NCBI RefSeq assembly: GCF_004028275.1
Contig: NZ_CP035033.1
Coordinates: 372,001 to 436,000, forward strand
Source: Hydrogenovibrio thermophilus
GTDB taxonomy: Bacteria; Pseudomonadota; Gammaproteobacteria; Thiomicrospirales; Thiomicrospiraceae
Direction of reading: 5' to 3'
DNA length: 64,000 nucleotides
In this document: positions 1 through 64,000 of the stretch, in pieces
Position numbering within the stretch: the first letter of the stretch is position 1
How the letters are laid out: the number at the start of each line of letters is the position of its first letter
Position numbers and translations under genes: made by a program
Notes under the pieces: model-generated
Seen by the model: the letters and a program-made list of their open reading frames with translations, nothing else
Databases searched by the model: none
What the model was told of the DNA's origin: nothing

Positions 1-21
1 GGTCGATTCCATGACGTGTCC

Positions 22-1101
22 TTAACGTTTACGTTTCGCCGCGGCAAAGGCCTGGGCGAACGGGTTGTTGGAAATTTCTTCTTTGACCGGTTCCGGTTTT
101 TTCACTTTTACTTGCGATTTACGGCCGCGCAACAGCATGGCTTTGAACAGCTCGGCGGTCGCCTGGGCATCGGCCAAGGCGTCGTGGGCATCTCCCGGGA
201 ACGGCTGGCCCATGATTTTTTCATAAGCGTCGGTCAATTTCGGGGTCTTGTAGAACCAGTACATTTTTTCCGACTGCCAGCGCAGCGCGCCGACCAAATC
301 TTTCGACAGCTCCGCCACATCCAGCCAGTCGTTATAGTCCAGCTCGAACGTCAGCATTTTCTTTTCCGCGCTTTTCTGCAGATAGGCGAAGTCGGATTCG
401 GTGCTGTACGCCAACACCGTGTCGGCTTCCGCTAAGGCCGTATGAATCTGTTCCCAGGCTTCGGTCAGATAAGGCGCATCCTGAACCATCTCGGTACAGA
501 TGTTGTGCTTATCGTTTTCCGGAATGTCGTAACCCGGGTTAATCAGTTGGTTCATCACTTCGTTGCCGTCCAAGTCACAGATGGACACCTGGATGATGTC
601 GGCATTGTCTTTGGTGCAAATGTCGGTGGCTTCGATGTCGATGCACACCACTTTGCGGCCTTTGATGGCCTGGTCATGTTCTTTCAGCTTGAACAGGGCG
701 TCGTTACGGCGCTCCTGAATCAGGTTGATGACTTCGGAGCGGGTGAATTCGTTGATGAGGTCGGTCAGTTTGACGCGTAGTTTCTTGACCGATTTGCTTA
801 ATGCCTTGCGCACCTCTTCATCGTCGCTGGCTTTTTCAATCAGCTGTTTGACGGTGAGGGTCTCATTGCCCACCACCATTTGGTCGAGAATGACGTCGAC
901 GATTTTGGCGGTGTCGAATTGATGATCTTCCAAAGGCGGAATGCGCAACGTCGCGCTGATCAGGGCTTTTTCCCCTTTGGCCGGGGAAGCAATCACTTGG
1001 ATGCCTTTAATGTCGAGTCCGTCGGAAGCCGCTACGGCGACAATGTATTCTTTAATCGGCTGATTGCGTTTATCGATGAAGATCAGTTGGGCGTTGCTCA
1101 T
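22..1101 (-). CDS. DEDDh-type 3'-5' exonuclease (DNA Pol III epsilon-like)
   Basis: The 359-residue protein has a C-terminal exonuclease domain of the DnaQ/RNase T superfamily at about residues 148-320. The first catalytic motif reads CIDIEATD (Asp and Glu ligands), and the last reads GDAHDALADA, giving the His and Asp of a DEDDh active site. The first 145 residues have no motif I recognise and include a charged, probably helical segment. Such stand-alone exonucleases act in the cytoplasm on single-stranded or mismatched 3' ends, but the substrate here cannot be read from sequence. It is not the replicative DnaQ by length or N-terminus. The gene is transcribed leftwards, away from the ectoine-type operon. 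Confidence 0.8.
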   Translation of the reverse strand: MSNAQLIFIDKRNQPIKEYIVAVAASDGLDIKGIQVIASPAKGEKALISATLRIPPLEDHQFDTAKIVDVILDQMVVGNETLTVKQLIEKASDDEEVRKALSKSVKKLRVKLTDLINEFTRSEVINLIQERRNDALFKLKEHDQAIKGRKVVCIDIEATDICTKDNADIIQVSICDLDGNEVMNQLINPGYDIPENDKHNICTEMVQDAPYLTEAWEQIHTALAEADTVLAYSTESDFAYLQKSAEKKMLTFELDYNDWLDVAELSKDLVGALRWQSEKMYWFYKTPKLTDAYEKIMGQPFPGDAHDALADAQATAELFKAMLLRGRKSQVKVKKPEPVKEEISNNPFAQAFAAAKRKR

Positions 1102-1443
1102 AATGAAAAATAGGCGTTTTTTAAAAAATGACCGTCATTTTAGCAGGTTGTGGCTTGGGGTGGATGAAAAGTGGTCGGCTTGGCGGATTTCCGGCCAGAA
1201 AAACACACTGACGAAAATTCAGGTTTTTTTGGTGCGATTTGAAACTTTTTGGTGATTTTAATGAAAATTGTCCTCATGGGAGCTGGTGTTGTCGAGGTGA
1301 TAAATATATTTAATTTGTTGAAAATAAAATATTTATTGTATGTTGGTGTTAATTTCTCTTAGGGTGTCATCATAAGCAATCTTTGAAGAGAGGTTCTTTT
1401 TTGGGGCAGATTTCCTGTCTCAAACATCTTGAAGGGAGCGGTT
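1102..1443. other. divergent intergenic region, AT-rich
   Basis: This 342-base gap separates the leftward exonuclease gene from the rightward ectoine-type operon, so it should carry both promoters. It is AT-rich around 1300-1345. I see no convincing sigma-70 pair and no small open frame with a ribosome site. The only clear structure is an inverted repeat at 1125-1141. Confidence 0.5.
1125..1141. promoter_or_regulatory. 17-bp inverted repeat, possible operator
   Basis: AAAATGAC and GTCATTTT form a perfect 8-bp inverted repeat around one base, 24 bases upstream of the exonuclease start codon. The placement and short symmetric form suit a dimeric repressor site or a small hairpin in the leader. 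No regulator can be assigned. Confidence 0.3.
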
Positions 1444-2616
1444 ATGACTCGCAGTTGGCAGGACATCCTGACAGGTACCATCGAAACGCGCCACTGGTTG
1501 CATCGCAACCCGGAGTTGACCTGGGAGGAAGAAAAGACCGCCGACTTCATTCGAGAACGTCTCTCGTCTTTAAATATCCCTTGGCGCGTCTGCGCCACCC
1601 ATGGCACGGTCGCCACCTTAGCGCCTCAGGCCAGCGGACCGCATCGTGCGTTCCGCGCCGATATGGATGCCTTGCCCATTGAAGAGGCGTCCGGCGTCGA
1701 TTATGTTTCCTGTCAAACCGGCAAAATGCATGCCTGCGGTCATGATGGCCACACCGCCGCGCTTTTGGCGTGTGCGGAATGGTTTAAGCAGCACGAAGCG
1801 GCCTTACCCGGCCCGGTCTCACTGGTGTTTCAACCGGCTGAAGAAGGCGGGCACGGCGCCAAAAAAATGATTGAAGATGGCGCTTTGGACGGTGTGGAAG
1901 AAATTTTTGGCTGGCATAACTGGCCGGCCATCGAATTTGGCCAGGCCTGCTGTCCGGACGGCGCGGTGATGTCCGGCAACGGCACCTTTGAAATTCATTT
2001 AAAAGGTCGGGGCGGACATGCCTCCCAGCCCGAAGCCGCCCGAGACCCGGTATTGGCCGCCGCGGCCGTCACCTTGAACCTGCAACAAATCGTCAGCCGC
2101 CGTTTGCCGCCGCAAGCGGATGCCGTGGTCAGCGTGACTTCCATTGACGCCATCAGCAATGTCACCGTCATTCCAGAAAACGTCACCTTAGCGGGCAGCA
2201 TCCGCTTGTCCAGCCCGCAATGGCGCGCCCCTATCAATCAAGCGATTCAAGAAATCGCCGAGCAGACCGCCGCGAGCTACGGCGTTGTCGCCGAGGTCAT
2301 TACTCGGCCACGTTATGAAGCCACTCTGAATCATCCACCATCCGCCGGCGCGGTGCGACGCACACTTGAAACCGAATTGGGGCCGGCTTACCCGGCCCAA
2401 AACATCATGATGCCGCTCATGGCATCGGAAGACTTCAGTTATTACTTGAATGAAATTCCAGGGGCTTTTGCGCTGATCGGCATGGCCGAAGGTGCGGAAG
2501 GCGAACGGCGGTTTGATAAGCCGTGTCATAGCCCCGAATATGTGTTTAATGACCGTGTTTTGGAAACGGTTGTTAAAGTGTTCAGTCGTTTGGCGGGCGC
2601 CCCCGTCCCCGGTTAA
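1444..2616 (+). CDS. M20-family amidohydrolase, probable N-acetyl-diaminobutyrate deacetylase (DoeB2-like)
   Basis: About 390 residues. M20D amidohydrolase hallmarks are present: FRADMDALPIEE, the metal-binding MHACGHDGHTAALL, FQPAEEGGHGAKKMIEDG with the catalytic Glu pair, and GWHNWP. These enzymes hydrolyse N-acyl amino acids with a two-metal centre. Because the next three genes look like diaminobutyrate aminotransferase, ectoine hydrolase and an aldehyde dehydrogenase, the likely substrate is N-acetyl-L-2,4-diaminobutyrate released from ectoine. That substrate is inferred from context. The ATG at 1444 is preferred over the upstream TTG at 1429 because AAGGGAG lies just before it. First gene of the operon. 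Confidence 0.8.
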   Translation: MTRSWQDILTGTIETRHWLHRNPELTWEEEKTADFIRERLSSLNIPWRVCATHGTVATLAPQASGPHRAFRADMDALPIEEASGVDYVSCQTGKMHACGHDGHTAALLACAEWFKQHEAALPGPVSLVFQPAEEGGHGAKKMIEDGALDGVEEIFGWHNWPAIEFGQACCPDGAVMSGNGTFEIHLKGRGGHASQPEAARDPVLAAAAVTLNLQQIVSRRLPPQADAVVSVTSIDAISNVTVIPENVTLAGSIRLSSPQWRAPINQAIQEIAEQTAASYGVVAEVITRPRYEATLNHPPSAGAVRRTLETELGPAYPAQNIMMPLMASEDFSYYLNEIPGAFALIGMAEGAEGERRFDKPCHSPEYVFNDRVLETVVKVFSRLAGAPVPG

Positions 2617-2698
2617 GGCCGGAAGTGTTTTGAGGCCCTTGTGCGGGTCAGGGCTGCTGGTTCGTGCAAAGACCTCTTAGTTATTGAAGGAGAGGAAG

Positions 2699-3958
2699 AT
2701 GGATTGGTTTGAACGTTATGAATCGGATATTCGTGCCTATGCACGCGCGTATCCAGCTGTGTTCGTTAAGGCGGAAAACGCCATCCAGACGGATGAAAAC
2801 GGTAAGGAATACATTGATTTTTACGCCGGGGCGGGGGTATTGAATTTCGGGCATAATCATCCGAAACTCAAGGCCGCGATTTTGAAATACATTGAAGCGG
2901 ATGGCGTGTTGCACAGTCTGGACATGATGACCGGCGCCAAGCGTGACTTCATTCAAGGGTTTGTGGAAACCATTCTGCAACCGCGTGGCATGGATTACAA
3001 ATTGCAGTTCATGGGACCGACCGGAACCAATGCGGTGGAAGCAGCACTGAAATTGGCGCGTAAAGTCACCAGCCGCAGTCAGGTGGTGGCCTTTACGCAA
3101 GGGTTCCACGGCATGACGTTGGGTGCGTTGGCCTGCACTGCCAATGAAGTGTTCCGCAATGTGTCCGGTGTTTCGTTGGACAACGTCATGCACTGGCCGT
3201 TCGAAACCCATGAAGGCGGTGGGCTGGAGAGCTTGGAAACCTTGGCGGCCATGTTCCGCAACACCTCCAGCGGGTTGGATAAACCGGCCGCCTTTATTGT
3301 CGAACCGATTCAGGCGGAAGGCGGTGTGAACGTGGCCAGCGAAGCTTGGCTTCAAGCCTTGCAAGCCTTGGCGAAAGAAACCGGCGCCTTGCTGATTCTC
3401 GACGACATCCAAGCCGGTTGTGGCCGGACCGGGCAGTATTTCAGTTTCGAAGGCATGGGCCTGGAACCGGACATCGTGACGCTTGCCAAGGGCATCGGCG
3501 GTTTGGGCACGCCCATGGCGATGAACTTGGTGAAACCGGAGCACGATAAGCATTGGAAGCCGGGCGAGCACACCGGTACCTTCCGCGGGCAGAACCTGTC
3601 TTTTGTCGCCGGGCGTGAAGCTTTGCGCTTTTTCGAAGACGATGCGCTGATGTCGGGAACCCGTGCCAAAGGCGATACCATGCGTCGCGCACTGGAAGCC
3701 ATTGCGACAAAATACCAAGGTAAAGGGTTCAGTGTTCGCGGCAAAGGCATGATGCAAGCGCTGGACGTTCAGGACGGCGCTTTGGCTAAAGCCATTGCAC
3801 AGGATTGTTTTGAACACGGTATGTTATTCGGTCCCTGCGGTGTTGGGGGCCAGGTATTGAAACTGATTCCACCTTTGACCATTCCAACGGAGGAGCTGGA
3901 CGCGGGATTGGACATCTTGACTCAGGCGGTTGACCGCCAAGTGGAGGCGATGCAATGA
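2699..3958 (+). CDS. doeD: diaminobutyrate-2-oxoglutarate aminotransferase (DoeD/EctB family)
   Basis: Class III PLP aminotransferase of 419 residues, with a glycine-rich PLP phosphate-binding region (GPTGTNAVEAALKLARK), the DDIQAGCGRTG motif and the PLP lysine in LAKGIGG. It closely follows the EctB/DoeD pattern. In ectoine breakdown DoeD converts 2,4-diaminobutyrate to aspartate semialdehyde; EctB runs the reverse for synthesis. Its neighbours are an ectoine hydrolase and an aldehyde dehydrogenase, and no ectA or ectC is seen, so the catabolic role is favoured. The ATG at 2699 has an AAGGAGAGG ribosome site. It ends in an ATGA overlap with the next gene, so the two are translationally coupled. 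Confidence 0.85.
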   Translation: MDWFERYESDIRAYARAYPAVFVKAENAIQTDENGKEYIDFYAGAGVLNFGHNHPKLKAAILKYIEADGVLHSLDMMTGAKRDFIQGFVETILQPRGMDYKLQFMGPTGTNAVEAALKLARKVTSRSQVVAFTQGFHGMTLGALACTANEVFRNVSGVSLDNVMHWPFETHEGGGLESLETLAAMFRNTSSGLDKPAAFIVEPIQAEGGVNVASEAWLQALQALAKETGALLILDDIQAGCGRTGQYFSFEGMGLEPDIVTLAKGIGGLGTPMAMNLVKPEHDKHWKPGEHTGTFRGQNLSFVAGREALRFFEDDALMSGTRAKGDTMRRALEAIATKYQGKGFSVRGKGMMQALDVQDGALAKAIAQDCFEHGMLFGPCGVGGQVLKLIPPLTIPTEELDAGLDILTQAVDRQVEAMQ

Positions 3959-5229
3959 GAGAACGCGATGACATGACTTTTCCTTTTTCGGAGTACGAGC
4001 GCCGGATTCATGAATTGAGACAGCGGATGGAAAAACGCTTGCTGGATGCGGTGATTATTTCCGACCCAGAAAACCTGATGTATTTGACCGATTACCAAAC
4101 CACCGGTTATTCCTTTTTCCAAGCGCTGGTGGTGCCGTTGGAATCGGAACCCTTTATGGTGACGCGAAAATTGGAGGAATCCAATGTCATCGCCCGGACT
4201 TGGGTTGAAGTGACTCGGCCTTATCCCGACACCGGCGACGCGATTCAGATGTTGATTTCGGCCTTGGTCGAGTTCGGGTTGGCGGGCAAATCCATCGGTT
4301 ATGAACGAAATTCTTATTTCTTCCCCGCCTATCACCAGGATACCTTTCACACCACTTTCACCAAAAGTCGCCTGATGGACTGTTTCGGCATTGTCGAACA
4401 AGGGCGGGTGTGTAAATCCAGTTATGAGTTGGACGTGATGCGCAAGGCGGCCTTAGCCACCAAAGCCGGGATGCAAGCCGGGATTGACGCCTGTGCGCCG
4501 GGCGTGACCGAGAATGAAATCGGTGCGGCCATCAGCCAAGGCATGTTTGCCGCCGGTGGCGAGATTCCGGCGGTCATGCCGTATGTGACTTCCGGGCCGC
4601 GCACCATGATCGGCCACGCCTCCTGGGAAGGGCGTGAAGTCCAGCCGGGCGAGCATGTGTTTTTGGAAGTGGCGGGCTCTTACCGACGTTACCACACCGC
4701 CATGATGCGTACGGTGATGTGCGGCGACTTGCCTGACAGCATGTATAAGGCGCAGGAAATCATGAAAACCGCCTTGCTGCACACCCGCAAAATGCTGCGG
4801 CCCGGCATGACGGTGTCGGATGTGGATAACATGATTCGAAATATTATTTCCGACAACGAAATCGGGGCCAAGCTGATTACCCGTTCCGGTTATTCCATCG
4901 GCATCGCTTTTCCGCCGAGCTGGGATGAGGGCTATATTCTTAGCCTGTTCCAAGGCGACAGTTCGGTGTTGGAGCCGGGCATGACGTTCCACGTCATTCC
5001 CTGGATGTGGGGCATCGACGGCGATAAAACCTGCGGGATTTCCGATACCTTCTACATTACTGAAGACGGTTGTGGCTCGTTCTTCGACGACGTGCCGCAG
5101 GATTTCACCGTCAAACCGGACCAGGGAAAGGTGCAGGCCGCCAATGAAAAGATTCCGACGCCGCCCGCACCCGTCGGCGGCAAAAAAGATAAGAAAGTCA
5201 AAAAACGCAAAGCGTCCGGCGACAGCTAA
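3955..5229 (+). CDS. doeA: ectoine hydrolase (M24 creatinase-like, DoeA)
   Basis: 424 residues with an N-terminal creatinase domain and a C-terminal pita-bread M24 domain (about 165-390). It resembles DoeA/EutD, which opens the ectoine ring to N-acetyl-diaminobutyrate. Where metal-dependent M24 peptidases have two aspartates (DxG...D), this protein has EVAGSYRRYHTAMMRT, so Glu and His replace them, as expected for a non-peptidase creatinase-type enzyme. The C-terminus is an unusual Pro/Lys-rich tail (roughly 400-424) that is probably disordered. The start overlaps the doeD stop (ATGA) and has GTGGAGG eight bases upstream. Confidence 0.85.
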   Translation: MRERDDMTFPFSEYERRIHELRQRMEKRLLDAVIISDPENLMYLTDYQTTGYSFFQALVVPLESEPFMVTRKLEESNVIARTWVEVTRPYPDTGDAIQMLISALVEFGLAGKSIGYERNSYFFPAYHQDTFHTTFTKSRLMDCFGIVEQGRVCKSSYELDVMRKAALATKAGMQAGIDACAPGVTENEIGAAISQGMFAAGGEIPAVMPYVTSGPRTMIGHASWEGREVQPGEHVFLEVAGSYRRYHTAMMRTVMCGDLPDSMYKAQEIMKTALLHTRKMLRPGMTVSDVDNMIRNIISDNEIGAKLITRSGYSIGIAFPPSWDEGYILSLFQGDSSVLEPGMTFHVIPWMWGIDGDKTCGISDTFYITEDGCGSFFDDVPQDFTVKPDQGKVQAANEKIPTPPAPVGGKKDKKVKKRKASGDS

Positions 5230-5240
5230 GGAGAAGGATT

Positions 5241-6614
5241 ATGTTTACTGCAACCAACCCGACGACGGGCGAAGTGATTCACCAATACCCAACGCACACG
5301 TCGGAAGAGTTTTCGACGGCGATTGACGATGCTCAATCGGCCTTCCAGGCCTGGCGAAAAACCACCTTTGCCGAACGTGCCGCGCTGATGAATAAAGTGG
5401 CCGATTTAATGGCCGAGGACGAAGAACGCCTGGCGCGTTTGATGACCGTGGAAATGGGCAAGCCGATTCGTGAAGCCTACGGCGAAGTGCAAAAAGCCGC
5501 TTGGTGTGCGCGCCATTACGCCGAGCAGGCAGAGGGCTATTTGGCACCTCAGGAGCTGGCGTCGGATGCCAGTTTGAGTTATGTGCAACACTTGCCATTG
5601 GGACCTTTGTTGGGGATTTTGCCGTGGAACGCGCCCTTTTGGCTGGCGTTCCGTTTTTGCGCCCCGGCCTTGATGGCGGGCAACACCTGCTTGATGAAGC
5701 ACGATTCGCATGTTCCGGCTTGCGCCGAAGCGATTGGGGAATTGTTCGTCAAGGCGGGCGCGCCGAAAGGGCTGATGCAAAATCTACGGCTGCACAACGA
5801 CCAGGTGGCGCAAGTCATTACCCATCCGGCGGTGCAGGCGGTGTCCTTGACCGGCTCCAGTTTTGCCGGCAGTCAGGTGGCGTCGTTGGCCGCCCAACAC
5901 ATCAAACCGGCCGTGCTGGAGTTGGGCGGTTCCGACCCGAGTCTGGTATTGGCGGACGCCGACATCGAAAAAGCCGCGGAAGTGCTGGCGTTGTCGCGCA
6001 TCATCAATGCCGGGCAATCCTGCATCGCCGCGAAGCGAATCATCGTTGAAGCGTCGGTCTATGAAGCGTTTATCGACGCCTTTCATCAGCATCTCGCCAA
6101 GCTGAAAATGGGTGATCCGGCCGAGGAAAGCACACAGGTGGGGCCGATTGCGCGGGAAGATTTGCGTGAAGGCTTGCATCGTCAAGTCACCACCACCGTC
6201 GAACAGGGCGGGCGCTGTTTGCTGGGCGGTGAAATGCCGGTCGGCAAAGGTTTTTTCTATCCGGTGACCTTGTTGGTGGATGTGACGCCGGAAATGCAGG
6301 CGTCCTGTGAAGAAACCTTCGGCCCCATCGCCGTGGTGATGAAGGCCGAATCGGAAGCGGAGGCGATGCGTATCGCCAACGACACCCAATATGGTTTGGC
6401 CGCTTCGATCTGGACGGCGGATACCGCTAAAGCGCAACGCATGGCATCGGACATCGAAGCCGGGCAAGTGGCGATCAACGGCATTGTGAAAACCGATCCG
6501 CGTTTGCCGAGCGGCGGCATCAAACGTTCCGGTTACGGGCGCGAGTTGGGGCCGCATGGTATCTTGGAGTTCGTCAATGTGCAGCAAGTCTGGGTGGGGC
6601 CGGCCAAAACGTAA
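5241..6614 (+). CDS. doeC: NAD(P)-dependent aldehyde dehydrogenase, probable aspartate-semialdehyde dehydrogenase (DoeC-like)
   Basis: 457 residues, aldehyde dehydrogenase superfamily, close to the short succinate-semialdehyde dehydrogenase (Sad) type. The general-base region reads LELGGSDPSLV and the catalytic Cys lies in NAGQSCIAAKR. As last gene of the ectoine-type operon it would oxidise aspartate semialdehyde made by DoeD to aspartate. Without that context succinate semialdehyde would be the default substrate, so DoeC is an inference. AAGGAGAAGG precedes the ATG by six bases. A CCAGGCCTGG palindrome lies at 5345-5354, reading Phe-Gln-Ala-Trp. The gene ends 12 bases from a convergent gene. 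Confidence 0.75.
   Translation: MFTATNPTTGEVIHQYPTHTSEEFSTAIDDAQSAFQAWRKTTFAERAALMNKVADLMAEDEERLARLMTVEMGKPIREAYGEVQKAAWCARHYAEQAEGYLAPQELASDASLSYVQHLPLGPLLGILPWNAPFWLAFRFCAPALMAGNTCLMKHDSHVPACAEAIGELFVKAGAPKGLMQNLRLHNDQVAQVITHPAVQAVSLTGSSFAGSQVASLAAQHIKPAVLELGGSDPSLVLADADIEKAAEVLALSRIINAGQSCIAAKRIIVEASVYEAFIDAFHQHLAKLKMGDPAEESTQVGPIAREDLREGLHRQVTTTVEQGGRCLLGGEMPVGKGFFYPVTLLVDVTPEMQASCEETFGPIAVVMKAESEAEAMRIANDTQYGLAASIWTADTAKAQRMASDIEAGQVAINGIVKTDPRLPSGGIKRSGYGRELGPHGILEFVNVQQVWVGPAKT
5345..5354. repeat. CCAGGCCTGG palindrome, copy 1 (in doeC-like gene)
   Basis: Perfect 10-mer inside a coding sequence, read Gln-Ala-Trp, with an A-run directly to its right. Confidence 0.9.
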
Positions 6615-6626
6615 TAATGCGACGCT

Positions 6627-7790
6627 TTAAAGTTGATGCTTTTCGAACAGCTTTGGTGCCGTTCGATTCACCAAGGCGGCAAATCCCTGCAATAGGCGAC
6701 GCCGTTTGTTCGGAAGGTGCTCAACGTAAAAGGCGGTGTATTCAAGGTGCGGTTGACCGCCGCGCATGCGTTTGAATTGTGCCGCACCGGAGCTGAGGTT
6801 CATCATTTTGCCGCTTTCGTAGGTGTGCTTTAACAGCACCGCCATTAATAAACGGTAGAGCCCGAGCGATTTCGGTAAACGGGTGTCGTAGCCGAGAATC
6901 GGCGTGGTGATGATGTCGCGTTGGGTGAATAGGCCGATGGCGGCCACCACTTGACCGGACGAATCCCGAAACGTATGAAAATCCACCAGGCCTGACTTGT
7001 GCAGATGGTAGAGAAAATCGGCACTGAACTGCGGATTGTGAATCGAGTGCTTATCGATGAACAGTTGCGTGAAAATCCGTTCGATGTCGGCAAAATCGTC
7101 GTATTCCAGCTCCGAAGCCGACGCATATTGCAGAATCGTCTTGCGCAGTAGGCGTTGGTCGTTTTTGCAATTATTGCGTTTCCACCAGTCGGTGTTTTCA
7201 TTGTCGAACAGATACACCTGCCGGGCCGGAATCAATAACCAGCCTTGGGCTTTCAGTCGGCGCATCATGTCGCCGTCGGTGCGGGCGTTGAGCGAGCGCA
7301 GACTCAAACTGTGGTCGGGGTAGCGTTGGGTCAGGTCGGCGACCAGGTTCTGTAAGGTGGCTTCCGACCAATCCGGCACCAAATTGGTGGACACCAACCA
7401 GTTGTTCAGCGACACCGTTTGATTGATTTTGGCGTGTTTCAACGCCAGGCTGCCGAGCCCGATGGCGCCCTTCAAGGCTGTTTCCAGAAACACATTGTTC
7501 AATAACCCTAATTCGTCCCGGGCATAGGAAATGTAAGCCGTGTAGGGCGAACAGACATAGCTGTTGTCGTATTCCGCCTGGTTGACGGTGACGGGTACCC
7601 AATCATCGTCAATCTTTTCCAGCGTCAAACGGGTGGTGACATTGCGAATCGCCTGGTGCACGCCGCCAGCGGCTTGAATGGCTTCGAGATAGCGGTGCGT
7701 GGCCGACTGGCCAAAGGCTTTGGCGGCCGGCGGGTATGTTGAACCGTATACGGGGTTATGCGTCAAGGCATCCGTTCCTTGTTGAATCAT
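6627..7790 (-). CDS. GNAT/FemAB-type acyltransferase, role unknown
   Basis: 387 residues starting at the ATG at 7790, whose first base is shared with the stop of the upstream gene (TAATG), so the two are co-translated. An upstream in-frame extension lies within the neighbouring gene and is rejected. The C-terminal half (about 190-370) looks like an Acetyltransf_6/FemAB-like GNAT domain: AAIGLFTQRDIITTPILGYD, then SSGAAQFKRMRGG followed by a beta strand. No signal peptide or membrane segment is visible. Tight coupling to a BtaA-like lipid enzyme suggests it may acylate or otherwise modify the same head group. That is inference only; it could also be a peptidoglycan or amino-acid transferase. 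Confidence 0.65.
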   Translation of the reverse strand: MIQQGTDALTHNPVYGSTYPPAAKAFGQSATHRYLEAIQAAGGVHQAIRNVTTRLTLEKIDDDWVPVTVNQAEYDNSYVCSPYTAYISYARDELGLLNNVFLETALKGAIGLGSLALKHAKINQTVSLNNWLVSTNLVPDWSEATLQNLVADLTQRYPDHSLSLRSLNARTDGDMMRRLKAQGWLLIPARQVYLFDNENTDWWKRNNCKNDQRLLRKTILQYASASELEYDDFADIERIFTQLFIDKHSIHNPQFSADFLYHLHKSGLVDFHTFRDSSGQVVAAIGLFTQRDIITTPILGYDTRLPKSLGLYRLLMAVLLKHTYESGKMMNLSSGAAQFKRMRGGQPHLEYTAFYVEHLPNKRRRLLQGFAALVNRTAPKLFEKHQL

Positions 7791-9046
7791 TATTCGGCGT
7801 GGTGGCTGTACACATGCACCCCGCCGTAAATGGCGGAACGGTCCTGGCGCGTCCAGTCGCGATTGGCTTGGGAGTTGGTTTTCCAATGAGCCAAAAGCGC
7901 TCCCGGCAATTTATCTTCCAGCGGCGAGGTTTCGCCGGCGGTGCGAAATACCACTTTGGCCCCCGGCATGGCGGTACGGTTTGCTTCTTCCCAGAGTTCG
8001 GCCAACTGGGTTTCATTCATCCAATCCTGAGCGTCCAGAAACAGATAAGCGTTCAAACTGTTGGCCGGCATGGCTTTCAAACGTTCGGTCATGGATTGAT
8101 GGTGTACCTGAATGCGGTCGATGTTCTGCTTCAAACCCTCGAAATAGGTCTGTTTGAGATAACGTGGCACCGCTTGACGATGTTTGATGTCGTATTCGCG
8201 ATTGAAGGCTTGCCAGGCGAAATAATTGTCTTCCAATGGGAAATCGCAAGCCAGTCGGCGGGCGCGTTCTTTCAGCAGGTCGTGCATGCCATGCTGCGCC
8301 TGTTTGGATTCCTTGTCCATTTCGTCGAACTGCGCCGGGGGAATGCCCAAGCTGTACATGACCACGGCACGGTTGCAGAGAAATTTCATCAAACGGGTGT
8401 CGAACACCGGTGCAACGTGTTCGTCGAACAAGCGTTGCTGTTCCTCGGGCGTGCGGGCCAGCATGACCTGACGGATGTCGTAACCGAGGCGTTTGCTGAC
8501 CCAGTGAATCGACCCGATAAAGCGCCCCAGCAACCCGTGGCGGTAAAAGCCGTCGGTGAAGTATTCGATGCGACGCGGTCCCCAGAAGGTTTCGCGGCCT
8601 TCCCAGTAGTCGATGGTCTTCTCGTCCAGATGCGGTTTGATGTGGATTTCATAGGCATCCAGGTTTTTGGAACGGTCGGCGCGGCCGAAAAAGTCGAAAA
8701 AGGATTCATGATCCGGCAGGTGTTTCAGGGCGGCCTTTTTCAACTTGATGAGCGCGATGTGGGCTTCGTTCAAGTCCACCACTGTAATCGAATTGGGTTC
8801 CACGGTCAGGTAATTGAGTGCATTGCAGCCACCGGACGAGATGGTGAACACCCGTGAGTGTTGGTCCAGTTCCAAGGCGCGAATATCGACTTCTGGGTCT
8901 TCCCAGATTTGCGGGTAGACCAAGCGGTCGAACCATTTGGTGAACAGGCGGTCGAGAAAGCCTTTGCGGGTGAACAAATGGGTGTTGTTGACGGCGGAGT
9001 TGAGTAAATCCTTGGTGGCCGGTTGAGTGGTCGCAGGTGTGGTCAT
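7790..9046 (-). CDS. DUF3419 family protein, BtaA-like S-adenosylmethionine:diacylglycerol 3-amino-3-carboxypropyl transferase
   Basis: 418 residues. The sequence follows DUF3419/BtaA: an N-terminal LVYPQIWEDPEVDIRAL block, a Rossmann-like SAM site with SSGGCNALNYL and VVDLNEAHIALIKLKK, and GRETFWGPRRIEYFTDGFYR. BtaA moves the aminocarboxypropyl group of SAM to diacylglycerol, giving a homoserine lipid that BtaB then methylates to a betaine lipid. No BtaB-type methyltransferase is encoded next door; the coupled gene is an acyltransferase instead. It is probably a membrane-associated cytoplasmic enzyme. Whether it really makes homoserine lipid is inferred from the family. Confidence 0.75.
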   Translation of the reverse strand: MTTPATTQPATKDLLNSAVNNTHLFTRKGFLDRLFTKWFDRLVYPQIWEDPEVDIRALELDQHSRVFTISSGGCNALNYLTVEPNSITVVDLNEAHIALIKLKKAALKHLPDHESFFDFFGRADRSKNLDAYEIHIKPHLDEKTIDYWEGRETFWGPRRIEYFTDGFYRHGLLGRFIGSIHWVSKRLGYDIRQVMLARTPEEQQRLFDEHVAPVFDTRLMKFLCNRAVVMYSLGIPPAQFDEMDKESKQAQHGMHDLLKERARRLACDFPLEDNYFAWQAFNREYDIKHRQAVPRYLKQTYFEGLKQNIDRIQVHHQSMTERLKAMPANSLNAYLFLDAQDWMNETQLAELWEEANRTAMPGAKVVFRTAGETSPLEDKLPGALLAHWKTNSQANRDWTRQDRSAIYGGVHVYSHHAE

Positions 9047-9341
9047 GGTCTCGTGTGCTCATTTTTTGAATATTCCGGCTATGCTAGCCCGAAAAAATGA
9101 CGCCAGAGTGACCGTAATGTAAAACTTATTTGATGAAAATATGACCGTTTTTCAATGGGTTTCAATCCGCGTTGCTTGTTGAAAAAATGACCAGGCCTGG
9201 TGGTTTTTGGCGCGGGGTTGAGACAGGCGCGGAACTCCTATTTTATTGCATAGTGTGGCTGAACCGCTTTGTTAAAATTTACTTAAACGGATCCGTAGAA
9301 TCCGCTCGAATCAAACGAACTTAAGGAGTCGTTGGAATTTT
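9047..9341. other. divergent intergenic region with a CCAGGCCTGG palindrome
   Basis: This gap of 295 bases lies between the leftward BtaA-like gene and a rightward gene, so no terminator is expected here. It contains a CCAGGCCTGG palindrome at 9191-9200 and several AAAATGAC-like stretches. TAAGGAG at 9322-9328 is the ribosome site of the next gene. No small gene is evident. Confidence 0.5.
9191..9200. repeat. CCAGGCCTGG palindrome, copy 2 (divergent promoter region)
   Basis: Perfect 10-mer preceded by GAAAAAATGA and followed by TGGTTTTT. It sits between the 5' ends of two divergent genes. Confidence 0.9.
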
Positions 9342-10448
9342 ATGAAACGCAAACCTTCCCTCTGGTTGACGGCCGCTTTGTCGATGGCTGCATCGACCGC
9401 TTTCGCGTCAGGCTCGCAGGACGCTTACGTCGCCAGTTTTGAAACCTATGCTAAAGAAGTGCAAGCCTTGCAAGGCGACCATTCGGCCGATAACGCCATT
9501 CAAACTTACGCCCAGGAAGTGGCCGCCGTTGAAAAACGGGCCGGTTACATCGGCGATGAACTGCCGATTCCGAAAGCCACCAAAGTCATGGACGGTGTGT
9601 ATACGGTGGTGGGCAGCTTTATCTGGGGCACGCGCGAGAACTTCGGTTTGAACAACAACCTCAGCGCAATCATCTTCCCGGATGGTGTCTTTGTCTATAA
9701 TGCCGGGCCGAACGAGGCCGTGGCTTACAGCTTTCATCAACAAATTAAACGGTTGACCGACAAGCCGGTGAAATGGCTAGCCGTGGAAAATGACCAGGGC
9801 CATGCCTATTTGGGTGCCAGTTATTGGTGGGATGTGGGCGTGAAAAACCTTTACTCGGAAAAAACCGCCAATGAACGGTGGCATCGAAAATTTGCCGGTA
9901 ATAAAGAACGCTATGCCGCCGGACGCGGGCGCGTGATTACCGAGCCGGCTTACGATGTCACCGACCATTTCACCACTTTTGAAGGCAAGAAAACCGTGGA
10001 TGTCGGTGGCGGTGAGACCGTGGAGCTGATTAATTTCGGCGGCGGGCATACGCCGAGCATGACGGGCATGTATGTGCCGTCGAAAAATCTGCTGTTCACC
10101 GGCGATTTAGGCTTCAATGAACGTTTGCCGGGACTGCTGCACGACAGTCATTACAAAGACTGGATGGCGTCGTTCGATAAGATGGTGTCGATGGTGCCGG
10201 ACGATGTGGTGGTGGTGCCCGGTCACGGCACACCGACCGATCTGGCGACGTTAAAACGCCAAACCTACGATTACTTTGCGTATCTGGAAGAACAGGTGCG
10301 TGCGATTGTCGACGCGGGCGGTTCTCTGGAAGAGGTGGATGCCATCGACCAATCGCAATATCAGGATCGTCCGGTCTTCGAACAGTTGGCCAAGCCCAAT
10401 GCCCGTCATATGTATGAAGATATGACATTGGAAAAATCGAAAAACTGA
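9342..10448 (+). CDS. secreted metallo-beta-lactamase-fold protein (SoxH-like) with a half-degenerate metal site
   Basis: 368 residues with a cleavable signal peptide ending near AFA-SG, so probably periplasmic. The MBL fold is clear from GGGHTPSMTGMY, FTGDLGFNERLP and VVVPGHGTP, which keep the later His, Asp and His ligands. The first motif, normally HxHxDH, reads NDQGHAYLG, so the first two His positions are Asn and Gln and the Asp position is His. This resembles the SoxH/quinoprotein-relay branch of MBL proteins found in sulfur oxidisers and methylotrophs. The true substrate is unknown. A strong palindromic terminator follows directly. Confidence 0.7.
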   Translation: MKRKPSLWLTAALSMAASTAFASGSQDAYVASFETYAKEVQALQGDHSADNAIQTYAQEVAAVEKRAGYIGDELPIPKATKVMDGVYTVVGSFIWGTRENFGLNNNLSAIIFPDGVFVYNAGPNEAVAYSFHQQIKRLTDKPVKWLAVENDQGHAYLGASYWWDVGVKNLYSEKTANERWHRKFAGNKERYAAGRGRVITEPAYDVTDHFTTFEGKKTVDVGGGETVELINFGGGHTPSMTGMYVPSKNLLFTGDLGFNERLPGLLHDSHYKDWMASFDKMVSMVPDDVVVVPGHGTPTDLATLKRQTYDYFAYLEEQVRAIVDAGGSLEEVDAIDQSQYQDRPVFEQLAKPNARHMYEDMTLEKSKN

Positions 10449-10476
10449 GTCGGTTCGCTGATTTTTTAAAAGTGTT

Positions 10477-10504
10477 AAAACCGCCAGGCCTGGCGGTTTT
10501 TGCG
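10477..10504 (+). terminator. intrinsic terminator built on CCAGGCCTGG (copy 3)
   Basis: Positions 10477-10500 are a perfect 24-base palindrome: AAAACCGCCAGG followed by its reverse complement, ending in a T-run. The CCAGGCCTGG core is at 10484-10493. It lies 28 bases past the stop of the MBL-fold gene. Confidence 0.8.
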
Positions 10505-10605
10505 TTTTCAGGGGCAAAAGTTGATGCCGGACAAGTTTTGCGTCGTCCGCACTTTACCTGAGAACGAAAATCCTTAGCATGACATCAAAACCGCTGAGGA
10601 GGCGA

Positions 10606-10785
10606 ATGATGAAATCCGCAACACAGGCTCACTTGAAGCCTTATGGCCTGAAACGTTATTGGTTACTTTTCTTTGCGTGTTTGCTGGTGGCTCGTCCGGC
10701 CATTGCCGCTGAAAGCATGGGCGACAGTGTGGCGACGAATTACGCCCAGCCGAACCAGCCCATCAGCCCCAACAAGATGGCGTAA
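10606..10785 (+). pseudogene. short secreted peptide or truncated 5' end of a secreted-protein gene
   Basis: A 59-residue frame starts at ATGATG behind a good ribosome site (GAGGAGGCGA). It encodes a typical signal peptide: Lys/Arg-rich start, hydrophobic YWLLFFACLLVA, and an AIAAES cleavage site. Only about 25 residues follow before the stop. The last 46 bases run over the 3' end of the convergent yqaA-like gene. Either it is a small exported peptide, or a longer gene has lost its remainder, probably by a deletion that joined it to yqaA. I favour truncation because the mature part shows no recognisable feature. Confidence 0.4.
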
Positions 10786-11171
10786 CGCACGCCTTTTCCC
10801 GTCACCACCAACACCACAAACCAAACGAACTTAACCCGCATCACCCCGGCCACCAAGGTCAAGGCATCGCCAAAAATCGGCGCCCAAGCCAGCAACAACG
10901 ACCAGGTACCATAACGCTGAAACCAGTGCTGGGTTTTGGCTAAGGCCTCGGGTTTGACCGGAAACCAGCGGCGGTCTTGAAAATGCAGCAGGTATCGCCC
11001 TAAACCATAATTCACGATGGACCCCAAACTGTTACCGGCGGTGGCCCACACCCAAAGGGTGAACGGGTCTTTTCCGGCGGCGGCCAAACTGACCAACAGC
11101 ACTTCCGACCCGGCCGGAAACAAGGTTGCGGCCAGAAACGATAAGGCAAAGAGTGATAAATAAGCGTCCAT
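10740..11171 (-). CDS. YqaA/DedA-type small membrane protein
   Basis: 143 residues beginning MDAYLSLFALSFLAATLFPAG; a much longer in-frame upstream extension lies inside the neighbouring gene and is rejected. It has about four hydrophobic segments. The LFPAGSEVLLV and NSLGSIVNYGLGRY motifs fit the YqaA branch of the SNARE-associated/DedA family. Members are inner-membrane proteins, with a few linked to lipid transport and membrane homeostasis; the specific function here is unknown. It starts 14 bases after the PQQ-dehydrogenase gene, so the two probably share a transcript. Its 3' end overlaps a short convergent frame. Confidence 0.75.
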   Translation of the reverse strand: MDAYLSLFALSFLAATLFPAGSEVLLVSLAAAGKDPFTLWVWATAGNSLGSIVNYGLGRYLLHFQDRRWFPVKPEALAKTQHWFQRYGTWSLLLAWAPIFGDALTLVAGVMRVKFVWFVVLVVTGKGVRYAILLGLMGWFGWA

Positions 11172-11185
11172 CTGGGCGACGAATG

Positions 11186-12301
11186 CTATTTCGGACTCAG
11201 GCGATAGATTTTGCCCGAGTCCGTCGCCACATACAGGTGGCCTTGTGTATCTTGTGCCAGGCTGCGGATGCGTTGGTTCAAGTCTTTCAATAAGCGGTGT
11301 TCGGCGATGGCTTTGCCTTCCGGTGACAGCATCACCTGGTTCAAATGTCGCAGCACCAAGGAACCGGCAAACAGGTTGCCGCGCCATTGCGGAAACGCAT
11401 CGCCGTCGTACAGTAACAGGCTGCTCGGTGCGATGGACGGAATGTAGACTTTCACCGGCTCTATCATCCCGGCTTGATGCGGTTTGCCCACCGGTTCGCC
11501 GCTGTCGTATTCCTTGCCGCGGGAGACAATCGGCCAACCGTAGTTTTGGCCCTTCTGGATGAGGTTGATTTCGTCGCCGCCGCGTGGACCGTGTTCGATT
11601 TCCCAAAGGCGTTGATGTTGGACGTCATAGGCTAAGCCTTGCGGGTTGCGGTGGCCGTAACTCCAGATTTCCGGTAAGGTGCCGGGCTGGCCGACAAACG
11701 GGTTGTCCTTCGGAATGCCACCATCGAGTGTCAGGCGCAGAATGGAACCGGCGTGATTGTCTTGCTGTTGCGCTTTATGACGACGCCCGCGGTCGCCGAC
11801 GCTGAAAAACACATGGCCGCGGTGGTCAAAAGCAATGCGGCTGCCGAAATGGATGTTGCGGTAAGATTCGGATTTGGTGACCATCAGGTCTTCCCAGTTC
11901 ACCAGTTCGTCGCCTTGGATTTTGGCACGGGCCAAGGCGGTGATGGCGGTGGTCGGCAGCGGTTTGCTGTAAGTGAAATAGATCCAACCGGTTTGCTTGA
12001 AATTGGGTGACGGTTTGACGTCCAGCAAGCCGCCTTGGCCGGTGTTGTGCACGAATGGCACGCCTTTCAACCAGGTGATGTCACCATTGCGGACATCCAA
12101 TATGCCCGCCTTGCCGGCGCGTTGGGTGAAAATCAATCGGTTGCCGTCCAGAAATGCCATACCCCACGGAATGCCCAAGCCTTTGATCACTTCGGTGACG
12201 TTAAATTCAGTCGAATCGGCCTGCGTGGGCAAACTGCTCCATCCAAGGCAAAGCGCCAGTAAGCTGTTCAGCCATAGTGTCCGTATTTTTCGTAACCTCA
12301 T
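11186..12301 (-). CDS. PQQ-dependent sugar dehydrogenase family protein (soluble GDH/YliI-like)
   Basis: 371 residues with a signal peptide (cleaved near TQA-DS), so periplasmic. It has the six-bladed beta-propeller repeats of the soluble glucose/aldose sugar dehydrogenase family: GIPWGMAFLDGNRLIFTQR, TGQGGLLDVKPSPNF, HFGSRIAFDHRGHVFFSVGD, IWSYGHRNPQGLAYD and EIEHGPRGGDEINLI. These bind PQQ and calcium and oxidise aldose sugars. No pqq synthesis genes are nearby, so the cofactor would have to come from elsewhere. It is followed closely by the yqaA-like gene. Confidence 0.85.
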   Translation of the reverse strand: MRLRKIRTLWLNSLLALCLGWSSLPTQADSTEFNVTEVIKGLGIPWGMAFLDGNRLIFTQRAGKAGILDVRNGDITWLKGVPFVHNTGQGGLLDVKPSPNFKQTGWIYFTYSKPLPTTAITALARAKIQGDELVNWEDLMVTKSESYRNIHFGSRIAFDHRGHVFFSVGDRGRRHKAQQQDNHAGSILRLTLDGGIPKDNPFVGQPGTLPEIWSYGHRNPQGLAYDVQHQRLWEIEHGPRGGDEINLIQKGQNYGWPIVSRGKEYDSGEPVGKPHQAGMIEPVKVYIPSIAPSSLLLYDGDAFPQWRGNLFAGSLVLRHLNQVMLSPEGKAIAEHRLLKDLNQRIRSLAQDTQGHLYVATDSGKIYRLSPK

Positions 12302-12408
12302 CCGCGGCCTCCCACCGTTTTCGTCCGGTCAGTTTAGAACCCTTGTCACGGCTTTGCAACGATTCGAGTCTGTTTCAACATTTTTTGCGCAATCGGTTTG
12401 AATGCGCT

Positions 12409-12843
12409 TTAAACCCAGCGCCGGACGCGTTGTTGGTAACGCCGATAACGCTGCCCGAAGCGTTCTTGAAAATGTGTTTCCAAGGCTTTTAGGTGGCAGC
12501 GATCCAGCCACAGCACAAAAGCGGCGACCAGCAACCAAGCGCTCCAGTGGTTTCCGGTCAGCCAGGCTTCGCCGACTAAAATCAAGGTGGCGCCGAGGTG
12601 AAACGGATGGCGAACATGTTTGAAGACGCCCAGCGTCACCAGTTCGCCGTCACCTTGGTTGAGCCAGGAGCGGCCGGTGCTTTGTTTGTAAAAACGCGCA
12701 CCGCACCCCAGCAACCCCAGGCCGAGGATCAGCGGGATGAAACCGAGCCCGGCATAGGCAGACAGGGCGGGGGAGAAATAAACATGCGACACGGCGATTA
12801 AGCCGGCCACGGTTGTGAAAGCGGTTAATAGCGTGGTGGGCAT
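12409..12843 (-). CDS. isoprenylcysteine carboxyl methyltransferase-like membrane protein
   Basis: 144 residues starting at 12843, one base past the stop of the upstream acetyltransferase gene (TGATATG), with AAAGGAAC as ribosome site. It has hydrophobic segments at about residues 3-25, 30-50 and 95-115. The TLGVFKHVRHPFHLGATLILVG motif is the SAM-binding signature of the ICMT/PEMT-like methyltransferases. The substrate is unknown; bacterial members probably methylate lipids or small molecules at the inner membrane. It is the last gene of a probable three-gene operon with the GNAT and YdcZ-like genes. Confidence 0.7.
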   Translation of the reverse strand: MPTTLLTAFTTVAGLIAVSHVYFSPALSAYAGLGFIPLILGLGLLGCGARFYKQSTGRSWLNQGDGELVTLGVFKHVRHPFHLGATLILVGEAWLTGNHWSAWLLVAAFVLWLDRCHLKALETHFQERFGQRYRRYQQRVRRWV

Positions 12844-12844
12844 A

Positions 12845-13588
12845 TCAGTTCCTTTGGTAATTTCGAATCGCAAACACGGTTTGAAAGCCGAGTTTGCGGT
12901 ACAGCGGTTCGCCCATCGACGATGCCTGTAACACCATATGACGGTGATTGTGGCGGTGACGTTGCATTAAAAACGCCATCATTTCCCGTGCCAAGCCGCG
13001 TCCGCGAAAACAGGGTTGAACGCCCATTTGATGCACGCCGACGGTGGCGCCGGTGCTCAAGGTCAAGGAGGAGGCCGCGGCGTGACGCCCTTGCCAGGCC
13101 AGCCAGAGTTCAATTTGGTCATCCCATAGCAGGCGCTGGATGACCGAAAGGTCGATCTCGTATTGAAAGGCCGCGGACGCCACGGTCACCCATTTCTGCG
13201 CATCCCGTTCGGAAGTGACTTGCCGGATGACAAGCGTTTCGTCCAAAGTGATTTCAGGCATTTGGGTGAAATCCAGATTCATGGCGGTTTGCGGAAGGCG
13301 CATGTCAAAGCCATTCGCAATCAGCGCACTTTCCAATGGCCGAGTTTCCTGATGCGCGACTTCCCAAATCGGGACAATCGGGTTGGGGCTCAGCGCTGCC
13401 AGCGATTCAGCGGTGGTATCCGGTGAAAACTCGGTCATGGCACCTTCCGTCCAAGCGCGGTAAGGCCACTGATTGCAAATTTGAAAATCCGCCAGGCCTG
13501 GTCGATTGTCGGATTTGGCGCCCATGCGTCGCCATAATTCGGTCAGGTTCTGCAAATTGATTTGTGAAGCGAACACACTGTCGGACAT
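12845..13588 (-). CDS. GNAT family N-acetyltransferase
   Basis: 247 residues. The C-terminal half (about 120-245) has the GNAT acetyl-CoA motif VGVHQMGVQPCFRGRGLAREMM and ends with LYRKLGFQTVFAIRNYQ, the usual last strand. The N-terminal half is typical of two-part GNAT proteins and its substrate is not readable. It lies three bases after the YdcZ-like gene and one base before the ICMT-like gene. A CCAGGCCTGG copy at 13492-13501 falls in a probable loop and is read Arg-Pro-Gly-Leu. Confidence 0.8.
   Translation of the reverse strand: MSDSVFASQINLQNLTELWRRMGAKSDNRPGLADFQICNQWPYRAWTEGAMTEFSPDTTAESLAALSPNPIVPIWEVAHQETRPLESALIANGFDMRLPQTAMNLDFTQMPEITLDETLVIRQVTSERDAQKWVTVASAAFQYEIDLSVIQRLLWDDQIELWLAWQGRHAAASSLTLSTGATVGVHQMGVQPCFRGRGLAREMMAFLMQRHRHNHRHMVLQASSMGEPLYRKLGFQTVFAIRNYQRN
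13492..13501. repeat. CCAGGCCTGG palindrome, copy 4 (in GNAT gene)
   Basis: Perfect 10-mer in the 5' part of the GNAT gene, preceded by GAAAATCCG. It is read Pro-Gly-Leu on the coding strand. Confidence 0.9.
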
Positions 13589-13591
13589 GGT

Positions 13592-14035
13592 TTATTCCTT
13601 GTTGATGAGAATCACGCCAACCAATAAGGCGACGATGCCCAGCCATCGACTGGGCGTTAACGGTTTTTGCGGCATATCGAACCAGCCGAAATGGCTGGCG
13701 ATGACCGCCATGAGTAATTGGCCGCTCAAGGCGAAGGCCATCATCTGGCCGATGCCCATTTTCGGAATCAAAAAATAGAACATCGAAATCGCAAAGGCGC
13801 TCAGCACACCACCGGAAAACCACAAATACCACGGTACGGCGCGGACGGCTTCCCAACTCGGATACTCCCGTGTGGTCACCAACACCGACAGGCCAATCAC
13901 CATCAAGCTGGCGGCAAACGCCACCACCGTGGCCAGAAACGGGTTCTTCAGCCAGACGCCCAGCTGGGCATTCAAGCCCGCTTGAGCGGCAATGGCGGCG
14001 CCGGAAAAAAATGCGATGAGCGATAAACTGTTCAT
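13592..14035 (-). CDS. DMT-superfamily membrane protein, YdcZ (DUF606) type
   Basis: About 147 residues from MNSLSLIAFFSG with five hydrophobic helices covering most of the chain, as in YdcZ. An in-frame ATG at 14071 would add 12 residues; the shorter start matches the family but neither has a clear ribosome site. Family members are small inner-membrane transporters that usually work as pairs, and no partner is seen here. The stop is three bases before the GNAT gene, so an operon is likely. Confidence 0.75.
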   Translation of the reverse strand: MNSLSLIAFFSGAAIAAQAGLNAQLGVWLKNPFLATVVAFAASLMVIGLSVLVTTREYPSWEAVRAVPWYLWFSGGVLSAFAISMFYFLIPKMGIGQMMAFALSGQLLMAVIASHFGWFDMPQKPLTPSRWLGIVALLVGVILINKE

Positions 14036-14095
14036 GGGCCAAGCATAAAGGACTTGGCCCACCGGTTTCATTTACATAGGTTGATGAAAACGCAA

Positions 14096-14701
14096 TTAAT
14101 TCAGTTTTTTGCGGATGCGGCTCAATTGAGTGGGGGTGATGCCTAAATGGGAGGCGATGTGATATTGCGGAATGCGTTCGCTCATGTCGGCAAAATCGGT
14201 GAGGAAGCGCTGATAACGCTGAGTGGCGTTTTCCTGGATGATTTCCACTTCGCGGGCGTCTTTGGCCAGCAGCCAGTTTTTTTCCAAATAAGCGATTTGG
14301 AAGACCATCAAATCCTGGGATTGGAACAACAGTTGGCGATAGGCGGCGAAATCAATCAACAGCACCTCGGAGGCTTCCAAAGCCTCGAAGGCGAATTGAG
14401 ACGGCGTCTCGGTCAGTAACGCCGCCATAGAACCGGGGAACATGCCTTCGTCGAAAAAGTTTTTGTTGTATTCCCGGCCGTCGGTATCAAGTGCATAGAC
14501 CCGAAAGAGTCCTCTGTAGACGAAAGCAAAAGAAGTCGGGCGTTCGCCGGTGGCATAGAGGGTTTCGCCTTTGGCGAGCGTTCGTGTCGTGCAGAGCGCT
14601 CGCAACCGCTGCCAGGTCGCTTCTGAAATCGGCGCATAACTTTCCAGCCGGGCTTTTAAAGCGGCCAGTTTGGGTTCGATGTCATTGTGATGTGAGGTCA
14701 C
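14096..14701 (-). CDS. Crp/Fnr family transcriptional regulator
   Basis: 201 residues. An N-terminal cyclic-nucleotide-binding fold (about 30-130) contains LAKGETLYATGERPTSFAFVYRG-type strands. A C-terminal helix-turn-helix reads YHIASHLGITPTQLSRIRKKL. No cysteine cluster typical of Fnr is present, so it is more like the Crp-like activators of unknown ligand. The GTG at 14701 is chosen because AAAAGGA lies a few bases upstream; a TTG at 14728 is the alternative. It is transcribed away from ogt and is 60 bases upstream of the YdcZ-GNAT-ICMT operon on the same strand. Confidence 0.85.
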   Translation of the reverse strand: MTSHHNDIEPKLAALKARLESYAPISEATWQRLRALCTTRTLAKGETLYATGERPTSFAFVYRGLFRVYALDTDGREYNKNFFDEGMFPGSMAALLTETPSQFAFEALEASEVLLIDFAAYRQLLFQSQDLMVFQIAYLEKNWLLAKDAREVEIIQENATQRYQRFLTDFADMSERIPQYHIASHLGITPTQLSRIRKKLN

Positions 14702-14830
14702 GATGGGTCCTTTTCTCGTTGTCGCCAAAAGCCAGTCGAATTTATTATACGAACCTCAAATGTAAAAGAATGTTTTTTCATTCGTGGTAGAGTTTATTCT
14801 GTAAAAGCCTCTTTATTTGGAGAGATGAAC

Positions 14831-15298
14831 ATGAACTATATTACGTTTGATACCGCGGTGGGACGGATGCGTTTGATTGGTGATTCGCAAGGCATTCGAG
14901 AATTGCATTTGAAAGCGGACGAAACCCCGTTTGCACCACTGGAAGATTGGCGCGAAAGCGATGAATGGCTAGCGGATGCGGTGCAGCAATTACAGGCTTA
15001 TGCCGAAGGCAAACTGCAACGATTCGATGTTCGGCTCAATCCGCAGGGAACCGATTTTCAGAAGCGGGTTTGGCAGGCCCTGTCGGAGATTCCGTTCGGT
15101 GAAGTACGCTCTTATCAAGACATCGCGGCTGCCATCGGTAACCCGAAAGCGGTTCGAGCCGTCGGTGGTGCCAACGGCAAAAACCCGATTCCGGTGATTG
15201 TGCCGTGCCACCGCGTCATCGGCGCCGATGGCTCCCTGACCGGTTTCAGCTCGGGGTTGCCGTTGAAAAAACGGCTGTTGGCACTCGAAGGCATTTGA
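14831..15298 (+). CDS. ogt: methylated-DNA-protein-cysteine methyltransferase
   Basis: About 155 residues. The acceptor motif IPVIVPCHRVIGADGSLTGFSSG contains the suicidal Cys, and the FQKRVWQALSEIPFGEVRSYQDIA region is the DNA-binding winged helix. It directly repairs O6-alkylguanine in DNA. The length and lack of an AdaA domain fit Ogt. GGAGAG at 14819-14824 is better spaced for the ATG at 14831 than for the ATG at 14825. Confidence 0.9.
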   Translation: MNYITFDTAVGRMRLIGDSQGIRELHLKADETPFAPLEDWRESDEWLADAVQQLQAYAEGKLQRFDVRLNPQGTDFQKRVWQALSEIPFGEVRSYQDIAAAIGNPKAVRAVGGANGKNPIPVIVPCHRVIGADGSLTGFSSGLPLKKRLLALEGI

Positions 15299-15342
15299 CA
15301 GGCTCGAATTGCGTTCCGGTTGGAACCTGGATTCAGGTATTT

Positions 15343-15735
15343 TTAACCCTTTGCAAGTTCTTTGGCCAGTTCAATCAAGTGGCCGTCCGGGTCTTGCAGA
15401 ATGGCGACTTCGAAATTCCACGGCTTGACCTCCGGTTCGGCACGAATGGTGGCACCTGCGGCCACCGCCGCCTCGAAAGCGGATTTGACCGAATCCGGTT
15501 CCAGAGTAATCTGACTGGCAATGGGCTGGTTTGGGTGAGCGTGCTGATAAGGTTGTCTGATAATTTGTTCGGCAAGCTCATGGGCGCAAAAAGCCAGTGT
15601 AGTATCTCCGGTTTCCATTTCGGCATAATCGCCGCCTTCGTGTAAAAAGCGCGGTTCGATACCGAAAGCTTTTTGATAAAAATCCATCGACCGTTTGACG
15701 TCTTCGACGTACAAAATGCTATAGCTTAATTTCAT
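15343..15735 (-). CDS. VOC (glyoxalase/bleomycin-resistance) family protein
   Basis: 130 residues from MKLSYSILYVEDVKRSMDFYQ, preceded by AGGAGAG eight bases upstream. It has one pair of beta-alpha-beta-beta-beta modules with YAEMETGDTTLAF and the C-terminal PWNFEVAILQDPDGHLIEL, where Glu/His metal-type positions are seen. The substrate is unknown. It lies 82 bases downstream of an AraC-family regulator on the same strand, which may control it. Confidence 0.8.
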   Translation of the reverse strand: MKLSYSILYVEDVKRSMDFYQKAFGIEPRFLHEGGDYAEMETGDTTLAFCAHELAEQIIRQPYQHAHPNQPIASQITLEPDSVKSAFEAAVAAGATIRAEPEVKPWNFEVAILQDPDGHLIELAKELAKG

Positions 15736-15816
15736 GTGTCTCTCCTGTGCTGAGTTCAAATGGAGTGTACGCCATCCCGAAAAGAAAGGATTGTACGTTT
15801 GGGACATGTCATCATT

Positions 15817-16530
15817 TCACGTCTGGTTTAACCAATCTCTTGGTGTGAGTCCGGTCAGCTGCTTGACGTCTCGATTCATGTGAGCTTGATCGTAATAACC
15901 GGCTTCCAGCGTTGCTTCAAGTAAAGCATCTCCCTGTTGTAAACGTTCATTCAAACGATTGAAGCGTTGCACCTTGCCATAAAAGCGTGGTGAGTAACCG
16001 AAAGCATGTGTGAACAGGCGGTGGAAGTGGCGTCTCGAAATGTGGAGATGGTCAGCGAGCTGTTGAATATTGCCTTCGGCGGCTTGGGCGAAATAGGTCA
16101 GCCGACGATGGTTGTCCGAGGTTAAACGAGAAGTGCTGTTTAACAGCGCGGTGGAAAGCCGCTCTGCAAAGGCGGGTAAGTCAAGTTCCGGAGTGGAAAG
16201 CTGTGCTTTAAGAGAATTCGAAAATGGGAACAGTTCATTTAAGTCGCAACGCTGGTTGGTGAGCGGCTGCATGGGCATGGCTGTCAATAAACTCAAAGCA
16301 CCGGGACGGAAGCGGACGCCGAAGAAGGTTTTGCTTCCAATCACTCGAACACTTTGAGCCTCGGTCATGCTGCCGATGAGAAAGGCGTCGGTCGTGTGTT
16401 CCGTACGTTCAAAAACCCAGTCTTGGCAACCATCCGGCACAATCAACTGGGCCTGAGTGTGCATTTCCGCTTGCCAGAAGCAATCCACTACTTGAGATAA
16501 GGCGAACGGTGGTAGCTGTTCTTGATACAT
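15817..16530 (-). CDS. AraC family transcriptional regulator
   Basis: 237 residues. The N-terminal part has the DUF6597-type sensor signature QLIVPDGCQDWVFE and FGVRFRPGA. The C-terminal AraC domain (about 140-235) has two helix-turn-helix units: IQQLADHLHISRRHFHRLF and ATLEAGYYDQAHMNRDVKQ. It probably regulates the VOC-family gene immediately downstream, but the inducer is unknown. Confidence 0.85.
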   Translation of the reverse strand: MYQEQLPPFALSQVVDCFWQAEMHTQAQLIVPDGCQDWVFERTEHTTDAFLIGSMTEAQSVRVIGSKTFFGVRFRPGALSLLTAMPMQPLTNQRCDLNELFPFSNSLKAQLSTPELDLPAFAERLSTALLNSTSRLTSDNHRRLTYFAQAAEGNIQQLADHLHISRRHFHRLFTHAFGYSPRFYGKVQRFNRLNERLQQGDALLEATLEAGYYDQAHMNRDVKQLTGLTPRDWLNQT

Positions 16531-16557
16531 ATTTGACGCTTCCGAATCAACGGAAAA

Positions 16558-17115
16558 TCAATCTTTCCACTTGATCGAGCAGCCCATGCTGGGAATTTGT
16601 TCGGCGGGGCCTTGTCCGGTTTCGGCGACTTGAATCATCGCGTCCAACAGGTCGCGCTTAACGTCTTCCGGCGCGGTTTCCTTGCGCGAGGCATCCAGGC
16701 GACCGCGGTACTGTAAGCCCAGATCGGCGTTGTAACCGAAAAAGTCCGGGGTGCAGACCGCGCCATAGGCTTTGGCCACTTCCTGCGTTTCGTCCATGAC
16801 ATACGGGAACGGAAAATCGAATGTTTCGGCGATGCGTTTCATATTGTCGAAAGAATCCTCAGCGTATTCCGTCGGGTCGTTCGACATAATGGCGATGCTG
16901 TTGAGGCCGTAGTCGTCACGCAGAATGCGGGCGTCATTCGCCAAGCGCGTCTGGATGGCTTTGACATAAGGGCAGTGGTTGCAGATGAACATCACCAACA
17001 GGCCGTTCGGCCCTTTGGCTTTTTCCAGCGTCCAGTTCTGACCGTCCACGCCGGGCAGGTTGAAATCAATTGCCGGTTGTCCGAAATCGCACACTGGTGT
17101 GGTTAAACTGACCAT
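16558..17115 (-). CDS. thioredoxin-like / AhpC-TSA family protein
   Basis: 185 residues with a TlpA/peroxiredoxin-like thioredoxin fold. The redox motif is CNHCPYVKA near residue 45, preceded by the LLVMFI strand. The C-terminus reads IPSMGCSIKWKD with an additional conserved Cys, as in a widespread subfamily of cytoplasmic thioredoxin-like proteins. No signal peptide is seen. The role is likely thiol-disulfide exchange or peroxide reduction; the partner is unknown. It lies just upstream of the AraC gene on the same strand with a 27-base gap. Confidence 0.8.
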   Translation of the reverse strand: MVSLTTPVCDFGQPAIDFNLPGVDGQNWTLEKAKGPNGLLVMFICNHCPYVKAIQTRLANDARILRDDYGLNSIAIMSNDPTEYAEDSFDNMKRIAETFDFPFPYVMDETQEVAKAYGAVCTPDFFGYNADLGLQYRGRLDASRKETAPEDVKRDLLDAMIQVAETGQGPAEQIPSMGCSIKWKD

Positions 17116-17292
17116 AATATTTCCTTATTTTTTGTCGGATGCAAGTTAAAATGGGGCCTGTGAATCATTATAGGAGAGATTTGCACGAGATGGATACACG
17201 GCTAAAAATTTTATCTCATTTTTTCCTCGCGTCTCACTCGTGCAAAGTTCTCATAGAAAACTAAATCTTAAAGAACCATTGGGAGAAAACAA

Positions 17293-17721
17293 TTGAAAAG
17301 TTTGATGGATTATATCGAAGCGGCCAAGCAAGTGATTCAAGAAGTGTCTCAGGAAGACGGTCGTGCGTTGGTTGAAAAGGGTGTGAAGGTCCTGGACGTG
17401 CGTGAGCCGGGCGAATACCTGGCGGGCGCGATTAACGGCGCGATCAATGTGCCGAGAGGCGTTTTGGAACCGGCGGCGGATTTGAATTACCCGGGCGCGA
17501 ATCCGGCGTTGCGCGACCACCGTGACGACGCTTGGTTGGTGGTGTGTAAATCCGGCGGGCGCGCGGCGTTGGCCACTCAAACTTTATCCGAAATGGGCTT
17601 TAAGAATGTGACCAATCTGGTTGGCGGGATGGACGGTTGGCAAGCGGCCGGTTTCCCGATGGCGATTCCGTCGGACGAGAACATGACGGTGGTTTTGAAA
17701 GAACCTTGCCGTATCGACTGA
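17293..17721 (+). CDS. single-domain rhodanese-like protein
   Basis: 142 residues. One rhodanese domain (about 35-130) with LDVREPGEYLAGAINGAINV and the active-site loop CKSGGRA; the Cys accepts sulfane sulfur. A short N-terminal helix (YIEAAKQVIQEV) precedes it. It has a clear paralogue at 30538-30978 that shares the N-terminal helix and an IPRGILEP/VPRGVLEP block. A TTG start at 17293 has GGGAG eight bases upstream; the ATG at 17305 is the alternative. A role in cytoplasmic sulfur handling is likely in a sulfur oxidiser. Confidence 0.85.
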   Translation: MKSLMDYIEAAKQVIQEVSQEDGRALVEKGVKVLDVREPGEYLAGAINGAINVPRGVLEPAADLNYPGANPALRDHRDDAWLVVCKSGGRAALATQTLSEMGFKNVTNLVGGMDGWQAAGFPMAIPSDENMTVVLKEPCRID

Positions 17722-17752
17722 ATGACGCTTGAATGCCGATAGTGAAAATCCA

Positions 17753-17762
17753 CCAGGCCTGG
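17753..17762. repeat. CCAGGCCTGG palindrome, copy 5 (after rhodanese gene)
   Basis: Perfect 10-mer between convergent genes, preceded by GAAAATCCA and followed by TAAGTTTT. A conventional terminator lies 70 bases further on. Confidence 0.9.
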
Positions 17763-17834
17763 TAAGTTTTGATTGGAGTGTTGTTGTATAAGATAGCCTA
17801 TGCTCAAGCCGATCCTGTCGATGTTTTAAAAGAT

Positions 17835-17863
17835 AAAAAAAGCCGCATTAAAGCGGCTTTTTT
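17835..17863. terminator. bidirectional intrinsic terminator
   Basis: A-run, AGCCGC, short loop, GCGGCT and T-run between the convergent rhodanese and DUF5666 genes. It can stop transcription from both sides. Confidence 0.85.
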
Positions 17864-17882
17864 AGTGGGTAGAAAAAATGTT

Positions 17883-19340
17883 TTAAAGTGACTCTATCTC
17901 GATGGTGTCGGCTGTGCCATTCGTCGTTACTTTATCCTCGATTTTGACAACGCTTTGACCGAGCGTGACAGCATTGAAAAACTCCGTCTGGATCATGCTG
18001 GTACCATCGGTGTTTTCAAAAGACGTTTCAGCCGGGGTGCTTATTTGGAATTCGACCCCCAGCACTTTGATAGTGGTGCCTGATCCTGTCCCAGCTTCAA
18101 TCACCCCTTGTACAACGATGTCGCTGACTTCCTTGACTTTGACTTCCGTCGCGAACACGTTGCCGTCACCATTGTCATAGCCTTCGATTTCAACAAAATC
18201 CGTGGCTGGGTTTAAATCGTTTACGGAGAAACTGTCGGTATCCAACAAATCGTTTTCCATTTCCGTTTCGGTACCGACATGAACGGTAATGGCCGGTTGG
18301 CCGGATACCGGCGAGATGGTGAAGGTATTATTGGCGGCATCAACCGCACTGACAGTTGCTTTGATTTTGATTTCACCGCTGCGCAGTTTCAGCTCGCTGG
18401 CGATTAAAGTGCCGTTGACAACCTGGCCTTCGGCTTCGACCTGCATGTTGTCTTCCAATGTTAAGCTCGGCGGCGACAAGGTAGCGTTGCTGGCGTCCAC
18501 TGGAATTTGATTCACTTTAAAGTCGGCGAGCCCTGCATAGCCTGACACATAGCCTTCCACTTCAAATTCATCGGTATCTTCAATGCTGTCGTCTTTTCCT
18601 TCCACTTTCGAGGCGATGATAGTGTCAACGCCATTATAAGTCCCTTTGGCTTCGACATAGGCACCTTCCGTTAAACCATTTGGTAAGTCGCTGAGTTCCG
18701 CTGCAGAGGCATCGATGTTAACTCCGTTAAGTGTAAAGGCGGTGCCTGTTAAGCCGGTAATGGTGCCTTTCAGTTCTACCTCACTGGTGTTGTCAAAGGT
18801 CACGTCTTTGAGCTCAATGCGTGTCGCAATTAATTGATTGCTGGCATTATAGAAGCCGCTGACTTCGACATTGTTATTGTTGGCCAGCGTGGTGAAATCA
18901 AAGTTGGTGCCGTCATAAGACGTTGTGTTGATGTCCGCAATGACGGTTGTGCCGAGTACGGTAAAGGATTTTTGGTCAGGGGACAAAGACGTCAATCCCG
19001 AGACGGGTCCTTGAATGTCGTCGTCGTAGCTGATGCTGGTTGCCGTCCCGGTGATACCGTCAGCATTGATGCTGCCGTTGACTTTAACGACCATGCCAAT
19101 CGCTAAATCACCCTGGGTTCCAGAGACGCCTTCAATGTCAAAACTGGACGAATCCGTTTCAAATTCGACCCCATTGACAAAGACACTTCCGAACCCGGTG
19201 ATGGTGCCGGAGGAAACGTAACCGGTTCCGCCGATGCCCGCAGTGGTCGAACTGCTATCCGATGAGCTGCCACCACCACAGCCGTAAAGAGCCAATGCCA
19301 AGGCGGTTGGAAGTGTGGCGAGCATTAATCTTTTTTTCAT
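17883..19340 (-). CDS. DUF5666-repeat lipoprotein
   Basis: 485 residues. A lipoprotein signal peptide ends at ALYGC-GGGSSSDSSS, so it is lipid-anchored, followed by a Ser/Gly linker. The mature chain has about six repeats of 65-80 residues, each with a V-x-G-x-(I/V)-x-G start and a hydrophobic (T/A)-x-(I/L)-(E/K)-(V/L)-K end, fitting DUF5666 OB-like domains. The sequence is acidic and rich in Thr, Asn and Asp, typical of secreted beta proteins. Function is unknown. It overlaps the DUF6502 gene by four bases (ATGA), so the two are made together. Confidence 0.8.
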   Translation of the reverse strand: MKKRLMLATLPTALALALYGCGGGSSSDSSSTTAGIGGTGYVSSGTITGFGSVFVNGVEFETDSSSFDIEGVSGTQGDLAIGMVVKVNGSINADGITGTATSISYDDDIQGPVSGLTSLSPDQKSFTVLGTTVIADINTTSYDGTNFDFTTLANNNNVEVSGFYNASNQLIATRIELKDVTFDNTSEVELKGTITGLTGTAFTLNGVNIDASAAELSDLPNGLTEGAYVEAKGTYNGVDTIIASKVEGKDDSIEDTDEFEVEGYVSGYAGLADFKVNQIPVDASNATLSPPSLTLEDNMQVEAEGQVVNGTLIASELKLRSGEIKIKATVSAVDAANNTFTISPVSGQPAITVHVGTETEMENDLLDTDSFSVNDLNPATDFVEIEGYDNGDGNVFATEVKVKEVSDIVVQGVIEAGTGSGTTIKVLGVEFQISTPAETSFENTDGTSMIQTEFFNAVTLGQSVVKIEDKVTTNGTADTIEIESL

Positions 19341-20146
19341 GGGAGTTCTCCATTCGAATCTTTTTGATAAAAATAAATACCAAGACTGACATATTGACTG
19401 TCTTCGTCATGTTTTGCTTCGTGTTGGGATAACCAATGATCAAGCTCTTCAAGCAGTGCTTGAGATTTTTCATTTGCCAACTGTTCAAATTGTGGAAGGG
19501 CTTCACTGTCCAGAGCGGCACTCGAAACCTTTCGTTGGAATCGTTTGTTATTGTGTTTAGAGGATAGGTTGTGATTGATTGTTTCAATCAACTCTTGCGT
19601 ATCGGTGCCCAGAATGCCAATCATCTGTGGCGAATCGCTGCCGGGCACGTAAGCCGGGTTGATTAAGTGAATGGTATCGCCCGTTTGTTTTATGCATTCG
19701 GCATCCATCAACAGTTGATACATGGCTTTAGGGGTAATATCGCCACTGTATTTTTTAACTAATCTGTTGAACGAGTGTCCATCTCCATCGATGCTCAAAG
19801 GAAGCGGGGTATTACAAGAAGACAAAAATTCTTTGTCATTGGTCCATCCGCTTAACACCCGAATCGCGCGATTGTATTTTTGATTGTTTTCGGAGTAGTT
19901 GATGGCTTCGAGTTCATTGAGCCGTTTGACCTCTTTACGAGACAGCCCTGTGATTGCAGAAACCGAGGATACGGTGGCTTTGTTATGGGTCTCTTTCGAA
20001 AGTTTAAAGCCTTCGTCCACATAGGCTTTGCGTACGATTTCTTCAAAGCTACCACAAGAAACCCCGTTCCGGAGCATGATGCGAACCAGAGGTCTTAAAA
20101 TTTTTGAGGCGCTTTTAACCAAAGCTTGTTGTATTGTTGCATTCAT
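19337..20146 (-). CDS. DUF6502 family cytoplasmic protein
   Basis: 269 residues, no signal peptide and no membrane segment. The N-terminal part (about 1-110) is helical with a possible winged-helix: TVSSVSAITGLSRKEVKRLNEL looks like a helix-turn-helix. The central part has GDITPKAMYQLLMDAECI and the C-terminus VSLGIYFYQKD. I recognise it as DUF6502, seen elsewhere next to DUF5666 lipoproteins. A DNA-binding regulator of the lipoprotein is one reading; a partner protein is another. It is the first gene of the two-gene unit and overlaps the next by ATGA. Confidence 0.7.
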   Translation of the reverse strand: MNATIQQALVKSASKILRPLVRIMLRNGVSCGSFEEIVRKAYVDEGFKLSKETHNKATVSSVSAITGLSRKEVKRLNELEAINYSENNQKYNRAIRVLSGWTNDKEFLSSCNTPLPLSIDGDGHSFNRLVKKYSGDITPKAMYQLLMDAECIKQTGDTIHLINPAYVPGSDSPQMIGILGTDTQELIETINHNLSSKHNNKRFQRKVSSAALDSEALPQFEQLANEKSQALLEELDHWLSQHEAKHDEDSQYVSLGIYFYQKDSNGELP

Positions 20147-20320
20147 AATTTGGGATTATATTCCCAAAAATTAGGAAGACAATAAAAGTAATGTTAAGTT
20201 TTTATGACAGGCTGGCGAGAAGGGTTGGTCGAATTAAAGAAAAAACGTTTAGCTTATGAGAGTGATGAGGTGGTGTGTTTTGGGTAGAAGAAAGGTGCAA
20301 TGACGTGTGTGGCAGAGAAT

Positions 20321-20347
20321 AAAAAGCCCCGCGTTGCGGGGCTTTTT
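20321..20347. terminator. intrinsic terminator
   Basis: AAAAAGCCCCGC, a three-base loop and its reverse complement ending in TTTTT. It is a strong symmetric hairpin at the 3' end of the leftward superoxide dismutase gene. Confidence 0.85.
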
Positions 20348-20364
20348 AGAAAGTGCGAGTCGAA

Positions 20365-20976
20365 TTACGCTTTTGCGGCGGTGTACAACTCGGAAACTTT
20401 ATTCCAGTTCACCACATCCCACCAAGCTTGCATGTAAGCCGGACGCAGGTTTTGGTAACGCAGGTAGTAAGCGTGTTCCCAAACGTCCAAACCTAGGATT
20501 GGCGTACCTTTGACTTCGGCAACGTCCATCAACGGGTTGTCTTGGTTTGGTGTGGAAGAGATTTCCAATTTGCCGTCGGCAGACACCGTCAACCAAGCCC
20601 AACCGGAGCCGAAGCGCGTAGCACCGGCGGTGTTGAATTTTTCTTTCATGGCGTCCAAGCTGCCGAAAGTGGCGTTGATGTCGTCGGCCAAAGCGCCGTT
20701 TGGCGCCCCCATGCTGTCGCCGGTCATTACTTCCCAGAAGAAAGAGTGGTTCCAGTGACCACCACCGTTGTTACGAACCGCAGGTGAAATCGAACCGGCA
20801 TTGGCGATCAATTCGTCCAATGACTTGTCTTCGTTTTCGGTGCCGGCGATGGCGTTGTTCAGGTTGGTGATGTAAGTGTTATGGTGTTTGGTGTGGTGGA
20901 TTTCCATGGTACGGGCATCGATGGAAACTTCCAAAGCGTCGTAATCATAAGGTAAATCTGGAAGAGTGAAAGCCAT
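20365..20976 (-). CDS. sodA: superoxide dismutase, Mn-type by active-site pattern
   Basis: 203 residues, full length for the Fe/Mn family. Metal ligands are His27, His77, Asp164 and His168 ([30 protein letters not shown]). The outer-sphere Gln that tunes the metal is in [10 protein letters not shown] (Gln145), and the position that holds Gln in iron enzymes is Gly in NNGGGHWNH. That pattern is the manganese type, though cambialistic use is possible. It disproportionates superoxide, probably in the cytoplasm as no signal peptide is present. It is followed by a strong terminator. Confidence 0.9.
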
Positions 20977-21184
20977 ATTTGCATTCCTTTAAGTTTAATC
21001 GTTGAAACGGTTTGAAATTCGTACGTGATGTCGGTTCGCCCTGCGAAGAAATGTCGCGAGAGAAACCGAATAGGTTGTGTCGTTCTATTTTAACGAGAAA
21101 ACCGGAATTATCAATACCCGACTGAAACAATCGGGTATTTAAACGGATGGTCGAGAATTGCGGGGTTGGTTGTCGTGAACCGGT

Positions 21185-21484
21185 TTAAAAAATATTGTCG
21201 AGATGCTCCGGCGGCGCGGGCATGTCACCCATCTTTTCCACTTCGGACGGTGGCATCTGCATGAAATAGCCTTTGCTTTCGATCGACAGGCGCACTTCTT
21301 CCGCATCCACCCGAGCCATTTTACGCTCGGCGGTCAGTTCAAAATCGATAACATGGGTGGGTTCGCCAAACATTACCAGCAATTCGTTCGGCAGTTTTTC
21401 CAGTCCGTCTTCTTTGGGGACGAACAGATAAAGTTCTTCTTTTTTCGGGCTTTTGAAAGCGGATAAGGTTAATGACATCGGCAT
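21185..21484 (-). CDS. YcgL domain-containing protein
   Basis: 99 residues (97 if the second Met at 21478 is the start). The ELYLFVPKEDGLEKLPNELLVMFG block and the C-terminal GYFMQMPPSEVE match the small gammaproteobacterial YcgL family, whose function is unknown. It appears monocistronic, 208 bases upstream of the superoxide dismutase gene on the same strand. Confidence 0.8.
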   Translation of the reverse strand: MPMSLTLSAFKSPKKEELYLFVPKEDGLEKLPNELLVMFGEPTHVIDFELTAERKMARVDAEEVRLSIESKGYFMQMPPSEVEKMGDMPAPPEHLDNIF

Positions 21485-21562
21485 GTCCTTTATTGAAAAC
21501 GGGTGACTGTAAAATCGCGCTATTTTAACAAAATCTTCTTTTAAAGCGAGCTGGATTCTCAG

Positions 21563-21825
21563 GGAACCTCTGGTTGAGTCCGTTTGGATTCTGGCAACGC
21601 CAACTTTTCGCCTTCAAGGCATTATTTTGAAGTGCCATCTGGATACCTCGAAAAATGATAACGCAGAAGTCGGAAATTTGGCTAAGCCCCTTCGGGCGAG
21701 GCTTAAAGCCCTCTTCTTCGTTGTTGTGCCTCTTGGCCTTAGAATGACTAAGTTCGGCGAGCCTCGCCTAGAATAAGCGGGCTTTAAGTCACGCAGAATT
21801 TCAAACGGACTCAATCAGAGGTTCC
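21563..21825. mobile_element. 263-bp MITE-like element with 24-bp terminal inverted repeats
   Basis: The ends at 21563-21586 and 21802-21825 are inverted repeats, 23 of 24 bases matching and starting GGAACCTCTG. A few more bases match inwards (ATTCTG). Inside there are nested inverted repeats (21696-21703 with 21760-21767; 21702-21711 with 21779-21788), so the element could fold into a branched hairpin. It encodes no transposase. No target-site duplication is obvious. The form fits a non-autonomous element mobilised by a transposase elsewhere in the genome. Confidence 0.65.
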
Positions 21826-21910
21826 GTTGTTAAATTCTTGACCTCAAGGGGGAATTTCTTTATTCTTACCGGCTGTTTTCACTTCCGATCAATTAAAAAT
21901 GGGAAAGGTT

Positions 21911-22882
21911 ATGACGGGCAATAAAGTAGTTGTACTGGGCGGGACCGGTTTTGTCGGGCGTTCCGTTGTGAACGAATTATCAAAAAACGGCTATGAGATT
22001 TCCGTCGTGGTTCGACGTCCGGAGCGTTTCCGTGAGTTTTTGCTTTTTCCAAAGACCCGTTTGGTGCAACTGGATAGTTTGCTACAGACCGATGGTTTAA
22101 AAGCCATTCTGAAAGGGGCGGATATTGTGGTCAATCTGACCGCAGACATGACCGCTAAGACCGAGGCCGTGGTCGACAAGGAATTGGTTCAGGTCAATCA
22201 GCAAATCAAAAAAGCGGTTGAGTCCGCCGGCGTGAAGCGTGTGCTGTCGCTTTCCCAAATCGGCGCCGATGCAGGGAATGCCCGTCATGACTGGTTGTAT
22301 AAGCTGGGTGAAGCGGATGCGATTATGCATACGATCGCATCGGCGAAAGTGACCATCTTGCGTGCCGGTCTGTTGCTGGGCGACGGTGATGAAGTCACTA
22401 GCCGCTTCAAGGCGCAATTGGAATGGTTGCCGGTGTTGCCGGTCGCCAATGCCGGGCGTGCGGTGCAGCCGCTATCGGTCAAGGATTTTGCCAAGGCGTT
22501 GGTCATGTGTATTGATGATAAAGCCGCGTTCGGTGCGAAAATCGAATTGGTCGGTGAAGAGCGCATGACCCTGAAAGATTTGGCGGTTCTGGTGCGAGAC
22601 ATGATGATGAAAGAAGATGCCATTGTTTTGCCGATGTGTTCCTTGAATGCGCGTTTTATGAGCACCTTAGGGCCTTTGGCGCCTTTCCGTTCCGTGTCCA
22701 AGGTGCAGTTGCAGCTGATGCAGTCGGATTTAACGTCGGAAAACGATTTCGAAACGCGTTTCGGCTTTATGCCGACCAGTGTCGACCATACGCTGGCGCC
22801 TTATATCGCGCCGAGTAACTTGCGTGAACGTTATCACTTTTATCGTCAGGAAGCCGGTCGAGACGCCGACGAATTGTTGTAA
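21911..22882 (+). CDS. NAD(P)-binding protein of the NDUFA9/complex I assembly-like type
   Basis: About 323 residues of the atypical short-chain dehydrogenase family. [14 protein letters not shown] is the N-terminal dinucleotide-binding loop, followed by VVVRRPERF, and [27 protein letters not shown] replaces the usual YxxxK catalytic motif with a partial one. This pattern matches NDUFA9-like proteins, which bind nucleotide without clear catalysis. Function in this organism is unknown. The start at 21911 has GGGA seven bases upstream; an ATG at 21899 would add four residues. A terminator follows. Confidence 0.75.
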
Positions 22883-22904
22883 TCCGGTTCTGAACCCTTT
22901 CAAG

Positions 22905-22930
22905 AAAAGCCGTCATTCGACGGCTTTTTT
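22905..22930 (+). terminator. intrinsic terminator
   Basis: AAAAGCCGTC, loop, GACGGC and six T residues, 23 bases past the NDUFA9-like gene. Confidence 0.85.
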
Positions 22931-22970
22931 GTTTTATGATGTGCGCAGGATTGAATGTAATGAGGACACT

Positions 22971-24224
22971 ATGGAAACCTATCTAGTCGGCGGGGCAGTG
23001 CGAGATGCGTTACTCGGTATTCCGGTCTATGACCACGATTGGGTGGTGGTGGGCGCGACGCCGTCGGCTATGCTAGCACAAGGTTTCGATCAGGTCGGCA
23101 AGGATTTTCCGGTGTTTTTGCACCCCAAAACCAAAGAAGAATATGCTCTGGCCCGAATGGAGCGCAAAGTGGGGCAAGGGTATCACGGTTTTGAGATGTC
23201 GTACGACCCGACGGTGACGCTGGATGAAGATTTAATTCGCCGTGATTTGACCATTAATGCGATGGCGCAGGATTCAGACGGGACGATTATCGATCCTTAT
23301 GGCGGGCAGAAAGATTTAGAGGATAAGGTGTTGCGTCATGTGTCGGATGCCTTTGAAGAAGATCCGTTACGGGTGTTGCGTGTGGCGCGGTTTGCCGCCA
23401 AATTGGCACCTTTCGATTTCACACTGGCGCCGGAAACCGCGGAGCTGATGCAACGCATGTCAGCGTCGGGTGAATTGTCTGCTTTGACGCCGGAACGGGT
23501 CTGGCAAGAAGTGGTCAAAGCCTTAAACACCGACACGCCGAGTGTGTTTTTCGAAACGTTGGACAGCGTTGACGCGACCGCGGTTTTGTTCCCGGAATTA
23601 AACGCCTTGCACGGCGTGACCCAGCCGGAGAAGTACCATCCGGAAGGCGATGTGTGGATTCATACCTTGATGGTGCTGGATGCCTCGGCTCAACTGTCGG
23701 ACGATTTGTCAGTCCGTCTCGGGGCCTTGCTGCACGACTTGGGCAAAGGCGTGACGCCGCCGGCGCTTTGGCCGAAACACCACGGCCATGAACAGGCTGG
23801 CGTGCCGTTGGTGAAAGCTTTTTGTGAACGGTATCGTGTGCCGAAAAAGCAGCAGCAGTTCGCGGAAAAAGTGACCGAATTCCATGGTTTGATTCATAAA
23901 GGCCTGGACAGTGACGGTCACCCTGCCTTGAAACCAAAAACCTATTTGAAAGCCTTGACCGCTTGCGGGGCCTTGAAAGATTTGGCGACCTTTGAAAAGC
24001 TGTTGACCGCTTGCGAAGCCGATGCCAAAGGACGCTTGGGATTTGAGCAGAAACCGTATCCTCAGAAACCATTTTGGTTGGCGTTGGCGCAGGCCGCCAA
24101 CCGGGTTGACAATCAAGCCATACTCGCGACCGGTGTGCAAGGCGCCGACATCGGCCGGGCGATTGATGCGGAAAGACACCACTTAATTCAGGATTTTATT
24201 TCCGACCAAGATGCGGTAAGCTGA
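22971..24224 (+). CDS. cca: CCA-adding tRNA nucleotidyltransferase
   Basis: 417 residues. The N-terminal nucleotidyltransferase signature [24 protein letters not shown] carries the catalytic Asp pair, with [10 protein letters not shown] and [15 protein letters not shown] as further class II motifs. A C-terminal HD domain is present ([15 protein letters not shown]). The enzyme adds or repairs the 3'-CCA of tRNAs. The four tRNA genes in this window already encode CCA, so a repair role is expected for them. The ATG at 22971 follows GAGG. A long upstream frame extension crosses a terminator and is rejected. Confidence 0.92.
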
Positions 24225-24286
24225 TTCCTGTCTGAATTGATAATCATTTTTATTGTTCGTTTTGATTGTTTCAGTTGAATTGTTTC

Positions 24287-24311
24287 AAAATCACCAGGCC
24301 TGGTGGTTTTT
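24287..24311 (+). terminator. terminator-like palindrome built on CCAGGCCTGG (copy 6)
   Basis: AAAATC, then CACCAGGCCTGGTG, then GTTTTT. The CCAGGCCTGG core is at 24294-24303. It lies 62 bases past cca and only 19 bases before the next start codon. Confidence 0.65.
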
Positions 24312-24329
24312 CGGTATGAGGATGACTTC

Positions 24330-25232
24330 TTGAGTGCATTGAGACTCACACGTTACGCGACCTATGTGTCGGTTTTCGTGGCGTTGGTATTGCTGGTGAC
24401 AAAAGCGTTTGCCTGGTGGGAAACCCGTTCCGTCGGTGTTTTGGCGTCCATGCTGGATTCGGCCGTGGATGTGGTGGCCTCGATGATGATTTTATTCGCG
24501 GTGCACGTCGCACAAATGCCGGCCGACAACGAACACCGGCTCGGGCACGGTAAAGCGGAACCCTTGGCGTCTCTGGCGCAAAGTGTGTTCATTGCCGGTT
24601 CGGCCTTGTACCTGGTGTTGCACGCGTTGGATCGGTTGTTTTTCCCGGAAGCGGTGCGCGAAGCCGATTTGGGCGTTTGGGTGATGTTGTTTTCCATGGC
24701 GCTCACGTTGGCGCTGGTGATGTTCCAGCGTTATGTGATTCGTAAAACCCATTCCACCGCCATTGAGTCCGATTCGCTGCATTATCTGTCCGATTTGGGG
24801 GCCAATTTCGCCGTAATGGTGGGCCTGTTGCTGTCGGCCTGGCTGTGGGTGGATGCGACGTTAGGGTTGCTGATCGGGCTTTGGATCGGTTGGCAAGCGG
24901 TGAAGCTGGCGGTGGCGTCGGGTAATCAGTTGTTGGACCGCGAGTTGCCGGACAGTATGCGCGACGAAATTCGCGATATTGTGTTGAGTCATCCGCAGGT
25001 ACGCGGGTTTAATGATTTACGGACTTTCCGTTCGGGGCCGACGGTGTTCATTCAGTTGGATTTGGAGCTGGATGATCATCTTTCGTTATGGATGGGGCAT
25101 CAAATCGCCGAAGAGGTGACGGAAAAGCTACGCCGCAATTTCGATAATGCCGATGTGATGATTCATCAGGAGCCGGTCAGCTTCCGAAACAAGCCGGGGC
25201 ATCATCAATGGGAAGTGGAGTCGAAATCGTAA
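24330..25232 (+). CDS. cation diffusion facilitator family metal exporter (FieF-like)
   Basis: 300 residues with six membrane helices and a cytoplasmic C-terminal ferredoxin-like domain. Transport-site residues are present in helix 2 (SMLDSAVDVVAS, two Asp) and helix 5 (HYLSDLGAN, His and Asp), the DDHD arrangement of FieF-type Zn/Fe exporters. The C-terminal part DLRTFRSGPTVFIQLDLELDDH binds metal in relatives. The TTG at 24330 has GAGG eight bases upstream; the GTG further upstream lies inside the terminator palindrome and is rejected. Confidence 0.85.
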   Translation: MSALRLTRYATYVSVFVALVLLVTKAFAWWETRSVGVLASMLDSAVDVVASMMILFAVHVAQMPADNEHRLGHGKAEPLASLAQSVFIAGSALYLVLHALDRLFFPEAVREADLGVWVMLFSMALTLALVMFQRYVIRKTHSTAIESDSLHYLSDLGANFAVMVGLLLSAWLWVDATLGLLIGLWIGWQAVKLAVASGNQLLDRELPDSMRDEIRDIVLSHPQVRGFNDLRTFRSGPTVFIQLDLELDDHLSLWMGHQIAEEVTEKLRRNFDNADVMIHQEPVSFRNKPGHHQWEVESKS

Positions 25233-25250
25233 AAAACGGGGTTGAAAGTG

Positions 25251-25276
25251 AAAACCGACCAGGCCTGGCCGGTTTT
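25251..25276. terminator. bidirectional terminator built on CCAGGCCTGG (copy 7)
   Basis: AAAACCG and CGGTTTT flank CCAGGCCTGG (25259-25268) with one mismatched base on each side. It lies between the convergent CDF and DUF3365 genes and can serve both. Confidence 0.75.
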
Positions 25277-25286
25277 GCAATGCCGG

Positions 25287-25844
25287 TTACAGCGCTTTGG
25301 TGAAGCTGAAAGCACCGCGGATTTGGCCTTTTGAGTAGCCGACCGCTTGATCGTCCGGATAGTATTCGCTGATGGCTTTTTTGACGGCCGGTTGTACGTC
25401 CGTGCCGTGGCAGTTCAAACAGACCGCCGCCGTCGGGATGGCTTTCATGTAACGGTATTGTTTTTCACCGTTCATGATGATGACTTGTGAAAATTCCATT
25501 TCTTTAATCGGCTTGCCTTCCGCTAGTTGGGTGTCAAAACGTTCCAGAACGGTTTTTTCCCAAGCGTCCGGCTTGGCGTTCACGGCACGTGGCTTCAAGC
25601 TGACACGGTTGATTTTCCAGCCGCTTTTCTGAGTTAGGTCATGTGCGATTTGTGGCGCTTTGGTGTGGCAGACGTCAATCGAGTTCACCGGGCCGCCTTC
25701 TTTCATGCTTTTCATCAGGGCCGGTTTCAACTGGCTCATGTAATCTTTGACCAGGCCGCGCGCTTCGGCTTCGCTAGGCTGGTTGGCTTGAGCGGTCAAA
25801 GCCACTCCCGTGAGCAATGCAATGCTGAGTACTGACTTTTTCAT
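25287..25844 (-). CDS. DUF3365 (Tll0287-like) periplasmic haem protein
   Basis: 185 residues with a signal peptide (cleaved near AQA-NQ). One c-type haem motif, CLNCHG, lies near residue 143, within VIIMNGEKQYRYMKAIPTAAVCLNCHG. The fold resembles PAS-like Tll0287 and DUF3365 sensor domains, but no transmitter domain is attached. It could be a soluble redox or haem sensor, or an electron carrier. It is divergent from the RND efflux operon, sharing a 254-base promoter region. Confidence 0.8.
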   Translation of the reverse strand: MKKSVLSIALLTGVALTAQANQPSEAEARGLVKDYMSQLKPALMKSMKEGGPVNSIDVCHTKAPQIAHDLTQKSGWKINRVSLKPRAVNAKPDAWEKTVLERFDTQLAEGKPIKEMEFSQVIIMNGEKQYRYMKAIPTAAVCLNCHGTDVQPAVKKAISEYYPDDQAVGYSKGQIRGAFSFTKAL

Positions 25845-25992
25845 ACCTATCTCTCCTATAAAAAATAAGGTTATTGAAAATAATAATCTCTTAATAAATT
25901 CTATTTATATATAGAGTGGGTGCAAGCCCTGGCGTCGCGATTTTTTGAATGACTAGTGATTAGTATTTTTTATTGAGACGATGTCGCATGGG

Positions 25993-26022
25993 TTACGTAT
26001 TTCAAAATGGATACATTATAAT
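25993..26022 (+). promoter_or_regulatory. candidate promoter for the RND efflux operon
   Basis: TTACGT (25993-25998) and a consensus TATAAT (26017-26022) are 18 bases apart, about 77 bases before the adaptor start. The -10 box is good and the -35 box is weak. Confidence 0.4.
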
Positions 26023-26098
26023 CTGGACTCTTGTTTGCTTAAGAAATCCGGCAAGCCCTGTGTGGTGGGCGTGAATGTCGAGGATGAAAGAGGACCCT

Positions 26099-27343
26099 AT
26101 GGCGGTATTACAAAAACTGAAAACAATGCGAAAAGGGTTGATGCCGTTATTGATTGTGCTGGGCGCAATCGCCTTATTTGCGATTTTAAAAATGACCAAG
26201 CCGGCCCAACCGCCGGTGCAGGTGCAGCAGAAAGTCTGGCCGGTGACGGCGATGACGGTGCAGGCCGAGACGCTGGCGCCGGTGATTTCGTTGTACGGTA
26301 CCGTGGAATCCAATGCGTTGGTGACGGCGGCGGCACCGGTAGCCGGTGTGGTTGCCAGCTTGCCGGTGAAAGAAGGGCAGGCGTTTCAAAAAGGTGACCC
26401 CTTGGTGGCGTTGGCGCAAGCCGATATTGAATTGCCGTATCAAATTGCCAAGGCGGATGTGGCGGATACCGAAGCCGAATTGCGCATTCAGGGGTTGTTG
26501 TATGAAGCGAATCGCAAGCGGTTGGATAAGGAAAAGCGCGTTTTGAAAATCAAACAAGATGATGTGAAGCGCAACGGGCAACTGATTAAAAAAGATTTGG
26601 TGTCCAAATCGACATTGGATGCTTCCAAAGAGGCGATGGTGCGACAGGAATACACCGTTGTGGGGGCGCAATTGGCGGTGGAAGAAAATAAAGCCAAAGT
26701 GGCACAGTTGGAAGCGCGCCTGGAAAAGGCCAAGGCCAATTTGGCGCAGGCCGAAATCAACCGTGAGCGCGGCAACGTTATTGCGCCTTACGATGGCCGG
26801 ATAGCGAAAGTCTCAGTGGCGGAAGGCGACCGAGTCGCCGCCAATGCCGCAATGGTCACTTTCTACGGTTTGGATTCACTGGAATTGCGGGCCAAGATTC
26901 CGGGCTTCCAGTTGGATAAAGTCTACGACGCCATCGAAGACGGCGTTACGTTGGCAGCGGAGCTGAAACTCAATGGTCATGCTTATAAACTGCCGTTGAA
27001 ACGTTTGGCCGGGGAAGCGACGCCAAGCGGATTGGATGCCTTTTTTGCGGTACCGGCCACGGCCAAAACCGCCAGGCCTGGTGATTTGTGGCAAGTGAAT
27101 CTGTACGGTCAGCCGGTGCCGAATGTGATGGCGGTGCCTTATTCTGCGTTGTACGGTGCGGACCGTGTCTACATCGTCGTTGACGGGCAGTTGAAAAGCG
27201 TGACCATTCAAAACGTCGGCGAAGTCATGGTGGACGGTCAGGTTTGGGCGATGGTGCGCGGCGATTTGCCGGACGGTGCTCAGGTCGCCACCACGCATTT
27301 ACCGAATGCCGTCAATGGCCTGAAAGTATCGGTGGTGGAATAG
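26099..27343 (+). CDS. RND efflux periplasmic adaptor subunit (membrane fusion protein)
   Basis: 414 residues. One N-terminal membrane anchor (about 12-32: LMPLLIVLGAIALFAILK) is followed by a lipoyl-like half (YGTVESNALVTAAAPVAGVV), a long coiled-coil hairpin (about 100-215), then the second lipoyl half (NVIAPYDGRIAKVSVAEGDRV) and beta-barrel. It links the inner-membrane pump to an outer-membrane channel. The ATG at 26099 follows AGAGGA. The stop codon is directly followed by the pump ATG. A CCAGGCCTGG copy is at 27072-27081. Confidence 0.88.
   Translation: MAVLQKLKTMRKGLMPLLIVLGAIALFAILKMTKPAQPPVQVQQKVWPVTAMTVQAETLAPVISLYGTVESNALVTAAAPVAGVVASLPVKEGQAFQKGDPLVALAQADIELPYQIAKADVADTEAELRIQGLLYEANRKRLDKEKRVLKIKQDDVKRNGQLIKKDLVSKSTLDASKEAMVRQEYTVVGAQLAVEENKAKVAQLEARLEKAKANLAQAEINRERGNVIAPYDGRIAKVSVAEGDRVAANAAMVTFYGLDSLELRAKIPGFQLDKVYDAIEDGVTLAAELKLNGHAYKLPLKRLAGEATPSGLDAFFAVPATAKTARPGDLWQVNLYGQPVPNVMAVPYSALYGADRVYIVVDGQLKSVTIQNVGEVMVDGQVWAMVRGDLPDGAQVATTHLPNAVNGLKVSVVE
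27072..27081. repeat. CCAGGCCTGG palindrome, copy 8 (in RND adaptor gene)
   Basis: Perfect 10-mer preceded by CAAAACCG. It is read Ala-Arg-Pro-Gly here, not the Pro-Gly-Leu frame seen in most coding copies. Confidence 0.9.
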
Positions 27344-30300
27344 ATGTCTCACATTGTTCGTCCGGACCAGCACCCGCAAGATTACGAGGGATATCATCCC
27401 GAAAAAACGTCGTTTAAATCTCATGGTTTCATCGGGCTTTTCGCCCGCCATAAAGTGGCCCCCAATCTGATGATGATGGTCATGATTCTGTTGGGCTTGG
27501 TGGCACTGATGAAGCTCAATGTGCAATTTTTCCCGAATTTCGAACTCGATTACGCCACGGTCAAGGTGGTTTGGCCGGGCGCGAATGCCGAGGATGTGGA
27601 AACTTCCATCACCGATCCGATCGAGCGCGTCATTCGCAATATCGACAATCTGGATGAAATGACGTCCACCTCAGCGCTGGGGATTTCGTCGATTACGTTG
27701 AAGTTCAAGGAAGGCACCAATATGATCGAGGCGGTCGATCAGGTGAAGCAGAAGATCGATGAATTGCGGAACCTGCCGCAGGACTCCGAAACCCCGATGA
27801 TCAGTCGGGTGATTCGTTACGAGATGGTGGCGCGTTTGTTGTTGATCAGCGATAACGGCGATTTGAAAGAATTGCGTCACTTGGCACGGCAGTTTGAGCG
27901 TCAGTTGCTGGATCAAGGCATTGATAAGGTCGATTACGTCGGCATGCCGGAAGAGGAAATGGCGGTGGAAGTGCCGCAACAGGCGTTGGAGAATTACGGC
28001 CTGACGTTGCAGGATGTGTCGAATCAGTTGGCGGGCATGAGTCGTGATTTTCCGGCCGGTTCGGTGGGGGACGACGACAGTGTGCGCGATTTGCGGGCCA
28101 TCAAACAGGGACGCAATGAAGTGGACTTCGAACGGTTGCCGTTGGTGGTGTCCGATACCCAGAATGTGCTGTTGGGCGACATCGCCAATATCGAGCGCCG
28201 CCCGAAAAAGAACGCGCCCATTATTATGGTGGAGGGGCATCCGGCGATTGAGATGAAACTGCAACGCGCCGAATCCGGCGATACGTTGAAGTCCTCGAAA
28301 ATCATGCAGGACTGGCTGGCGAAAACCGAGCCGACCTTGCCGAGCGGCATTCAATTGAAAGTGTATGACGAAATATGGGCGCTGGTGAACGAGCGGATCA
28401 TGCTGTTGTTGAACAACGGTGTGGGCGGTTTGATTCTGGTAATCCTGATTCTGTATTTGTTTATGAACGGTCGGGTCGCCTTCTGGGTGGCGGTCGGGAT
28501 TCCGATTTCCTTTATGGCGACGCTGATGATTATGTATCTGCTGGGCGGCAGCATCAACATGATCAGTCTGTTCGCGTTGATTATGGCCTTGGGGATTATT
28601 GTCGATGATGCCATTGTGGTCGGTGAAGACGCGCTGGCCCATTATGAAATGGGCGAGCCGGCGCTGGAAGCGGCTGAAGGCGGCGCGCATCGGATGCTGG
28701 CGCCGGTGACGGCGTCGTCCATTACCACGGTGGCGGCGTTTGTGCCTTTGATGTTGATCGGGGCGGAAATCGGGAACATTCTGTTTGCGATTCCGCTGGT
28801 CATTATCGCGGTGATTATGGCGTCTTTGTTGGAGAGTTTCGCAGTGTTGCCGGGGCATTTGCGCCATGCATTCAAAAACATCAAGCCGCCGGAAGAGGGG
28901 TCGGTTCGTTATCGGCTGGACAACGCCATCGATCATTTCCGGGAAGTGCAGTTCCGTCGTTTGACGCGTTGGGTGTTGTCGCACCGTGCCATTACCTTGG
29001 CGTCGACATTGGCGTTGATGATTTTTGCCATCGGTCTTTTGGCCGGAGGGCGAATTGCCTTTGTGTTTTTCCCGTCGCCGGAATCGACTCGTTTGCTGGC
29101 GGATGTGCGTTTTGTCGCGGGCACGCCGCCGGAAGTGACGACGCGTTACGTTGATCAGCTTTATCAAGCCTTGCTGGAAACCGAAAAAAACCTTGAGCCG
29201 GGCATTGTCAAAACGGCGGTGGTGCATCATAACGAAACCAATAATGGGGAAACCGGGGCCAACTTCGGGGGCATTAATATCGAGCTGGTGGAGTCGGACC
29301 AGCGTGAAACCCGAAATGCCGAGTTCATCCAGATGTGGCATGAAAAAGCCGGAAAAGTCCCAGGCCTGGACGTTTTGTCGATTGAAGCGCCACGTAACGG
29401 ACCGCCTGGCAGCGACATCGATATTCGTTTGTGGGGCGCGGAGCCGGGCGTGTTGAAACAGGCGTCTCTGGATTTACAACAGGTGTTGTCGCAAATTCCC
29501 GGTGTATCGGGGGTGAAGGACGATTTGCCGTACGGGCGGGATCAGCTGGTGTATGAATTGACGCCGCAAGGTCAAGCGTTGGGCTTTACCTATGCCTCGC
29601 TTGGGCAGCAACTGGCGGATGCGTTTTCCGGGCGGTTGGCACAAATTTTCACCGATGGCGAAGATGAAGTGGAGGTGCGGGTGCAGTATCCGCGCGACGA
29701 ACAGGCCAAACTGGCCACGCTCGGCAGCATGCAGGTGATGACGCCGGACGGGCAAAGTGTGCCGCTGAGTTCGGTGGCGAAATGGAAAAACCAGCAAGGC
29801 TTTGATGCCGTGCGTCATGTGGACGGCCGTTTGACCATTACCGTCAAGGCGGAAGTGGATAAGAGCGTCAATAACGCCAATCGTATTTTGGCCCAGCTTC
29901 AGGAAACGACCTTGAAGGCGTTGGTGGCGCAATACGGATTGAGTTATTCACTGGAAGGTCAGAGCGCCAATCAGGCGGAAACCATCGGCGATATGAAAAT
30001 CGGGCTGCTGATTGGCTTGGCGACCATTTACATTGTGCTGGCCTGGGTGTTTGCGTCCTATGGCTGGCCGTTGGTGGTGATGATGGCGATTCCGTTCGGC
30101 TTGATCGGTGCGATTATGGGGCATTGGGTGCTGGGTATCGATATGACAATTCTGTCGTTGTTCGGTTTCTTCGGTTTGTCCGGCATCGTGGTCAACGATT
30201 CCATTATCTTGGTGAGTTTCTACAAACGGCTTCGTGAAGAAGGGATGGCGATTAACCAGGCGTTGGAAGAAGCGGTGGTGCAACGGGTGCGCGCGGTATT

Positions 30301-30514
30301 CTTAACCTCTTTGACCACCATTGCCGGTTTGACGCCGTTGCTGTTTGAAACCTCCTTGCAGGCGCAGTTCCTGATTCCGATGGCGGCGTCCATTGCCTTC
30401 GGGTTGATGTTCTCGACCTTATTGATTCTGTTGGTGATTCCGGCGACCTTGTCGCTGTATGAAAATTTCCATGATCGGTTACAGGCCAGAAAGCAGGCCG
30501 CTGAAGCGGCCTAA
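27344..30514 (+). CDS. RND efflux pump permease (AcrB/AcrD/AcrF family)
   Basis: 1056 residues, normal for the family, with 12 membrane helices in two halves and two large periplasmic loops. Family motifs include FPNFELDYATVKVVWPGA, DPIERVIRNIDNL, the helix-4 stretch GIIVDDAIVVGED and the second-half FFGLSGIVVNDSIILV. The acidic pair in helix 4 drives proton coupling. The substrate cannot be predicted. It starts at the base after the adaptor stop. No outer-membrane factor follows, so TolC must come from elsewhere. A CCAGGCCTGG copy is at 29360-29369. Confidence 0.92.
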   Translation: MSHIVRPDQHPQDYEGYHPEKTSFKSHGFIGLFARHKVAPNLMMMVMILLGLVALMKLNVQFFPNFELDYATVKVVWPGANAEDVETSITDPIERVIRNIDNLDEMTSTSALGISSITLKFKEGTNMIEAVDQVKQKIDELRNLPQDSETPMISRVIRYEMVARLLLISDNGDLKELRHLARQFERQLLDQGIDKVDYVGMPEEEMAVEVPQQALENYGLTLQDVSNQLAGMSRDFPAGSVGDDDSVRDLRAIKQGRNEVDFERLPLVVSDTQNVLLGDIANIERRPKKNAPIIMVEGHPAIEMKLQRAESGDTLKSSKIMQDWLAKTEPTLPSGIQLKVYDEIWALVNERIMLLLNNGVGGLILVILILYLFMNGRVAFWVAVGIPISFMATLMIMYLLGGSINMISLFALIMALGIIVDDAIVVGEDALAHYEMGEPALEAAEGGAHRMLAPVTASSITTVAAFVPLMLIGAEIGNILFAIPLVIIAVIMASLLESFAVLPGHLRHAFKNIKPPEEGSVRYRLDNAIDHFREVQFRRLTRWVLSHRAITLASTLALMIFAIGLLAGGRIAFVFFPSPESTRLLADVRFVAGTPPEVTTRYVDQLYQALLETEKNLEPGIVKTAVVHHNETNNGETGANFGGINIELVESDQRETRNAEFIQMWHEKAGKVPGLDVLSIEAPRNGPPGSDIDIRLWGAEPGVLKQASLDLQQVLSQIPGVSGVKDDLPYGRDQLVYELTPQGQALGFTYASLGQQLADAFSGRLAQIFTDGEDEVEVRVQYPRDEQAKLATLGSMQVMTPDGQSVPLSSVAKWKNQQGFDAVRHVDGRLTITVKAEVDKSVNNANRILAQLQETTLKALVAQYGLSYSLEGQSANQAETIGDMKIGLLIGLATIYIVLAWVFASYGWPLVVMMAIPFGLIGAIMGHWVLGIDMTILSLFGFFGLSGIVVNDSIILVSFYKRLREEGMAINQALEEAVVQRVRAVFLTSLTTIAGLTPLLFETSLQAQFLIPMAASIAFGLMFSTLLILLVIPATLSLYENFHDRLQARKQAAEAA
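29360..29369. repeat. CCAGGCCTGG palindrome, copy 9 (in RND pump gene)
   Basis: Perfect 10-mer preceded by GAAAAGTC and followed by ACGTTTTG. It is read Pro-Gly-Leu. Confidence 0.9.
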
Positions 30515-30537
30515 ATAACCTCCTTCTAAGGTCAGGG

Positions 30538-30978
30538 TTACTCGCCTTGGAACCCCGGGTTCCAAGGGTGGTCGCAACGGATCAGGCCGTCTTCGATCGG
30601 CGGGGTTTCAATCGGTCCGCCGAAGGCTTTCCAGGCATTGAACCCGCCGGCGAGATTAATCACATTTGTATAGCCCATCTGTTTCATGGTGTAAGCGGCC
30701 AGTGCGCCGCGTCCACCGGCCTGGCAGAAAATGATCCAAGGCTGGTTCAGATCCGACAGTTCCGATTCGTGCCCTTCAAAGCACATGTCGCATTTGGGTT
30801 CCAGAATGCCTCTGGGGATATGAAGTGACATGGGGATGGTGCCGTCGAGGTATTCCGCCGCTTCGCGGACATCGAGGGTTTTGTAACCTTGCGCCTGGTA
30901 GTCTTCCACCTGGTCGCAAGTGATTTCATCAATATTGGCTTTGGCCGTTTTTACGAGGTCTTTCAGTCTAAGTGGCAT
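30538..30978 (-). CDS. single-domain rhodanese-like protein (paralogue of the gene at 17293)
   Basis: 146 residues. It has the LDVREAAEYLDGTIPMSLHI segment and the active loop CQAGGRG. It shares with the other rhodanese in this window an N-terminal amphipathic helix, the IPRGILEP block and a similar overall length. It differs by four extra Cys residues (for example KCDMCFEG and IRCDHPWNPG), which could be redox or metal sites. It is convergent with the RND pump gene and divergent from tkt. Confidence 0.85.
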   Translation of the reverse strand: MPLRLKDLVKTAKANIDEITCDQVEDYQAQGYKTLDVREAAEYLDGTIPMSLHIPRGILEPKCDMCFEGHESELSDLNQPWIIFCQAGGRGALAAYTMKQMGYTNVINLAGGFNAWKAFGGPIETPPIEDGLIRCDHPWNPGFQGE

Positions 30979-31350
30979 AGCGAACTCCTTGTCTGGAAAG
31001 GGAAAACGTCAAGCCATTCCGATTCTAGCATAGATTTTGAGGAATTTATTTCATCCTGCCGTTGCCTTTCATAAAACCTTCAAATAATGCGTGAAAATGA
31101 AAAGCATCATATACCCCGAGCGGCTTGAACCGCTGTTTTCGATTTGATTTTCATCAGGATAATCGCGAAAAAATCCAATTTTTCCCAGTGGTTATTTCAC
31201 GATAGAAAGATAAGAAAACTTGATGATTTTGTCATTTTGAGAGAAAATGTTCGTCCAATTTTGCACTTGTCACTTTCAAAATGGGTCAAAAAGGCCAAAA
31301 AATTAAAGTGGATAAGACACCGAATTTTTATAACTTGAGGGAAGTTGCCA
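30979..31350. other. AT-rich divergent region upstream of tkt
   Basis: A gap of 372 bases between the rhodanese and tkt genes. It is AT-rich and holds a short inverted repeat (TGATTTTCATCA near 31145). The tkt ribosome site TTGAGGGAAG is at its right end. This is the expected site of promoters for the carbon-metabolism block, possibly with a CbbR-type operator, but I could not single out a convincing one. Confidence 0.5.
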
Positions 31351-33339
31351 ATGTCAACTCGTAGAGAACTAGCCAATGCGATCCGTGTGTTGAGCATGGA
31401 TGCCGTCCAAAAAGCCAAGTCTGGTCACCCAGGCGCGCCGATGGGGATGGCTGATATCGCCGAAGTCCTGTGGAATGACCACATGAAATTCAACCCGACT
31501 AATGCAAACTGGGCCGATCGCGATCGTTTTGTTTTGTCGAACGGTCACGGCTCCATGCTGATTTATTCGTTGTTGCATTTGACTGGGTTCGACCTAGGAA
31601 TGGAAGACATCAAGCAGTTCCGTCAATTGCATGCGAAAACCGCAGGTCACCCGGAATACGGTTATGCCGACGGTATCGAAACCACGACCGGGCCGTTGGG
31701 GCAAGGGATCACCAACGCGGTTGGTATGGCGATTGCCGAGCGTACTTTGGCGGCGCAATTCAACAAACAAAACCACGACATCGTTAACCACTACACTTAT
31801 GTCTTCATGGGTGACGGTTGTTTGATGGAAGGCCTGTCTCATGAATCAGCGGCCATGGCCGGTACTTTGGGTCTTGGTAAATTGGTCGCTTTCTGGGATG
31901 ACAACGATATTTCCATCGATGGTCACATCTCCGACTGGATGGAACGTGACGTTGCCGGACGTTTCGAATCGTATGACTGGCACGTCATTCGCGACGTTGA
32001 CGGTCATGATGCCGACGCGATTGATAAAGCGATCCGTGAAGCCAAGTCCGTTAACGACAAGCCTTCTTTGATTTGTACACGTACGACAATCGGTTTCGGT
32101 TCTCCGAACCTGTGCGGTACCCACGATTGTCACGGCGCTCCATTGGGTGACGAAGAAATCAAATTGACGCGTGAAAACCTGGGCTGGGAATACGAGCCGT
32201 TTGTGATTCCGGAAGAAGTTTACGAAGGTTGGGATCATAAAGAGCAAGGTGCGAAAGACGAAGCCGAGTGGAACGCTAAGTTTGAAGCTTACCGCGCTGA
32301 ATACCCAGAGTTGGCGGCGGAATTCGAACGTCGTATGGCGGGTGAATTGCCGGCGAACTTTGAAATGGAAATGGATAAGTTCATTGCGAAAACACAAGAC
32401 GAAATGCCAAATATCGCCTCTCGTAAAGCGTCTCAAAACGCAATCGAAGCCATGGGGCCATTGTTGCCGGAAATGTTCGGCGGGTCGGCTGACTTGACCG
32501 GATCTAACCTGACCAACTGGTCCGGTACGGTGAAAGTGAATCATGCGAATCCAAACGGTAACTACCTGTCTTGGGGTGTGCGTGAATTCGGTATGGCACA
32601 CATGATGAACGGGATGGTTCTGCACGGCGGCTTCAAAGTCTACGGCGGTACTTTCTTCATGTTCATGGAATTCATGCGTAATGCTTTGCGTATGTCCGCC
32701 TTGATGAAAATCGGTACGATTTATGTCTTTACGCACGATTCCATCGGTTTGGGTGAAGATGGTCCGACACACCAACCGGTCGAGCAAATGGCGACCATGC
32801 GTGTGATTCCAAACTTCCAAACTTGGCGCGCGTGTGACGCGGTTGAGTCTGCGGTCGCGTGGAAGCTGGCGGTTATGCGCGGTGACGCACCGACAGCTTT
32901 GGTCTTCTCTCGTCAAAACTTGACGCCGATGGAACGTACGGCCGAGCAAGTGAAGAACATCGAGAAGGGTGGTTACATCCTGAAAGATTGTGACGGTACG
33001 CCGGACATCATCTTCATCGCGACCGGTTCTGAAGTTGGTTTGGCGGTTGAGTCCGCTGAAGCGATGGACGCGAAAGTCCGTGTGGTTTCCATGCCGTCTA
33101 CCGATGCCTTTGATGAGCAGGATCAAGCCTACCGTGATTCCGTATTGATCCCAGGCGTTAAGCGTGTTGCGATCGAAGCCGGTGTGGCCGAGTCTTGGTA
33201 CAAGTATGTTGGCTTGGACGGTGATTGCGTTTGCATGAAGTCCTTCGGTGAGTCTGCACCCGCCGGTGAATTGTTCAAGGAGTTCGGCTTCACTGTTGAG
33301 AACGTGGTGGCGACGGCGAACAAGGTACTTGGTAAATAA
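31351..33339 (+). CDS. tkt: transketolase
   Basis: About 663 residues, typical length. Thiamine-diphosphate features: [18 protein letters not shown] at the N-terminus, the [15 protein letters not shown] cofactor-binding motif, and [19 protein letters not shown] in the pyrimidine domain. It moves two-carbon units among sugar phosphates in the Calvin cycle and pentose-phosphate pathway. Leading the gap-pgk-pyk-fba block suggests a carbon-fixation role. The ATG at 31351 follows TTGAGGGAAG; the upstream TTG is less likely. Codon use is strongly biased, as in highly expressed genes. Confidence 0.95.
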
Positions 33340-33355
33340 CCCATTTCATTTTTTA

Positions 33356-33365
33356 CCAGGCCTGG
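33356..33365. repeat. CCAGGCCTGG palindrome, copy 10 (between tkt and gap)
   Basis: Perfect 10-mer 17 bases past the tkt stop, flanked by TTTTTTA and CCGGTTTACCGG, which is itself a palindrome. No long T-run follows, so it is at most a weak terminator or mRNA 3'-end hairpin. Confidence 0.9.
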
Positions 33366-33403
33366 CCGGTTTACCGGTTGGGTCTGGCGTATTTTAGGAG
33401 TAA

Positions 33404-34411
<1,008 letters not shown>

Positions 34412-34428
34412 GCGTTTCCGGTGATCGC

Positions 34429-34467
34429 AAAGGCCGGGTTGTTTGACCCGGTCTTTGATTGATTTTT
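34429..34467 (+). terminator. terminator-like hairpin between gap and pgk
   Basis: AAAGGCCGGGT pairs with ACCCGGTCTTT over 11 bp (one G-T) with a six-base loop. It is followed by GATTGATTTTT, an interrupted T-run, so termination is probably partial. Confidence 0.6.
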
Positions 34468-34572
34468 CTTGTCGGTATTGGCTCAGTGCCGAAAAGAAAA
34501 ATGAATTTTTAACAATCGAATGCGCTTTTCCATTGTGAAAAGTGTTTTTAAACTTTAAAAAAAGGACTGAGT

Positions 34573-35754
34573 ATGTCTGTAATTAAAATGTCTGACTTGG
34601 ACTTGGCTGGAAAGCGAGTATTGATCCGTGAAGATTTGAACGTTCCGGTTAAGGATGGGAAAGTGACCTCAGATGCACGTATCCGTGCCTCTTTGCCAAC
34701 CATTAAAATGGCGGCGGAAGCCGGTGCGAAAGTCATGTTGATGTCTCACTTGGGGCGTCCGACAGAAGGTGAGTACGCGGAAGAGTTTTCGTTGGCACCG
34801 GTCGCGGCCGACTTGTCTGCAAAGCTAGGCAAAGAAGTGCGTTTGGTTAAAGACTACCTGGACGGTGGTTTTGACATTGCGGAAGGCGAAGTCGTATTGT
34901 TGGAAAACGTGCGTTTCAATGTCGGTGAAAAGAAAAACGACGAAGCGTTGTCTCAAAAATACGCGGCTTTGTGTGACGTTTACGTCATGGATGCTTTTGG
35001 TACGGCTCACCGTGCGCAAGCATCTACACACGGTGCGGGCGCTTTCGCCGGTACCGCATGTGCCGGTCCTTTGTTGGCGGCCGAATTGGACGCCCTTGGT
35101 AAGGCTTTGAATAACCCGGCTCGTCCGATGGTGGCGATCGTGGGTGGTTCCAAAGTATCCACTAAGTTGACGGTGTTGGAATCTTTGTCTGAAAAAGTCG
35201 ACCAATTGGTAGTGGGTGGCGGTATCGCCAATACCTTCATCGAAGCGGCTGGCTACAATGTTGGTAAGTCTTTGTCTGAAAGCGACTTGGTCCCGACCTG
35301 TAAAAAATTGAACGAAATCATGGAAGGGCGTGGCGCGGCCATTCCTTTAGCTTCTGACGTGGTTTGCGGGAAAGAATTCTCCGAATCGGCTGCGGCCGAA
35401 ACCAAAGCGGTTGCGGATGTCGCCGACGACGACATGATTTTCGATATCGGCCCGGATTCAGCGGCTGAATTGGCGAACATCATCAAAAACGCCGGTACGG
35501 TTGTTTGGAACGGCCCGGTTGGTGTCTTTGAATTCGATCAGTTCGGTGAAGGCACCAAAGCGATTTCCATGGCGATTGCCGAATCGTCAGCGTTCTCCAT
35601 CGCGGGTGGTGGTGATACCTTGGCGGCAATCGACAAGTATGACATCGCGGATAAAGTCTCTTATATCTCAACCGGCGGCGGTGCTTTCCTAGAGTTCTTG
35701 GAAGGCAAGAAACTACCGGCTGTTGAAATGTTGGAAAAAGCGGCGCAAAAATAA
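34573..35754 (+). CDS. pgk: phosphoglycerate kinase
   Basis: 393 residues. [20 protein letters not shown] and the HLGRPTEGE loop form the substrate site. The C-terminal nucleotide domain shows [19 protein letters not shown] and [12 protein letters not shown]. It converts 1,3-bisphosphoglycerate and 3-phosphoglycerate with ATP/ADP. AAGGA precedes the ATG by seven bases. It lies 161 bases after gap and is followed by a strong terminator. Confidence 0.95.
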
Positions 35755-35763
35755 GCCGAAAAT

Positions 35764-35796
35764 CTTTTAGGCCAAGCAAAGCCGCTTGGCCTTTTT
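35764..35796 (+). terminator. intrinsic terminator after pgk
   Basis: AGGCCAAGC, six-base loop, GCTTGGCCT and TTTT, ten bases past the pgk stop. Confidence 0.85.
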
Positions 35797-35870
35797 ATGT
35801 TACTTAATATTAACCATTCATTGACGTTTCGTAATTGAAAGGTGAGAGGATGCCTCGGTAAATGAATTTC

Positions 35871-35892
35871 GATTCGGGAACGATTCCCGATC
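35871..35892 (+). promoter_or_regulatory. hairpin in the pyk leader
   Basis: GAT(T)CGGGAA, loop CGA, TTCCCGATC. The 3' arm can instead pair in an overlapping TCCC-GATCA-GGGA hairpin, so two folds are mutually exclusive. It lies 75 bases before the pyk start. Confidence 0.3.
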
Positions 35893-35966
35893 AGGGAAGT
35901 TTATTTCGCGAGTCATCTTGCTTTCTGTCGAACCGCAATGAGACCGTTTGAGGGATGAAAAAGTTT

Positions 35967-37409
35967 ATGGCATCGAGTTTAAGAAGAACAAAAATCGTTG
36001 CGACCTTAGGGCCGGCTACGGATCGTGAAGGTGAACTGGAGCGTATGATCCAGTGCGGCGTGGACGTTGTGCGCATCAATATGTCGCACGGCAACGCCGA
36101 AGATCACATTCAGCGCGCTAAAAAAGTCCGCGAATTGTCCGCCAAAATGGACCGAGAAGTTGGTGTTTTGGTGGATTTGCAAGGGCCGAAGATTCGTATT
36201 GCACGTTTCTCCGAAGGCAGCATTTACCTGGAGCCAGGCGACAAGTTTGCATTGGATAATGATGTGGACCCAATGGCCGGTAACCAGAAAGAAGTCGGCT
36301 TGACATACAAAAGCCTGCCATACGACGTCAAAGCCGGCGACCGCTTATTGCTGGACGACGGACGTGTGGTGCTGGACGTGGAAAGCGTCGAAGGCGAACG
36401 TGTTAATTGTGTTGTTGTTGTGGGCGGTAAGCTGTCGAACAACAAAGGCATTAACCTATTGGGCGGTGGTTTGTCTGCGTCGGCCCTGACCGAAAAAGAT
36501 AAAGAAGACATTTTGACGGCCGCTGAAATCCAATGTGATTATTTGGCACTGTCCTTCCCGAGAAGTGCTGAAGATGTCGAGTATTGCCGTTCCCTGGCGG
36601 AAAAAGCCGGTTTAGTGTGCAGTATTGTCTCGAAAGTCGAGCGCGCCGAAGCCGTCAATGACGACTTCACCTTGGACAGCATTATTCTGGCTTCCGACGT
36701 CATCATGATCGCTCGTGGCGACTTGGGTGTCGAAGTCGGTGACGCTCAATTGCCGGCTCTGCAGAAGAAAATGATCAAGCGCGCCCGTCAGTTGAACCGT
36801 ATTACCATCACAGCGACGCAGATGATGGAAACCATGATCGAAAACGCGATTCCGACGCGTGCGGAAGTCTTCGACGTCGCGAACGCGGTCATGGACGGAA
36901 CCGATGCGGTCATGTTGTCGGGTGAGACGGCGACAGGGCATTCGCCAAGTCTGGTCATCAAAACCATGTCGGACATCGCGCATGAAGCCGAGAAATCACG
37001 CAGTGCGCGTGAGTCAACGCACCGTATCGATGAATCCTTTACGGCGATTGACGAGACCATCGCCATGGCGGCGATGTATGCGGCGAACCATTTCGGCGTG
37101 AAGTGCATCGCGGCCTTGACCGAATCCGGTAATACACCGTTGCTGATGTCTCGCATCAGTTCCGGGATTCCGATCATTGCCTTGACGCCGCACTTGGAAA
37201 CACGCCGTAAAGTGACGCTTTACCGCGGCGTTTATCCGACCAGTGTCGATTACAGCGACTTGTCGGATGATGAAGTCAAAAACGAAATTCTGGATGAGTT
37301 GAAGCAGAAAGGTGTGGCGAAAACGGGTGATTTGATTATCGTGACCCGTGGTCAATCCCGTGGATTGATGGGCGGCACCAACCAGATGGAAATCGTTAAA
37401 ATTCCATAA
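35967..37409 (+). CDS. pyk: pyruvate kinase
   Basis: 480 residues from MASSLRRTKIVATLGPATDR, which lines up with the start of PykA; an in-frame ATG at 35955 directly abuts its GAGGG and is less likely. The active-site block VMIARGDLGVEVGD and the DGTDAVMLSGETATG region are present, together with a C-terminal allosteric domain. It converts phosphoenolpyruvate and ADP to pyruvate and ATP. It lies after the pgk terminator, so it probably has its own promoter. Confidence 0.93.
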   Translation: MASSLRRTKIVATLGPATDREGELERMIQCGVDVVRINMSHGNAEDHIQRAKKVRELSAKMDREVGVLVDLQGPKIRIARFSEGSIYLEPGDKFALDNDVDPMAGNQKEVGLTYKSLPYDVKAGDRLLLDDGRVVLDVESVEGERVNCVVVVGGKLSNNKGINLLGGGLSASALTEKDKEDILTAAEIQCDYLALSFPRSAEDVEYCRSLAEKAGLVCSIVSKVERAEAVNDDFTLDSIILASDVIMIARGDLGVEVGDAQLPALQKKMIKRARQLNRITITATQMMETMIENAIPTRAEVFDVANAVMDGTDAVMLSGETATGHSPSLVIKTMSDIAHEAEKSRSARESTHRIDESFTAIDETIAMAAMYAANHFGVKCIAALTESGNTPLLMSRISSGIPIIALTPHLETRRKVTLYRGVYPTSVDYSDLSDDEVKNEILDELKQKGVAKTGDLIIVTRGQSRGLMGGTNQMEIVKIP

Positions 37410-37521
37410 CATAAAACAATAGAAAACGTTAAAAACCAAAACTTTATTAAGCTTTTTAAAGAAAAGAAAGCTTGTTAGAATACATCGATTGATTTTTTAA
37501 ACTAATAGAGGAGTCTCGCAC

Positions 37522-38586
37522 ATGGCGATGATTACACTTCGTGAACTAATGGACTACGCGGCAGAAAACAACTTCGGTATGCCGGCGTTTAACGTAAACA
37601 ACATGGAACAAGTACGTGCAATCATGCGTGCGGCGGACAAATGTAACTCGCCAGTTATCCTGCAAGGTTCTGCGGGTGCGCGTAAGTATGCCGGTGAGCC
37701 AATGTTGCGCCACCTGATTGAAGGTGCGGTTGAAATGTTCCCGCATATTCCGGTTGTTATGCACCAGGATCACGGTTCTGATGAAGGTGTTTGTTTGCGC
37801 GCGATTCAGTCTGGCTTCACTTCCGTTATGATGGACGGTTCTTTGATGTCTGACATGAAGACTCCAGCGTCTTATGAATATAACCGTGACATCACGGCGG
37901 CCGTTGTTAAAATGGCTCACGCTGGTGGTGTTACCGTTGAGGGTGAGCTAGGGTGCCTAGGGTCTCTTGAAACCGGTATGATGGGTGAAGAAGACGGTCA
38001 CGGTTCCGATGAAAAGCTTGACGCAGACGCTTTGTTGACCGATCCGGAAGAAGCGGCACAGTTCGTTAAAGAAACCAATGTTGACTGTCTAGCGGTTGCT
38101 GTTGGTACGTCTCACGGTGCTTACAAGTTTACGTCTAAGCCTTCCGATGACGTGCTACGTATCGACCGTATCAAAGAAATCCACGAGCGCATCCCTGACA
38201 CGCATATCGTTATGCACGGTTCTTCTTCTGTACCGGAAGAGTGGTTGGAAATCATCAACAACTACGGTGGTGACATGGGCCAAACTTACGGTGTACCAGT
38301 GGATGCAATCGTTGAAGGCATCAAATACGGTGTGCGTAAAGTAAACATCGATACGGATTTGCGTATGGCTTCTACCGGTGCGGTACGTCGTCACCTGGAA
38401 GAAAACAAATCAAACTTCGACCCTCGTAAGTTCTTGAAAGCGGCTGAAGATGCCATGATGGGTATCTGTGAAGCGCGTTTCGAAGCGTTCGGTTGTGCCG
38501 GTCACGCCGATAAGATCAAGTCTCTTGGTCTGGAAGAAATGCAAGCTCGCTATGCAAGCGGTTCTTTGGATCAGCGCGTTAAGTAA
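37522..38586 (+). CDS. fba: fructose-bisphosphate aldolase, class II
   Basis: 354 residues, Zn-dependent class IIA/B of the Calvin-cycle type. [27 protein letters not shown] contains the Zn-binding His and catalytic Asp. [21 protein letters not shown] and [10 protein letters not shown] are further landmarks. It joins triose phosphates to fructose-1,6-bisphosphate. AGAGGAG precedes the ATG. TTAGAAT near 37475 could be a -10 box of its own promoter. A strong terminator follows. Codon use is highly biased, indicating strong expression. Confidence 0.95.
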
Positions 38587-38611
38587 TCGACGCTCTGGAT
38601 TCAAATCCGAG

Positions 38612-38639
38612 AAAGCCCGGCCTTGGTCGGGCTTTTTTT
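38612..38639 (+). terminator. intrinsic terminator after fba
   Basis: AAAGCCCG(GCC), loop TT, (GGT)CGGGCTTTTTTT. It closes the carbon-metabolism block. Confidence 0.88.
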
Positions 38640-38670
38640 ATGTCGGTTAAAAAGTGAAAGGAGGTCAACC

Positions 38671-38901
38671 ATGTGTATCGGAATTGGGTTGGCATTGGCG
38701 TTTTTGCTGTGGTTCTACAGTGATGCGCTGTTATCGGAATACGGTTTGACGGAACAGATTGGTGCGACGTCTATTGTCGTGGCCGATCATTGGGGAATTG
38801 TTTGGGCACTGTGGCCGCTGGCGTTGCTGTTTATGGTGCTCGGCGGGGTAATGGTCTTGCTGTTCTTGAAGGTTCGAAGAAGGCTGACAGAAGGACGTTA
38901 A
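38671..38901 (+). CDS. small two-helix membrane protein
   Basis: 76 residues with two hydrophobic segments: CIGIGLALAFLLWFYS at the start and IVWALWPLALLFMVLGGVMVLLFL. A positive tail (KVRRRLTEGR) suggests both ends are cytoplasmic. It has one of the best ribosome sites in the window, AAAGGAGGT six bases before the ATG, so it is very likely translated. I do not recognise the family. It lies just past the fba terminator, and its stop overlaps the 3' end of convergent bioD by four bases. Confidence 0.65.
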   Translation: MCIGIGLALAFLLWFYSDALLSEYGLTEQIGATSIVVADHWGIVWALWPLALLFMVLGGVMVLLFLKVRRRLTEGR

Positions 38902-39590
38902 AGCTGTCCTTGGTAGCCATGATAAGGTGTGTGGACGCATGGATAAGGAACCAGCGATTGGAGGTCGGTGAAGTTTTCCGGGTCGGCGTTGTCGGACAGG
39001 TCATTGAGTACGATTAAGGCGATCGGCTGCTTGGCCGTTTCCAAGGCTCGGATTGTCAGTAGAGCGTGATTCAGACAGCCAAGCTTGTTGCCAACGACGA
39101 GAACAACCGGTAACCCTAGGCGTTGAATCAAATCCAGATTGTCAGCGTCGGGCGTGAGCGGTGAATAAAGCCCTCCTGCACCCTCCACCAGTCGAAACCG
39201 GTCTTGTGGTGCCTGGCAAGCTTCGACCAGCTCGTTTAACCGAATATCAGCACCCGCTTGAGCAATGGCGCGAGCCGGTGAAATCGGGAGCTTAAAACGA
39301 TAAGGGCAAATTGTTTCCAAGTCGTCGGGGGTTTGGCTGGCACTGTGCACCGAGTCAGCGTCTTCCGATAGCAGGCGACCGTCCGGTTGTAGAAGGCAGC
39401 CGGACGCAATGGGTTTTCTGGGCGAAATGACCAGGCCTGGTCGTTTTTGCAATAGGTATTCAGCGATGCGGCAGGTGGTGTAAGACTTACCGGTTTCCGT
39501 GTCGGTACCGGTGATGAAGAAACCGTTCGGCGTGGCCGAGTCGGTTGCATTCAAAAAGGTATCGACAGTGGGAAGCAGTTCGTCGAACAT
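38898..39590 (-). CDS. bioD: dethiobiotin synthase
   Basis: 230 residues. The P-loop GFFITGTDTETGKSYTTCRIAEY starts the fold, with the RPGLVISPRKPIASG lysine region and VEGAGGLYSPL for carboxylation chemistry. It closes the ureido ring of biotin from diaminopelargonate, CO2 and ATP. It is isolated from bioA (51630-52937) and no bioB, bioF or bioC is nearby. It follows purC by 16 bases and may share its transcript. A CCAGGCCTGG copy at 39431-39440 encodes Pro-Gly-Leu. Confidence 0.9.
   Translation of the reverse strand: MFDELLPTVDTFLNATDSATPNGFFITGTDTETGKSYTTCRIAEYLLQKRPGLVISPRKPIASGCLLQPDGRLLSEDADSVHSASQTPDDLETICPYRFKLPISPARAIAQAGADIRLNELVEACQAPQDRFRLVEGAGGLYSPLTPDADNLDLIQRLGLPVVLVVGNKLGCLNHALLTIRALETAKQPIALIVLNDLSDNADPENFTDLQSLVPYPCVHTPYHGYQGQL
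39431..39440. repeat. CCAGGCCTGG palindrome, copy 11 (in bioD)
   Basis: Perfect 10-mer within GAAATGA-N10-TCGTTTTT. It is read Pro-Gly-Leu on the coding strand. Confidence 0.9.
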
Positions 39591-39606
39591 AAATGAGCCT
39601 TTGCGG

Positions 39607-40494
39607 TTAGGAGTTTTCCATCAGGCGTGCCTGAGCTTCTTGGTATTTTTCCAGGGTCATATCGACGACTTCTTGTGGTAGTTCCGGCCCCGGTGCGGTT
39701 TTGTTCCAATCCAGGGATTCCAAGTAATCGCGAATGTATTGCTTATCAAAGCTGTCCGGATTTTTGCCGACTTGATAGGTTTTGGCCGGCCAGAAACGTG
39801 AGCTGTCCGGCGTCAGGGCTTCGTCGATCAAATGAATGACGCCGTTTTCGTCTTCCCCGAACTCGAATTTGGTGTCGGCGATGATGATGCCGCGCTCTAA
39901 AGCGAATTCCGCCGCCATTTGATACAGCGCCAAACTGTACTGTTTGACTTGGCGGGCTTTGTCTTCTCCGATCAGTTTCACCACTTCTTCGTAAGAGATG
40001 TTTTCATCGTGTTCACCGATTTCCGCTTTGGTGGACGGCGTGAATAGCGGTTCCGGTAATTGTTCGGCTTTTTTTAAACCGGCCGGTAATTCGATGCCGC
40101 AAACGGTTTGAGTTTTCTTGTATTCCTTCCAGCCGGAGCCGACCAAGTAGCCGCGCACAATGGCTTCCACCGGTAGAGGTTTCAATTTACGCACCACCAT
40201 GCCGCGGCCGTCCAGTTGTTTCAGTTCCTCGGGTGTGAGGATGTCGGCCAATTGGACGTCGTCCGCCATTTGGTTCGGCAGAATGTCGGTGGCCTTGTTC
40301 ATCCAGAACTGAGCGGTTTCCGTCAGGATTCGGCCTTTTCCCGGAATCGGCGTTGGCAGCACCACGTCGAAAGCGGAAATGCGGTCGGTGGTGACGATCA
40401 GCAGGTGACGGTCGTCCACGTCGTAGAGGTCACGAACTTTCCCTTTGTTGATTAAGGGGAGGCTGGTCAGGTTTGACTCGTAAAGTGGTTGCAT
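39607..40494 (-). CDS. purC: phosphoribosylaminoimidazole-succinocarboxamide synthase (SAICAR synthase)
   Basis: 295 residues, the longer PurC type. NKGKVRDLYDVDDRHLLIVTTDRISAFD is the ATP-binding start, VEAIVRGYLVGSGWKEY binds substrate, and IADTKFEFGEDENGVIHLIDEALTPDSSRFW is a signature. It joins aspartate to CAIR in purine synthesis. The second ATG (40494) is better spaced from GGAAG than the first (40500). It lies between the psiE-like gene (15 bases upstream) and bioD. Confidence 0.93.
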   Translation of the reverse strand: MQPLYESNLTSLPLINKGKVRDLYDVDDRHLLIVTTDRISAFDVVLPTPIPGKGRILTETAQFWMNKATDILPNQMADDVQLADILTPEELKQLDGRGMVVRKLKPLPVEAIVRGYLVGSGWKEYKKTQTVCGIELPAGLKKAEQLPEPLFTPSTKAEIGEHDENISYEEVVKLIGEDKARQVKQYSLALYQMAAEFALERGIIIADTKFEFGEDENGVIHLIDEALTPDSSRFWPAKTYQVGKNPDSFDKQYIRDYLESLDWNKTAPGPELPQEVVDMTLEKYQEAQARLMENS

Positions 40495-40509
40495 AAGCAT
40501 TCTTCCAGT

Positions 40510-40932
40510 TTATTTTTTCAAATTCTCTTCCAACTGCTGTCGGTCGGTGTACGGCAGTTTCAAGTGGCCGTAGCGGATGATGATGACGGCAAAGGCGATC
40601 ATTAGCATGGTCGCGGCCACGGCAATCATCTGCCACTCGGTGAGGTTTTTCATGTCCAGAATCAGGTAACGCGCCAGGGCGATGATGGCGATGTACATCG
40701 GAAACCGAATCGGCAGTTTGCCGGAATCCAAATAGATAGCCACCATGGCCAGTACTTCCAGATAAAGGAAAAGCAACAGCAAATCGCCGAGGGTGACCTT
40801 CATGTTCTGCACCATGACGATCACTTCCTGAATGCCGGCGATGATGGTGGCCAGCGCAATGATAATCAGCCCGATGACTTCGGTGATGCGAATGCTGCGT
40901 TTTAGTGATTTTAAAGCCGGGAAGTGATCCAT
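40510..40932 (-). CDS. PsiE family membrane protein
   Basis: 140 residues with four hydrophobic helices and the family motifs LLLLFLYLEVLAMVAIYL, LPIRFPMYIAIIALARYLIL. PsiE homologues are phosphate-starvation-inducible inner-membrane proteins of unknown mechanism. It is only 15 bases from purC on the same strand, so the two are probably co-transcribed. Its promoter would lie in the 260-base divergent region before rpe. Confidence 0.8.
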   Translation of the reverse strand: MDHFPALKSLKRSIRITEVIGLIIIALATIIAGIQEVIVMVQNMKVTLGDLLLLFLYLEVLAMVAIYLDSGKLPIRFPMYIAIIALARYLILDMKNLTEWQMIAVAATMLMIAFAVIIIRYGHLKLPYTDRQQLEENLKK

Positions 40933-41100
40933 GACATCTCCTCGTGACGCATGTGGTTGTGTCGTGGTTATCCGTTAAGGGATAACCGTTGTCTTTTGTG
41001 GGTGATTTTATCCCAAATCAACGGAATTATCAGAGAGTTTTGCATGGCGGTTTTTTGGCCGTCAAGCGGTTCGACATTTTTCGTAAAATCAAACGATTGG

Positions 41101-41110
41101 CCAGGCCTGG
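41101..41110. repeat. CCAGGCCTGG palindrome, copy 12 (upstream of rpe)
   Basis: Perfect 10-mer in the divergent region between psiE and rpe, 83 bases before the rpe start. GATTGG precedes it and TAAGATAATG follows. No terminator is expected here. Confidence 0.9.
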
Positions 41111-41192
41111 TAAGATAATGTTTTCTTTTTTAAAATCGGCGAGTCTGGTAAAATGCCCGCAATTTCAATTTCATTCTCAAAAGGATTACGAC

Positions 41193-41897
41193 ATGGCTAA
41201 GAAAGAAAACTGGATTGCGCCATCGATTTTGTCGGCTGATTTTGCCCAACTTGGAACGGACGTTAAAGACGTTATTGCCTCCGGTGCGGATGTGGTGCAC
41301 TTCGATGTAATGGATAACCATTATGTGCCAAACCTAACCATTGGGCCGTTGGTGTGCGAGTCTTTGAAAAAATTCATGGACAACGAAGGTGTTAAAGCGC
41401 CAATCGACGTGCACTTGATGGTGAAGCCGGTGGATCGCATTATTCCGGACTTCGCCAGCGCCGGTGCGGATTACATCACCTTCCACCCGGAAGCGTCCGA
41501 GCACATCGACCGCTCTTTGCAGTTGATCAAAGGGGAAGGCTGTAAAGCCGGTTTGGTTTTTAACCCGGCCACGTCTTTGAGCTACTTGGAGCACGTCATG
41601 GACAAAATCGATATGATTTTGATCATGTCGGTGAACCCTGGTTTCGGCGGGCAAGCGTTTATTCCAGAAGCGTTGGAAAAATTGAAAGCTGCACGCAAAC
41701 TGATCGACGAATCCGGTCGTGATATCCGTTTGGAAATCGACGGTGGTGTGAAAGTGGAAAACATTGCGGAAGTCGCGGCAGCCGGTTGTGATACCTTCGT
41801 GTCCGGTTCCGGCATTTTCGGCAAAGCCAACGCGGGCGATGCAAACCGTTATGACACGGTCATCCAACAGATGCGTGATGAATTGGCTAAAGCGTAA
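41193..41897 (+). CDS. rpe: ribulose-phosphate 3-epimerase
   Basis: 234 residues, TIM barrel. [43 protein letters not shown] and [20 protein letters not shown] are the metal-binding and catalytic landmarks. It interconverts ribulose-5-phosphate and xylulose-5-phosphate in the Calvin cycle and pentose-phosphate pathway. AAAAGGATTACGAC precedes the ATG. It is followed by a terminator and then gph, giving two Calvin-cycle-related genes side by side. Confidence 0.93.
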
Positions 41898-41932
41898 TTT
41901 ATTAGCCCAACATCACGGATAGCGCGGTACGG

Positions 41933-41964
41933 AACGCCAGCTCTGTCTGGCGTTTTGTCGTTTT
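41933..41964 (+). terminator. intrinsic terminator after rpe
   Basis: AACGCCAG, loop CTCTGT, CTGGCGTT and TTGTCGTTTT. Its T-tract is interrupted, so some read-through into gph is possible. Confidence 0.75.
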
Positions 41965-42042
41965 AAACGGCTGACATAGCCGTCGGGCGAATATATTCTG
42001 CGCTGTAAAACAATAACAATTCGAATTATTTGGAAACCTTTA

Positions 42043-42726
42043 ATGAGCCAACAAAAAATTAAACCGGGCTTCATCCTGATCGATTTGGATGGGACTTTGA
42101 TTGACAGTGTGCCGGATCTGGCCTACTGCGTAGATGAAATGATGAAACAACTGGACATGCCTGTTCGCGGTGAAGACGCGGTGCGTGACTGGGTTGGAAA
42201 TGGCGTACAGCGTTTGACCGAACGCGCGCTGATTAATTCGGTGGACGGCATGCCGGAACCGGAGTTGATGGAAAAAGCCTATCCGATTTTCCTGGATTTG
42301 TATAAAGACAACACTTCCAAGCGTAGCTGTGTGTATGAAGGCGTTGTGGAAGGCATTGAGTGGATGAAGGCACAAGGTTACCGTGTGGCCTGCGTGACCA
42401 ACAAAGCCGAAGCCTTTACGGTACCGTTGTTGAAAGACAAAGGCCTTTACGATTATTTTGAAGTCGTGGTGTCAGGTGATACCTGTGAAGAGAAAAAACC
42501 GCATCCGATGCCGTTGCTGCATGCCGCGGAGCAATTGGGTGTGGCACCGGAAAACGCCTTGATGATCGGTGACTCTAAGTCCGACGTGAAAGCGGCGCGC
42601 GCCGCTGGTTTTCACATTTTCTGCATGACTTACGGTTATAATCATGGGGAAGATATTCGAAACTACGAGCCGGATGCGGTGATGGATTCCTTTATGGAAT
42701 TGCCGAACTATCTGGAAGCCAAATAA
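42043..42726 (+). CDS. gph: phosphoglycolate phosphatase (HAD family)
   Basis: 227 residues. HAD motifs are DLDGTLIDSVPDL (nucleophile Asp), VTNKAEAF, KPHPMPL and MIGDSKSDVKAARAAG. The family hydrolyses 2-phosphoglycolate, a product of RuBisCO oxygenase activity, which fits placement after rpe. The protein ends NYLEAK. It lies upstream of a small gene and trpE on the same strand. Confidence 0.9.
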   Translation: MSQQKIKPGFILIDLDGTLIDSVPDLAYCVDEMMKQLDMPVRGEDAVRDWVGNGVQRLTERALINSVDGMPEPELMEKAYPIFLDLYKDNTSKRSCVYEGVVEGIEWMKAQGYRVACVTNKAEAFTVPLLKDKGLYDYFEVVVSGDTCEEKKPHPMPLLHAAEQLGVAPENALMIGDSKSDVKAARAAGFHIFCMTYGYNHGEDIRNYEPDAVMDSFMELPNYLEAK

Positions 42727-42751
42727 TCCGAACCGACACGGGTTTGAAACG

Positions 42752-42916
42752 ATGAAGCACCGACTGCTTGAACTGTATCGCTACCTGAAAGCCTTTTTCC
42801 TGGTGTTGACCAAGCCGTTCTGGTGCTCGTTTTCCGGACTGTATCGAACCTATTTGTTTAAAAAGCTCGAAAGAGCCGAACGTTCAAATCAAAAAGAGTC
42901 AGCTATCAATGAGTGA
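42752..42916 (+). CDS. 54-residue hypothetical protein upstream of trpE
   Basis: A short frame from ATG at 42752 fills most of the space between gph and trpE and overlaps the trpE start by eight bases. It encodes a basic, aromatic-rich peptide with a hydrophobic middle ([14 protein letters not shown]), perhaps amphipathic or membrane-bound. It has no Trp run of an attenuator peptide: only one Trp is present. The ribosome site is weak. The overlap with trpE argues for translational coupling. Unknown function. Confidence 0.45.
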
Positions 42917-44414
42917 TGCCCACTTCCGCAACTTATCTCAGCAGGGCTATAAAACCGCCCCGGTGATGCGGACGATCTTATCCGATTACGACACGCCCTT
43001 GAGTGTCTATCATAAGGTTGCCGCCCAGCCCCAAACCTACCTTCTGGAATCGGTGCAGGGTGGAGATAAGTGGGGTCGCTACTCGATTATCGGGTTGCCG
43101 TGCCGCAAGCGATTAGAAGTCAGTGGTCATCAAATCACCCTGTTCGATGGCGATGATGCGGTTGAGCAGCAGGTGTCCGATGATCCGCTGGCGTGGATTG
43201 AAGCCTATCAAGCCCGTTATCAGGTGTTCCCGCAGGCCGGTTTGCCGGCGTTCACCGGTGGATTGGTCGGGTATTTCGGCTACGATACGGTGCGTTATGT
43301 CGAAGAGCGTTTGCGTGACAGCGAACCGGCGCAGGATGACATTCAGGCACCGGATATTCAATTGTTGGTGTCCGAAGAAATTGTGGTGTTCGATAACCTC
43401 AGCGGTCAGGTGCATGTCATTGTGCATGCCGATTTGTCGCAGGACAACGCCTATTCCCAAGCGGAAGCCCGCATCGAAGAAATCGTCACCATGATCAACC
43501 AGCCGATGCCGGTGCCGAACGACGTGCCGCGCGATTTCATTCCGGAAGAAGCCGATTTCCAATCCAGCTTCGGCGAAGGGCCTTTCAAAGACGCCGTGGC
43601 GAAAATTAAAGAGTACATTTTGTCCGGCGACGCCATGCAGATTGTCATTTCACAGCAGATGTCGATTGATTACGGCGCCGCGCCGATTGATTTGTACCGC
43701 GCCTTGCGTTATCTGAATCCGTCGCCGTATATGTTCTTTTTGGATTTCGGTGATCTGCAAGTGGTCGGTTCGTCGCCGGAAATTCTGGTGCGTTTGGAAG
43801 ACAACACCGTCACGGTGCGGCCGATTGCCGGTACGCGCCGTCGTGGTTTAACGCCCGAAAAAGACAAAGAATTGGAAATCGATTTGCTGTCCGACCCGAA
43901 AGAGGTGGCCGAGCATTTGATGTTGATTGATTTGGGTCGTAACGATGTCGGACGGATTTCCGATATCGGTTCGGTGGAATTGACCGAAAAAATGGTGGTG
44001 GAACGCTATTCGCACGTCATGCACATCGTCTCTAACGTAAATGGCCGTGCCAAAGCGGGCATGACACCCATTGACGTGTTGCGTGCCACCTTCCCGGCGG
44101 GCACTGTGTCCGGCGCGCCGAAAATTCGCGCCATGGAAATCATCGATGAATTGGAACCGGTCAAGCGCGGCATTTATGCCGGTGCGGTCGGTTACCTGGG
44201 TTGGCACGGCAATATGGACACCGCCATCGCAATTCGTACGGCGGTGATTAAAGATCAACGTCTGTTCGTGCAGGCTGGTGCCGGTATCGTCGCCGATTCG
44301 GTGCCGCAATCCGAATGGGACGAAACCATGAATAAAGGCCGCGCCATCTTTAAGGCGGTGGAATTCGTTTCCAAAGGGCTGAAAACCGACAATCCCGATG
44401 TCGGACATCGATAG
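42909..44414 (+). CDS. trpE: anthranilate synthase component I
   Basis: 501 residues. An N-terminal domain contains the tryptophan-feedback block [18 protein letters not shown]. The C-terminal chorismate-binding domain has [45 protein letters not shown] and the [19 protein letters not shown] signature. With TrpG it converts chorismate and glutamine to anthranilate. It heads trpE-trpG-trpD-trpC, with trpG 20 bases downstream. Confidence 0.95.
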
Positions 44415-44434
44415 TGTCGAAGGCAGAATAAATT

Positions 44435-45031
44435 ATGTTGTTGATGATTGATAATTACGATTCGTTTACCTATAACCTGGTGCAATACTTCGGTGAACTC
44501 GGCCAGCATGTCGATGTGCATCGCAACGACCAGATCAATTTGGAAACGATCGAGACATTGCACCCGGATTATCTGGTGATTTCTCCAGGCCCGTGTACAC
44601 CGAACGAAGCCGGTATTTCGGTGGAAGCAATTAAACACTTCGCCGGTAAGGTGCCGATTTTAGGCGTTTGCCTTGGGCACCAAAGTATCGGTCAGGCCTT
44701 TGGCGGGAACATCGTTCGCGCTAAGGAAGTGATGCATGGCAAGACCTCGCCGGTGTATCACCATAATATCGGCGTGTTCAATGGATTACCGAATCCGGTG
44801 GAAACCACGCGTTACCATTCGCTGGTGATTGATCAAGCCACCTTGCCGGATTGTCTGGAAATCACGGCCTGGACCCAGGACGAACAAGGCCAGATGGATG
44901 AAATCATGGGCGTACGTCACAAGACCTTGCCGATTGAAGGGGTACAGTTTCATCCGGAATCGATTTTGACGGAGCAGGGTCATGCGATGTTGAAGAATTT
45001 TCTCGAACAAAAGGATCAGAAAACGGCCTGA
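44435..45031 (+). CDS. trpG: anthranilate synthase component II (glutamine amidotransferase)
   Basis: 198 residues, class I amidotransferase. The catalytic triad is seen as Cys in [10 protein letters not shown] and His-Glu in [28 protein letters not shown] is the usual start. It supplies ammonia to TrpE and may also serve aminodeoxychorismate synthase as PabA. It lies 20 bases after trpE and 25 bases before trpD. Confidence 0.93.
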
Positions 45032-45056
45032 AAACCAGGACGATGAGGGGTGAGTT

Positions 45057-46079
45057 ATGCAGTTGAAAGAGGCATTAGAACGTTTATTGGATCGTCAGGA
45101 TCTGTCTTCCGAGCAAATGGTTTCCGTGATGCGGCATATCATGTCCGGCGAAGCCAGCCCCGCTCAAATCGGCGCCTTTTTAATGGCCCTGAGAATGAAA
45201 GGCGAATCCATTGATGAAATCGCCGCGGCCGCACAAGTAATGCGCGAGCTAGCGACGCCGGTTCAGGTTCCGGACAAAAATCATCTTGTCGATACCTGCG
45301 GTACCGGCGGTGACGGCGCCAACACCTTTAATATCTCAACAGCTTCCGCTTTCGTAGTGGCCGCCGCCGGCGGTAAAGTCGCCAAGCACGGTAACCGTTC
45401 CATTTCCAGTAAGTCCGGCAGTGCAGACGTGTTGGAAGCCGCCGAAGCCAATCTGAATCTGAATGCCGAACAAGTCGCTGAATGCGTCGAATCCGTCGGT
45501 GTCGGCTTTATGTTTGCGCCGCTGCACCACAGTGCCATGAAGCACATGGTTAATGTCCGTAAAGAAATCGGGGTGCGGACGGTGTTCAATCTGCTGGGGC
45601 CGTTGACCAACCCGGCCGAAGCGCCGGCCCAAGTGCTGGGTGTGTACGACAAAGCGTTGTTGAGACCCTTTGCCGAAGTGTTGCAAAAGCTGGGCGCTCA
45701 CCACGTGATGGTGGTGCACGCCGATGACGGCTTGGATGAAATCAGCATCGCCAGTCTGACCCAGGTAGCCGAATTGAAAAACGGTGAAATCACCGAATGG
45801 ACCATCGACCCTTACGATTATGATATGGATCATCCGGATTTGGCCGACTTGGCGGTGGATTCGGCACAGGACAGTTTGAACATCATTCATGCGGTGTTCG
45901 CCAACGATCACAGTGCGGCGGAAGATATTGTGTGTCTGAACGCCGGCGCAGCCATTTACGTGGCCGGAATGGCGCCGTCCTACCAGGAAGGCGTTGAGCG
46001 CGCGAAACTGGTGATTGCCGAAGGCAAAGCCCGTCAGAAACTGAACGAATTCATTCAAAAAACCCAAAGCTTCTTATAA
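45057..46079 (+). CDS. trpD: anthranilate phosphoribosyltransferase
   Basis: 340 residues. [23 protein letters not shown] is the PRPP-binding glycine loop, [19 protein letters not shown] the second signature, and [15 protein letters not shown] the third. It attaches phosphoribose to anthranilate. GAGGGGTGAG is its ribosome site. It is separated from trpC by 127 bases holding a CCAGGCCTGG palindrome. Confidence 0.95.
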
Positions 46080-46091
46080 GCGCCTTTAAAC

Positions 46092-46117
46092 GAAAACGCC
46101 CAGGCCTGGCCGGTTTT
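46092..46117 (+). promoter_or_regulatory. CCAGGCCTGG palindrome (copy 13) with terminator-like flanks between trpD and trpC
   Basis: GAAAACGC and CGGTTTT flank the 10-mer (46100-46109) with one or two mismatches. It lies inside the trp operon, 21 bases past trpD and about 100 bases before trpC, so it might reduce trpC expression or protect the upstream mRNA. Confidence 0.6.
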
Positions 46118-46206
46118 ATGATGACCGTTCGCGGCCGATGTGCGGTTCGGATCGCATTGAAGCCGCCAGACAAACCGATAAAAAGAATACAGTAAGAATA
46201 GAACCT

Positions 46207-47010
46207 ATGAGCCAGACACCGGACATCCTGAAAAAAATCATTTTACGCAAGCTTGAAGAAATCCAAGCCGGTTGCGACCGCATTCCGCTTCGGGAAATGA
46301 AGCAAAAAGCCTTGATGATGACCACTTCGCCGACACGAGGCTTTGCCGATGCGATGCAAGCCAAGTTGGACGCCGGTCAGTCGGCGGTGATTGCCGAAAT
46401 CAAAAAAGCTTCGCCGAGCAAAGGTGTGTTGCGCGACCCGTTCAACCCGGTGGAGATTGCCCAGAGTTATGCCGAGCACGGCGCGGCCTGTTTGTCGGTG
46501 TTGACAGACCAGGATTTTTTCCAGGGGGCGAATGCCTATTTGCAGCAAGTGCATGAAGCGGTGGATTTGCCGATTATCCGTAAAGATTTCATCGTTGACG
46601 ATTATCAGGTGTACGAAGCACGCGTCATTGGCGCTGACTGTATCTTGTTGATTGCCGCCGCCATCGGCGATGCCCAGATGTATGAACTGACCGAAACCGC
46701 GCTGCAACTTGGGTTGGACGTTCTGGTGGAAGTGCACAATGAAGCGGAAATGGAACGGGCGTTGCGTTTGCCGCTGCCGATGATCGGCATCAATAATCGC
46801 GACCTGCACACCTTTGATGTGTCGCTGGACACCACCATCCGCATGTTGGAGATGATTCCGGATGATCGCATCGTGATTACCGAAAGCGGAATCTTGGGGC
46901 CAGAGGATGTGCAAACCATGCGCGACCATCAGGTCAACAGCTTCTTGGTAGGCGAGGCCTTTATGCGCGCCGAAAATCCGGGCGAAAAACTGGCGGAATT
47001 GTTCCGTTGA
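46207..47010 (+). CDS. trpC: indole-3-glycerol phosphate synthase
   Basis: 267 residues, TIM barrel without a fused Trp[64 protein letters not shown] and [11 protein letters not shown] are family signatures with the catalytic Lys residues. It closes the indole ring from CdRP. An in-frame upstream ATG at 46138 would add 23 residues that do not match the family. No trpF, trpB or trpA follows; they must lie elsewhere. Confidence 0.93.
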
Positions 47011-47314
47011 CACCCTTTCAGGCGGTGCCGTCCGGGACCGCCAAATACGTCATGAAAAATTTATGAATTTTCCGATAAAAAGCTTGCAACTTTTTGAAAA
47101 AGCGGAATAATACGCTCTTCCTTTTTCACACAGAAACCTTCAGTTCGCTGCGCGAATTTTTAGGCAACAGAAAGAAAAATGGTTATTGCCTCACGTGCGT
47201 GTTGCACGTGGCTGGGATTTACTGAACTCAGCCTTTGTTCAGTAAATTATATTTAATCATTCATCCGGGCCGCATGCCTCCTTTGGCCGGGTGTTTTAAT
47301 AAGGTACTCCTTAC
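47011..47314. other. trpC-speD intergenic region
   Basis: A 304-base gap. The first part has a GGCGGT/ACCGCC hairpin after trpC without a T-run. The region around 47100 is AT-rich and likely holds the speD promoter. The second half is the structured leader listed separately. No small gene is evident. Confidence 0.55.
47192..47296 (+). promoter_or_regulatory. structured leader of speD, candidate attenuator or riboswitch-like element
   Basis: Three hairpins in a row. First: CACGTGC (47192-47198) with GCACGTG (47204-47210). Second: a perfect 10-bp stem, TTTACTGAAC (47218-47227) with GTTCAGTAAA (47237-47246). GGCTG just before it (47210-47214) can pair with CAGCC in its loop (47229-47233), making an H-type pseudoknot. 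Third: 47262-47271 pairs with 47285-47293 over nine bases with one bulge, followed by TTTT, like a terminator. It ends 19 bases before the speD start. No known riboswitch class was recognised. Confidence 0.5.
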
Positions 47315-47809
47315 ATGCCTCATTCAGAAAACGTACTGGTCACAAGTAACGACCATTTTGAAGTGATTGAAAAAACTGCGGTCATCAATGACTCCTGGCC
47401 GACACATGACCAGGCCATCGAAGATCAGACGCTGGATCATTTTATTTGCCGTGACGGCAAGACCTTTGCCGGCACACATTTGATTGCCGATTTTTGGGGG
47501 GCATCGCGCCTCGACGATTTGGAATTGATGGAAAAAGCCCTGCGTGAAGGGGTTGAAAAAGCCAAAGCGACTTTGCTGCATATTCATTTGCATCACTTTA
47601 CACCGAACGGCGGCATTTCCGGTGTGGCGGTGTTGGCCGAATCGCACATCAGTGTACACAGCTGGCCGGAGCGTAACTATGCGGCTTTTGACGTCTTTAT
47701 GTGTGGTGATTCCGAGCCGGAAAAAGCCATCGATGTTTTGAAAGCGGCCTTTACGCCGGAAAGAGTCGGGCTGGAAAATATTCTCAGGGGGGAAGTGACC
47801 GATGCCTAA
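47315..47809 (+). CDS. speD: S-adenosylmethionine decarboxylase proenzyme, class 1B
   Basis: 164 residues. The proenzyme cleaves before Ser110 in [13 protein letters not shown] to make the pyruvoyl group; His115 and Cys130 (DVFMCG) are the processing and catalytic residues, with the standard spacing of five and twenty from the serine. An N-terminal extension of about 45 residues precedes the usual [11 protein letters not shown] start. It provides decarboxylated SAM for spermidine. AAGG at 47301-47304 could pair with CCTT at 47309-47312, hiding the ribosome site. It overlaps speE by eight bases. Confidence 0.93.
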
Positions 47810-48659
47810 AAGCGCTCAGACCTATTTGGAAACCCTTTATCCGAGTTGGGGACAGCAGTTCGTGATGGATGAAGTGTTGTTTGAAGTCGATACCGGTCAC
47901 CAGCATTTGGTGATTTTCAACAATGCGCAGTGGGGCACCGTGATGGCGTTGGACGGCGTGATTCAAACCACCGAGAAGGATGAGTTTATTTACCATGAAA
48001 TGATGACGCACGTGCCGATGTTGGCGCATGGTGCCGCCAAAAAAGTGCTGATCATCGGCGGCGGTGACGGCGGCATCTTGCGTGAAGTGTTGAAGCACGA
48101 CACGGTCGAGTCGGTCACCCAAGTGGAAATCGATCAACAGGTCATTGATATGTGTGTGCAATATTTGCCGAACCATTCGGCCGGCGCTTTTTCGAACCCG
48201 AAAGCGAATATCGTGATTGCCGACGGCGTGGATTTCGTGACCGAGTGTACTGAAAAATTCGATGTCATCATTTCCGATTCCACCGACCCGATTGGGCCGG
48301 GTGAAGTGTTGTTCACCTCGCGTTTTTACCAGGGCATCCAAAACTGCCTAAACGATGGTGGGGTGTTTGTGGCGCAGAACGGCGTGAGCTTTATGCAAAC
48401 CGATGAAGTGACCACCACTTACAAACGCTTGTCGCCGCTGTTTGCCGAAGCGACGTTTTATTCGGCAGCGGTGCCGACCTATGTGGGCGGCATAATGACC
48501 TTCGCTTGGGCGACGGATCGTACCGATTTGAACACGCAAAGCGTGGCCGTTTTGCAGCAGCGTTACGACGCCGCCAATTTGAATACCTGTTTTTACACAC
48601 CGGCGTTACACGCCGGCGCTTTTGCCCTGCCGAAATACGTGCAGGACGCCATGGTTTAA
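47802..48659 (+). CDS. speE: spermidine synthase
   Basis: 285 residues. [23 protein letters not shown] forms the N-terminal beta domain; [18 protein letters not shown] is the decarboxylated-SAM site, and [18 protein letters not shown] holds the catalytic Asp and putrescine contacts. It transfers aminopropyl to putrescine. It overlaps speD and is followed by an ornithine decarboxylase gene, giving a complete ornithine-to-spermidine route. Confidence 0.95.
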
Positions 48660-48685
48660 CGTTGGTTAAACCGATTTTATGACTC

Positions 48686-48697
48686 GGCCCGCGGGCC
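48686..48697. repeat. perfect 12-bp GC palindrome before the ODC ribosome site
   Basis: GGCCCGCGGGCC is self-complementary and ends three bases before AGGAG of the ornithine decarboxylase gene. It could be a small mRNA hairpin affecting initiation. Confidence 0.5.
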
Positions 48698-48717
48698 ATT
48701 AGGAGATAAAACAGACC

Positions 48718-49917
48718 TTGAACACAGACGCACTTGTCCAACATTTTGCGGAACAAACGCACCCGGATGAACTCGAACAATTCGACCGCTCGACGCTGAG
48801 CCAGTTGTTGAAGGAACACGAGACGCCATTTTTGGTGCTGGACTTGCAGGAAGTCGAATACCAGTATCACGCTTTGCAAAACGCTTTGCCGGGCGTGTCG
48901 CTTTTTTACGCCATTAAATCCCTGGCGCATCCGGCGGTGATTCGCCGTTTGAAAAAACTCGGCGGCCAGTTCGACCTGGCCACGGCAGGCGAAGTGGATT
49001 TGGTAAAAGGTTTGGGCGTGGCCGGCGAACAGTGCATTCACACCCATCCGATTAAAAAGGATAAGGAAATCCGTCACGCGCTGGAATTCGGTTGCCGGCG
49101 GTTTGTGGTGGATAACCCGGCCGAAGTGATTAAGTTTGTACCTTATAAAGACGACGTGGAATTGATCATTCGCGTCAGTTTCCGCAGTCAGGACGCCACG
49201 GTGGATTTGTCCCGCAAGTTCGGTTGCGCCTTGGAAGAATTGCCAGGCCTGGTGGATTTGGCGATGAGCAATGGCATGACCGTGTCCGGTTTGTCTTTCC
49301 ATGTGGGGTCGCAATCCCTGTCGCCGTTTGCCCAGGTGAATGCGATTCAGGCGTCGTTGGCGGCGATGAAGGAAATGGCGCATGTGTCCTGGAAGTGGTT
49401 GGACATCGGCGGCAGTTTCCCGGTGTCTTATCAAGGGCCGGTGATGCCGATTGACGATTTCTGTGCGCCGATTCGCGAGGCTTTGTTGGACGTGCCGGAG
49501 GGGATTGAAGTCTTCGCCGAGCCGGGTCGGTTTATTTCCGCGCCGTCGATGATCGAAGTCCTGCGCATTGTCGGTAAAGCCAAGCGCGGTGCGCGGACTT
49601 GGTATTATCTGGATGACGGTGTTTACGGTGCCTTGAGTGGGCAGATGTATGACCATGCGCAATATCCGATTACCCCGTTAAAACCGTTCGACCCGACCGG
49701 CGATTTCTTCCCGAGCGTGTTGGCAGGACCGACGTGTGACAGTGTGGACGTCATCGACGAAGACATTGAATTGCCGGATTTGGCGGTGGGCGATGTGCTG
49801 GTGGCGAAACAAATGGGGGCTTACACCATTGCGTCCGCCTCGGAATTTAACTATTATCCTAAACCCAAAGTGGTGGTGGTCGAAGATTTGATCGAACACC
49901 CGGAAGACGAATCGTAA
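48718..49917 (+). CDS. ornithine decarboxylase-type PLP enzyme (alanine-racemase fold)
   Basis: 399 residues, type III PLP fold of the eukaryote-like ornithine/diaminopimelate decarboxylase family. The PLP lysine is in SLFYAIKS (Lys67), the phosphate loop in FAEPGRF, and the catalytic Cys-Asp in LAGPTCDSVDVI. Placement after speD-speE makes ornithine the likely substrate, giving putrescine; lysine or a carboxynorspermidine-type substrate is possible. The start is TTG with AGGAG 12 bases upstream; no ATG fits. A CCAGGCCTGG copy is at 49243-49252. Confidence 0.85.
   Translation: MNTDALVQHFAEQTHPDELEQFDRSTLSQLLKEHETPFLVLDLQEVEYQYHALQNALPGVSLFYAIKSLAHPAVIRRLKKLGGQFDLATAGEVDLVKGLGVAGEQCIHTHPIKKDKEIRHALEFGCRRFVVDNPAEVIKFVPYKDDVELIIRVSFRSQDATVDLSRKFGCALEELPGLVDLAMSNGMTVSGLSFHVGSQSLSPFAQVNAIQASLAAMKEMAHVSWKWLDIGGSFPVSYQGPVMPIDDFCAPIREALLDVPEGIEVFAEPGRFISAPSMIEVLRIVGKAKRGARTWYYLDDGVYGALSGQMYDHAQYPITPLKPFDPTGDFFPSVLAGPTCDSVDVIDEDIELPDLAVGDVLVAKQMGAYTIASASEFNYYPKPKVVVVEDLIEHPEDES
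49243..49252. repeat. CCAGGCCTGG palindrome, copy 14 (in ornithine decarboxylase gene)
   Basis: Perfect 10-mer read Pro-Gly-Leu, preceded by GAATTG and followed by TGGATTTG. Confidence 0.9.
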
Positions 49918-49934
49918 ACATTCCAGGAGGATTT

Positions 49935-50351
49935 ATGGCCACAGTAGTGAAATGGCAGGGCGGCATGGCCTTTAAAGGCACAACCGAAAGCGGGCACGAC
50001 GTCCTGATGGACGCGGCGCCGGAAGTCGGTGGTGAAAACAAAGGCGCTCGTCCGATGGAAATGGTGCTGCTGGGGCTGGGCGGTTGTACCAGCATCGATG
50101 TGATGATGATGTTGCAGAAAAGCCAGCAGGACGTCACCGATTGCGAAGTGGCAATAGAGTCCGAACGCTCCGATTCCATTCCCAAGGTGTTCACCAAGAT
50201 TCATGTCCACTTCAAGGTGAGCGGACATGGCTTGAACCCGAAGAAGGTCGAGCGGGCCGTGAACCTATCGGCGGAAAAATACTGCTCGGTGTCGAAAATG
50301 CTCGAGCATTCCGTTGAGATGAGTCACGACTTCGAAATCATTGAGGTGTAA
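49935..50351 (+). CDS. OsmC family protein (YhfA-like)
   Basis: 138 residues. GARPMEMVLLGLGGCTSIDVMMML carries the first conserved Cys and LSAEKYCSVSKML the second, the pair used by OsmC/Ohr proteins to reduce peroxides. The short form with this spacing fits the YhfA branch, whose substrate is unknown. CAGGAGG precedes the ATG. It lies 17 bases after the ornithine decarboxylase gene and probably shares its transcript, ending at the strong palindromic terminator. Confidence 0.85.
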   Translation: MATVVKWQGGMAFKGTTESGHDVLMDAAPEVGGENKGARPMEMVLLGLGGCTSIDVMMMLQKSQQDVTDCEVAIESERSDSIPKVFTKIHVHFKVSGHGLNPKKVERAVNLSAEKYCSVSKMLEHSVEMSHDFEIIEV

Positions 50352-50401
50352 AGTTGGGGTTGCGCGGCTACCGCGCACCCGAAACGCATAACCGTTCTTT
50401 A

Positions 50402-50428
50402 AAAACGCCCAGGCCTGGGCGTTTTTTC
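50402..50428. terminator. bidirectional terminator built on CCAGGCCTGG (copy 15)
   Basis: Positions 50402-50425 are a perfect 24-base palindrome, AAAACGCCCAGG plus its reverse complement, ending in TTTTTT. It lies between the convergent OsmC and peptidase genes. The core 10-mer is at 50409-50418. Confidence 0.85.
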
Positions 50429-50448
50429 GTTTCAGCTCTCTGACAAAA

Positions 50449-51504
50449 TCAATCCAGTTTCGCCACTTTTTTCAAGACGGTCAAGAACGCCTGGCAGGCT
50501 TCGATGGAAGCGGTTTCGTCCATGGTGTGATAACCGGTGGTCGGAATCTGCAAGGTGGTGCCGTGCACCAGGCCGTTGGCATTGGCCGTGATGCGGCCCA
50601 GTTCCGTACGCCCAATGCTTTGTTTCGGCTGACCGTTCAACTTGGCCTGCTGATTGAGTTGCTCGATGTATTCGTCCTTGAAGCCGTAAGGAATGTCCAG
50701 TTCGTAACAGAGTTGTGCCAGTTGCCGGGTGGCTTCCGCATTGAACTCGGCGTTTTCGTCGCGGTTTCGCAACACCACCAACTGTTTATCGGCTTCAGTT
50801 CGGTTTTTGTACGGACTGGTGTCGAGCACATAAAGCTGGTTGGTGGGGTTGCCGAAACGGCGAAACCATTCCAGTAGGTAGCGCCAGCTCCCGCCGGACT
50901 CTTCTTCTGCGGTGAAAAACGCCGTGCCTTGGTACCCCAGACTGAACAGGTGCACCAGCATGGCGGCGGTGAGCACGTTATCGAGCTGACCGGACAGCAG
51001 GCCTTGTTGAATTTTCAATTTGTCCTGAAAGCCGACCGGCGTGCCGGCGACCAAATGTTCCAAGCCATTCACTTCAAAAATCAGGTTGTTGCGGAATTCA
51101 CAGATATAAGCGTTATCGATGGTGCCGGAACCACGGTAGGCGCCCGACCAGGGTTCATACGCGAGTACCGGCGTGTTTTCGAAACGGTTCATCAGCGTCA
51201 TTTTTAGCTCGTCACTGACATCGTTGCCGTGCAAAGTGGTCATGCGTCCGGCGATAAAAGCGGCGAATTGGAATTCGTTGGGGCCGGTGCAAATCAATCC
51301 GTGGCGATCAATGTGGCTGGACAAAAAGGTGCTGTCAGGCCGCTCGCCCTGAGCGACTAATAGGCCTTCATACCAGGTGACTCGTGCACCGCGCTCTTCC
51401 AGTTCGCGTTGCAGAACGCGGAAAAAAGAATGTTCGGCGCCGACCACACTGGGTTGTCGAATCAGGGATTTAAGTAGGTCGATAAACTCGTTGAAGCTGT
51501 CCAT
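50449..51504 (-). CDS. M42/M20-like metallopeptidase family protein
   Basis: About 351 residues. Likely metal and catalytic sites: SSHIDRHGL (His, Asp), GQLDNVLTAAMLV (bridging Asp), FTAEEESGGSWR (catalytic Glu pair), LDTSPY and the C-terminal TTGYHTMDE with His. This resembles M42/M20 aminopeptidases. The substrate is unknown. The ATG at 51504 (MDSFNEFIDLLKSLI) is preferred over a TTG at 51543. It is convergent with the OsmC gene. Confidence 0.75.
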   Translation of the reverse strand: MDSFNEFIDLLKSLIRQPSVVGAEHSFFRVLQRELEERGARVTWYEGLLVAQGERPDSTFLSSHIDRHGLICTGPNEFQFAAFIAGRMTTLHGNDVSDELKMTLMNRFENTPVLAYEPWSGAYRGSGTIDNAYICEFRNNLIFEVNGLEHLVAGTPVGFQDKLKIQQGLLSGQLDNVLTAAMLVHLFSLGYQGTAFFTAEEESGGSWRYLLEWFRRFGNPTNQLYVLDTSPYKNRTEADKQLVVLRNRDENAEFNAEATRQLAQLCYELDIPYGFKDEYIEQLNQQAKLNGQPKQSIGRTELGRITANANGLVHGTTLQIPTTGYHTMDETASIEACQAFLTVLKKVAKLD

Positions 51505-51629
51505 GGGCGGGGTCTCAAATGGAAAATCAGAGGGTTTTTCCAACCATTTTAAGGGAAGTTTTACCCGAACGTCATCGTTTTTGAACGCTTTTTAAACGGG
51601 TTCAGCCGCCGTTGAGTTTGAGTCAGCGT

Positions 51630-52937
51630 TTAGGCGTTTTGGATGGCGGATTGTACGGCGGTTTTGACCGCCTGAGTCAGCCCGTTTGTCAGTTGGTTCA
51701 GCTGCGCTTGCGGGATGTTATACGCCGGCATGGTATAAATCAGTTTGCCGAAAGGGCGTACCCAAATACCTTTTTCAATGCCGACGGCTTGGATGTGTGG
51801 GCCTAAGTCGCCGCGTTCCAGTTCAATGACGCCGATGGCGCCGAGCACACGGGTGTCGGCGATGCCGTCTTGCGTTTTCAGCGGTAACAAGGTGTCATTG
51901 AACTGGTCTTCAATGCGTTGAATGTTGTCTTGCCAAGGTGAATCCAGCAGGACATCGATGTTGGCGATGGCAGCGCGGCAGGCCAGCGGGTTGCCCATAA
52001 AGGTCGGACCGTGGGCGAGGATGCCCGGCTGGCCTTGGCTGATGGTGTCGCTGATGTCAGTGGTGGCGAGTGTGGCGGCGAGCGTGATGTGACCGCCGGT
52101 GAGGGTTTTGCCGAGCGCCATGATGTCCGGGCGGATGTCGGCCCATTCGCAGGCGAAAAGCTTACCGGTGCGGCCGAAGCCGGTGGCGATTTCGTCGGCA
52201 ATCAACAGGACGTTGAATTCGTCGCACAAGCTGCGCAGTTGGCGCAGGAAGTCCGGGCGGTAAAAACGCATGCCGCCGGCGCCTTGCACAATCGGTTCGA
52301 TGGTGACGGCGGCGATGTCGTCATGGTGCTGTTCCAGAAGCTGGCGAACGGCGGCAATGTCGCTGTCGTCGGAATTGATATCGAAGCCCATTTGCGGGGC
52401 GGGGGCGAAGAAATGTTGTGGCAACACTTGTGAAAACAAACTGTGCATGCCATTGACCGGGTCGCAGATGGCCATGGTGGCGAAGGTGTCGCCGTGGTAG
52501 CCGTGTTCGAAACTGAGCAGTTTGTTTTTATTCGGTTGCTCACGGCTGATCCAATATTGCATGGCCATTTTGATGGCGACTTCCATGGCGACGGAACCGG
52601 AATCGACCAGAAAGACTTTTTCCAACCCGTCCGGTGTCAGTTTGACCAGGCGTTTGGCGAGCTCGATGGCGGGTTCGTGGGTGAAGCCGCCGAACATGAT
52701 GTGCGGCATGGTGTCGATTTGCTCGTGCATGGCTTGCTGGATTTTCGGGTGGTTGTAACCGTGCATGGCGGCCCACCAGGAGCTCATGCCGTCGACCAGT
52801 TCGGTGCCGTCCGCCAAGGTGATGATTGCCCCCTGGGTTTTGGCGACGCCGATGGCTGGAATGCCGGCGGGCATTTTGGCGTAAGGATGCCAGATGTGGT
52901 TTTGGTCGAAATCCAGGAGTGTTGGCCAGTCCGTCAT
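51630..52937 (-). CDS. bioA: adenosylmethionine-8-amino-7-oxononanoate aminotransferase
   Basis: 435 residues, class III aminotransferase. BioA landmarks are DQNHIWHPYAKMP, GMSSWWAAMHGYNHP, FEHGYHGDTFATMAICDP, the DEIATGFGRTGKLFACE motif and the PLP lysine in ALGKTLTGG, plus HGPTFMGNPLACRAA. It makes diaminopelargonate using SAM as amino donor, the step before BioD. It is unlinked to bioD at 38.9 kb. The ATG at 52937 matches the family start; an upstream extension in frame is rejected. Confidence 0.93.
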   Translation of the reverse strand: MTDWPTLLDFDQNHIWHPYAKMPAGIPAIGVAKTQGAIITLADGTELVDGMSSWWAAMHGYNHPKIQQAMHEQIDTMPHIMFGGFTHEPAIELAKRLVKLTPDGLEKVFLVDSGSVAMEVAIKMAMQYWISREQPNKNKLLSFEHGYHGDTFATMAICDPVNGMHSLFSQVLPQHFFAPAPQMGFDINSDDSDIAAVRQLLEQHHDDIAAVTIEPIVQGAGGMRFYRPDFLRQLRSLCDEFNVLLIADEIATGFGRTGKLFACEWADIRPDIMALGKTLTGGHITLAATLATTDISDTISQGQPGILAHGPTFMGNPLACRAAIANIDVLLDSPWQDNIQRIEDQFNDTLLPLKTQDGIADTRVLGAIGVIELERGDLGPHIQAVGIEKGIWVRPFGKLIYTMPAYNIPQAQLNQLTNGLTQAVKTAVQSAIQNA

Positions 52938-53038
52938 AAGTGCCCCGTTCGGTTGTGGGTGAAAATTGCAATCGGTCAGACGGGCATTATACAAATCCCG
53001 CCGTTGGAAATCGAACTCTGCACGAATATCGAAATTGA

Positions 53039-53048
53039 CCAGGCCTGG
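53039..53048. repeat. CCAGGCCTGG palindrome, copy 16 (between truC and bioA)
   Basis: Perfect 10-mer in the gap upstream of bioA, preceded by GAAATTGA and only 28 bases from the next copy. No T-run follows. Confidence 0.9.
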
Positions 53049-53068
53049 CAGCCTGCTAGCCCAAAACC

Positions 53069-53848
53069 TTAATCGTCCAGGCCTGGCGAGTTTTGCCAGT
53101 TCAAGGCGTTGAGCGCCGTTTGAAAAGAGGTTTCCGGTTCGGCCGTCAAATGCAGGTGTTCGCCGGTGACAGGGTGCGTGAAGATGAGGTCGGTGGCGGC
53201 GAGGTAGAGTCGGTGCTGTCCCAGCCAGTCGTGAAAGAAATGGTTGTGGTGTCGGTCGCCGTATTGCACGTCGCCGATGATTGGGTGGTTGATGTGGTTG
53301 AGGTGACGGCGAAGTTGATGCTTGCGGCCAGTCTGCGGCATGAGTTTCAACAGTGAGTAACGCTGGTGGTCGTAACGGCCCATCCGGTGTGTGACTTCCG
53401 CGATGGCGAGGCGCTGAAACCGGGTGACGGCTTCTTGAGGTGGTTTGTCCTGGCGAGCGTGCTTGTCGGCGATTTTATCGAGCTTATGTTTCAGGGCATG
53501 ATCGATTTCGCCGCTTTCAGGTGTCCAGCCGCGGCAAATGGCTTGGTAATGTTTTGCAATCTGGTGGGCTTCAAATTGTTCGCCCATGCGTTGGGCGGTG
53601 TCGCGGTCCAGTGCAAACAGTAACAGACCGGAAGTGGCTTTATCCAAACGATGCAGGGTGTGAACCGGTTGGCCGATGGCATCTCGCGTCATTTGCAAGG
53701 CGAAACGGGTTTCGTGTTTATCGATGGGGGAGCGGTGTACCAATAGCCCGGCCGGTTTGTGGATGGCGACCAAATGGTCGTCCTGATAGATAATTTTGAA
53801 TTGGTCGAGCTGACAGTCGGTATGCATAATAATAAGTGGCGGTGCCAT
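53069..53848 (-). CDS. truC: tRNA pseudouridine(65) synthase TruC
   Basis: About 252-259 residues, RluA family. The catalytic motif is HTLHRLDKATSGLLLF with the nucleophilic Asp. The pattern ELDKIADKHAR/QD, GRYDHQRYSLLKLMPQTGRKHQLRRHLNHINHPIIGD matches E. coli TruC closely, more than RluA, RluC or RluD. It modifies U65 in certain tRNAs. The start may be 53827 (MHTDCQLDQF) rather than 53848; neither has a clear ribosome site. It ends with a CCAGGCCTGG copy. Confidence 0.88.
   Translation of the reverse strand: MAPPLIIMHTDCQLDQFKIIYQDDHLVAIHKPAGLLVHRSPIDKHETRFALQMTRDAIGQPVHTLHRLDKATSGLLLFALDRDTAQRMGEQFEAHQIAKHYQAICRGWTPESGEIDHALKHKLDKIADKHARQDKPPQEAVTRFQRLAIAEVTHRMGRYDHQRYSLLKLMPQTGRKHQLRRHLNHINHPIIGDVQYGDRHHNHFFHDWLGQHRLYLAATDLIFTHPVTGEHLHLTAEPETSFQTALNALNWQNSPGLDD
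53077..53086. repeat. CCAGGCCTGG palindrome, copy 17 (last codons of truC)
   Basis: Perfect 10-mer encoding Pro-Gly-Leu two residues before the truC stop codon, followed by CGAGTTTT. Confidence 0.9.
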
Positions 53849-53942
53849 CCGGTTTCGGTTTCACAGTGGTTGCATATTGTAAACAAAACCCTGTGCTGAA
53901 ATAAGAGGCGATGTATTTGTGCACATAAATAAGGAGCAAAAC

Positions 53943-54455
53943 ATGATGGTATTCAAACGATTAGCTGATTTAGGTGGTTGGATTGCGTTGGGATTGTTTG
54001 CCGGGATGGCGCCGGTTCAAGCGGCGGATGTGGTGACGACCAAGAACATCGGTTTGGAATTGGCGAACCAGATTGCCATGGCGAGTGTGGAAGCATGCCG
54101 TAAAGACGGTTATCAGGTCAGCGCCGTGGTGGTCGATCGCAACGGCAATTTACGTTCCGCCATGCGCGATGATTTGGCGGCGCGATTTACATTGCAAATC
54201 GCTCAGGAAAAAGCGAATATGGTGGTGATGTCCGGGTTGAAATCCGGCGAGTTTCGAAAACTGCGAGCGGATATTCGTCCGGAGCTGAATCACATTGATG
54301 GTTTGATTGTCATGGAAGGTGGTGTGCCGATTACGGCGGCCGGTGCGCGAATCGGGGCGATTGGCGTCAGCGGTGCACCGGGCGGCGACAAAGATGAGGT
54401 CTGCGCCATGAAGGCACTGGAATCGGTTCAGGATCGGTTGGATTTCGCGGAGTAA
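53943..54455 (+). CDS. secreted GlcG/HbpS-like haem-binding family protein
   Basis: 170 residues. A signal peptide ends at PVQA-AD, so the protein is periplasmic. The mature chain is one GlcG/HbpS (DUF336) domain: YQVSAVVVDRNGNLRSAMRDD, FTLQIAQEKANMVV, and GGVPITAAGARIGAIGVSGAPGGDKDEVCA. Family members bind haem or small ligands, or assist redox sensing; the role here is unknown. AAGGAG is well placed before the ATG. It is followed after 15 bases by a DUF302 gene, forming a two-gene exported-protein unit. Confidence 0.85.
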   Translation: MMVFKRLADLGGWIALGLFAGMAPVQAADVVTTKNIGLELANQIAMASVEACRKDGYQVSAVVVDRNGNLRSAMRDDLAARFTLQIAQEKANMVVMSGLKSGEFRKLRADIRPELNHIDGLIVMEGGVPITAAGARIGAIGVSGAPGGDKDEVCAMKALESVQDRLDFAE

Positions 54456-54470
54456 AACACAGGAGTCATT

Positions 54471-54923
54471 ATGCGGAAGCTGGCTTGTTTAATAGGAGGT
54501 TTGGTGATGGCGTTGTCCATGTCGGCGAAGGCCGAGTTGATTGAGGTGCAAAGCGAAAATGATTTTCAACAGACGGTGACGAAGCTGAAAAGCGCCATCG
54601 AAGTGGAAGGGATGACGATTTTCGCCACCGTCGATCATGCAGCGGGTGCGCAAAAGGTCGATTTGTTTCTGGCGCCGAATACGATGGTGATGTTTGGTAA
54701 CCCGAAAGTCGGCACCAAGCTGATGCAATGCGATTCGCAAGTCGGTATTGAGTTGCCGTTGAAAATGCTAGTGACGCAGGACCTGAATCATAAGGTTTGG
54801 GTGACCTACGAAAACCCGGAGGCTTTGGCGAAGCGGTTTGACTTGTCGAAATGTCAGCCGACTTTAAGCAAGGTGGCGGATGTGTTGCAATCCTTGGCGT
54901 CGGTGGCCGGAAAATCGGAATAA
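54471..54923 (+). CDS. secreted DUF302 domain protein
   Basis: 150 residues. Signal peptide cleaved near AKA-EL. The DUF302 fold shows FQQTVTKLKSAIEVEGMTIFATVDHAAGA, DLFLAPNTMVMFGNPKVGTKLMQCD and LPLKMLV. DUF302 proteins are small periplasmic proteins of unknown function, often in sulfur oxidisers. Two Cys residues (LMQCD and LSKCQ) could form a disulfide. It lies 15 bases after the GlcG-like gene. Confidence 0.85.
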   Translation: MRKLACLIGGLVMALSMSAKAELIEVQSENDFQQTVTKLKSAIEVEGMTIFATVDHAAGAQKVDLFLAPNTMVMFGNPKVGTKLMQCDSQVGIELPLKMLVTQDLNHKVWVTYENPEALAKRFDLSKCQPTLSKVADVLQSLASVAGKSE

Positions 54924-55103
54924 ATCTTTCGTAACAAGGACTTGAAATGGTGGGGCAGGTGTTTTTAAATGAAGCCTCGCTTTTATGCGGTTGGGTAAGG
55001 GGTGATTTGAATCCGAAATTGTCGCGGTTCATCGTTGAAAAACACAGTCAAAATCGGCAAAAAAAGGCCTTCCGGAGAAAATAGAAAAATTCCGGTTTTT
55101 TTC

Positions 55104-55131
55104 TTGACACCCAGTATTTTTCCTTTAAAAT
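55104..55131 (+). promoter_or_regulatory. sigma-70 promoter of the tRNA-tufB operon
   Basis: TTGACA (55104-55109) and TAAAAT (55126-55131) are 16 bases apart, 19 bases before the tRNA-Tyr gene. The -35 is consensus, as expected for a stable-RNA promoter. A GC-rich stretch (TACGCCCATC) follows the -10 box, similar to a stringent discriminator. Confidence 0.7.
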
Positions 55132-55150
55132 ACGCCCATCAATTTGATTG

Positions 55151-55235
55151 GGAGGGTTTCCCGAGCGGCCAAAGGGGGCAGACTGTAAATCTGCTGGCTA
55201 TGCCTTCAGTAGTTCGAATCTACTACCCTCCACCA
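55151..55235 (+). tRNA. tyrT: tRNA-Tyr (GTA)
   Basis: Acceptor GGAGGGT pairs with ACCCTCC, anticodon GTA at 55185-55187, a long variable arm as expected for bacterial tRNA-Tyr, T-loop TTCGAAT, and encoded CCA. Total 85 bases. Confidence 0.95.
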
Positions 55236-55258
55236 TTTTCAATTGAGTTTTACATTAT

Positions 55259-55333
55259 GCGGGTATCGTATATTGGCTATTACCTCGGCCTTCCAAGCCG
55301 ATGAGGGGGGTTCGATTCCCCCTACCCGCTCCA
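55259..55333 (+). tRNA. glyT: tRNA-Gly (TCC)
   Basis: Acceptor GCGGGTA pairs with TACCCGC, anticodon TCC at 55292-55294 in a CTTCCAA loop, T-loop TTCGATT, encoded CCA. 23 bases after tRNA-Tyr. Confidence 0.95.
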
Positions 55334-55397
55334 ATTCAAGGCTCTCTTTGTTGGTCTGCATGAAGGTGGATTAATGGCGAGGGCCTTTTTAATATTT

Positions 55398-55473
55398 GCT
55401 CTCATAGCTCAGTAGGTAGAGCGCATCCATGGTAAGGATGAGGTCACCAGTTCGATCCTGGTTGAGAGCTCCA
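55398..55473 (+). tRNA. thrT: tRNA-Thr (GGT)
   Basis: Acceptor GCTCTCA pairs with TGAGAGC, anticodon GGT at 55431-55433, T-loop TTCGATC, encoded CCA. It lies 65 bases before the EF-Tu start. Confidence 0.95.
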
Positions 55474-55538
55474 TTTTTCATTTAATATAGGCGGGCGTGC
55501 CTTTAGAGGTTTGTCGCTGTTTTAACGGAGTTTGCATC

Positions 55539-56729
55539 ATGGCAAAGGAAAAGTTTGAACGTAGTAAGCCGCACGTAAACGTTGGTACGATTGGTCACGT
55601 TGACCATGGTAAGACAACTCTTACAGCGGCTCTAACAATCGTACAAGGTAAGAAGTTTGGTGGGGAGTCAAAAGACTATTCCGCTATCGATAACGCACCG
55701 GAAGAAAGAGAGCGTGGTATCACGATCTCTACGGCTCACGTAGAGTACGAATCAGAAACGCGTCACTACGCGCACGTAGACTGCCCAGGGCACGCCGACT
55801 ATGTTAAAAACATGATTACCGGTGCCGCTCAAATGGACGGCGCGATCCTGGTTTGTTCTGCCGCAGATGGCCCAATGCCACAAACACGTGAGCACATCCT
55901 TCTATCTCGTCAGGTAGGTGTACCGTACATCGTAGTATTCCTAAACAAAGCCGACATGGTTGACGACGAAGAACTTCTAGAGTTGGTTGAAATGGAAGTG
56001 CGTGAACTTCTAGACACCTACGATTTTCCAGGTGATGACACGCCAGTTATCATGGGGTCTGCCCTTAAAGCCATCGAAGGTGACCAATCTGAAATCGGTG
56101 AACCAGCGATCGGTCGTTTGGTTGAGGCGTTGGATACTTACATCCCAACACCAGAGCGTGACACTGACAAGCCATTCTTGATGCCAGTAGAAGACATCTT
56201 CTCCATCCAAGGTCGTGGTACGGTTGCCACCGGTCGTGTTGAAACAGGTGTTGTAAAAGTTGGTGAAGAAATCGAAATCGTCGGTATTCGCCCAACGACT
56301 ACTACAACGGTTACTGGTGTTGAAATGTTCCGTAAGCTTCTGGATCAGGGTGAAGCCGGTGACAACGTAGGTATCCTATTGCGTGGTACTAAGCGTGAAG
56401 ACATTGAGCGTGGTCAAGTATTGGCGCACAAAGGTACGGTTACACCGCATACCAAGTTCGAAGCCGAAGTTTATGTACTATCCAAAGACGAAGGTGGTCG
56501 TCACACACCATTCTTCCAAGGTTACCGTCCACAGTTCTACTTCCGTACAACGGACGTAACAGGTGCGTGTGAATTGCCAGCCGGAACTGAAATGGTTATG
56601 CCTGGTGATAACGTACAAATGACTGTAGAGTTGATTGCGCCAATCGCAATGAACGAAGGTCTGCGCTTCGCGATTCGTGAAGGTGGACGTACAGTTGGTG
56701 CAGGTGTTGTAGCTAAAATTATTGAATAA
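55539..56729 (+). CDS. tufB: elongation factor Tu
   Basis: 396 residues, full length. G1 GHVDHGKT (19-26), G3 DCPGHADY, G4 NKAD, and the three-domain EF-Tu sequence ending [11 protein letters not shown]. It delivers aminoacyl-tRNA to the ribosome. Location after tRNA-Tyr/Gly/Thr and before tRNA-Trp-secE is the classical tufB place. The ATG at 55539 ([14 protein letters not shown]) is the family start; an upstream frame extension is rejected. Very strong codon bias. A terminator follows. Confidence 0.97.
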
Positions 56730-56751
56730 TAATAGCGACTACTTGCTAAAC

Positions 56752-56783
56752 AAAAAAGGGGGATGTATAATCCCCTTTTTTTT
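56752..56783 (+). terminator. intrinsic terminator after tufB
   Basis: An A-run, GGGGGAT, loop, AATCCCC and a T-run of nine. It separates tufB from the tRNA-Trp-secE-nusG transcript. Confidence 0.88.
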
Positions 56784-56813
56784 CGAAAGCCGAAATTAAA
56801 TGTTTTCGGTTAC

Positions 56814-56890
56814 AGGGGTATAGCTCCAATTGGTAGAGCACCGGATTCCAAATCCGGGTGTTGGGGGTTCGAATCCCTCTACCCCTGCCA
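56814..56890 (+). tRNA. trpT: tRNA-Trp (CCA)
   Basis: Acceptor AGGGGTA pairs with TACCCCT, anticodon CCA at 56848-56850, T-loop TTCGAAT, encoded 3'-CCA. It is 60 bases before secE, the usual gene order. Confidence 0.95.
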
Positions 56891-56950
56891 TATTTTATAG
56901 CGGCTTGTCGGTTGGACAGGTCGTTTTTATTTCAGAATATAGTTAATTAT

Positions 56951-57334
56951 ATGAGTCAAAAAGCAGAAAATCACTCAAGTGCCAAGGCGATGGAAACGAT
57001 GAAGGTACTCGTTTCGCTTGCATTGCTTTTGTTGAGTTTAGCCGGTTATTACATTTATTCGGATGTCCATGCTGTAGTAAGAGTGCTTGGGTTGATTGGT
57101 GGTCTTGTTGTCGCCGGTTTGGTTTTTTATCAGTCTGAGAAAGGTAAGGCGTGGTTCAGTTATCTTTCTCATGCGCAGAAAGAAGTGAAGCAAGTAATTT
57201 GGCCAACGCGGCAGGAAACGGTTCAGATGACCCTGATTGTTTTTGTGGTGGTGATTCTGATGAGTATTTTCTTGTGGTTGGTGGATATGTTCTTTTTGTG
57301 GGCTGTTCAAATCTTAACAGGACAAGGTGGTTAG
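56951..57334 (+). CDS. secE: preprotein translocase subunit SecE
   Basis: 127 residues with three membrane helices, the E. coli-like long form. The conserved amphipathic region reads [20 protein letters not shown] before the last helix. It stabilises SecY in the inner-membrane translocon. The ribosome site is weak (TCAGAATATAG). It is separated by one base from nusG (TAG T ATG). Confidence 0.93.
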
Positions 57335-57335
57335 T

Positions 57336-57869
57336 ATGGCTCAGAGATGGTATGTCGTTCATGCGTATTCAGGGTATGAAAACAAAGTTAAGAAGAGCTT
57401 AGCGGAATACGTTGAACGTGCGGGCTTGGAAGATAGCTTTGGGCAGATTCTCGTGCCTTCGGAAGAAGTGGTTGAAATTCGAGAAGGCAAGAAACGTACG
57501 TCTGAGCGCAAGTTCTTCCCGGGCTATGTTCTGGTTCAAATGGAAATGAATGAGGAAACCTGGCATTTGGTTAAGAGTGTTCCTCAGGTGATGGGCTTTA
57601 TTGGTGGAACCTCGGACCGTCCGGCACCAATCACACAAAAAGAAGTCGACCGTATTCTTCAGAAAGTGGAAGACGGTGTGGATAAGCCGAAGCCAAAAGT
57701 GATTTACGAACCTGGCGAAATGGTTCGTGTTATCGACGGTCCTTTCAATGACTTTGAAGCGGTTGTTGAAGAAGTGGATTACGATAAAAACAAGCTACAG
57801 GTGTCTGTGCTTATTTTCGGGCGTTCCACGCCGGTTGAGCTTGAGTTTACTCAGGTCGAAAAGAATTAA
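57336..57869 (+). CDS. nusG: transcription termination/antitermination factor NusG
   Basis: 177 residues. NGN domain: [19 protein letters not shown] and [13 protein letters not shown]-terminal [25 protein letters not shown]. It binds RNA polymerase and couples transcription to Rho or ribosomes. It starts one base after secE and leads on to rplK after a 74-base gap. Confidence 0.96.
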
Positions 57870-57943
57870 TGTCCGGCGCTGGAAGGCGCTGGAGTTTTTA
57901 ACCCTGGGAAGTCGAAAGACGTTATACCCACAAGGAGAAGAAA

Positions 57944-58372
57944 ATGGCTAAGAAGATTGAAGCCTATATCAAGTTGCAGGTCCCTGCCGGGAATGCAAAC
58001 CCAAGTCCGCCGGTTGGTCCTGCTCTGGGTCAGCATGGTGTGAACATCATGGAGTTCTGTAAAGCGTTTAACGCACAGACTCAATCCCTTGAGAAAAACT
58101 TGCCGGTTCCGGTTGTTATCACTGTGTATAACGATCGTAGCTTTACGTTCATTACCAAAACGCCTCCTGCGTCTATTCTGTTGAAGAAAGCCGCTGGTGT
58201 CGCTAAGGGTTCCGGTGTGCCTAACATGGATAAGGTTGGGACGGTAACGCGCGCGCAGTTGGAAGAAATTGCGAACGCTAAAATGGCCGATTTGAATGCG
58301 AACGATTTGGATGCTGCAGTGAAAATCATTGCCGGTTCCGCTCGTAGCATGGGCTTGAATGTAGAGGGGTAA
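57944..58372 (+). CDS. rplK: 50S ribosomal protein L11
   Basis: 142 residues, full length. [31 protein letters not shown] is the conserved N-terminal domain and the C-terminal domain ends [13 protein letters not shown], the L11 signature. It forms the GTPase-associated centre with 23S rRNA and is needed for RelA response. AAGGAGAAG precedes the ATG. rplA follows after six bases. Confidence 0.96.
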
Positions 58373-58378
58373 TCGAAC

Positions 58379-59068
58379 ATGGCAAAGTTGACAAAAAAAC
58401 AAAAGCTTTACGCTGAAAAAGTTGATGCCCTAAAAGCTTATGATGCTTTGGAAGGTTTCTCATTGGTATCCGAGTTGGCGACGTCTAAGTTTGTTGAGTC
58501 GGTAGATGTTTCCATTAAGTTGGGTATCGATCCGCGTAAATCCGATCAGGTTGTGCGTGGTGCGACAGTAATGCCAAACGGAACGGGTAAAGATGTGCGT
58601 GTCGCAGTCTTTACGGGTGAAGGAAATGCCGAAGCGGCGAAAGGAGCCGGTGCGGATTTCGTTGGTATGGATGAATTGGCGGCTGAAATCAAAGGCGGTA
58701 TGATGGATTTCGACGTGGTTATCGCGTCCCCTGATGCGATGCGCGTCGTTGGTATGTTGGGTCAGGTTTTGGGGCCAAGAGGCTTGATGCCAAACCCGAA
58801 AACCGGAACCGTTACGCCTGATGTTGTGAGTGCAATCAAAAACGCTAAGTCCGGTCAGGTTCGTTTCCGTGCCGACAAAGCCGGTATTGTTCATGCATCC
58901 ATCGGTAAAGTGGATTTTGCGCCTGAAAAATTGAAAGAAAATTTGAATGCGTTGATTGAAGATCTAAACAAGGCTAAGCCAGCCGCTGCGAAAGGGACTT
59001 ACATGAAAAAAGTCAGTGTTTCCAGCACAATGGGACCAGGCCTGGTTATTGATCAGTCAACACTGTAA
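58379..59068 (+). CDS. rplA: 50S ribosomal protein L1
   Basis: 229 residues, full length. GRVGRL1-type landmarks: [60 protein letters not shown]. It builds the L1 stalk and represses its own operon by binding mRNA in relatives. A CCAGGCCTGG copy near its 3' end (59036-59045) encodes Pro-Gly-Leu in a very conserved region. Confidence 0.96.
59036..59045. repeat. CCAGGCCTGG palindrome, copy 18 (3' end of rplA)
   Basis: Perfect 10-mer read Pro-Gly-Leu, seven codons before the rplA stop codon. It is the last perfect copy in the window. Confidence 0.9.
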
Positions 59069-59134
59069 GAATTTCTGCGTAATGCAGAAGTGCGAATTGG
59101 GACTCCTTAAGTTAAGCGAGTGCCCATCGCAGAC

Positions 59135-59178
59135 CGTAGGCGAATGTGAAGCACATTCTTAATAGATTTAAGCCTACG
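59135..59178 (+). promoter_or_regulatory. L10 leader structure upstream of rplJ
   Basis: CGTAGGC (59135-59141) pairs with GCCTACG (59172-59178), enclosing a second hairpin, GAATGTG/CACATTC with a three-base loop, and an asymmetric 3' bulge. This position between rplA and rplJ and the bulged long hairpin fit the ribosomal protein L10 leader, where L10-(L12)4 binds to repress translation. Assignment is by place and shape. Confidence 0.65.
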
Positions 59179-59223
59179 TAGATGGAGGAGTTTGGTTTCT
59201 GACCAAACTGTTTTGGAGGTTAT

Positions 59224-59721
59224 ATGGCACTCAAAATCGAAGATAAAAAAGCCGTTGTTGAAGAAGTTTCCGCGATTGCTGCGGAAGCGGGTTCACTGGT
59301 TGCGGCTGAATATCGCGGATTGACTGTTGAGCAATTAACCGAACTTCGTTCTAAAGCGCGCGAAGCCAATGTATCGATCCGAGTTGTGAAAAATACATTG
59401 ATTCGCCGTGCTGTTGCCGGTACGAAATTTGAAGACATGGCCGAAACCTTTTCCGGCCCGTTGATTTTTGCCTTCTCTGGTGAAGAGCTAGGGAATGCAG
59501 CGCGTGTTTTCAAAGATTTTGCTAAGACGAATGAAGCTTTGGTTGTTAAGTCACTATCTATTGGTGATGGTGTTCTGGATGCCAGTCAGTTGTCTGCTAT
59601 CGCAGCGCTACCGACTTACGACGAAGCCTTGAGCAAATTGTTGTATGTCATGAAAGAGCCTGTGGCTAAATTGGCTCGCGGTCTTGTTGCTGTTAAAGAG
59701 CAAAAAGAAGAAGCGGCCTAA
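59224..59721 (+). CDS. rplJ: 50S ribosomal protein L10
   Basis: 165 residues. ALKIEDKKAVVEEVSAIAAEAGSLVAAEYRG-type start, LRSKAREANVSIRVVKNTLIRRA and a C-terminal helix that binds L7/L12 dimers. It anchors the stalk and in relatives regulates this operon by binding the leader just upstream. TTGGAGG is the ribosome site. rplL follows after 37 bases. Confidence 0.96.
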   Translation: MALKIEDKKAVVEEVSAIAAEAGSLVAAEYRGLTVEQLTELRSKAREANVSIRVVKNTLIRRAVAGTKFEDMAETFSGPLIFAFSGEELGNAARVFKDFAKTNEALVVKSLSIGDGVLDASQLSAIAALPTYDEALSKLLYVMKEPVAKLARGLVAVKEQKEEAA

Positions 59722-59758
59722 TCGCTTGATTCGAAATTATTAATTTAAGGAAATAAAA

Positions 59759-60130
59759 ATGGCTATTACAAAAGAAGATATTTTAGAAGCTGTTGCTAAC
59801 ATGTCAGTAATGGAAGTTGTTGAACTTGTTGAAGCAATGGAAGAAAAATTCGGTGTATCTGCAGCAGCGGTTGCAGTTGCTGGTCCAGCAGGTGAAGCTG
59901 GTGGTGCGGCAGAAGAGAAAACAGAATTTGATGTTGTTCTTACTGGCGCTGGCGACAACAAAGTTGCAGCAATCAAAGCCGTTCGTGGCGCAACAGGTCT
60001 TGGTCTTAAAGAAGCCAAAGAAGCTGTTGAGAACGCTCCGTTCACGCTTAAAGAAGGTGTTTCTAAAGAAGAAGCTGAAACACTGGCTAACGAGCTTAAA
60101 GAAGCTGGAATTGAAGTCGAAGTTAAGTAA
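59759..60130 (+). CDS. rplL: 50S ribosomal protein L7/L12
   Basis: 123 residues. An N-terminal dimerisation helix ([20 protein letters not shown]), an Ala/Gly/Val-rich hinge and the C-terminal factor-binding domain ([36 protein letters not shown]). It recruits translation factors. TAAGGAAATAAAA precedes the ATG. It is followed by an attenuator-like hairpin before rpoB. Confidence 0.97.
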
Positions 60131-60162
60131 GACTTTCAATTCCGCTCTTGTAGCATGAAAAA

Positions 60163-60192
60163 TGGCTGGCGCATTGCGTCGGCCTTTTGTTG
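60163..60192 (+). terminator. rplL-rpoB attenuator-like hairpin
   Basis: GGCTGGCGC and GCGTCGGCC pair imperfectly around ATT, followed by TTTTGTTGTTT. In E. coli a partial terminator at the same place lowers rpoBC transcription relative to ribosomal protein genes; the same is likely here. Confidence 0.65.
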
Positions 60193-60315
60193 TTTATAGT
60201 AGTGTGTAAAAGTGTAATCAATAGAATGGCTGTTTCAGTCGGCTGTTATTACAGTTTTGTGCATTTTTTGGGAAGAATTCTCTTCCTTTAATTTAGTCGA
60301 ATGTTGGGGTAATTG

Positions 60316-63300
60316 ATGGCCTATTCTTTAACTGAAAAGAAACGTATTCGTAAAGATTTTGCGACACGACCTTCTATTCTAGAAGTTCCATATCTTCTTT
60401 CTTTGCAAAAAGAGTCTTTCAAAGAGTTTTTGCAGATTGATAAGAAGCCACTTGAAAGAGATCCGGTAGGTTTGCATGCTGCCTTTTCTTCTGTCTTTCC
60501 GATTAATGGTGTTGCCGGAACGGCGGACTTGGAATACGTCAGTTATACCATGGGTCAGCCTGAGTTTGATGTAAAAGAATGTAAGCAGCGCGGTGTGACT
60601 TATTCCTCGCCACTACGCGTTAAGATGCGTTTGGTGCTGTTTGATAAGGATGCACCGGCCGGTAAGCGCCCTGTAAAAGACGTTAAAGAACAAGAAGTGT
60701 ATCTGGGTGACGTTCCGTTGATGACGGAAAACGGGACTTTTGTTATTAACGGTACCGAGCGTGTTATCGTGACACAATTGCACCGTTCGCCTGGCGTAAT
60801 TTTCGACAGTGACCGTGGTAAGTCTCACTCCTCCGGTAAAGTCTTGTTCAATGCGCGCATCATTCCGTATCGTGGTTCCTGGTTGGATTTTGAATTCGAT
60901 CACAACGATTGTGTGTTCGTTCGTATCGACCGTCGTCGTAAATTGCCGGTTTCGGTTATTTTCCGCGCAATGGGCTTCTCGACCGAAGAAGTGTTGGATA
61001 CCTTCTTTGATCATTCTGAGATTTCTTATAAGTCCGGCAAGTATGTGATGAAGTTTGAACCGGAGCAGTTGAAAGGCCAAACGGCCGCATTCGACATTAC
61101 TGACGGTAAAGAAGTGTATGTGAAGGCCGGTAAGAAAATCACGGCCCGTACCATCAAGCAGCTGCAGGAAGCGAAAGTTAAAACCATTGTAGTGCCGGAC
61201 GAGTTCTTGGTCGGTAAGGTATTGTCCGCCGGTATTATGAACCAAGAAACCGGTGAATTGGTTGCGCGTGCGAATGAAGTCATGACGGCAGACCTGGTCG
61301 AAAACATCAAAGCGATTAAAGGCTTGTCCTTCAAGGTTCTGTTCATCGATGACTTGGAAAACGGTGCCTATATTTCCGATACGCTGAACTTGGATACAAC
61401 CACCTCACAGTTGGAAGCGCAGATTGAAATCTATCGTATGATGCGTCCAGGTGAACCGCCTACGAAAGAATCTTCTGAAGCCTTGTTTAACAGCCTGTTC
61501 TTCGATGATTCACGTTATGACTTGTCTTCAGTCGGGCGTATGAAGTTGAACCGTCGTTTGGGTCGTAAAGACAACGACGGTAGCCTGGTGCTTGAGAATC
61601 AAGACATTGTCGATGTGGTTAAAGAGTTGTTGAACATCCGTAATGGTTTGAGCACCATCGATGATATCGATACGTTGGGTAACCGTCGTATTCGTGCCGT
61701 TGGTGAAATGGCTGAAAACGCTTTCCGTGTTGGTTTGGTGCGTGTGGAGCGTGCCGTTAAAGAACGTTTGAACCAAGCGGAAACCGATGGTTTGTTGCCT
61801 CAAGATCTTATTAATGCCAAGCCTGTTTCGGCGGCCATTAAAGAGTTTTTCGGTTCCAGCCAGTTGTCTCAGTTTATGGATCAGGTGAACCCATTGTCCG
61901 AAGTCACGCATAAGCGTCGTGTTTCGGCATTGGGGCCTGGTGGTCTGACGCGTGAACGTGCCGGCTTTGAGGTTCGTGACGTTCACCCTACTCACTATGG
62001 TCGTGTGTGTCCAATTGAAACGCCTGAAGGGCCAAACATCGGTTTGATCAACACCTTGGCGATTTACGCGAAAACCAACAAGTATGGTTTCTTGGAAACG
62101 CCATATCGCAAAGTGGTTGACGGTCAAGTCACCGATGAAGTGGAATACGTTTCAGCCATCGACGAAGCGCAATTTGTCATCGCGCAGGCCAGTGCCGCAA
62201 CCGATGATAAAAACAACTTGATGGATGAGTTGGTTACGGCGAGACATAAGAACGAAACCATTTTGGCGTCATCAAAAGACGTGGATTACATGGACGTTTC
62301 GCCGAAGCAAATCGTTTCGGTCGCGGCTTCACTGATTCCATTCCTAGAGCACGATGATGCGAACCGTGCTTTGATGGGCTCGAACATGCAACGTCAGGCC
62401 GTGCCGACTTTGCGTGCGGATAAGCCATTAGTTGGAACCGGGATTGAAAAAACCGTTGCGATTGACTCCGGTGTGACTGTGATTGCAAACCGTGGCGGTG
62501 AAGTGGTTTCTGCCGATGCGGCGCGTATTGTGGTGCGTGCGAATCAGGACGAAATTGCCGTGGGTGAAACCGGTGTGGATATCTATAATCTGATTAAATA
62601 TCAGCGCTCCAACCAAAATACCTGTATCAATCAGAAGCCGATTGTGAAAGCGGGTGATACGGTTTCACGCGGTGATGTATTGGCGGATGGTCCTTCCACC
62701 GATTTGGGTGAGTTGGCGATTGGTCAAAACATGCGTATCGCATTCATGCCTTGGAACGGGTATAACTTCGAGGATTCCATTCTGGTTTCCGAACGAGTGG
62801 TTCAGGAAGATCGTTATACGTCCATTCACATCGAAGAGTTGACCTGTTTAGCGCGTGACACCAAGCTTGGGCCGGAAGAAGTGACGTCGGATATTCCGAA
62901 TGTTGGTGAAGCCGCACTGTCTCGTCTGGATGAGTCCGGTATCGTGTATGTCGGTGCTGAAGTCAAACAAGGCGATATCCTGGTCGGTAAAGTGACGCCG
63001 AAAGGCGAGACGCAGTTGACGCCGGAAGAAAAGCTTCTGCGTGCGATTTTCGGTGAAAAAGCCTCTGATGTTAAAGATACCTCTTTGCGTGTTGGTAAAG
63101 GCGTTGAAGGGACGGTTATCGACGTTCAAGTCTTCACACGTGAAGGTGTCAAGAAAGATGCCCGTGCAATGGCGATCCAAGAGGACGAGTTGCAACATGT
63201 TCGTAAAGACATCGATGAGCAATATAAGATTCTTGAAGTCGACACTTTGAGCCGTATCGAGCAAATGTTGGTCGGTCAAAAGCTGGTTGACGGTAAAACG

Positions 63301-64000
63301 GTAACTGCTGAAATGTTGGCGGACTTGCCAAGCCAGAAATGGTTCGGTCTGAACTTGAAAGATGAAGAATTGGTCAACCATTTGGAAGCACTTGAAAAGC
63401 AACTGGTGCTGAAAAAAGAAGAATTGAACAATGCATTCGAAGAGAAAAAGAAAAAACTGACGCAAGGCGATGATTTGCAGCCGGGTGTTTCCAAAATGGT
63501 GAAAGTGTACGTTGCGGTTAAGCGTCGTATTCAGCCAGGGGATAAAATGGCCGGTCGTCACGGGAACAAGGGTGTTATCTCCCGAATCTGTCCTGTGGAA
63601 GATATGCCTTACGATGAAACCGGTCGTCCGGTGGACATCTGCTTGAACCCTCTGGGGGTTCCGTCACGTATGAACGTGGGTCAGATTCTGGAAACTCACC
63701 TCGGTTTGGCTGCGGCAGGCCTGGGCGAAAAGATCAATGCCATGTTGGAGCAGCAAGCCGACATTAAGGAATTGAAAGGTTTCTTGCATAAGGTCTATAA
63801 CGAAACACAAGGTCAAAGCGTGGACTTTGATAGTTTGAGCGATGCTGAAATTATTGAGTTGGCCGGTAACCTGCGTAAAGGTGTGCCAATGGCTTCGCCA
63901 GTCTTCGATGGTGCTTCGGAAGATCAAATTAAAGCATTGTTGCGCTTGGCCGATCTGCCGGAGTCCGGTCAGATGACGTTGTTTGACGGAATTTCCGGAC
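60316..64000 (+). CDS. rpoB: RNA polymerase beta subunit (5' part, continues past window)
   Basis: About 1228 residues are in the window; the gene runs off the right end with roughly 110-140 residues missing. [19 protein letters not shown] is the normal start. The rifampicin region reads [24 protein letters not shown], with Val at the position of E. coli Asn518 and at Ile524; the main contact residues (Gln513, Asp516, His526, Ser531 equivalents) are unchanged. [15 protein letters not shown] and [15 protein letters not shown] are catalytic-core landmarks. Transcribed with rplJL through the attenuator. Confidence 0.97.

What the first reader, a model, noticed from the sequence alone, without database searches (positions are those of the whole stretch)
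5345..59045. CCAGGCCTGG: an 18-copy, strongly over-represented perfect palindrome
I count 18 perfect copies starting at 5345, 9191, 10484, 13492, 17753, 24294, 25259, 27072, 29360, 33356, 39431, 41101, 46100, 49243, 50409, 53039, 53077 and 59036. A random 64-kb sequence would give well under 0.1. Ten copies lie between genes although intergenic DNA is a small part of the window. Many have an A-run 2-4 bases to the left and a T-run to the right, giving an extended form AAAA-N(2-4)-CCAGGCCTGG-N(2-4)-TTTT. Several act as terminators, but others sit in divergent promoter regions (9191, 41101), between co-directional genes, or inside genes, so termination alone does not explain the set. The motif is two abutting CCWGG sites around GGCC, so a methyltransferase or a chromosome-wide binding protein are both open. 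Near-copies with one mismatch occur at 1940, 6986 and 63715. It resembles the cyanobacterial HIP1 case in being highly iterated and palindromic.
Basis: partly seen in the sequence, partly recalled or inferred. Interest (0 to 1): 0.9.

Follow-up and report, generated by a model that had tools for sequence, protein, structure and literature searches.

The report
Palindromic self-DNA tag in sulfur bacteria
A short mirror-image DNA word repeated hundreds of times through a sulfur-oxidising bacterium's chromosome looks like a species 'password' for taking up kin DNA, and sister species carry differently spelled passwords, some of them at exactly the same gene positions.

Summary
Confirmed and extended. 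CCAGGCCTGG occurs 18 times in the window and 673 times in the 2.61-Mb chromosome, reversed control 0. At least 200 copies are in 26 of 62 family genomes; 129 genomes of other families of the class have 0-39. Several genomes without it carry a relative: CCAGGTTGGG (400 and 364 copies), CCAGGCTGGG, CCAGGGGTGG, AGCAGGCCTGCT, (A/C)CAGGCCTG(T/G), ACCGGCCGGT (1025). 37 of 62 have an identified word. Each dialect has an A/T tract a few bases outside the core; in the window genome each palindrome half behaves as its own module. Copies lie in and between genes, are more evenly spaced than random in the 431 kb examined and are absent from a 30.5-kb Tn7-like element. Sister species carry their own dialect at orthologous positions: 7 of 10 CCAGGTTGGG sites of G010 read CCAGGCTGGG in G003. 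This is the anatomy and evolution of DNA uptake sequences. Best reading: a further family of uptake signals whose common form is palindromic. No uptake assay was done, and no receptor was found. Termination alone, sub-site methylation, Chi and insertion elements fit worse.

The parts
5345..5354 (.). CCAGGCCTGG copy 1, in a gene
   Evidence: identical in sister genome G009
9191..9200 (.). copy 2, between divergent genes
   Evidence: identical in G009 although flanks differ
10484..10493 (.). copy 3, between convergent genes; extended palindrome, hairpin fold -17.6 kcal/mol (z -1.9)
   Evidence: identical in G009
13492..13501 (.). copy 4, in a gene
   Evidence: not in an alignment to G009
17753..17762 (.). 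copy 5, between convergent genes
   Evidence: identical in G009
24294..24303 (.). copy 6, between co-directional genes; hairpin fold -11 kcal/mol (z -1.2)
   Evidence: identical in G009
25259..25268 (.). copy 7, between convergent genes
   Evidence: identical in G009
27072..27081 (.). copy 8, in a gene
   Evidence: identical in G009
29360..29369 (.). copy 9, inside the 1056-aa ORF 27344-30514, with A/T-rich flanks on both sides
   Evidence: identical in G009
33356..33365 (.). copy 10, between co-directional genes
   Evidence: identical in G009
39431..39440 (.). copy 11, in a gene
   Evidence: identical in G009
41101..41110 (.). copy 12, near the 5' end of ORF 40989-41897 or upstream of its true start
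   Evidence: identical in G009
46100..46109 (.). copy 13, between co-directional genes; does not fold as a palindrome hairpin
   Evidence: identical in G009
49243..49252 (.). copy 14, in a gene
   Evidence: identical in G009
50409..50418 (.). copy 15, between convergent genes; hairpin fold -15.2 kcal/mol (z -3.2)
   Evidence: identical in G009
53039..53048 (.). copy 16, between co-directional genes
   Evidence: one base different in G009
53077..53086 (.). copy 17, at the 3' end of ORF 53069-53848
   Evidence: identical in G009
59036..59045 (.). copy 18, at the 3' end of ORF 58379-59068
   Evidence: two bases different in G009
1941..1950 (+). half-complete copy CCAGGCCTGC, A/T tract on the intact side
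6986..6995 (+). half-complete copy CCAGGCCTGA, AAAA tract on the intact side
63715..63724 (-). half-complete copy GCAGGCCTGG (as read on +), A/T tract on the intact right side

Best explanation
CCAGGCCTGG with its flanking A/T tracts is a self-DNA uptake signal (USS/DUS-like) of the Hydrogenovibrio-Thiomicrospira-Thiomicrorhabdus family. A surface receptor of the competence machinery prefers fragments with the word; recombination of preferentially imported kin DNA then accumulates and purifies the word genome-wide (molecular drive). SHOWN by sequence: genome-wide iteration; core plus A/T tract architecture; two semi-independent half-modules in the window genome; dialects; orthologous dialect replacement by point substitution; absence from one acquired element; comEC, comEA and dprA genes. 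INFERRED: that the recognising step is DNA uptake, that the receptor is a pilin-type protein, and that the palindrome lets a fragment be recognised in either orientation. Terminator use at some gene ends would be secondary.
For: 673 copies, reversed control 0. In a 464-kb sample 130 perfect copies against 1.1-1.7 expected; one-mismatch copies 59 against 27 expected, 37 of the 59 at the outer base. A/T tract at +4..+7 and a weaker one at +12..+14 in coding and non-coding copies; GC-rich control 10-mers show none. Halves are modules: 40 copies with one outer base lost keep the tract on the intact side (about .88) but not on the other (about .43). Seven dialects in the family. Orthologous replacement: of 10 CCAGGTTGGG sites of G010 in blocks aligned to G003, 7 carry CCAGGCTGGG; one position inside a 1333-aa gene carries three dialects in six genomes, each its own. 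15 of 17 alignable window sites identical in G009, against 53% of GC-rich 10-mers (binomial P 0.0026). Spacing more even than random outside one gap (CV 0.76, P 0.002; 431 kb); the gap is a Tn7-like element with 0 copies where 7.9 are expected. Near-balanced strands and inverted pairs in one-way dialects. ComEC is found in 36 of 37 word-bearing and 20 of 25 word-free genomes, ComEA in 36 of 37 and 17 of 25 (Fisher P 0.035 and 0.002, uncorrected for kinship or genome completeness). Published USS features match: core plus A/T segments, regular spacing, two subclade dialects (PMC1626085, passages).
Against: No uptake or transformation test was done, and my searches showed none for these bacteria. 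No receptor identified: the GspH/FimT-type minor pilin model matches 3 of 62 genomes; homologues of the pilin cluster near miaB are in all 10 loci examined, word-bearing or not (loci chosen by pilin hits). No genome reaches the PilQ model's cut-off; 57 of 62 have weaker secretin-like matches. DprA does not discriminate (62 of 62), and most word-free genomes keep ComEC and ComEA. Published uptake sequences are described as non-palindromic (PMC1939737, passages). The window genome's own comM is split by the Tn7-like element. Scattered 20-kb stretches show evenness without significance (P 0.11). G010 has a mild positional excess of forward copies (84 where 67 are expected, P 0.005). The half-module coupling is clear only in G000 and G009.
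Confidence: 0.72

Rival explanations
1. The word is the binding site of an intracellular dimeric protein (nucleoid organiser, segregation or repair factor) that needs roughly one site every 4 kb.
For: A palindrome with symmetric A/T flanks suits a dimer; more even spacing than random; conserved sites.
Against: The word is absent or replaced in relatives of the same genus; sites changed dialect in parallel at orthologous positions; none in the 30.5-kb acquired element; 24 of 60 placed genomes have no identified word (9 of the 25 such genomes were sampled for another word).
Confidence: 0.17
2. HIP1-like methylation-linked word: a DNA methyltransferase acting on a sub-site (CCWGG, GGCC, AGGCCT) drives accumulation.
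For: Contains two CCWGG around GGCC; AGGCCT is mildly high outside the 10-mer (1.47); HIP1 precedent (PMC4390886, passages).
Against: CCWGG and GGCC are under-represented outside the 10-mer (0.80, 0.78); A/T tract coupling and non-palindromic sister dialects are not expected. No search for methyltransferase genes was made.
Confidence: 0.05
3. Intrinsic terminators made from one favoured hairpin.
For: Copies are commoner outside predicted genes than expected (72 of 134; 27 expected from 80% coding); convergent gaps hold 24 in 15.9 kb, divergent gaps 6 in 20.4 kb; three of four intergenic copies folded form the hairpin.
Against: 62 of 134 copies are inside predicted genes with the same flanks; the two coding copies and one intergenic copy folded do no better than shuffles; a terminator scan of 44001-64000 flags none of the six copies there.
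Confidence: 0.03
4. Small mobile repeat (REP/MITE) or Chi-type recombination site.
For: Many dispersed copies.
Against: Orthologous positions change dialect by substitution without indels in the core; one-way dialects show near-balanced strands, unlike Chi as I recall it.
Confidence: 0.03

Closest known systems
Uptake signal sequences (USS) of Pasteurellaceae, Hin and Apl types (PMC1626085, passages)
   Same: Short core plus A/T segments, many copies, arise by mutation, more regular than random, dialects between subclades
   Different: Common form here is palindromic with tracts on both sides; 673 copies in 2.61 Mb against close to one per kb; seven dialects in one family; uptake not tested; receptor unknown
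DNA uptake sequences (DUS) of Neisseriaceae and their dialects (PMC3630211, abstract start and one passage)
   Same: Iterated word with dialects, some copies in inverted pairs
   Different: DUS is described as without flanking motifs (PMC1626085 passage); uptake sequences are described as not palindromic (PMC1939737 passage); ComP receptor known (PMC12616744 passage), none found here
HIP1 GCGATCGC of cyanobacteria (PMC4390886, passages)
   Same: Highly iterated palindrome, genome-wide
   Different: [quoted passage not shown] no A/T tracts mentioned in the passages seen

Membership tests
USS/DUS uptake sequences | Extreme genome-wide over-representation, not by composition | tested here: met
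USS/DUS uptake sequences | Core with A/T segments at fixed distance (USS type) | tested here: met
   weak in G026
USS/DUS uptake sequences | No strong strand bias, regular spacing | tested here: met
   strand counts in one-way dialects (mild positional excess in G010); spacing in 431 kb, not significant in 19 scattered stretches
USS/DUS uptake sequences | Related dialects in related species, arising by point mutation | tested here: met
USS/DUS uptake sequences | Scarce in recently acquired DNA | tested here: met
   one element only, found as the largest gap: 0 copies, 7.9 expected; a gap that long has P 0.018 among random placements
USS/DUS uptake sequences | Competence genes comEC, comEA, dprA present | tested here: met
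   56, 53 and 62 of 62 genomes (56, 40 and 60 over the cut-offs); all three in G000, but comM split there
USS/DUS uptake sequences | Type IV pilus secretin PilQ | tested here: inconclusive
   0 of 62 over the model's cut-off, 57 of 62 weaker matches; only 1 of 14 control genomes is over the cut-off
USS/DUS uptake sequences | Cognate sequence-specific receptor (ComP, ComN) | tested here: inconclusive
   GspH/FimT model in 3 of 62; ComP and ComN themselves not searched
USS/DUS uptake sequences | Preferential uptake of DNA bearing the word | not testable with these tools
   needs an uptake assay
USS/DUS uptake sequences | Non-palindromic word (as described in PMC1939737) | tested here: not met
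   own word is palindromic; words of four sister genomes are not. I take this as a description of the known cases, not as a defining feature
HIP1 | Word GCGATCGC with methylated sub-sites | tested here: not met
   different word; sub-sites CCWGG and GGCC not enriched; methylation itself not testable
Intrinsic terminator | Located downstream of genes, hairpin plus T-run | tested here: not met
   not met by the set: 62 of 134 in genes; some single sites fit

The most novel reading that the evidence does not exclude
A further family of self-DNA uptake signals, in chemolithoautotrophic sulfur bacteria, whose common form is a bidirectional palindrome of two autonomous half-modules, and in which the word has been rewritten several times, including a change between palindromic and one-way dialects inside a single genus.
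Probability: 0.62. Interest if true: 0.9.

Novelty: new variant of a known kind. Interest (0 to 1): 0.82.

Why it matters
Uptake sequences are, in the papers seen, described for two bacterial families (PMC1939737 abstract), and how a word shared by hundreds of sites can change is hard to observe. Here dialect change can be read site by site between close relatives, with a palindromic and a one-way form in the same genus and the changes placed on a tree. It offers a test of molecular drive versus selection, a natural experiment for finding the receptor by covariation, and a possible barrier to gene exchange between sulfur-oxidiser species.

Tried and rejected
Motif discovery in 9 of the 25 genomes without an identified word (G012, G016, G017, G018, G024, G037, G042, G043, G047; 20-120 kb each) found no strong word; 16 of 25 were not sampled. 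Competence genes as strict presence/absence partners of the word fail: DprA is in 62 of 62, and most word-free genomes keep ComEC and ComEA, with a weak trend in the expected direction. The pilin cluster near miaB as receptor candidate: homologues in all 10 loci, which had been chosen by pilin hits. GspH/FimT: 3 of 62. Methylation sub-sites CCWGG and GGCC: not enriched. Spacer variants CCAGG-N-CCTGG: 0-1 copies for each spacer of 1-8. The half-module coupling is clear in G000 (40 sites) and G009 (7 sites), weak or untestable in six other palindrome genomes (1-6 sites each), and not seen in the samples of G021, G025, G035 and G061. Tree runs had wrong strands for some rows and were replaced; 2 of 62 genomes (G027, G059) had only partial dprA and were left out. 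In one search the labels of G003, G007, G021, G025, G035 and G061 rest on samples, that of G053 on counts alone. Genome-wide counts of CCAGGCTGGG and CCAGGGGTGG were not made. No prior report was found in the searches, in an open-licence library only; for I saw only part of the hits (for example 20 of 49).
Full report
OBSERVATION. Markov models of order 1 to 4 expect 0.04-0.22 copies in the window. The window lies at 372001-436000 of a 2,612,894-base single contig, which holds 673 copies and none of the reversed pattern. Ribosomal protein L10 is 86% identical to Hydrogenovibrio sp. SC-1 and 87% to a Piscirickettsiaceae MAG, and one same-genus handle (G004) has a contig of exactly the length of the H. 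halophilus DSM 15072 record, so the host is a Hydrogenovibrio-like sulfur oxidiser (inference).

DISTRIBUTION. In one search (191 genomes), 26 of the 62 family genomes have at least 200 copies; the 129 genomes of other families of the class have 0-39. Inside the window's genus 7 of 11 have 367-677 copies and 4 have 0-1. The 8-bp core CAGGCCTG is at 236 copies or more in 32 of 62.

DIALECTS. The four palindrome-free genomes of the genus carry one-way words: G001 and G010 AAAATCTRCCAGGTTGGGG (400 and 364 copies of CCAGGTTGGG, 0-7 in the other 60), G003 AAAATCTRCCAGGCTGGGG (27 copies in 198 kb) and G007 AAAATCGCCAGGGGTGG (16 in 99 kb). G031 carries ACCGGCCGGT 1025 times (0-15 in the other 61). 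G061 carries AGCAGGCCTGCT, and G021, G025, G035 a looser (A/C)CAGGCCTG(T/G). With the 32 core-bearing genomes this makes 37 of 62 with an identified word; of the other 25, 9 were sampled without finding one. On a dprA tree of 60 genomes the three one-way words form one clade (100/97), and all labels together need 12 changes against 26.7 when shuffled.

ANATOMY. The profiles (12 sets of genomes) show an A/T peak within about 4-8 bases outside the core, weak in G026. In the window genome it is at +4..+7, with a weaker one at +12..+14, in coding (62) and non-coding (72) copies, and not around control GC-rich 10-mers. Copies that lost one outer base (40) keep the tract on the intact side (about .88) and not on the broken side (about .43). 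Copies with two, one and no complete halves, 134:40:1, fit independent halves with p = 0.88 (expected 135.5:37:2.5). So each half acts as a module, tract plus about three bases plus CC, and the palindrome is two opposite modules on a shared core. The three near-copies of the window obey the rule. In other genomes the coupling is clear in G009 (7 sites) and weak or untestable elsewhere.

EVOLUTION. Against G009 (7.0% divergence in the aligned window) 15 of 17 alignable window sites are identical, against 53% of GC-rich 10-mers. One position, inside a 1333-aa helicase-like gene (label by recall), reads CCAGGCCTGG in G000, G009 and G008, CCCAACCTGG in G001 and G010, and CCCAGCCTGG in G003, the last two being the reverse complements of those species' own words. 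This is 1 of 4, 1 of 5 and 1 of 7 palindrome rows of G000 in alignments to G001, G003 and G010 (some other rows are gapped; one region appears twice among the 7). Between G010 and G003, 7 of 10 CCAGGTTGGG sites show the swap, 1 keeps the TT form in G003 and 2 have no word there; between G001 and G003, 8 of 16 show it; G001 and G010 share 10 of 10. Sites therefore arise and change by substitution, each genome converging on its own word.

GENOMIC CONTEXT. Outside one gap the spacing is more even than random (CV 0.76, P 0.002; 110 sites over 431 kb); 19 scattered 20-kb stretches point the same way without significance (P 0.11). The gap, the largest in that stretch, holds a 30.5-kb (bounds by ORFs), 39% GC Tn7-like element (TnsA, TnsB-like, TniB, TniQ) inside comM, with Wadjet, Shos-like and SoFic-like genes, and no copy where 7.9 are expected. 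Copies are rarer in predicted genes than coverage predicts (62 of 134, 107 expected), and non-coding copies favour convergent over divergent gaps (24 in 15.9 kb, 6 in 20.4 kb). Three of four folded intergenic copies form the hairpin, two coding copies do not; a terminator scan of 44001-64000 flags none of its six copies. Gene calls are crude (80% coding), so these shares are approximate.

MECHANISM. Known uptake sequences have the same set of features: core plus A/T segments, regular spacing, origin by mutation, subclade dialects (PMC1626085, passages), a proposed molecular drive (PMC1939737, passages), and minor-pilin receptors, ComP tested and ComN predicted (PMC12616744, abstract and passages). 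I therefore rate an uptake signal as the best explanation (0.72). ComEC and ComEA are in 36 of 37 word-bearing genomes and in 20 and 17 of 25 word-free ones; DprA is in all 62. This trend is confounded by kinship and incomplete genomes. The PilQ model's cut-off is reached nowhere and no receptor was found. An intracellular binding protein is the main rival (0.17); it would need parallel replacement of many sites without a drive.

KNOWN VERSUS NEW. It works like USS/DUS; membership is unproven without an uptake assay. New, as far as the searches named in Tried and rejected show, are the palindromic form, the bacterial family, and the number of dialects.

Noticed in passing
G000:C1 about 323263-353787 (L171 1263 to L172 11787): Tn7-like element (TnsA, TnsB-like, TniB, TniQ) splitting comM and carrying Wadjet JetABC, Shos-like and SoFic-like defence genes.
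   Followed up: partly
L220 4259-9278 (G000:C1:636259-641278): Divergent pilin-like gene cluster with a response regulator and histidine kinase upstream of miaB; pilin homologues in all ten loci examined, miaB beside them in nine (not in the G004 locus), the regulator pair not found in G001, G003, G004 and G010.
   Followed up: partly
L094 117-10265 (G003:C1): 28 copies of a repeat, 27 of them about 318 bases apart in tandem.
   Followed up: no
G000:C1:551289-553370: Five neighbouring prepilin-type genes, probably the GspG-K pseudopilins of a type II secretion system (label by gene order, recalled).
   Followed up: no
G043 samples (L139, L140, L154-L157): Weak excess of several 10-12 bp palindromes (CAAGCGCTTG, TTGCCATGGCAA, AAATCCGGATTT), too few to call a dialect.
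   Followed up: no
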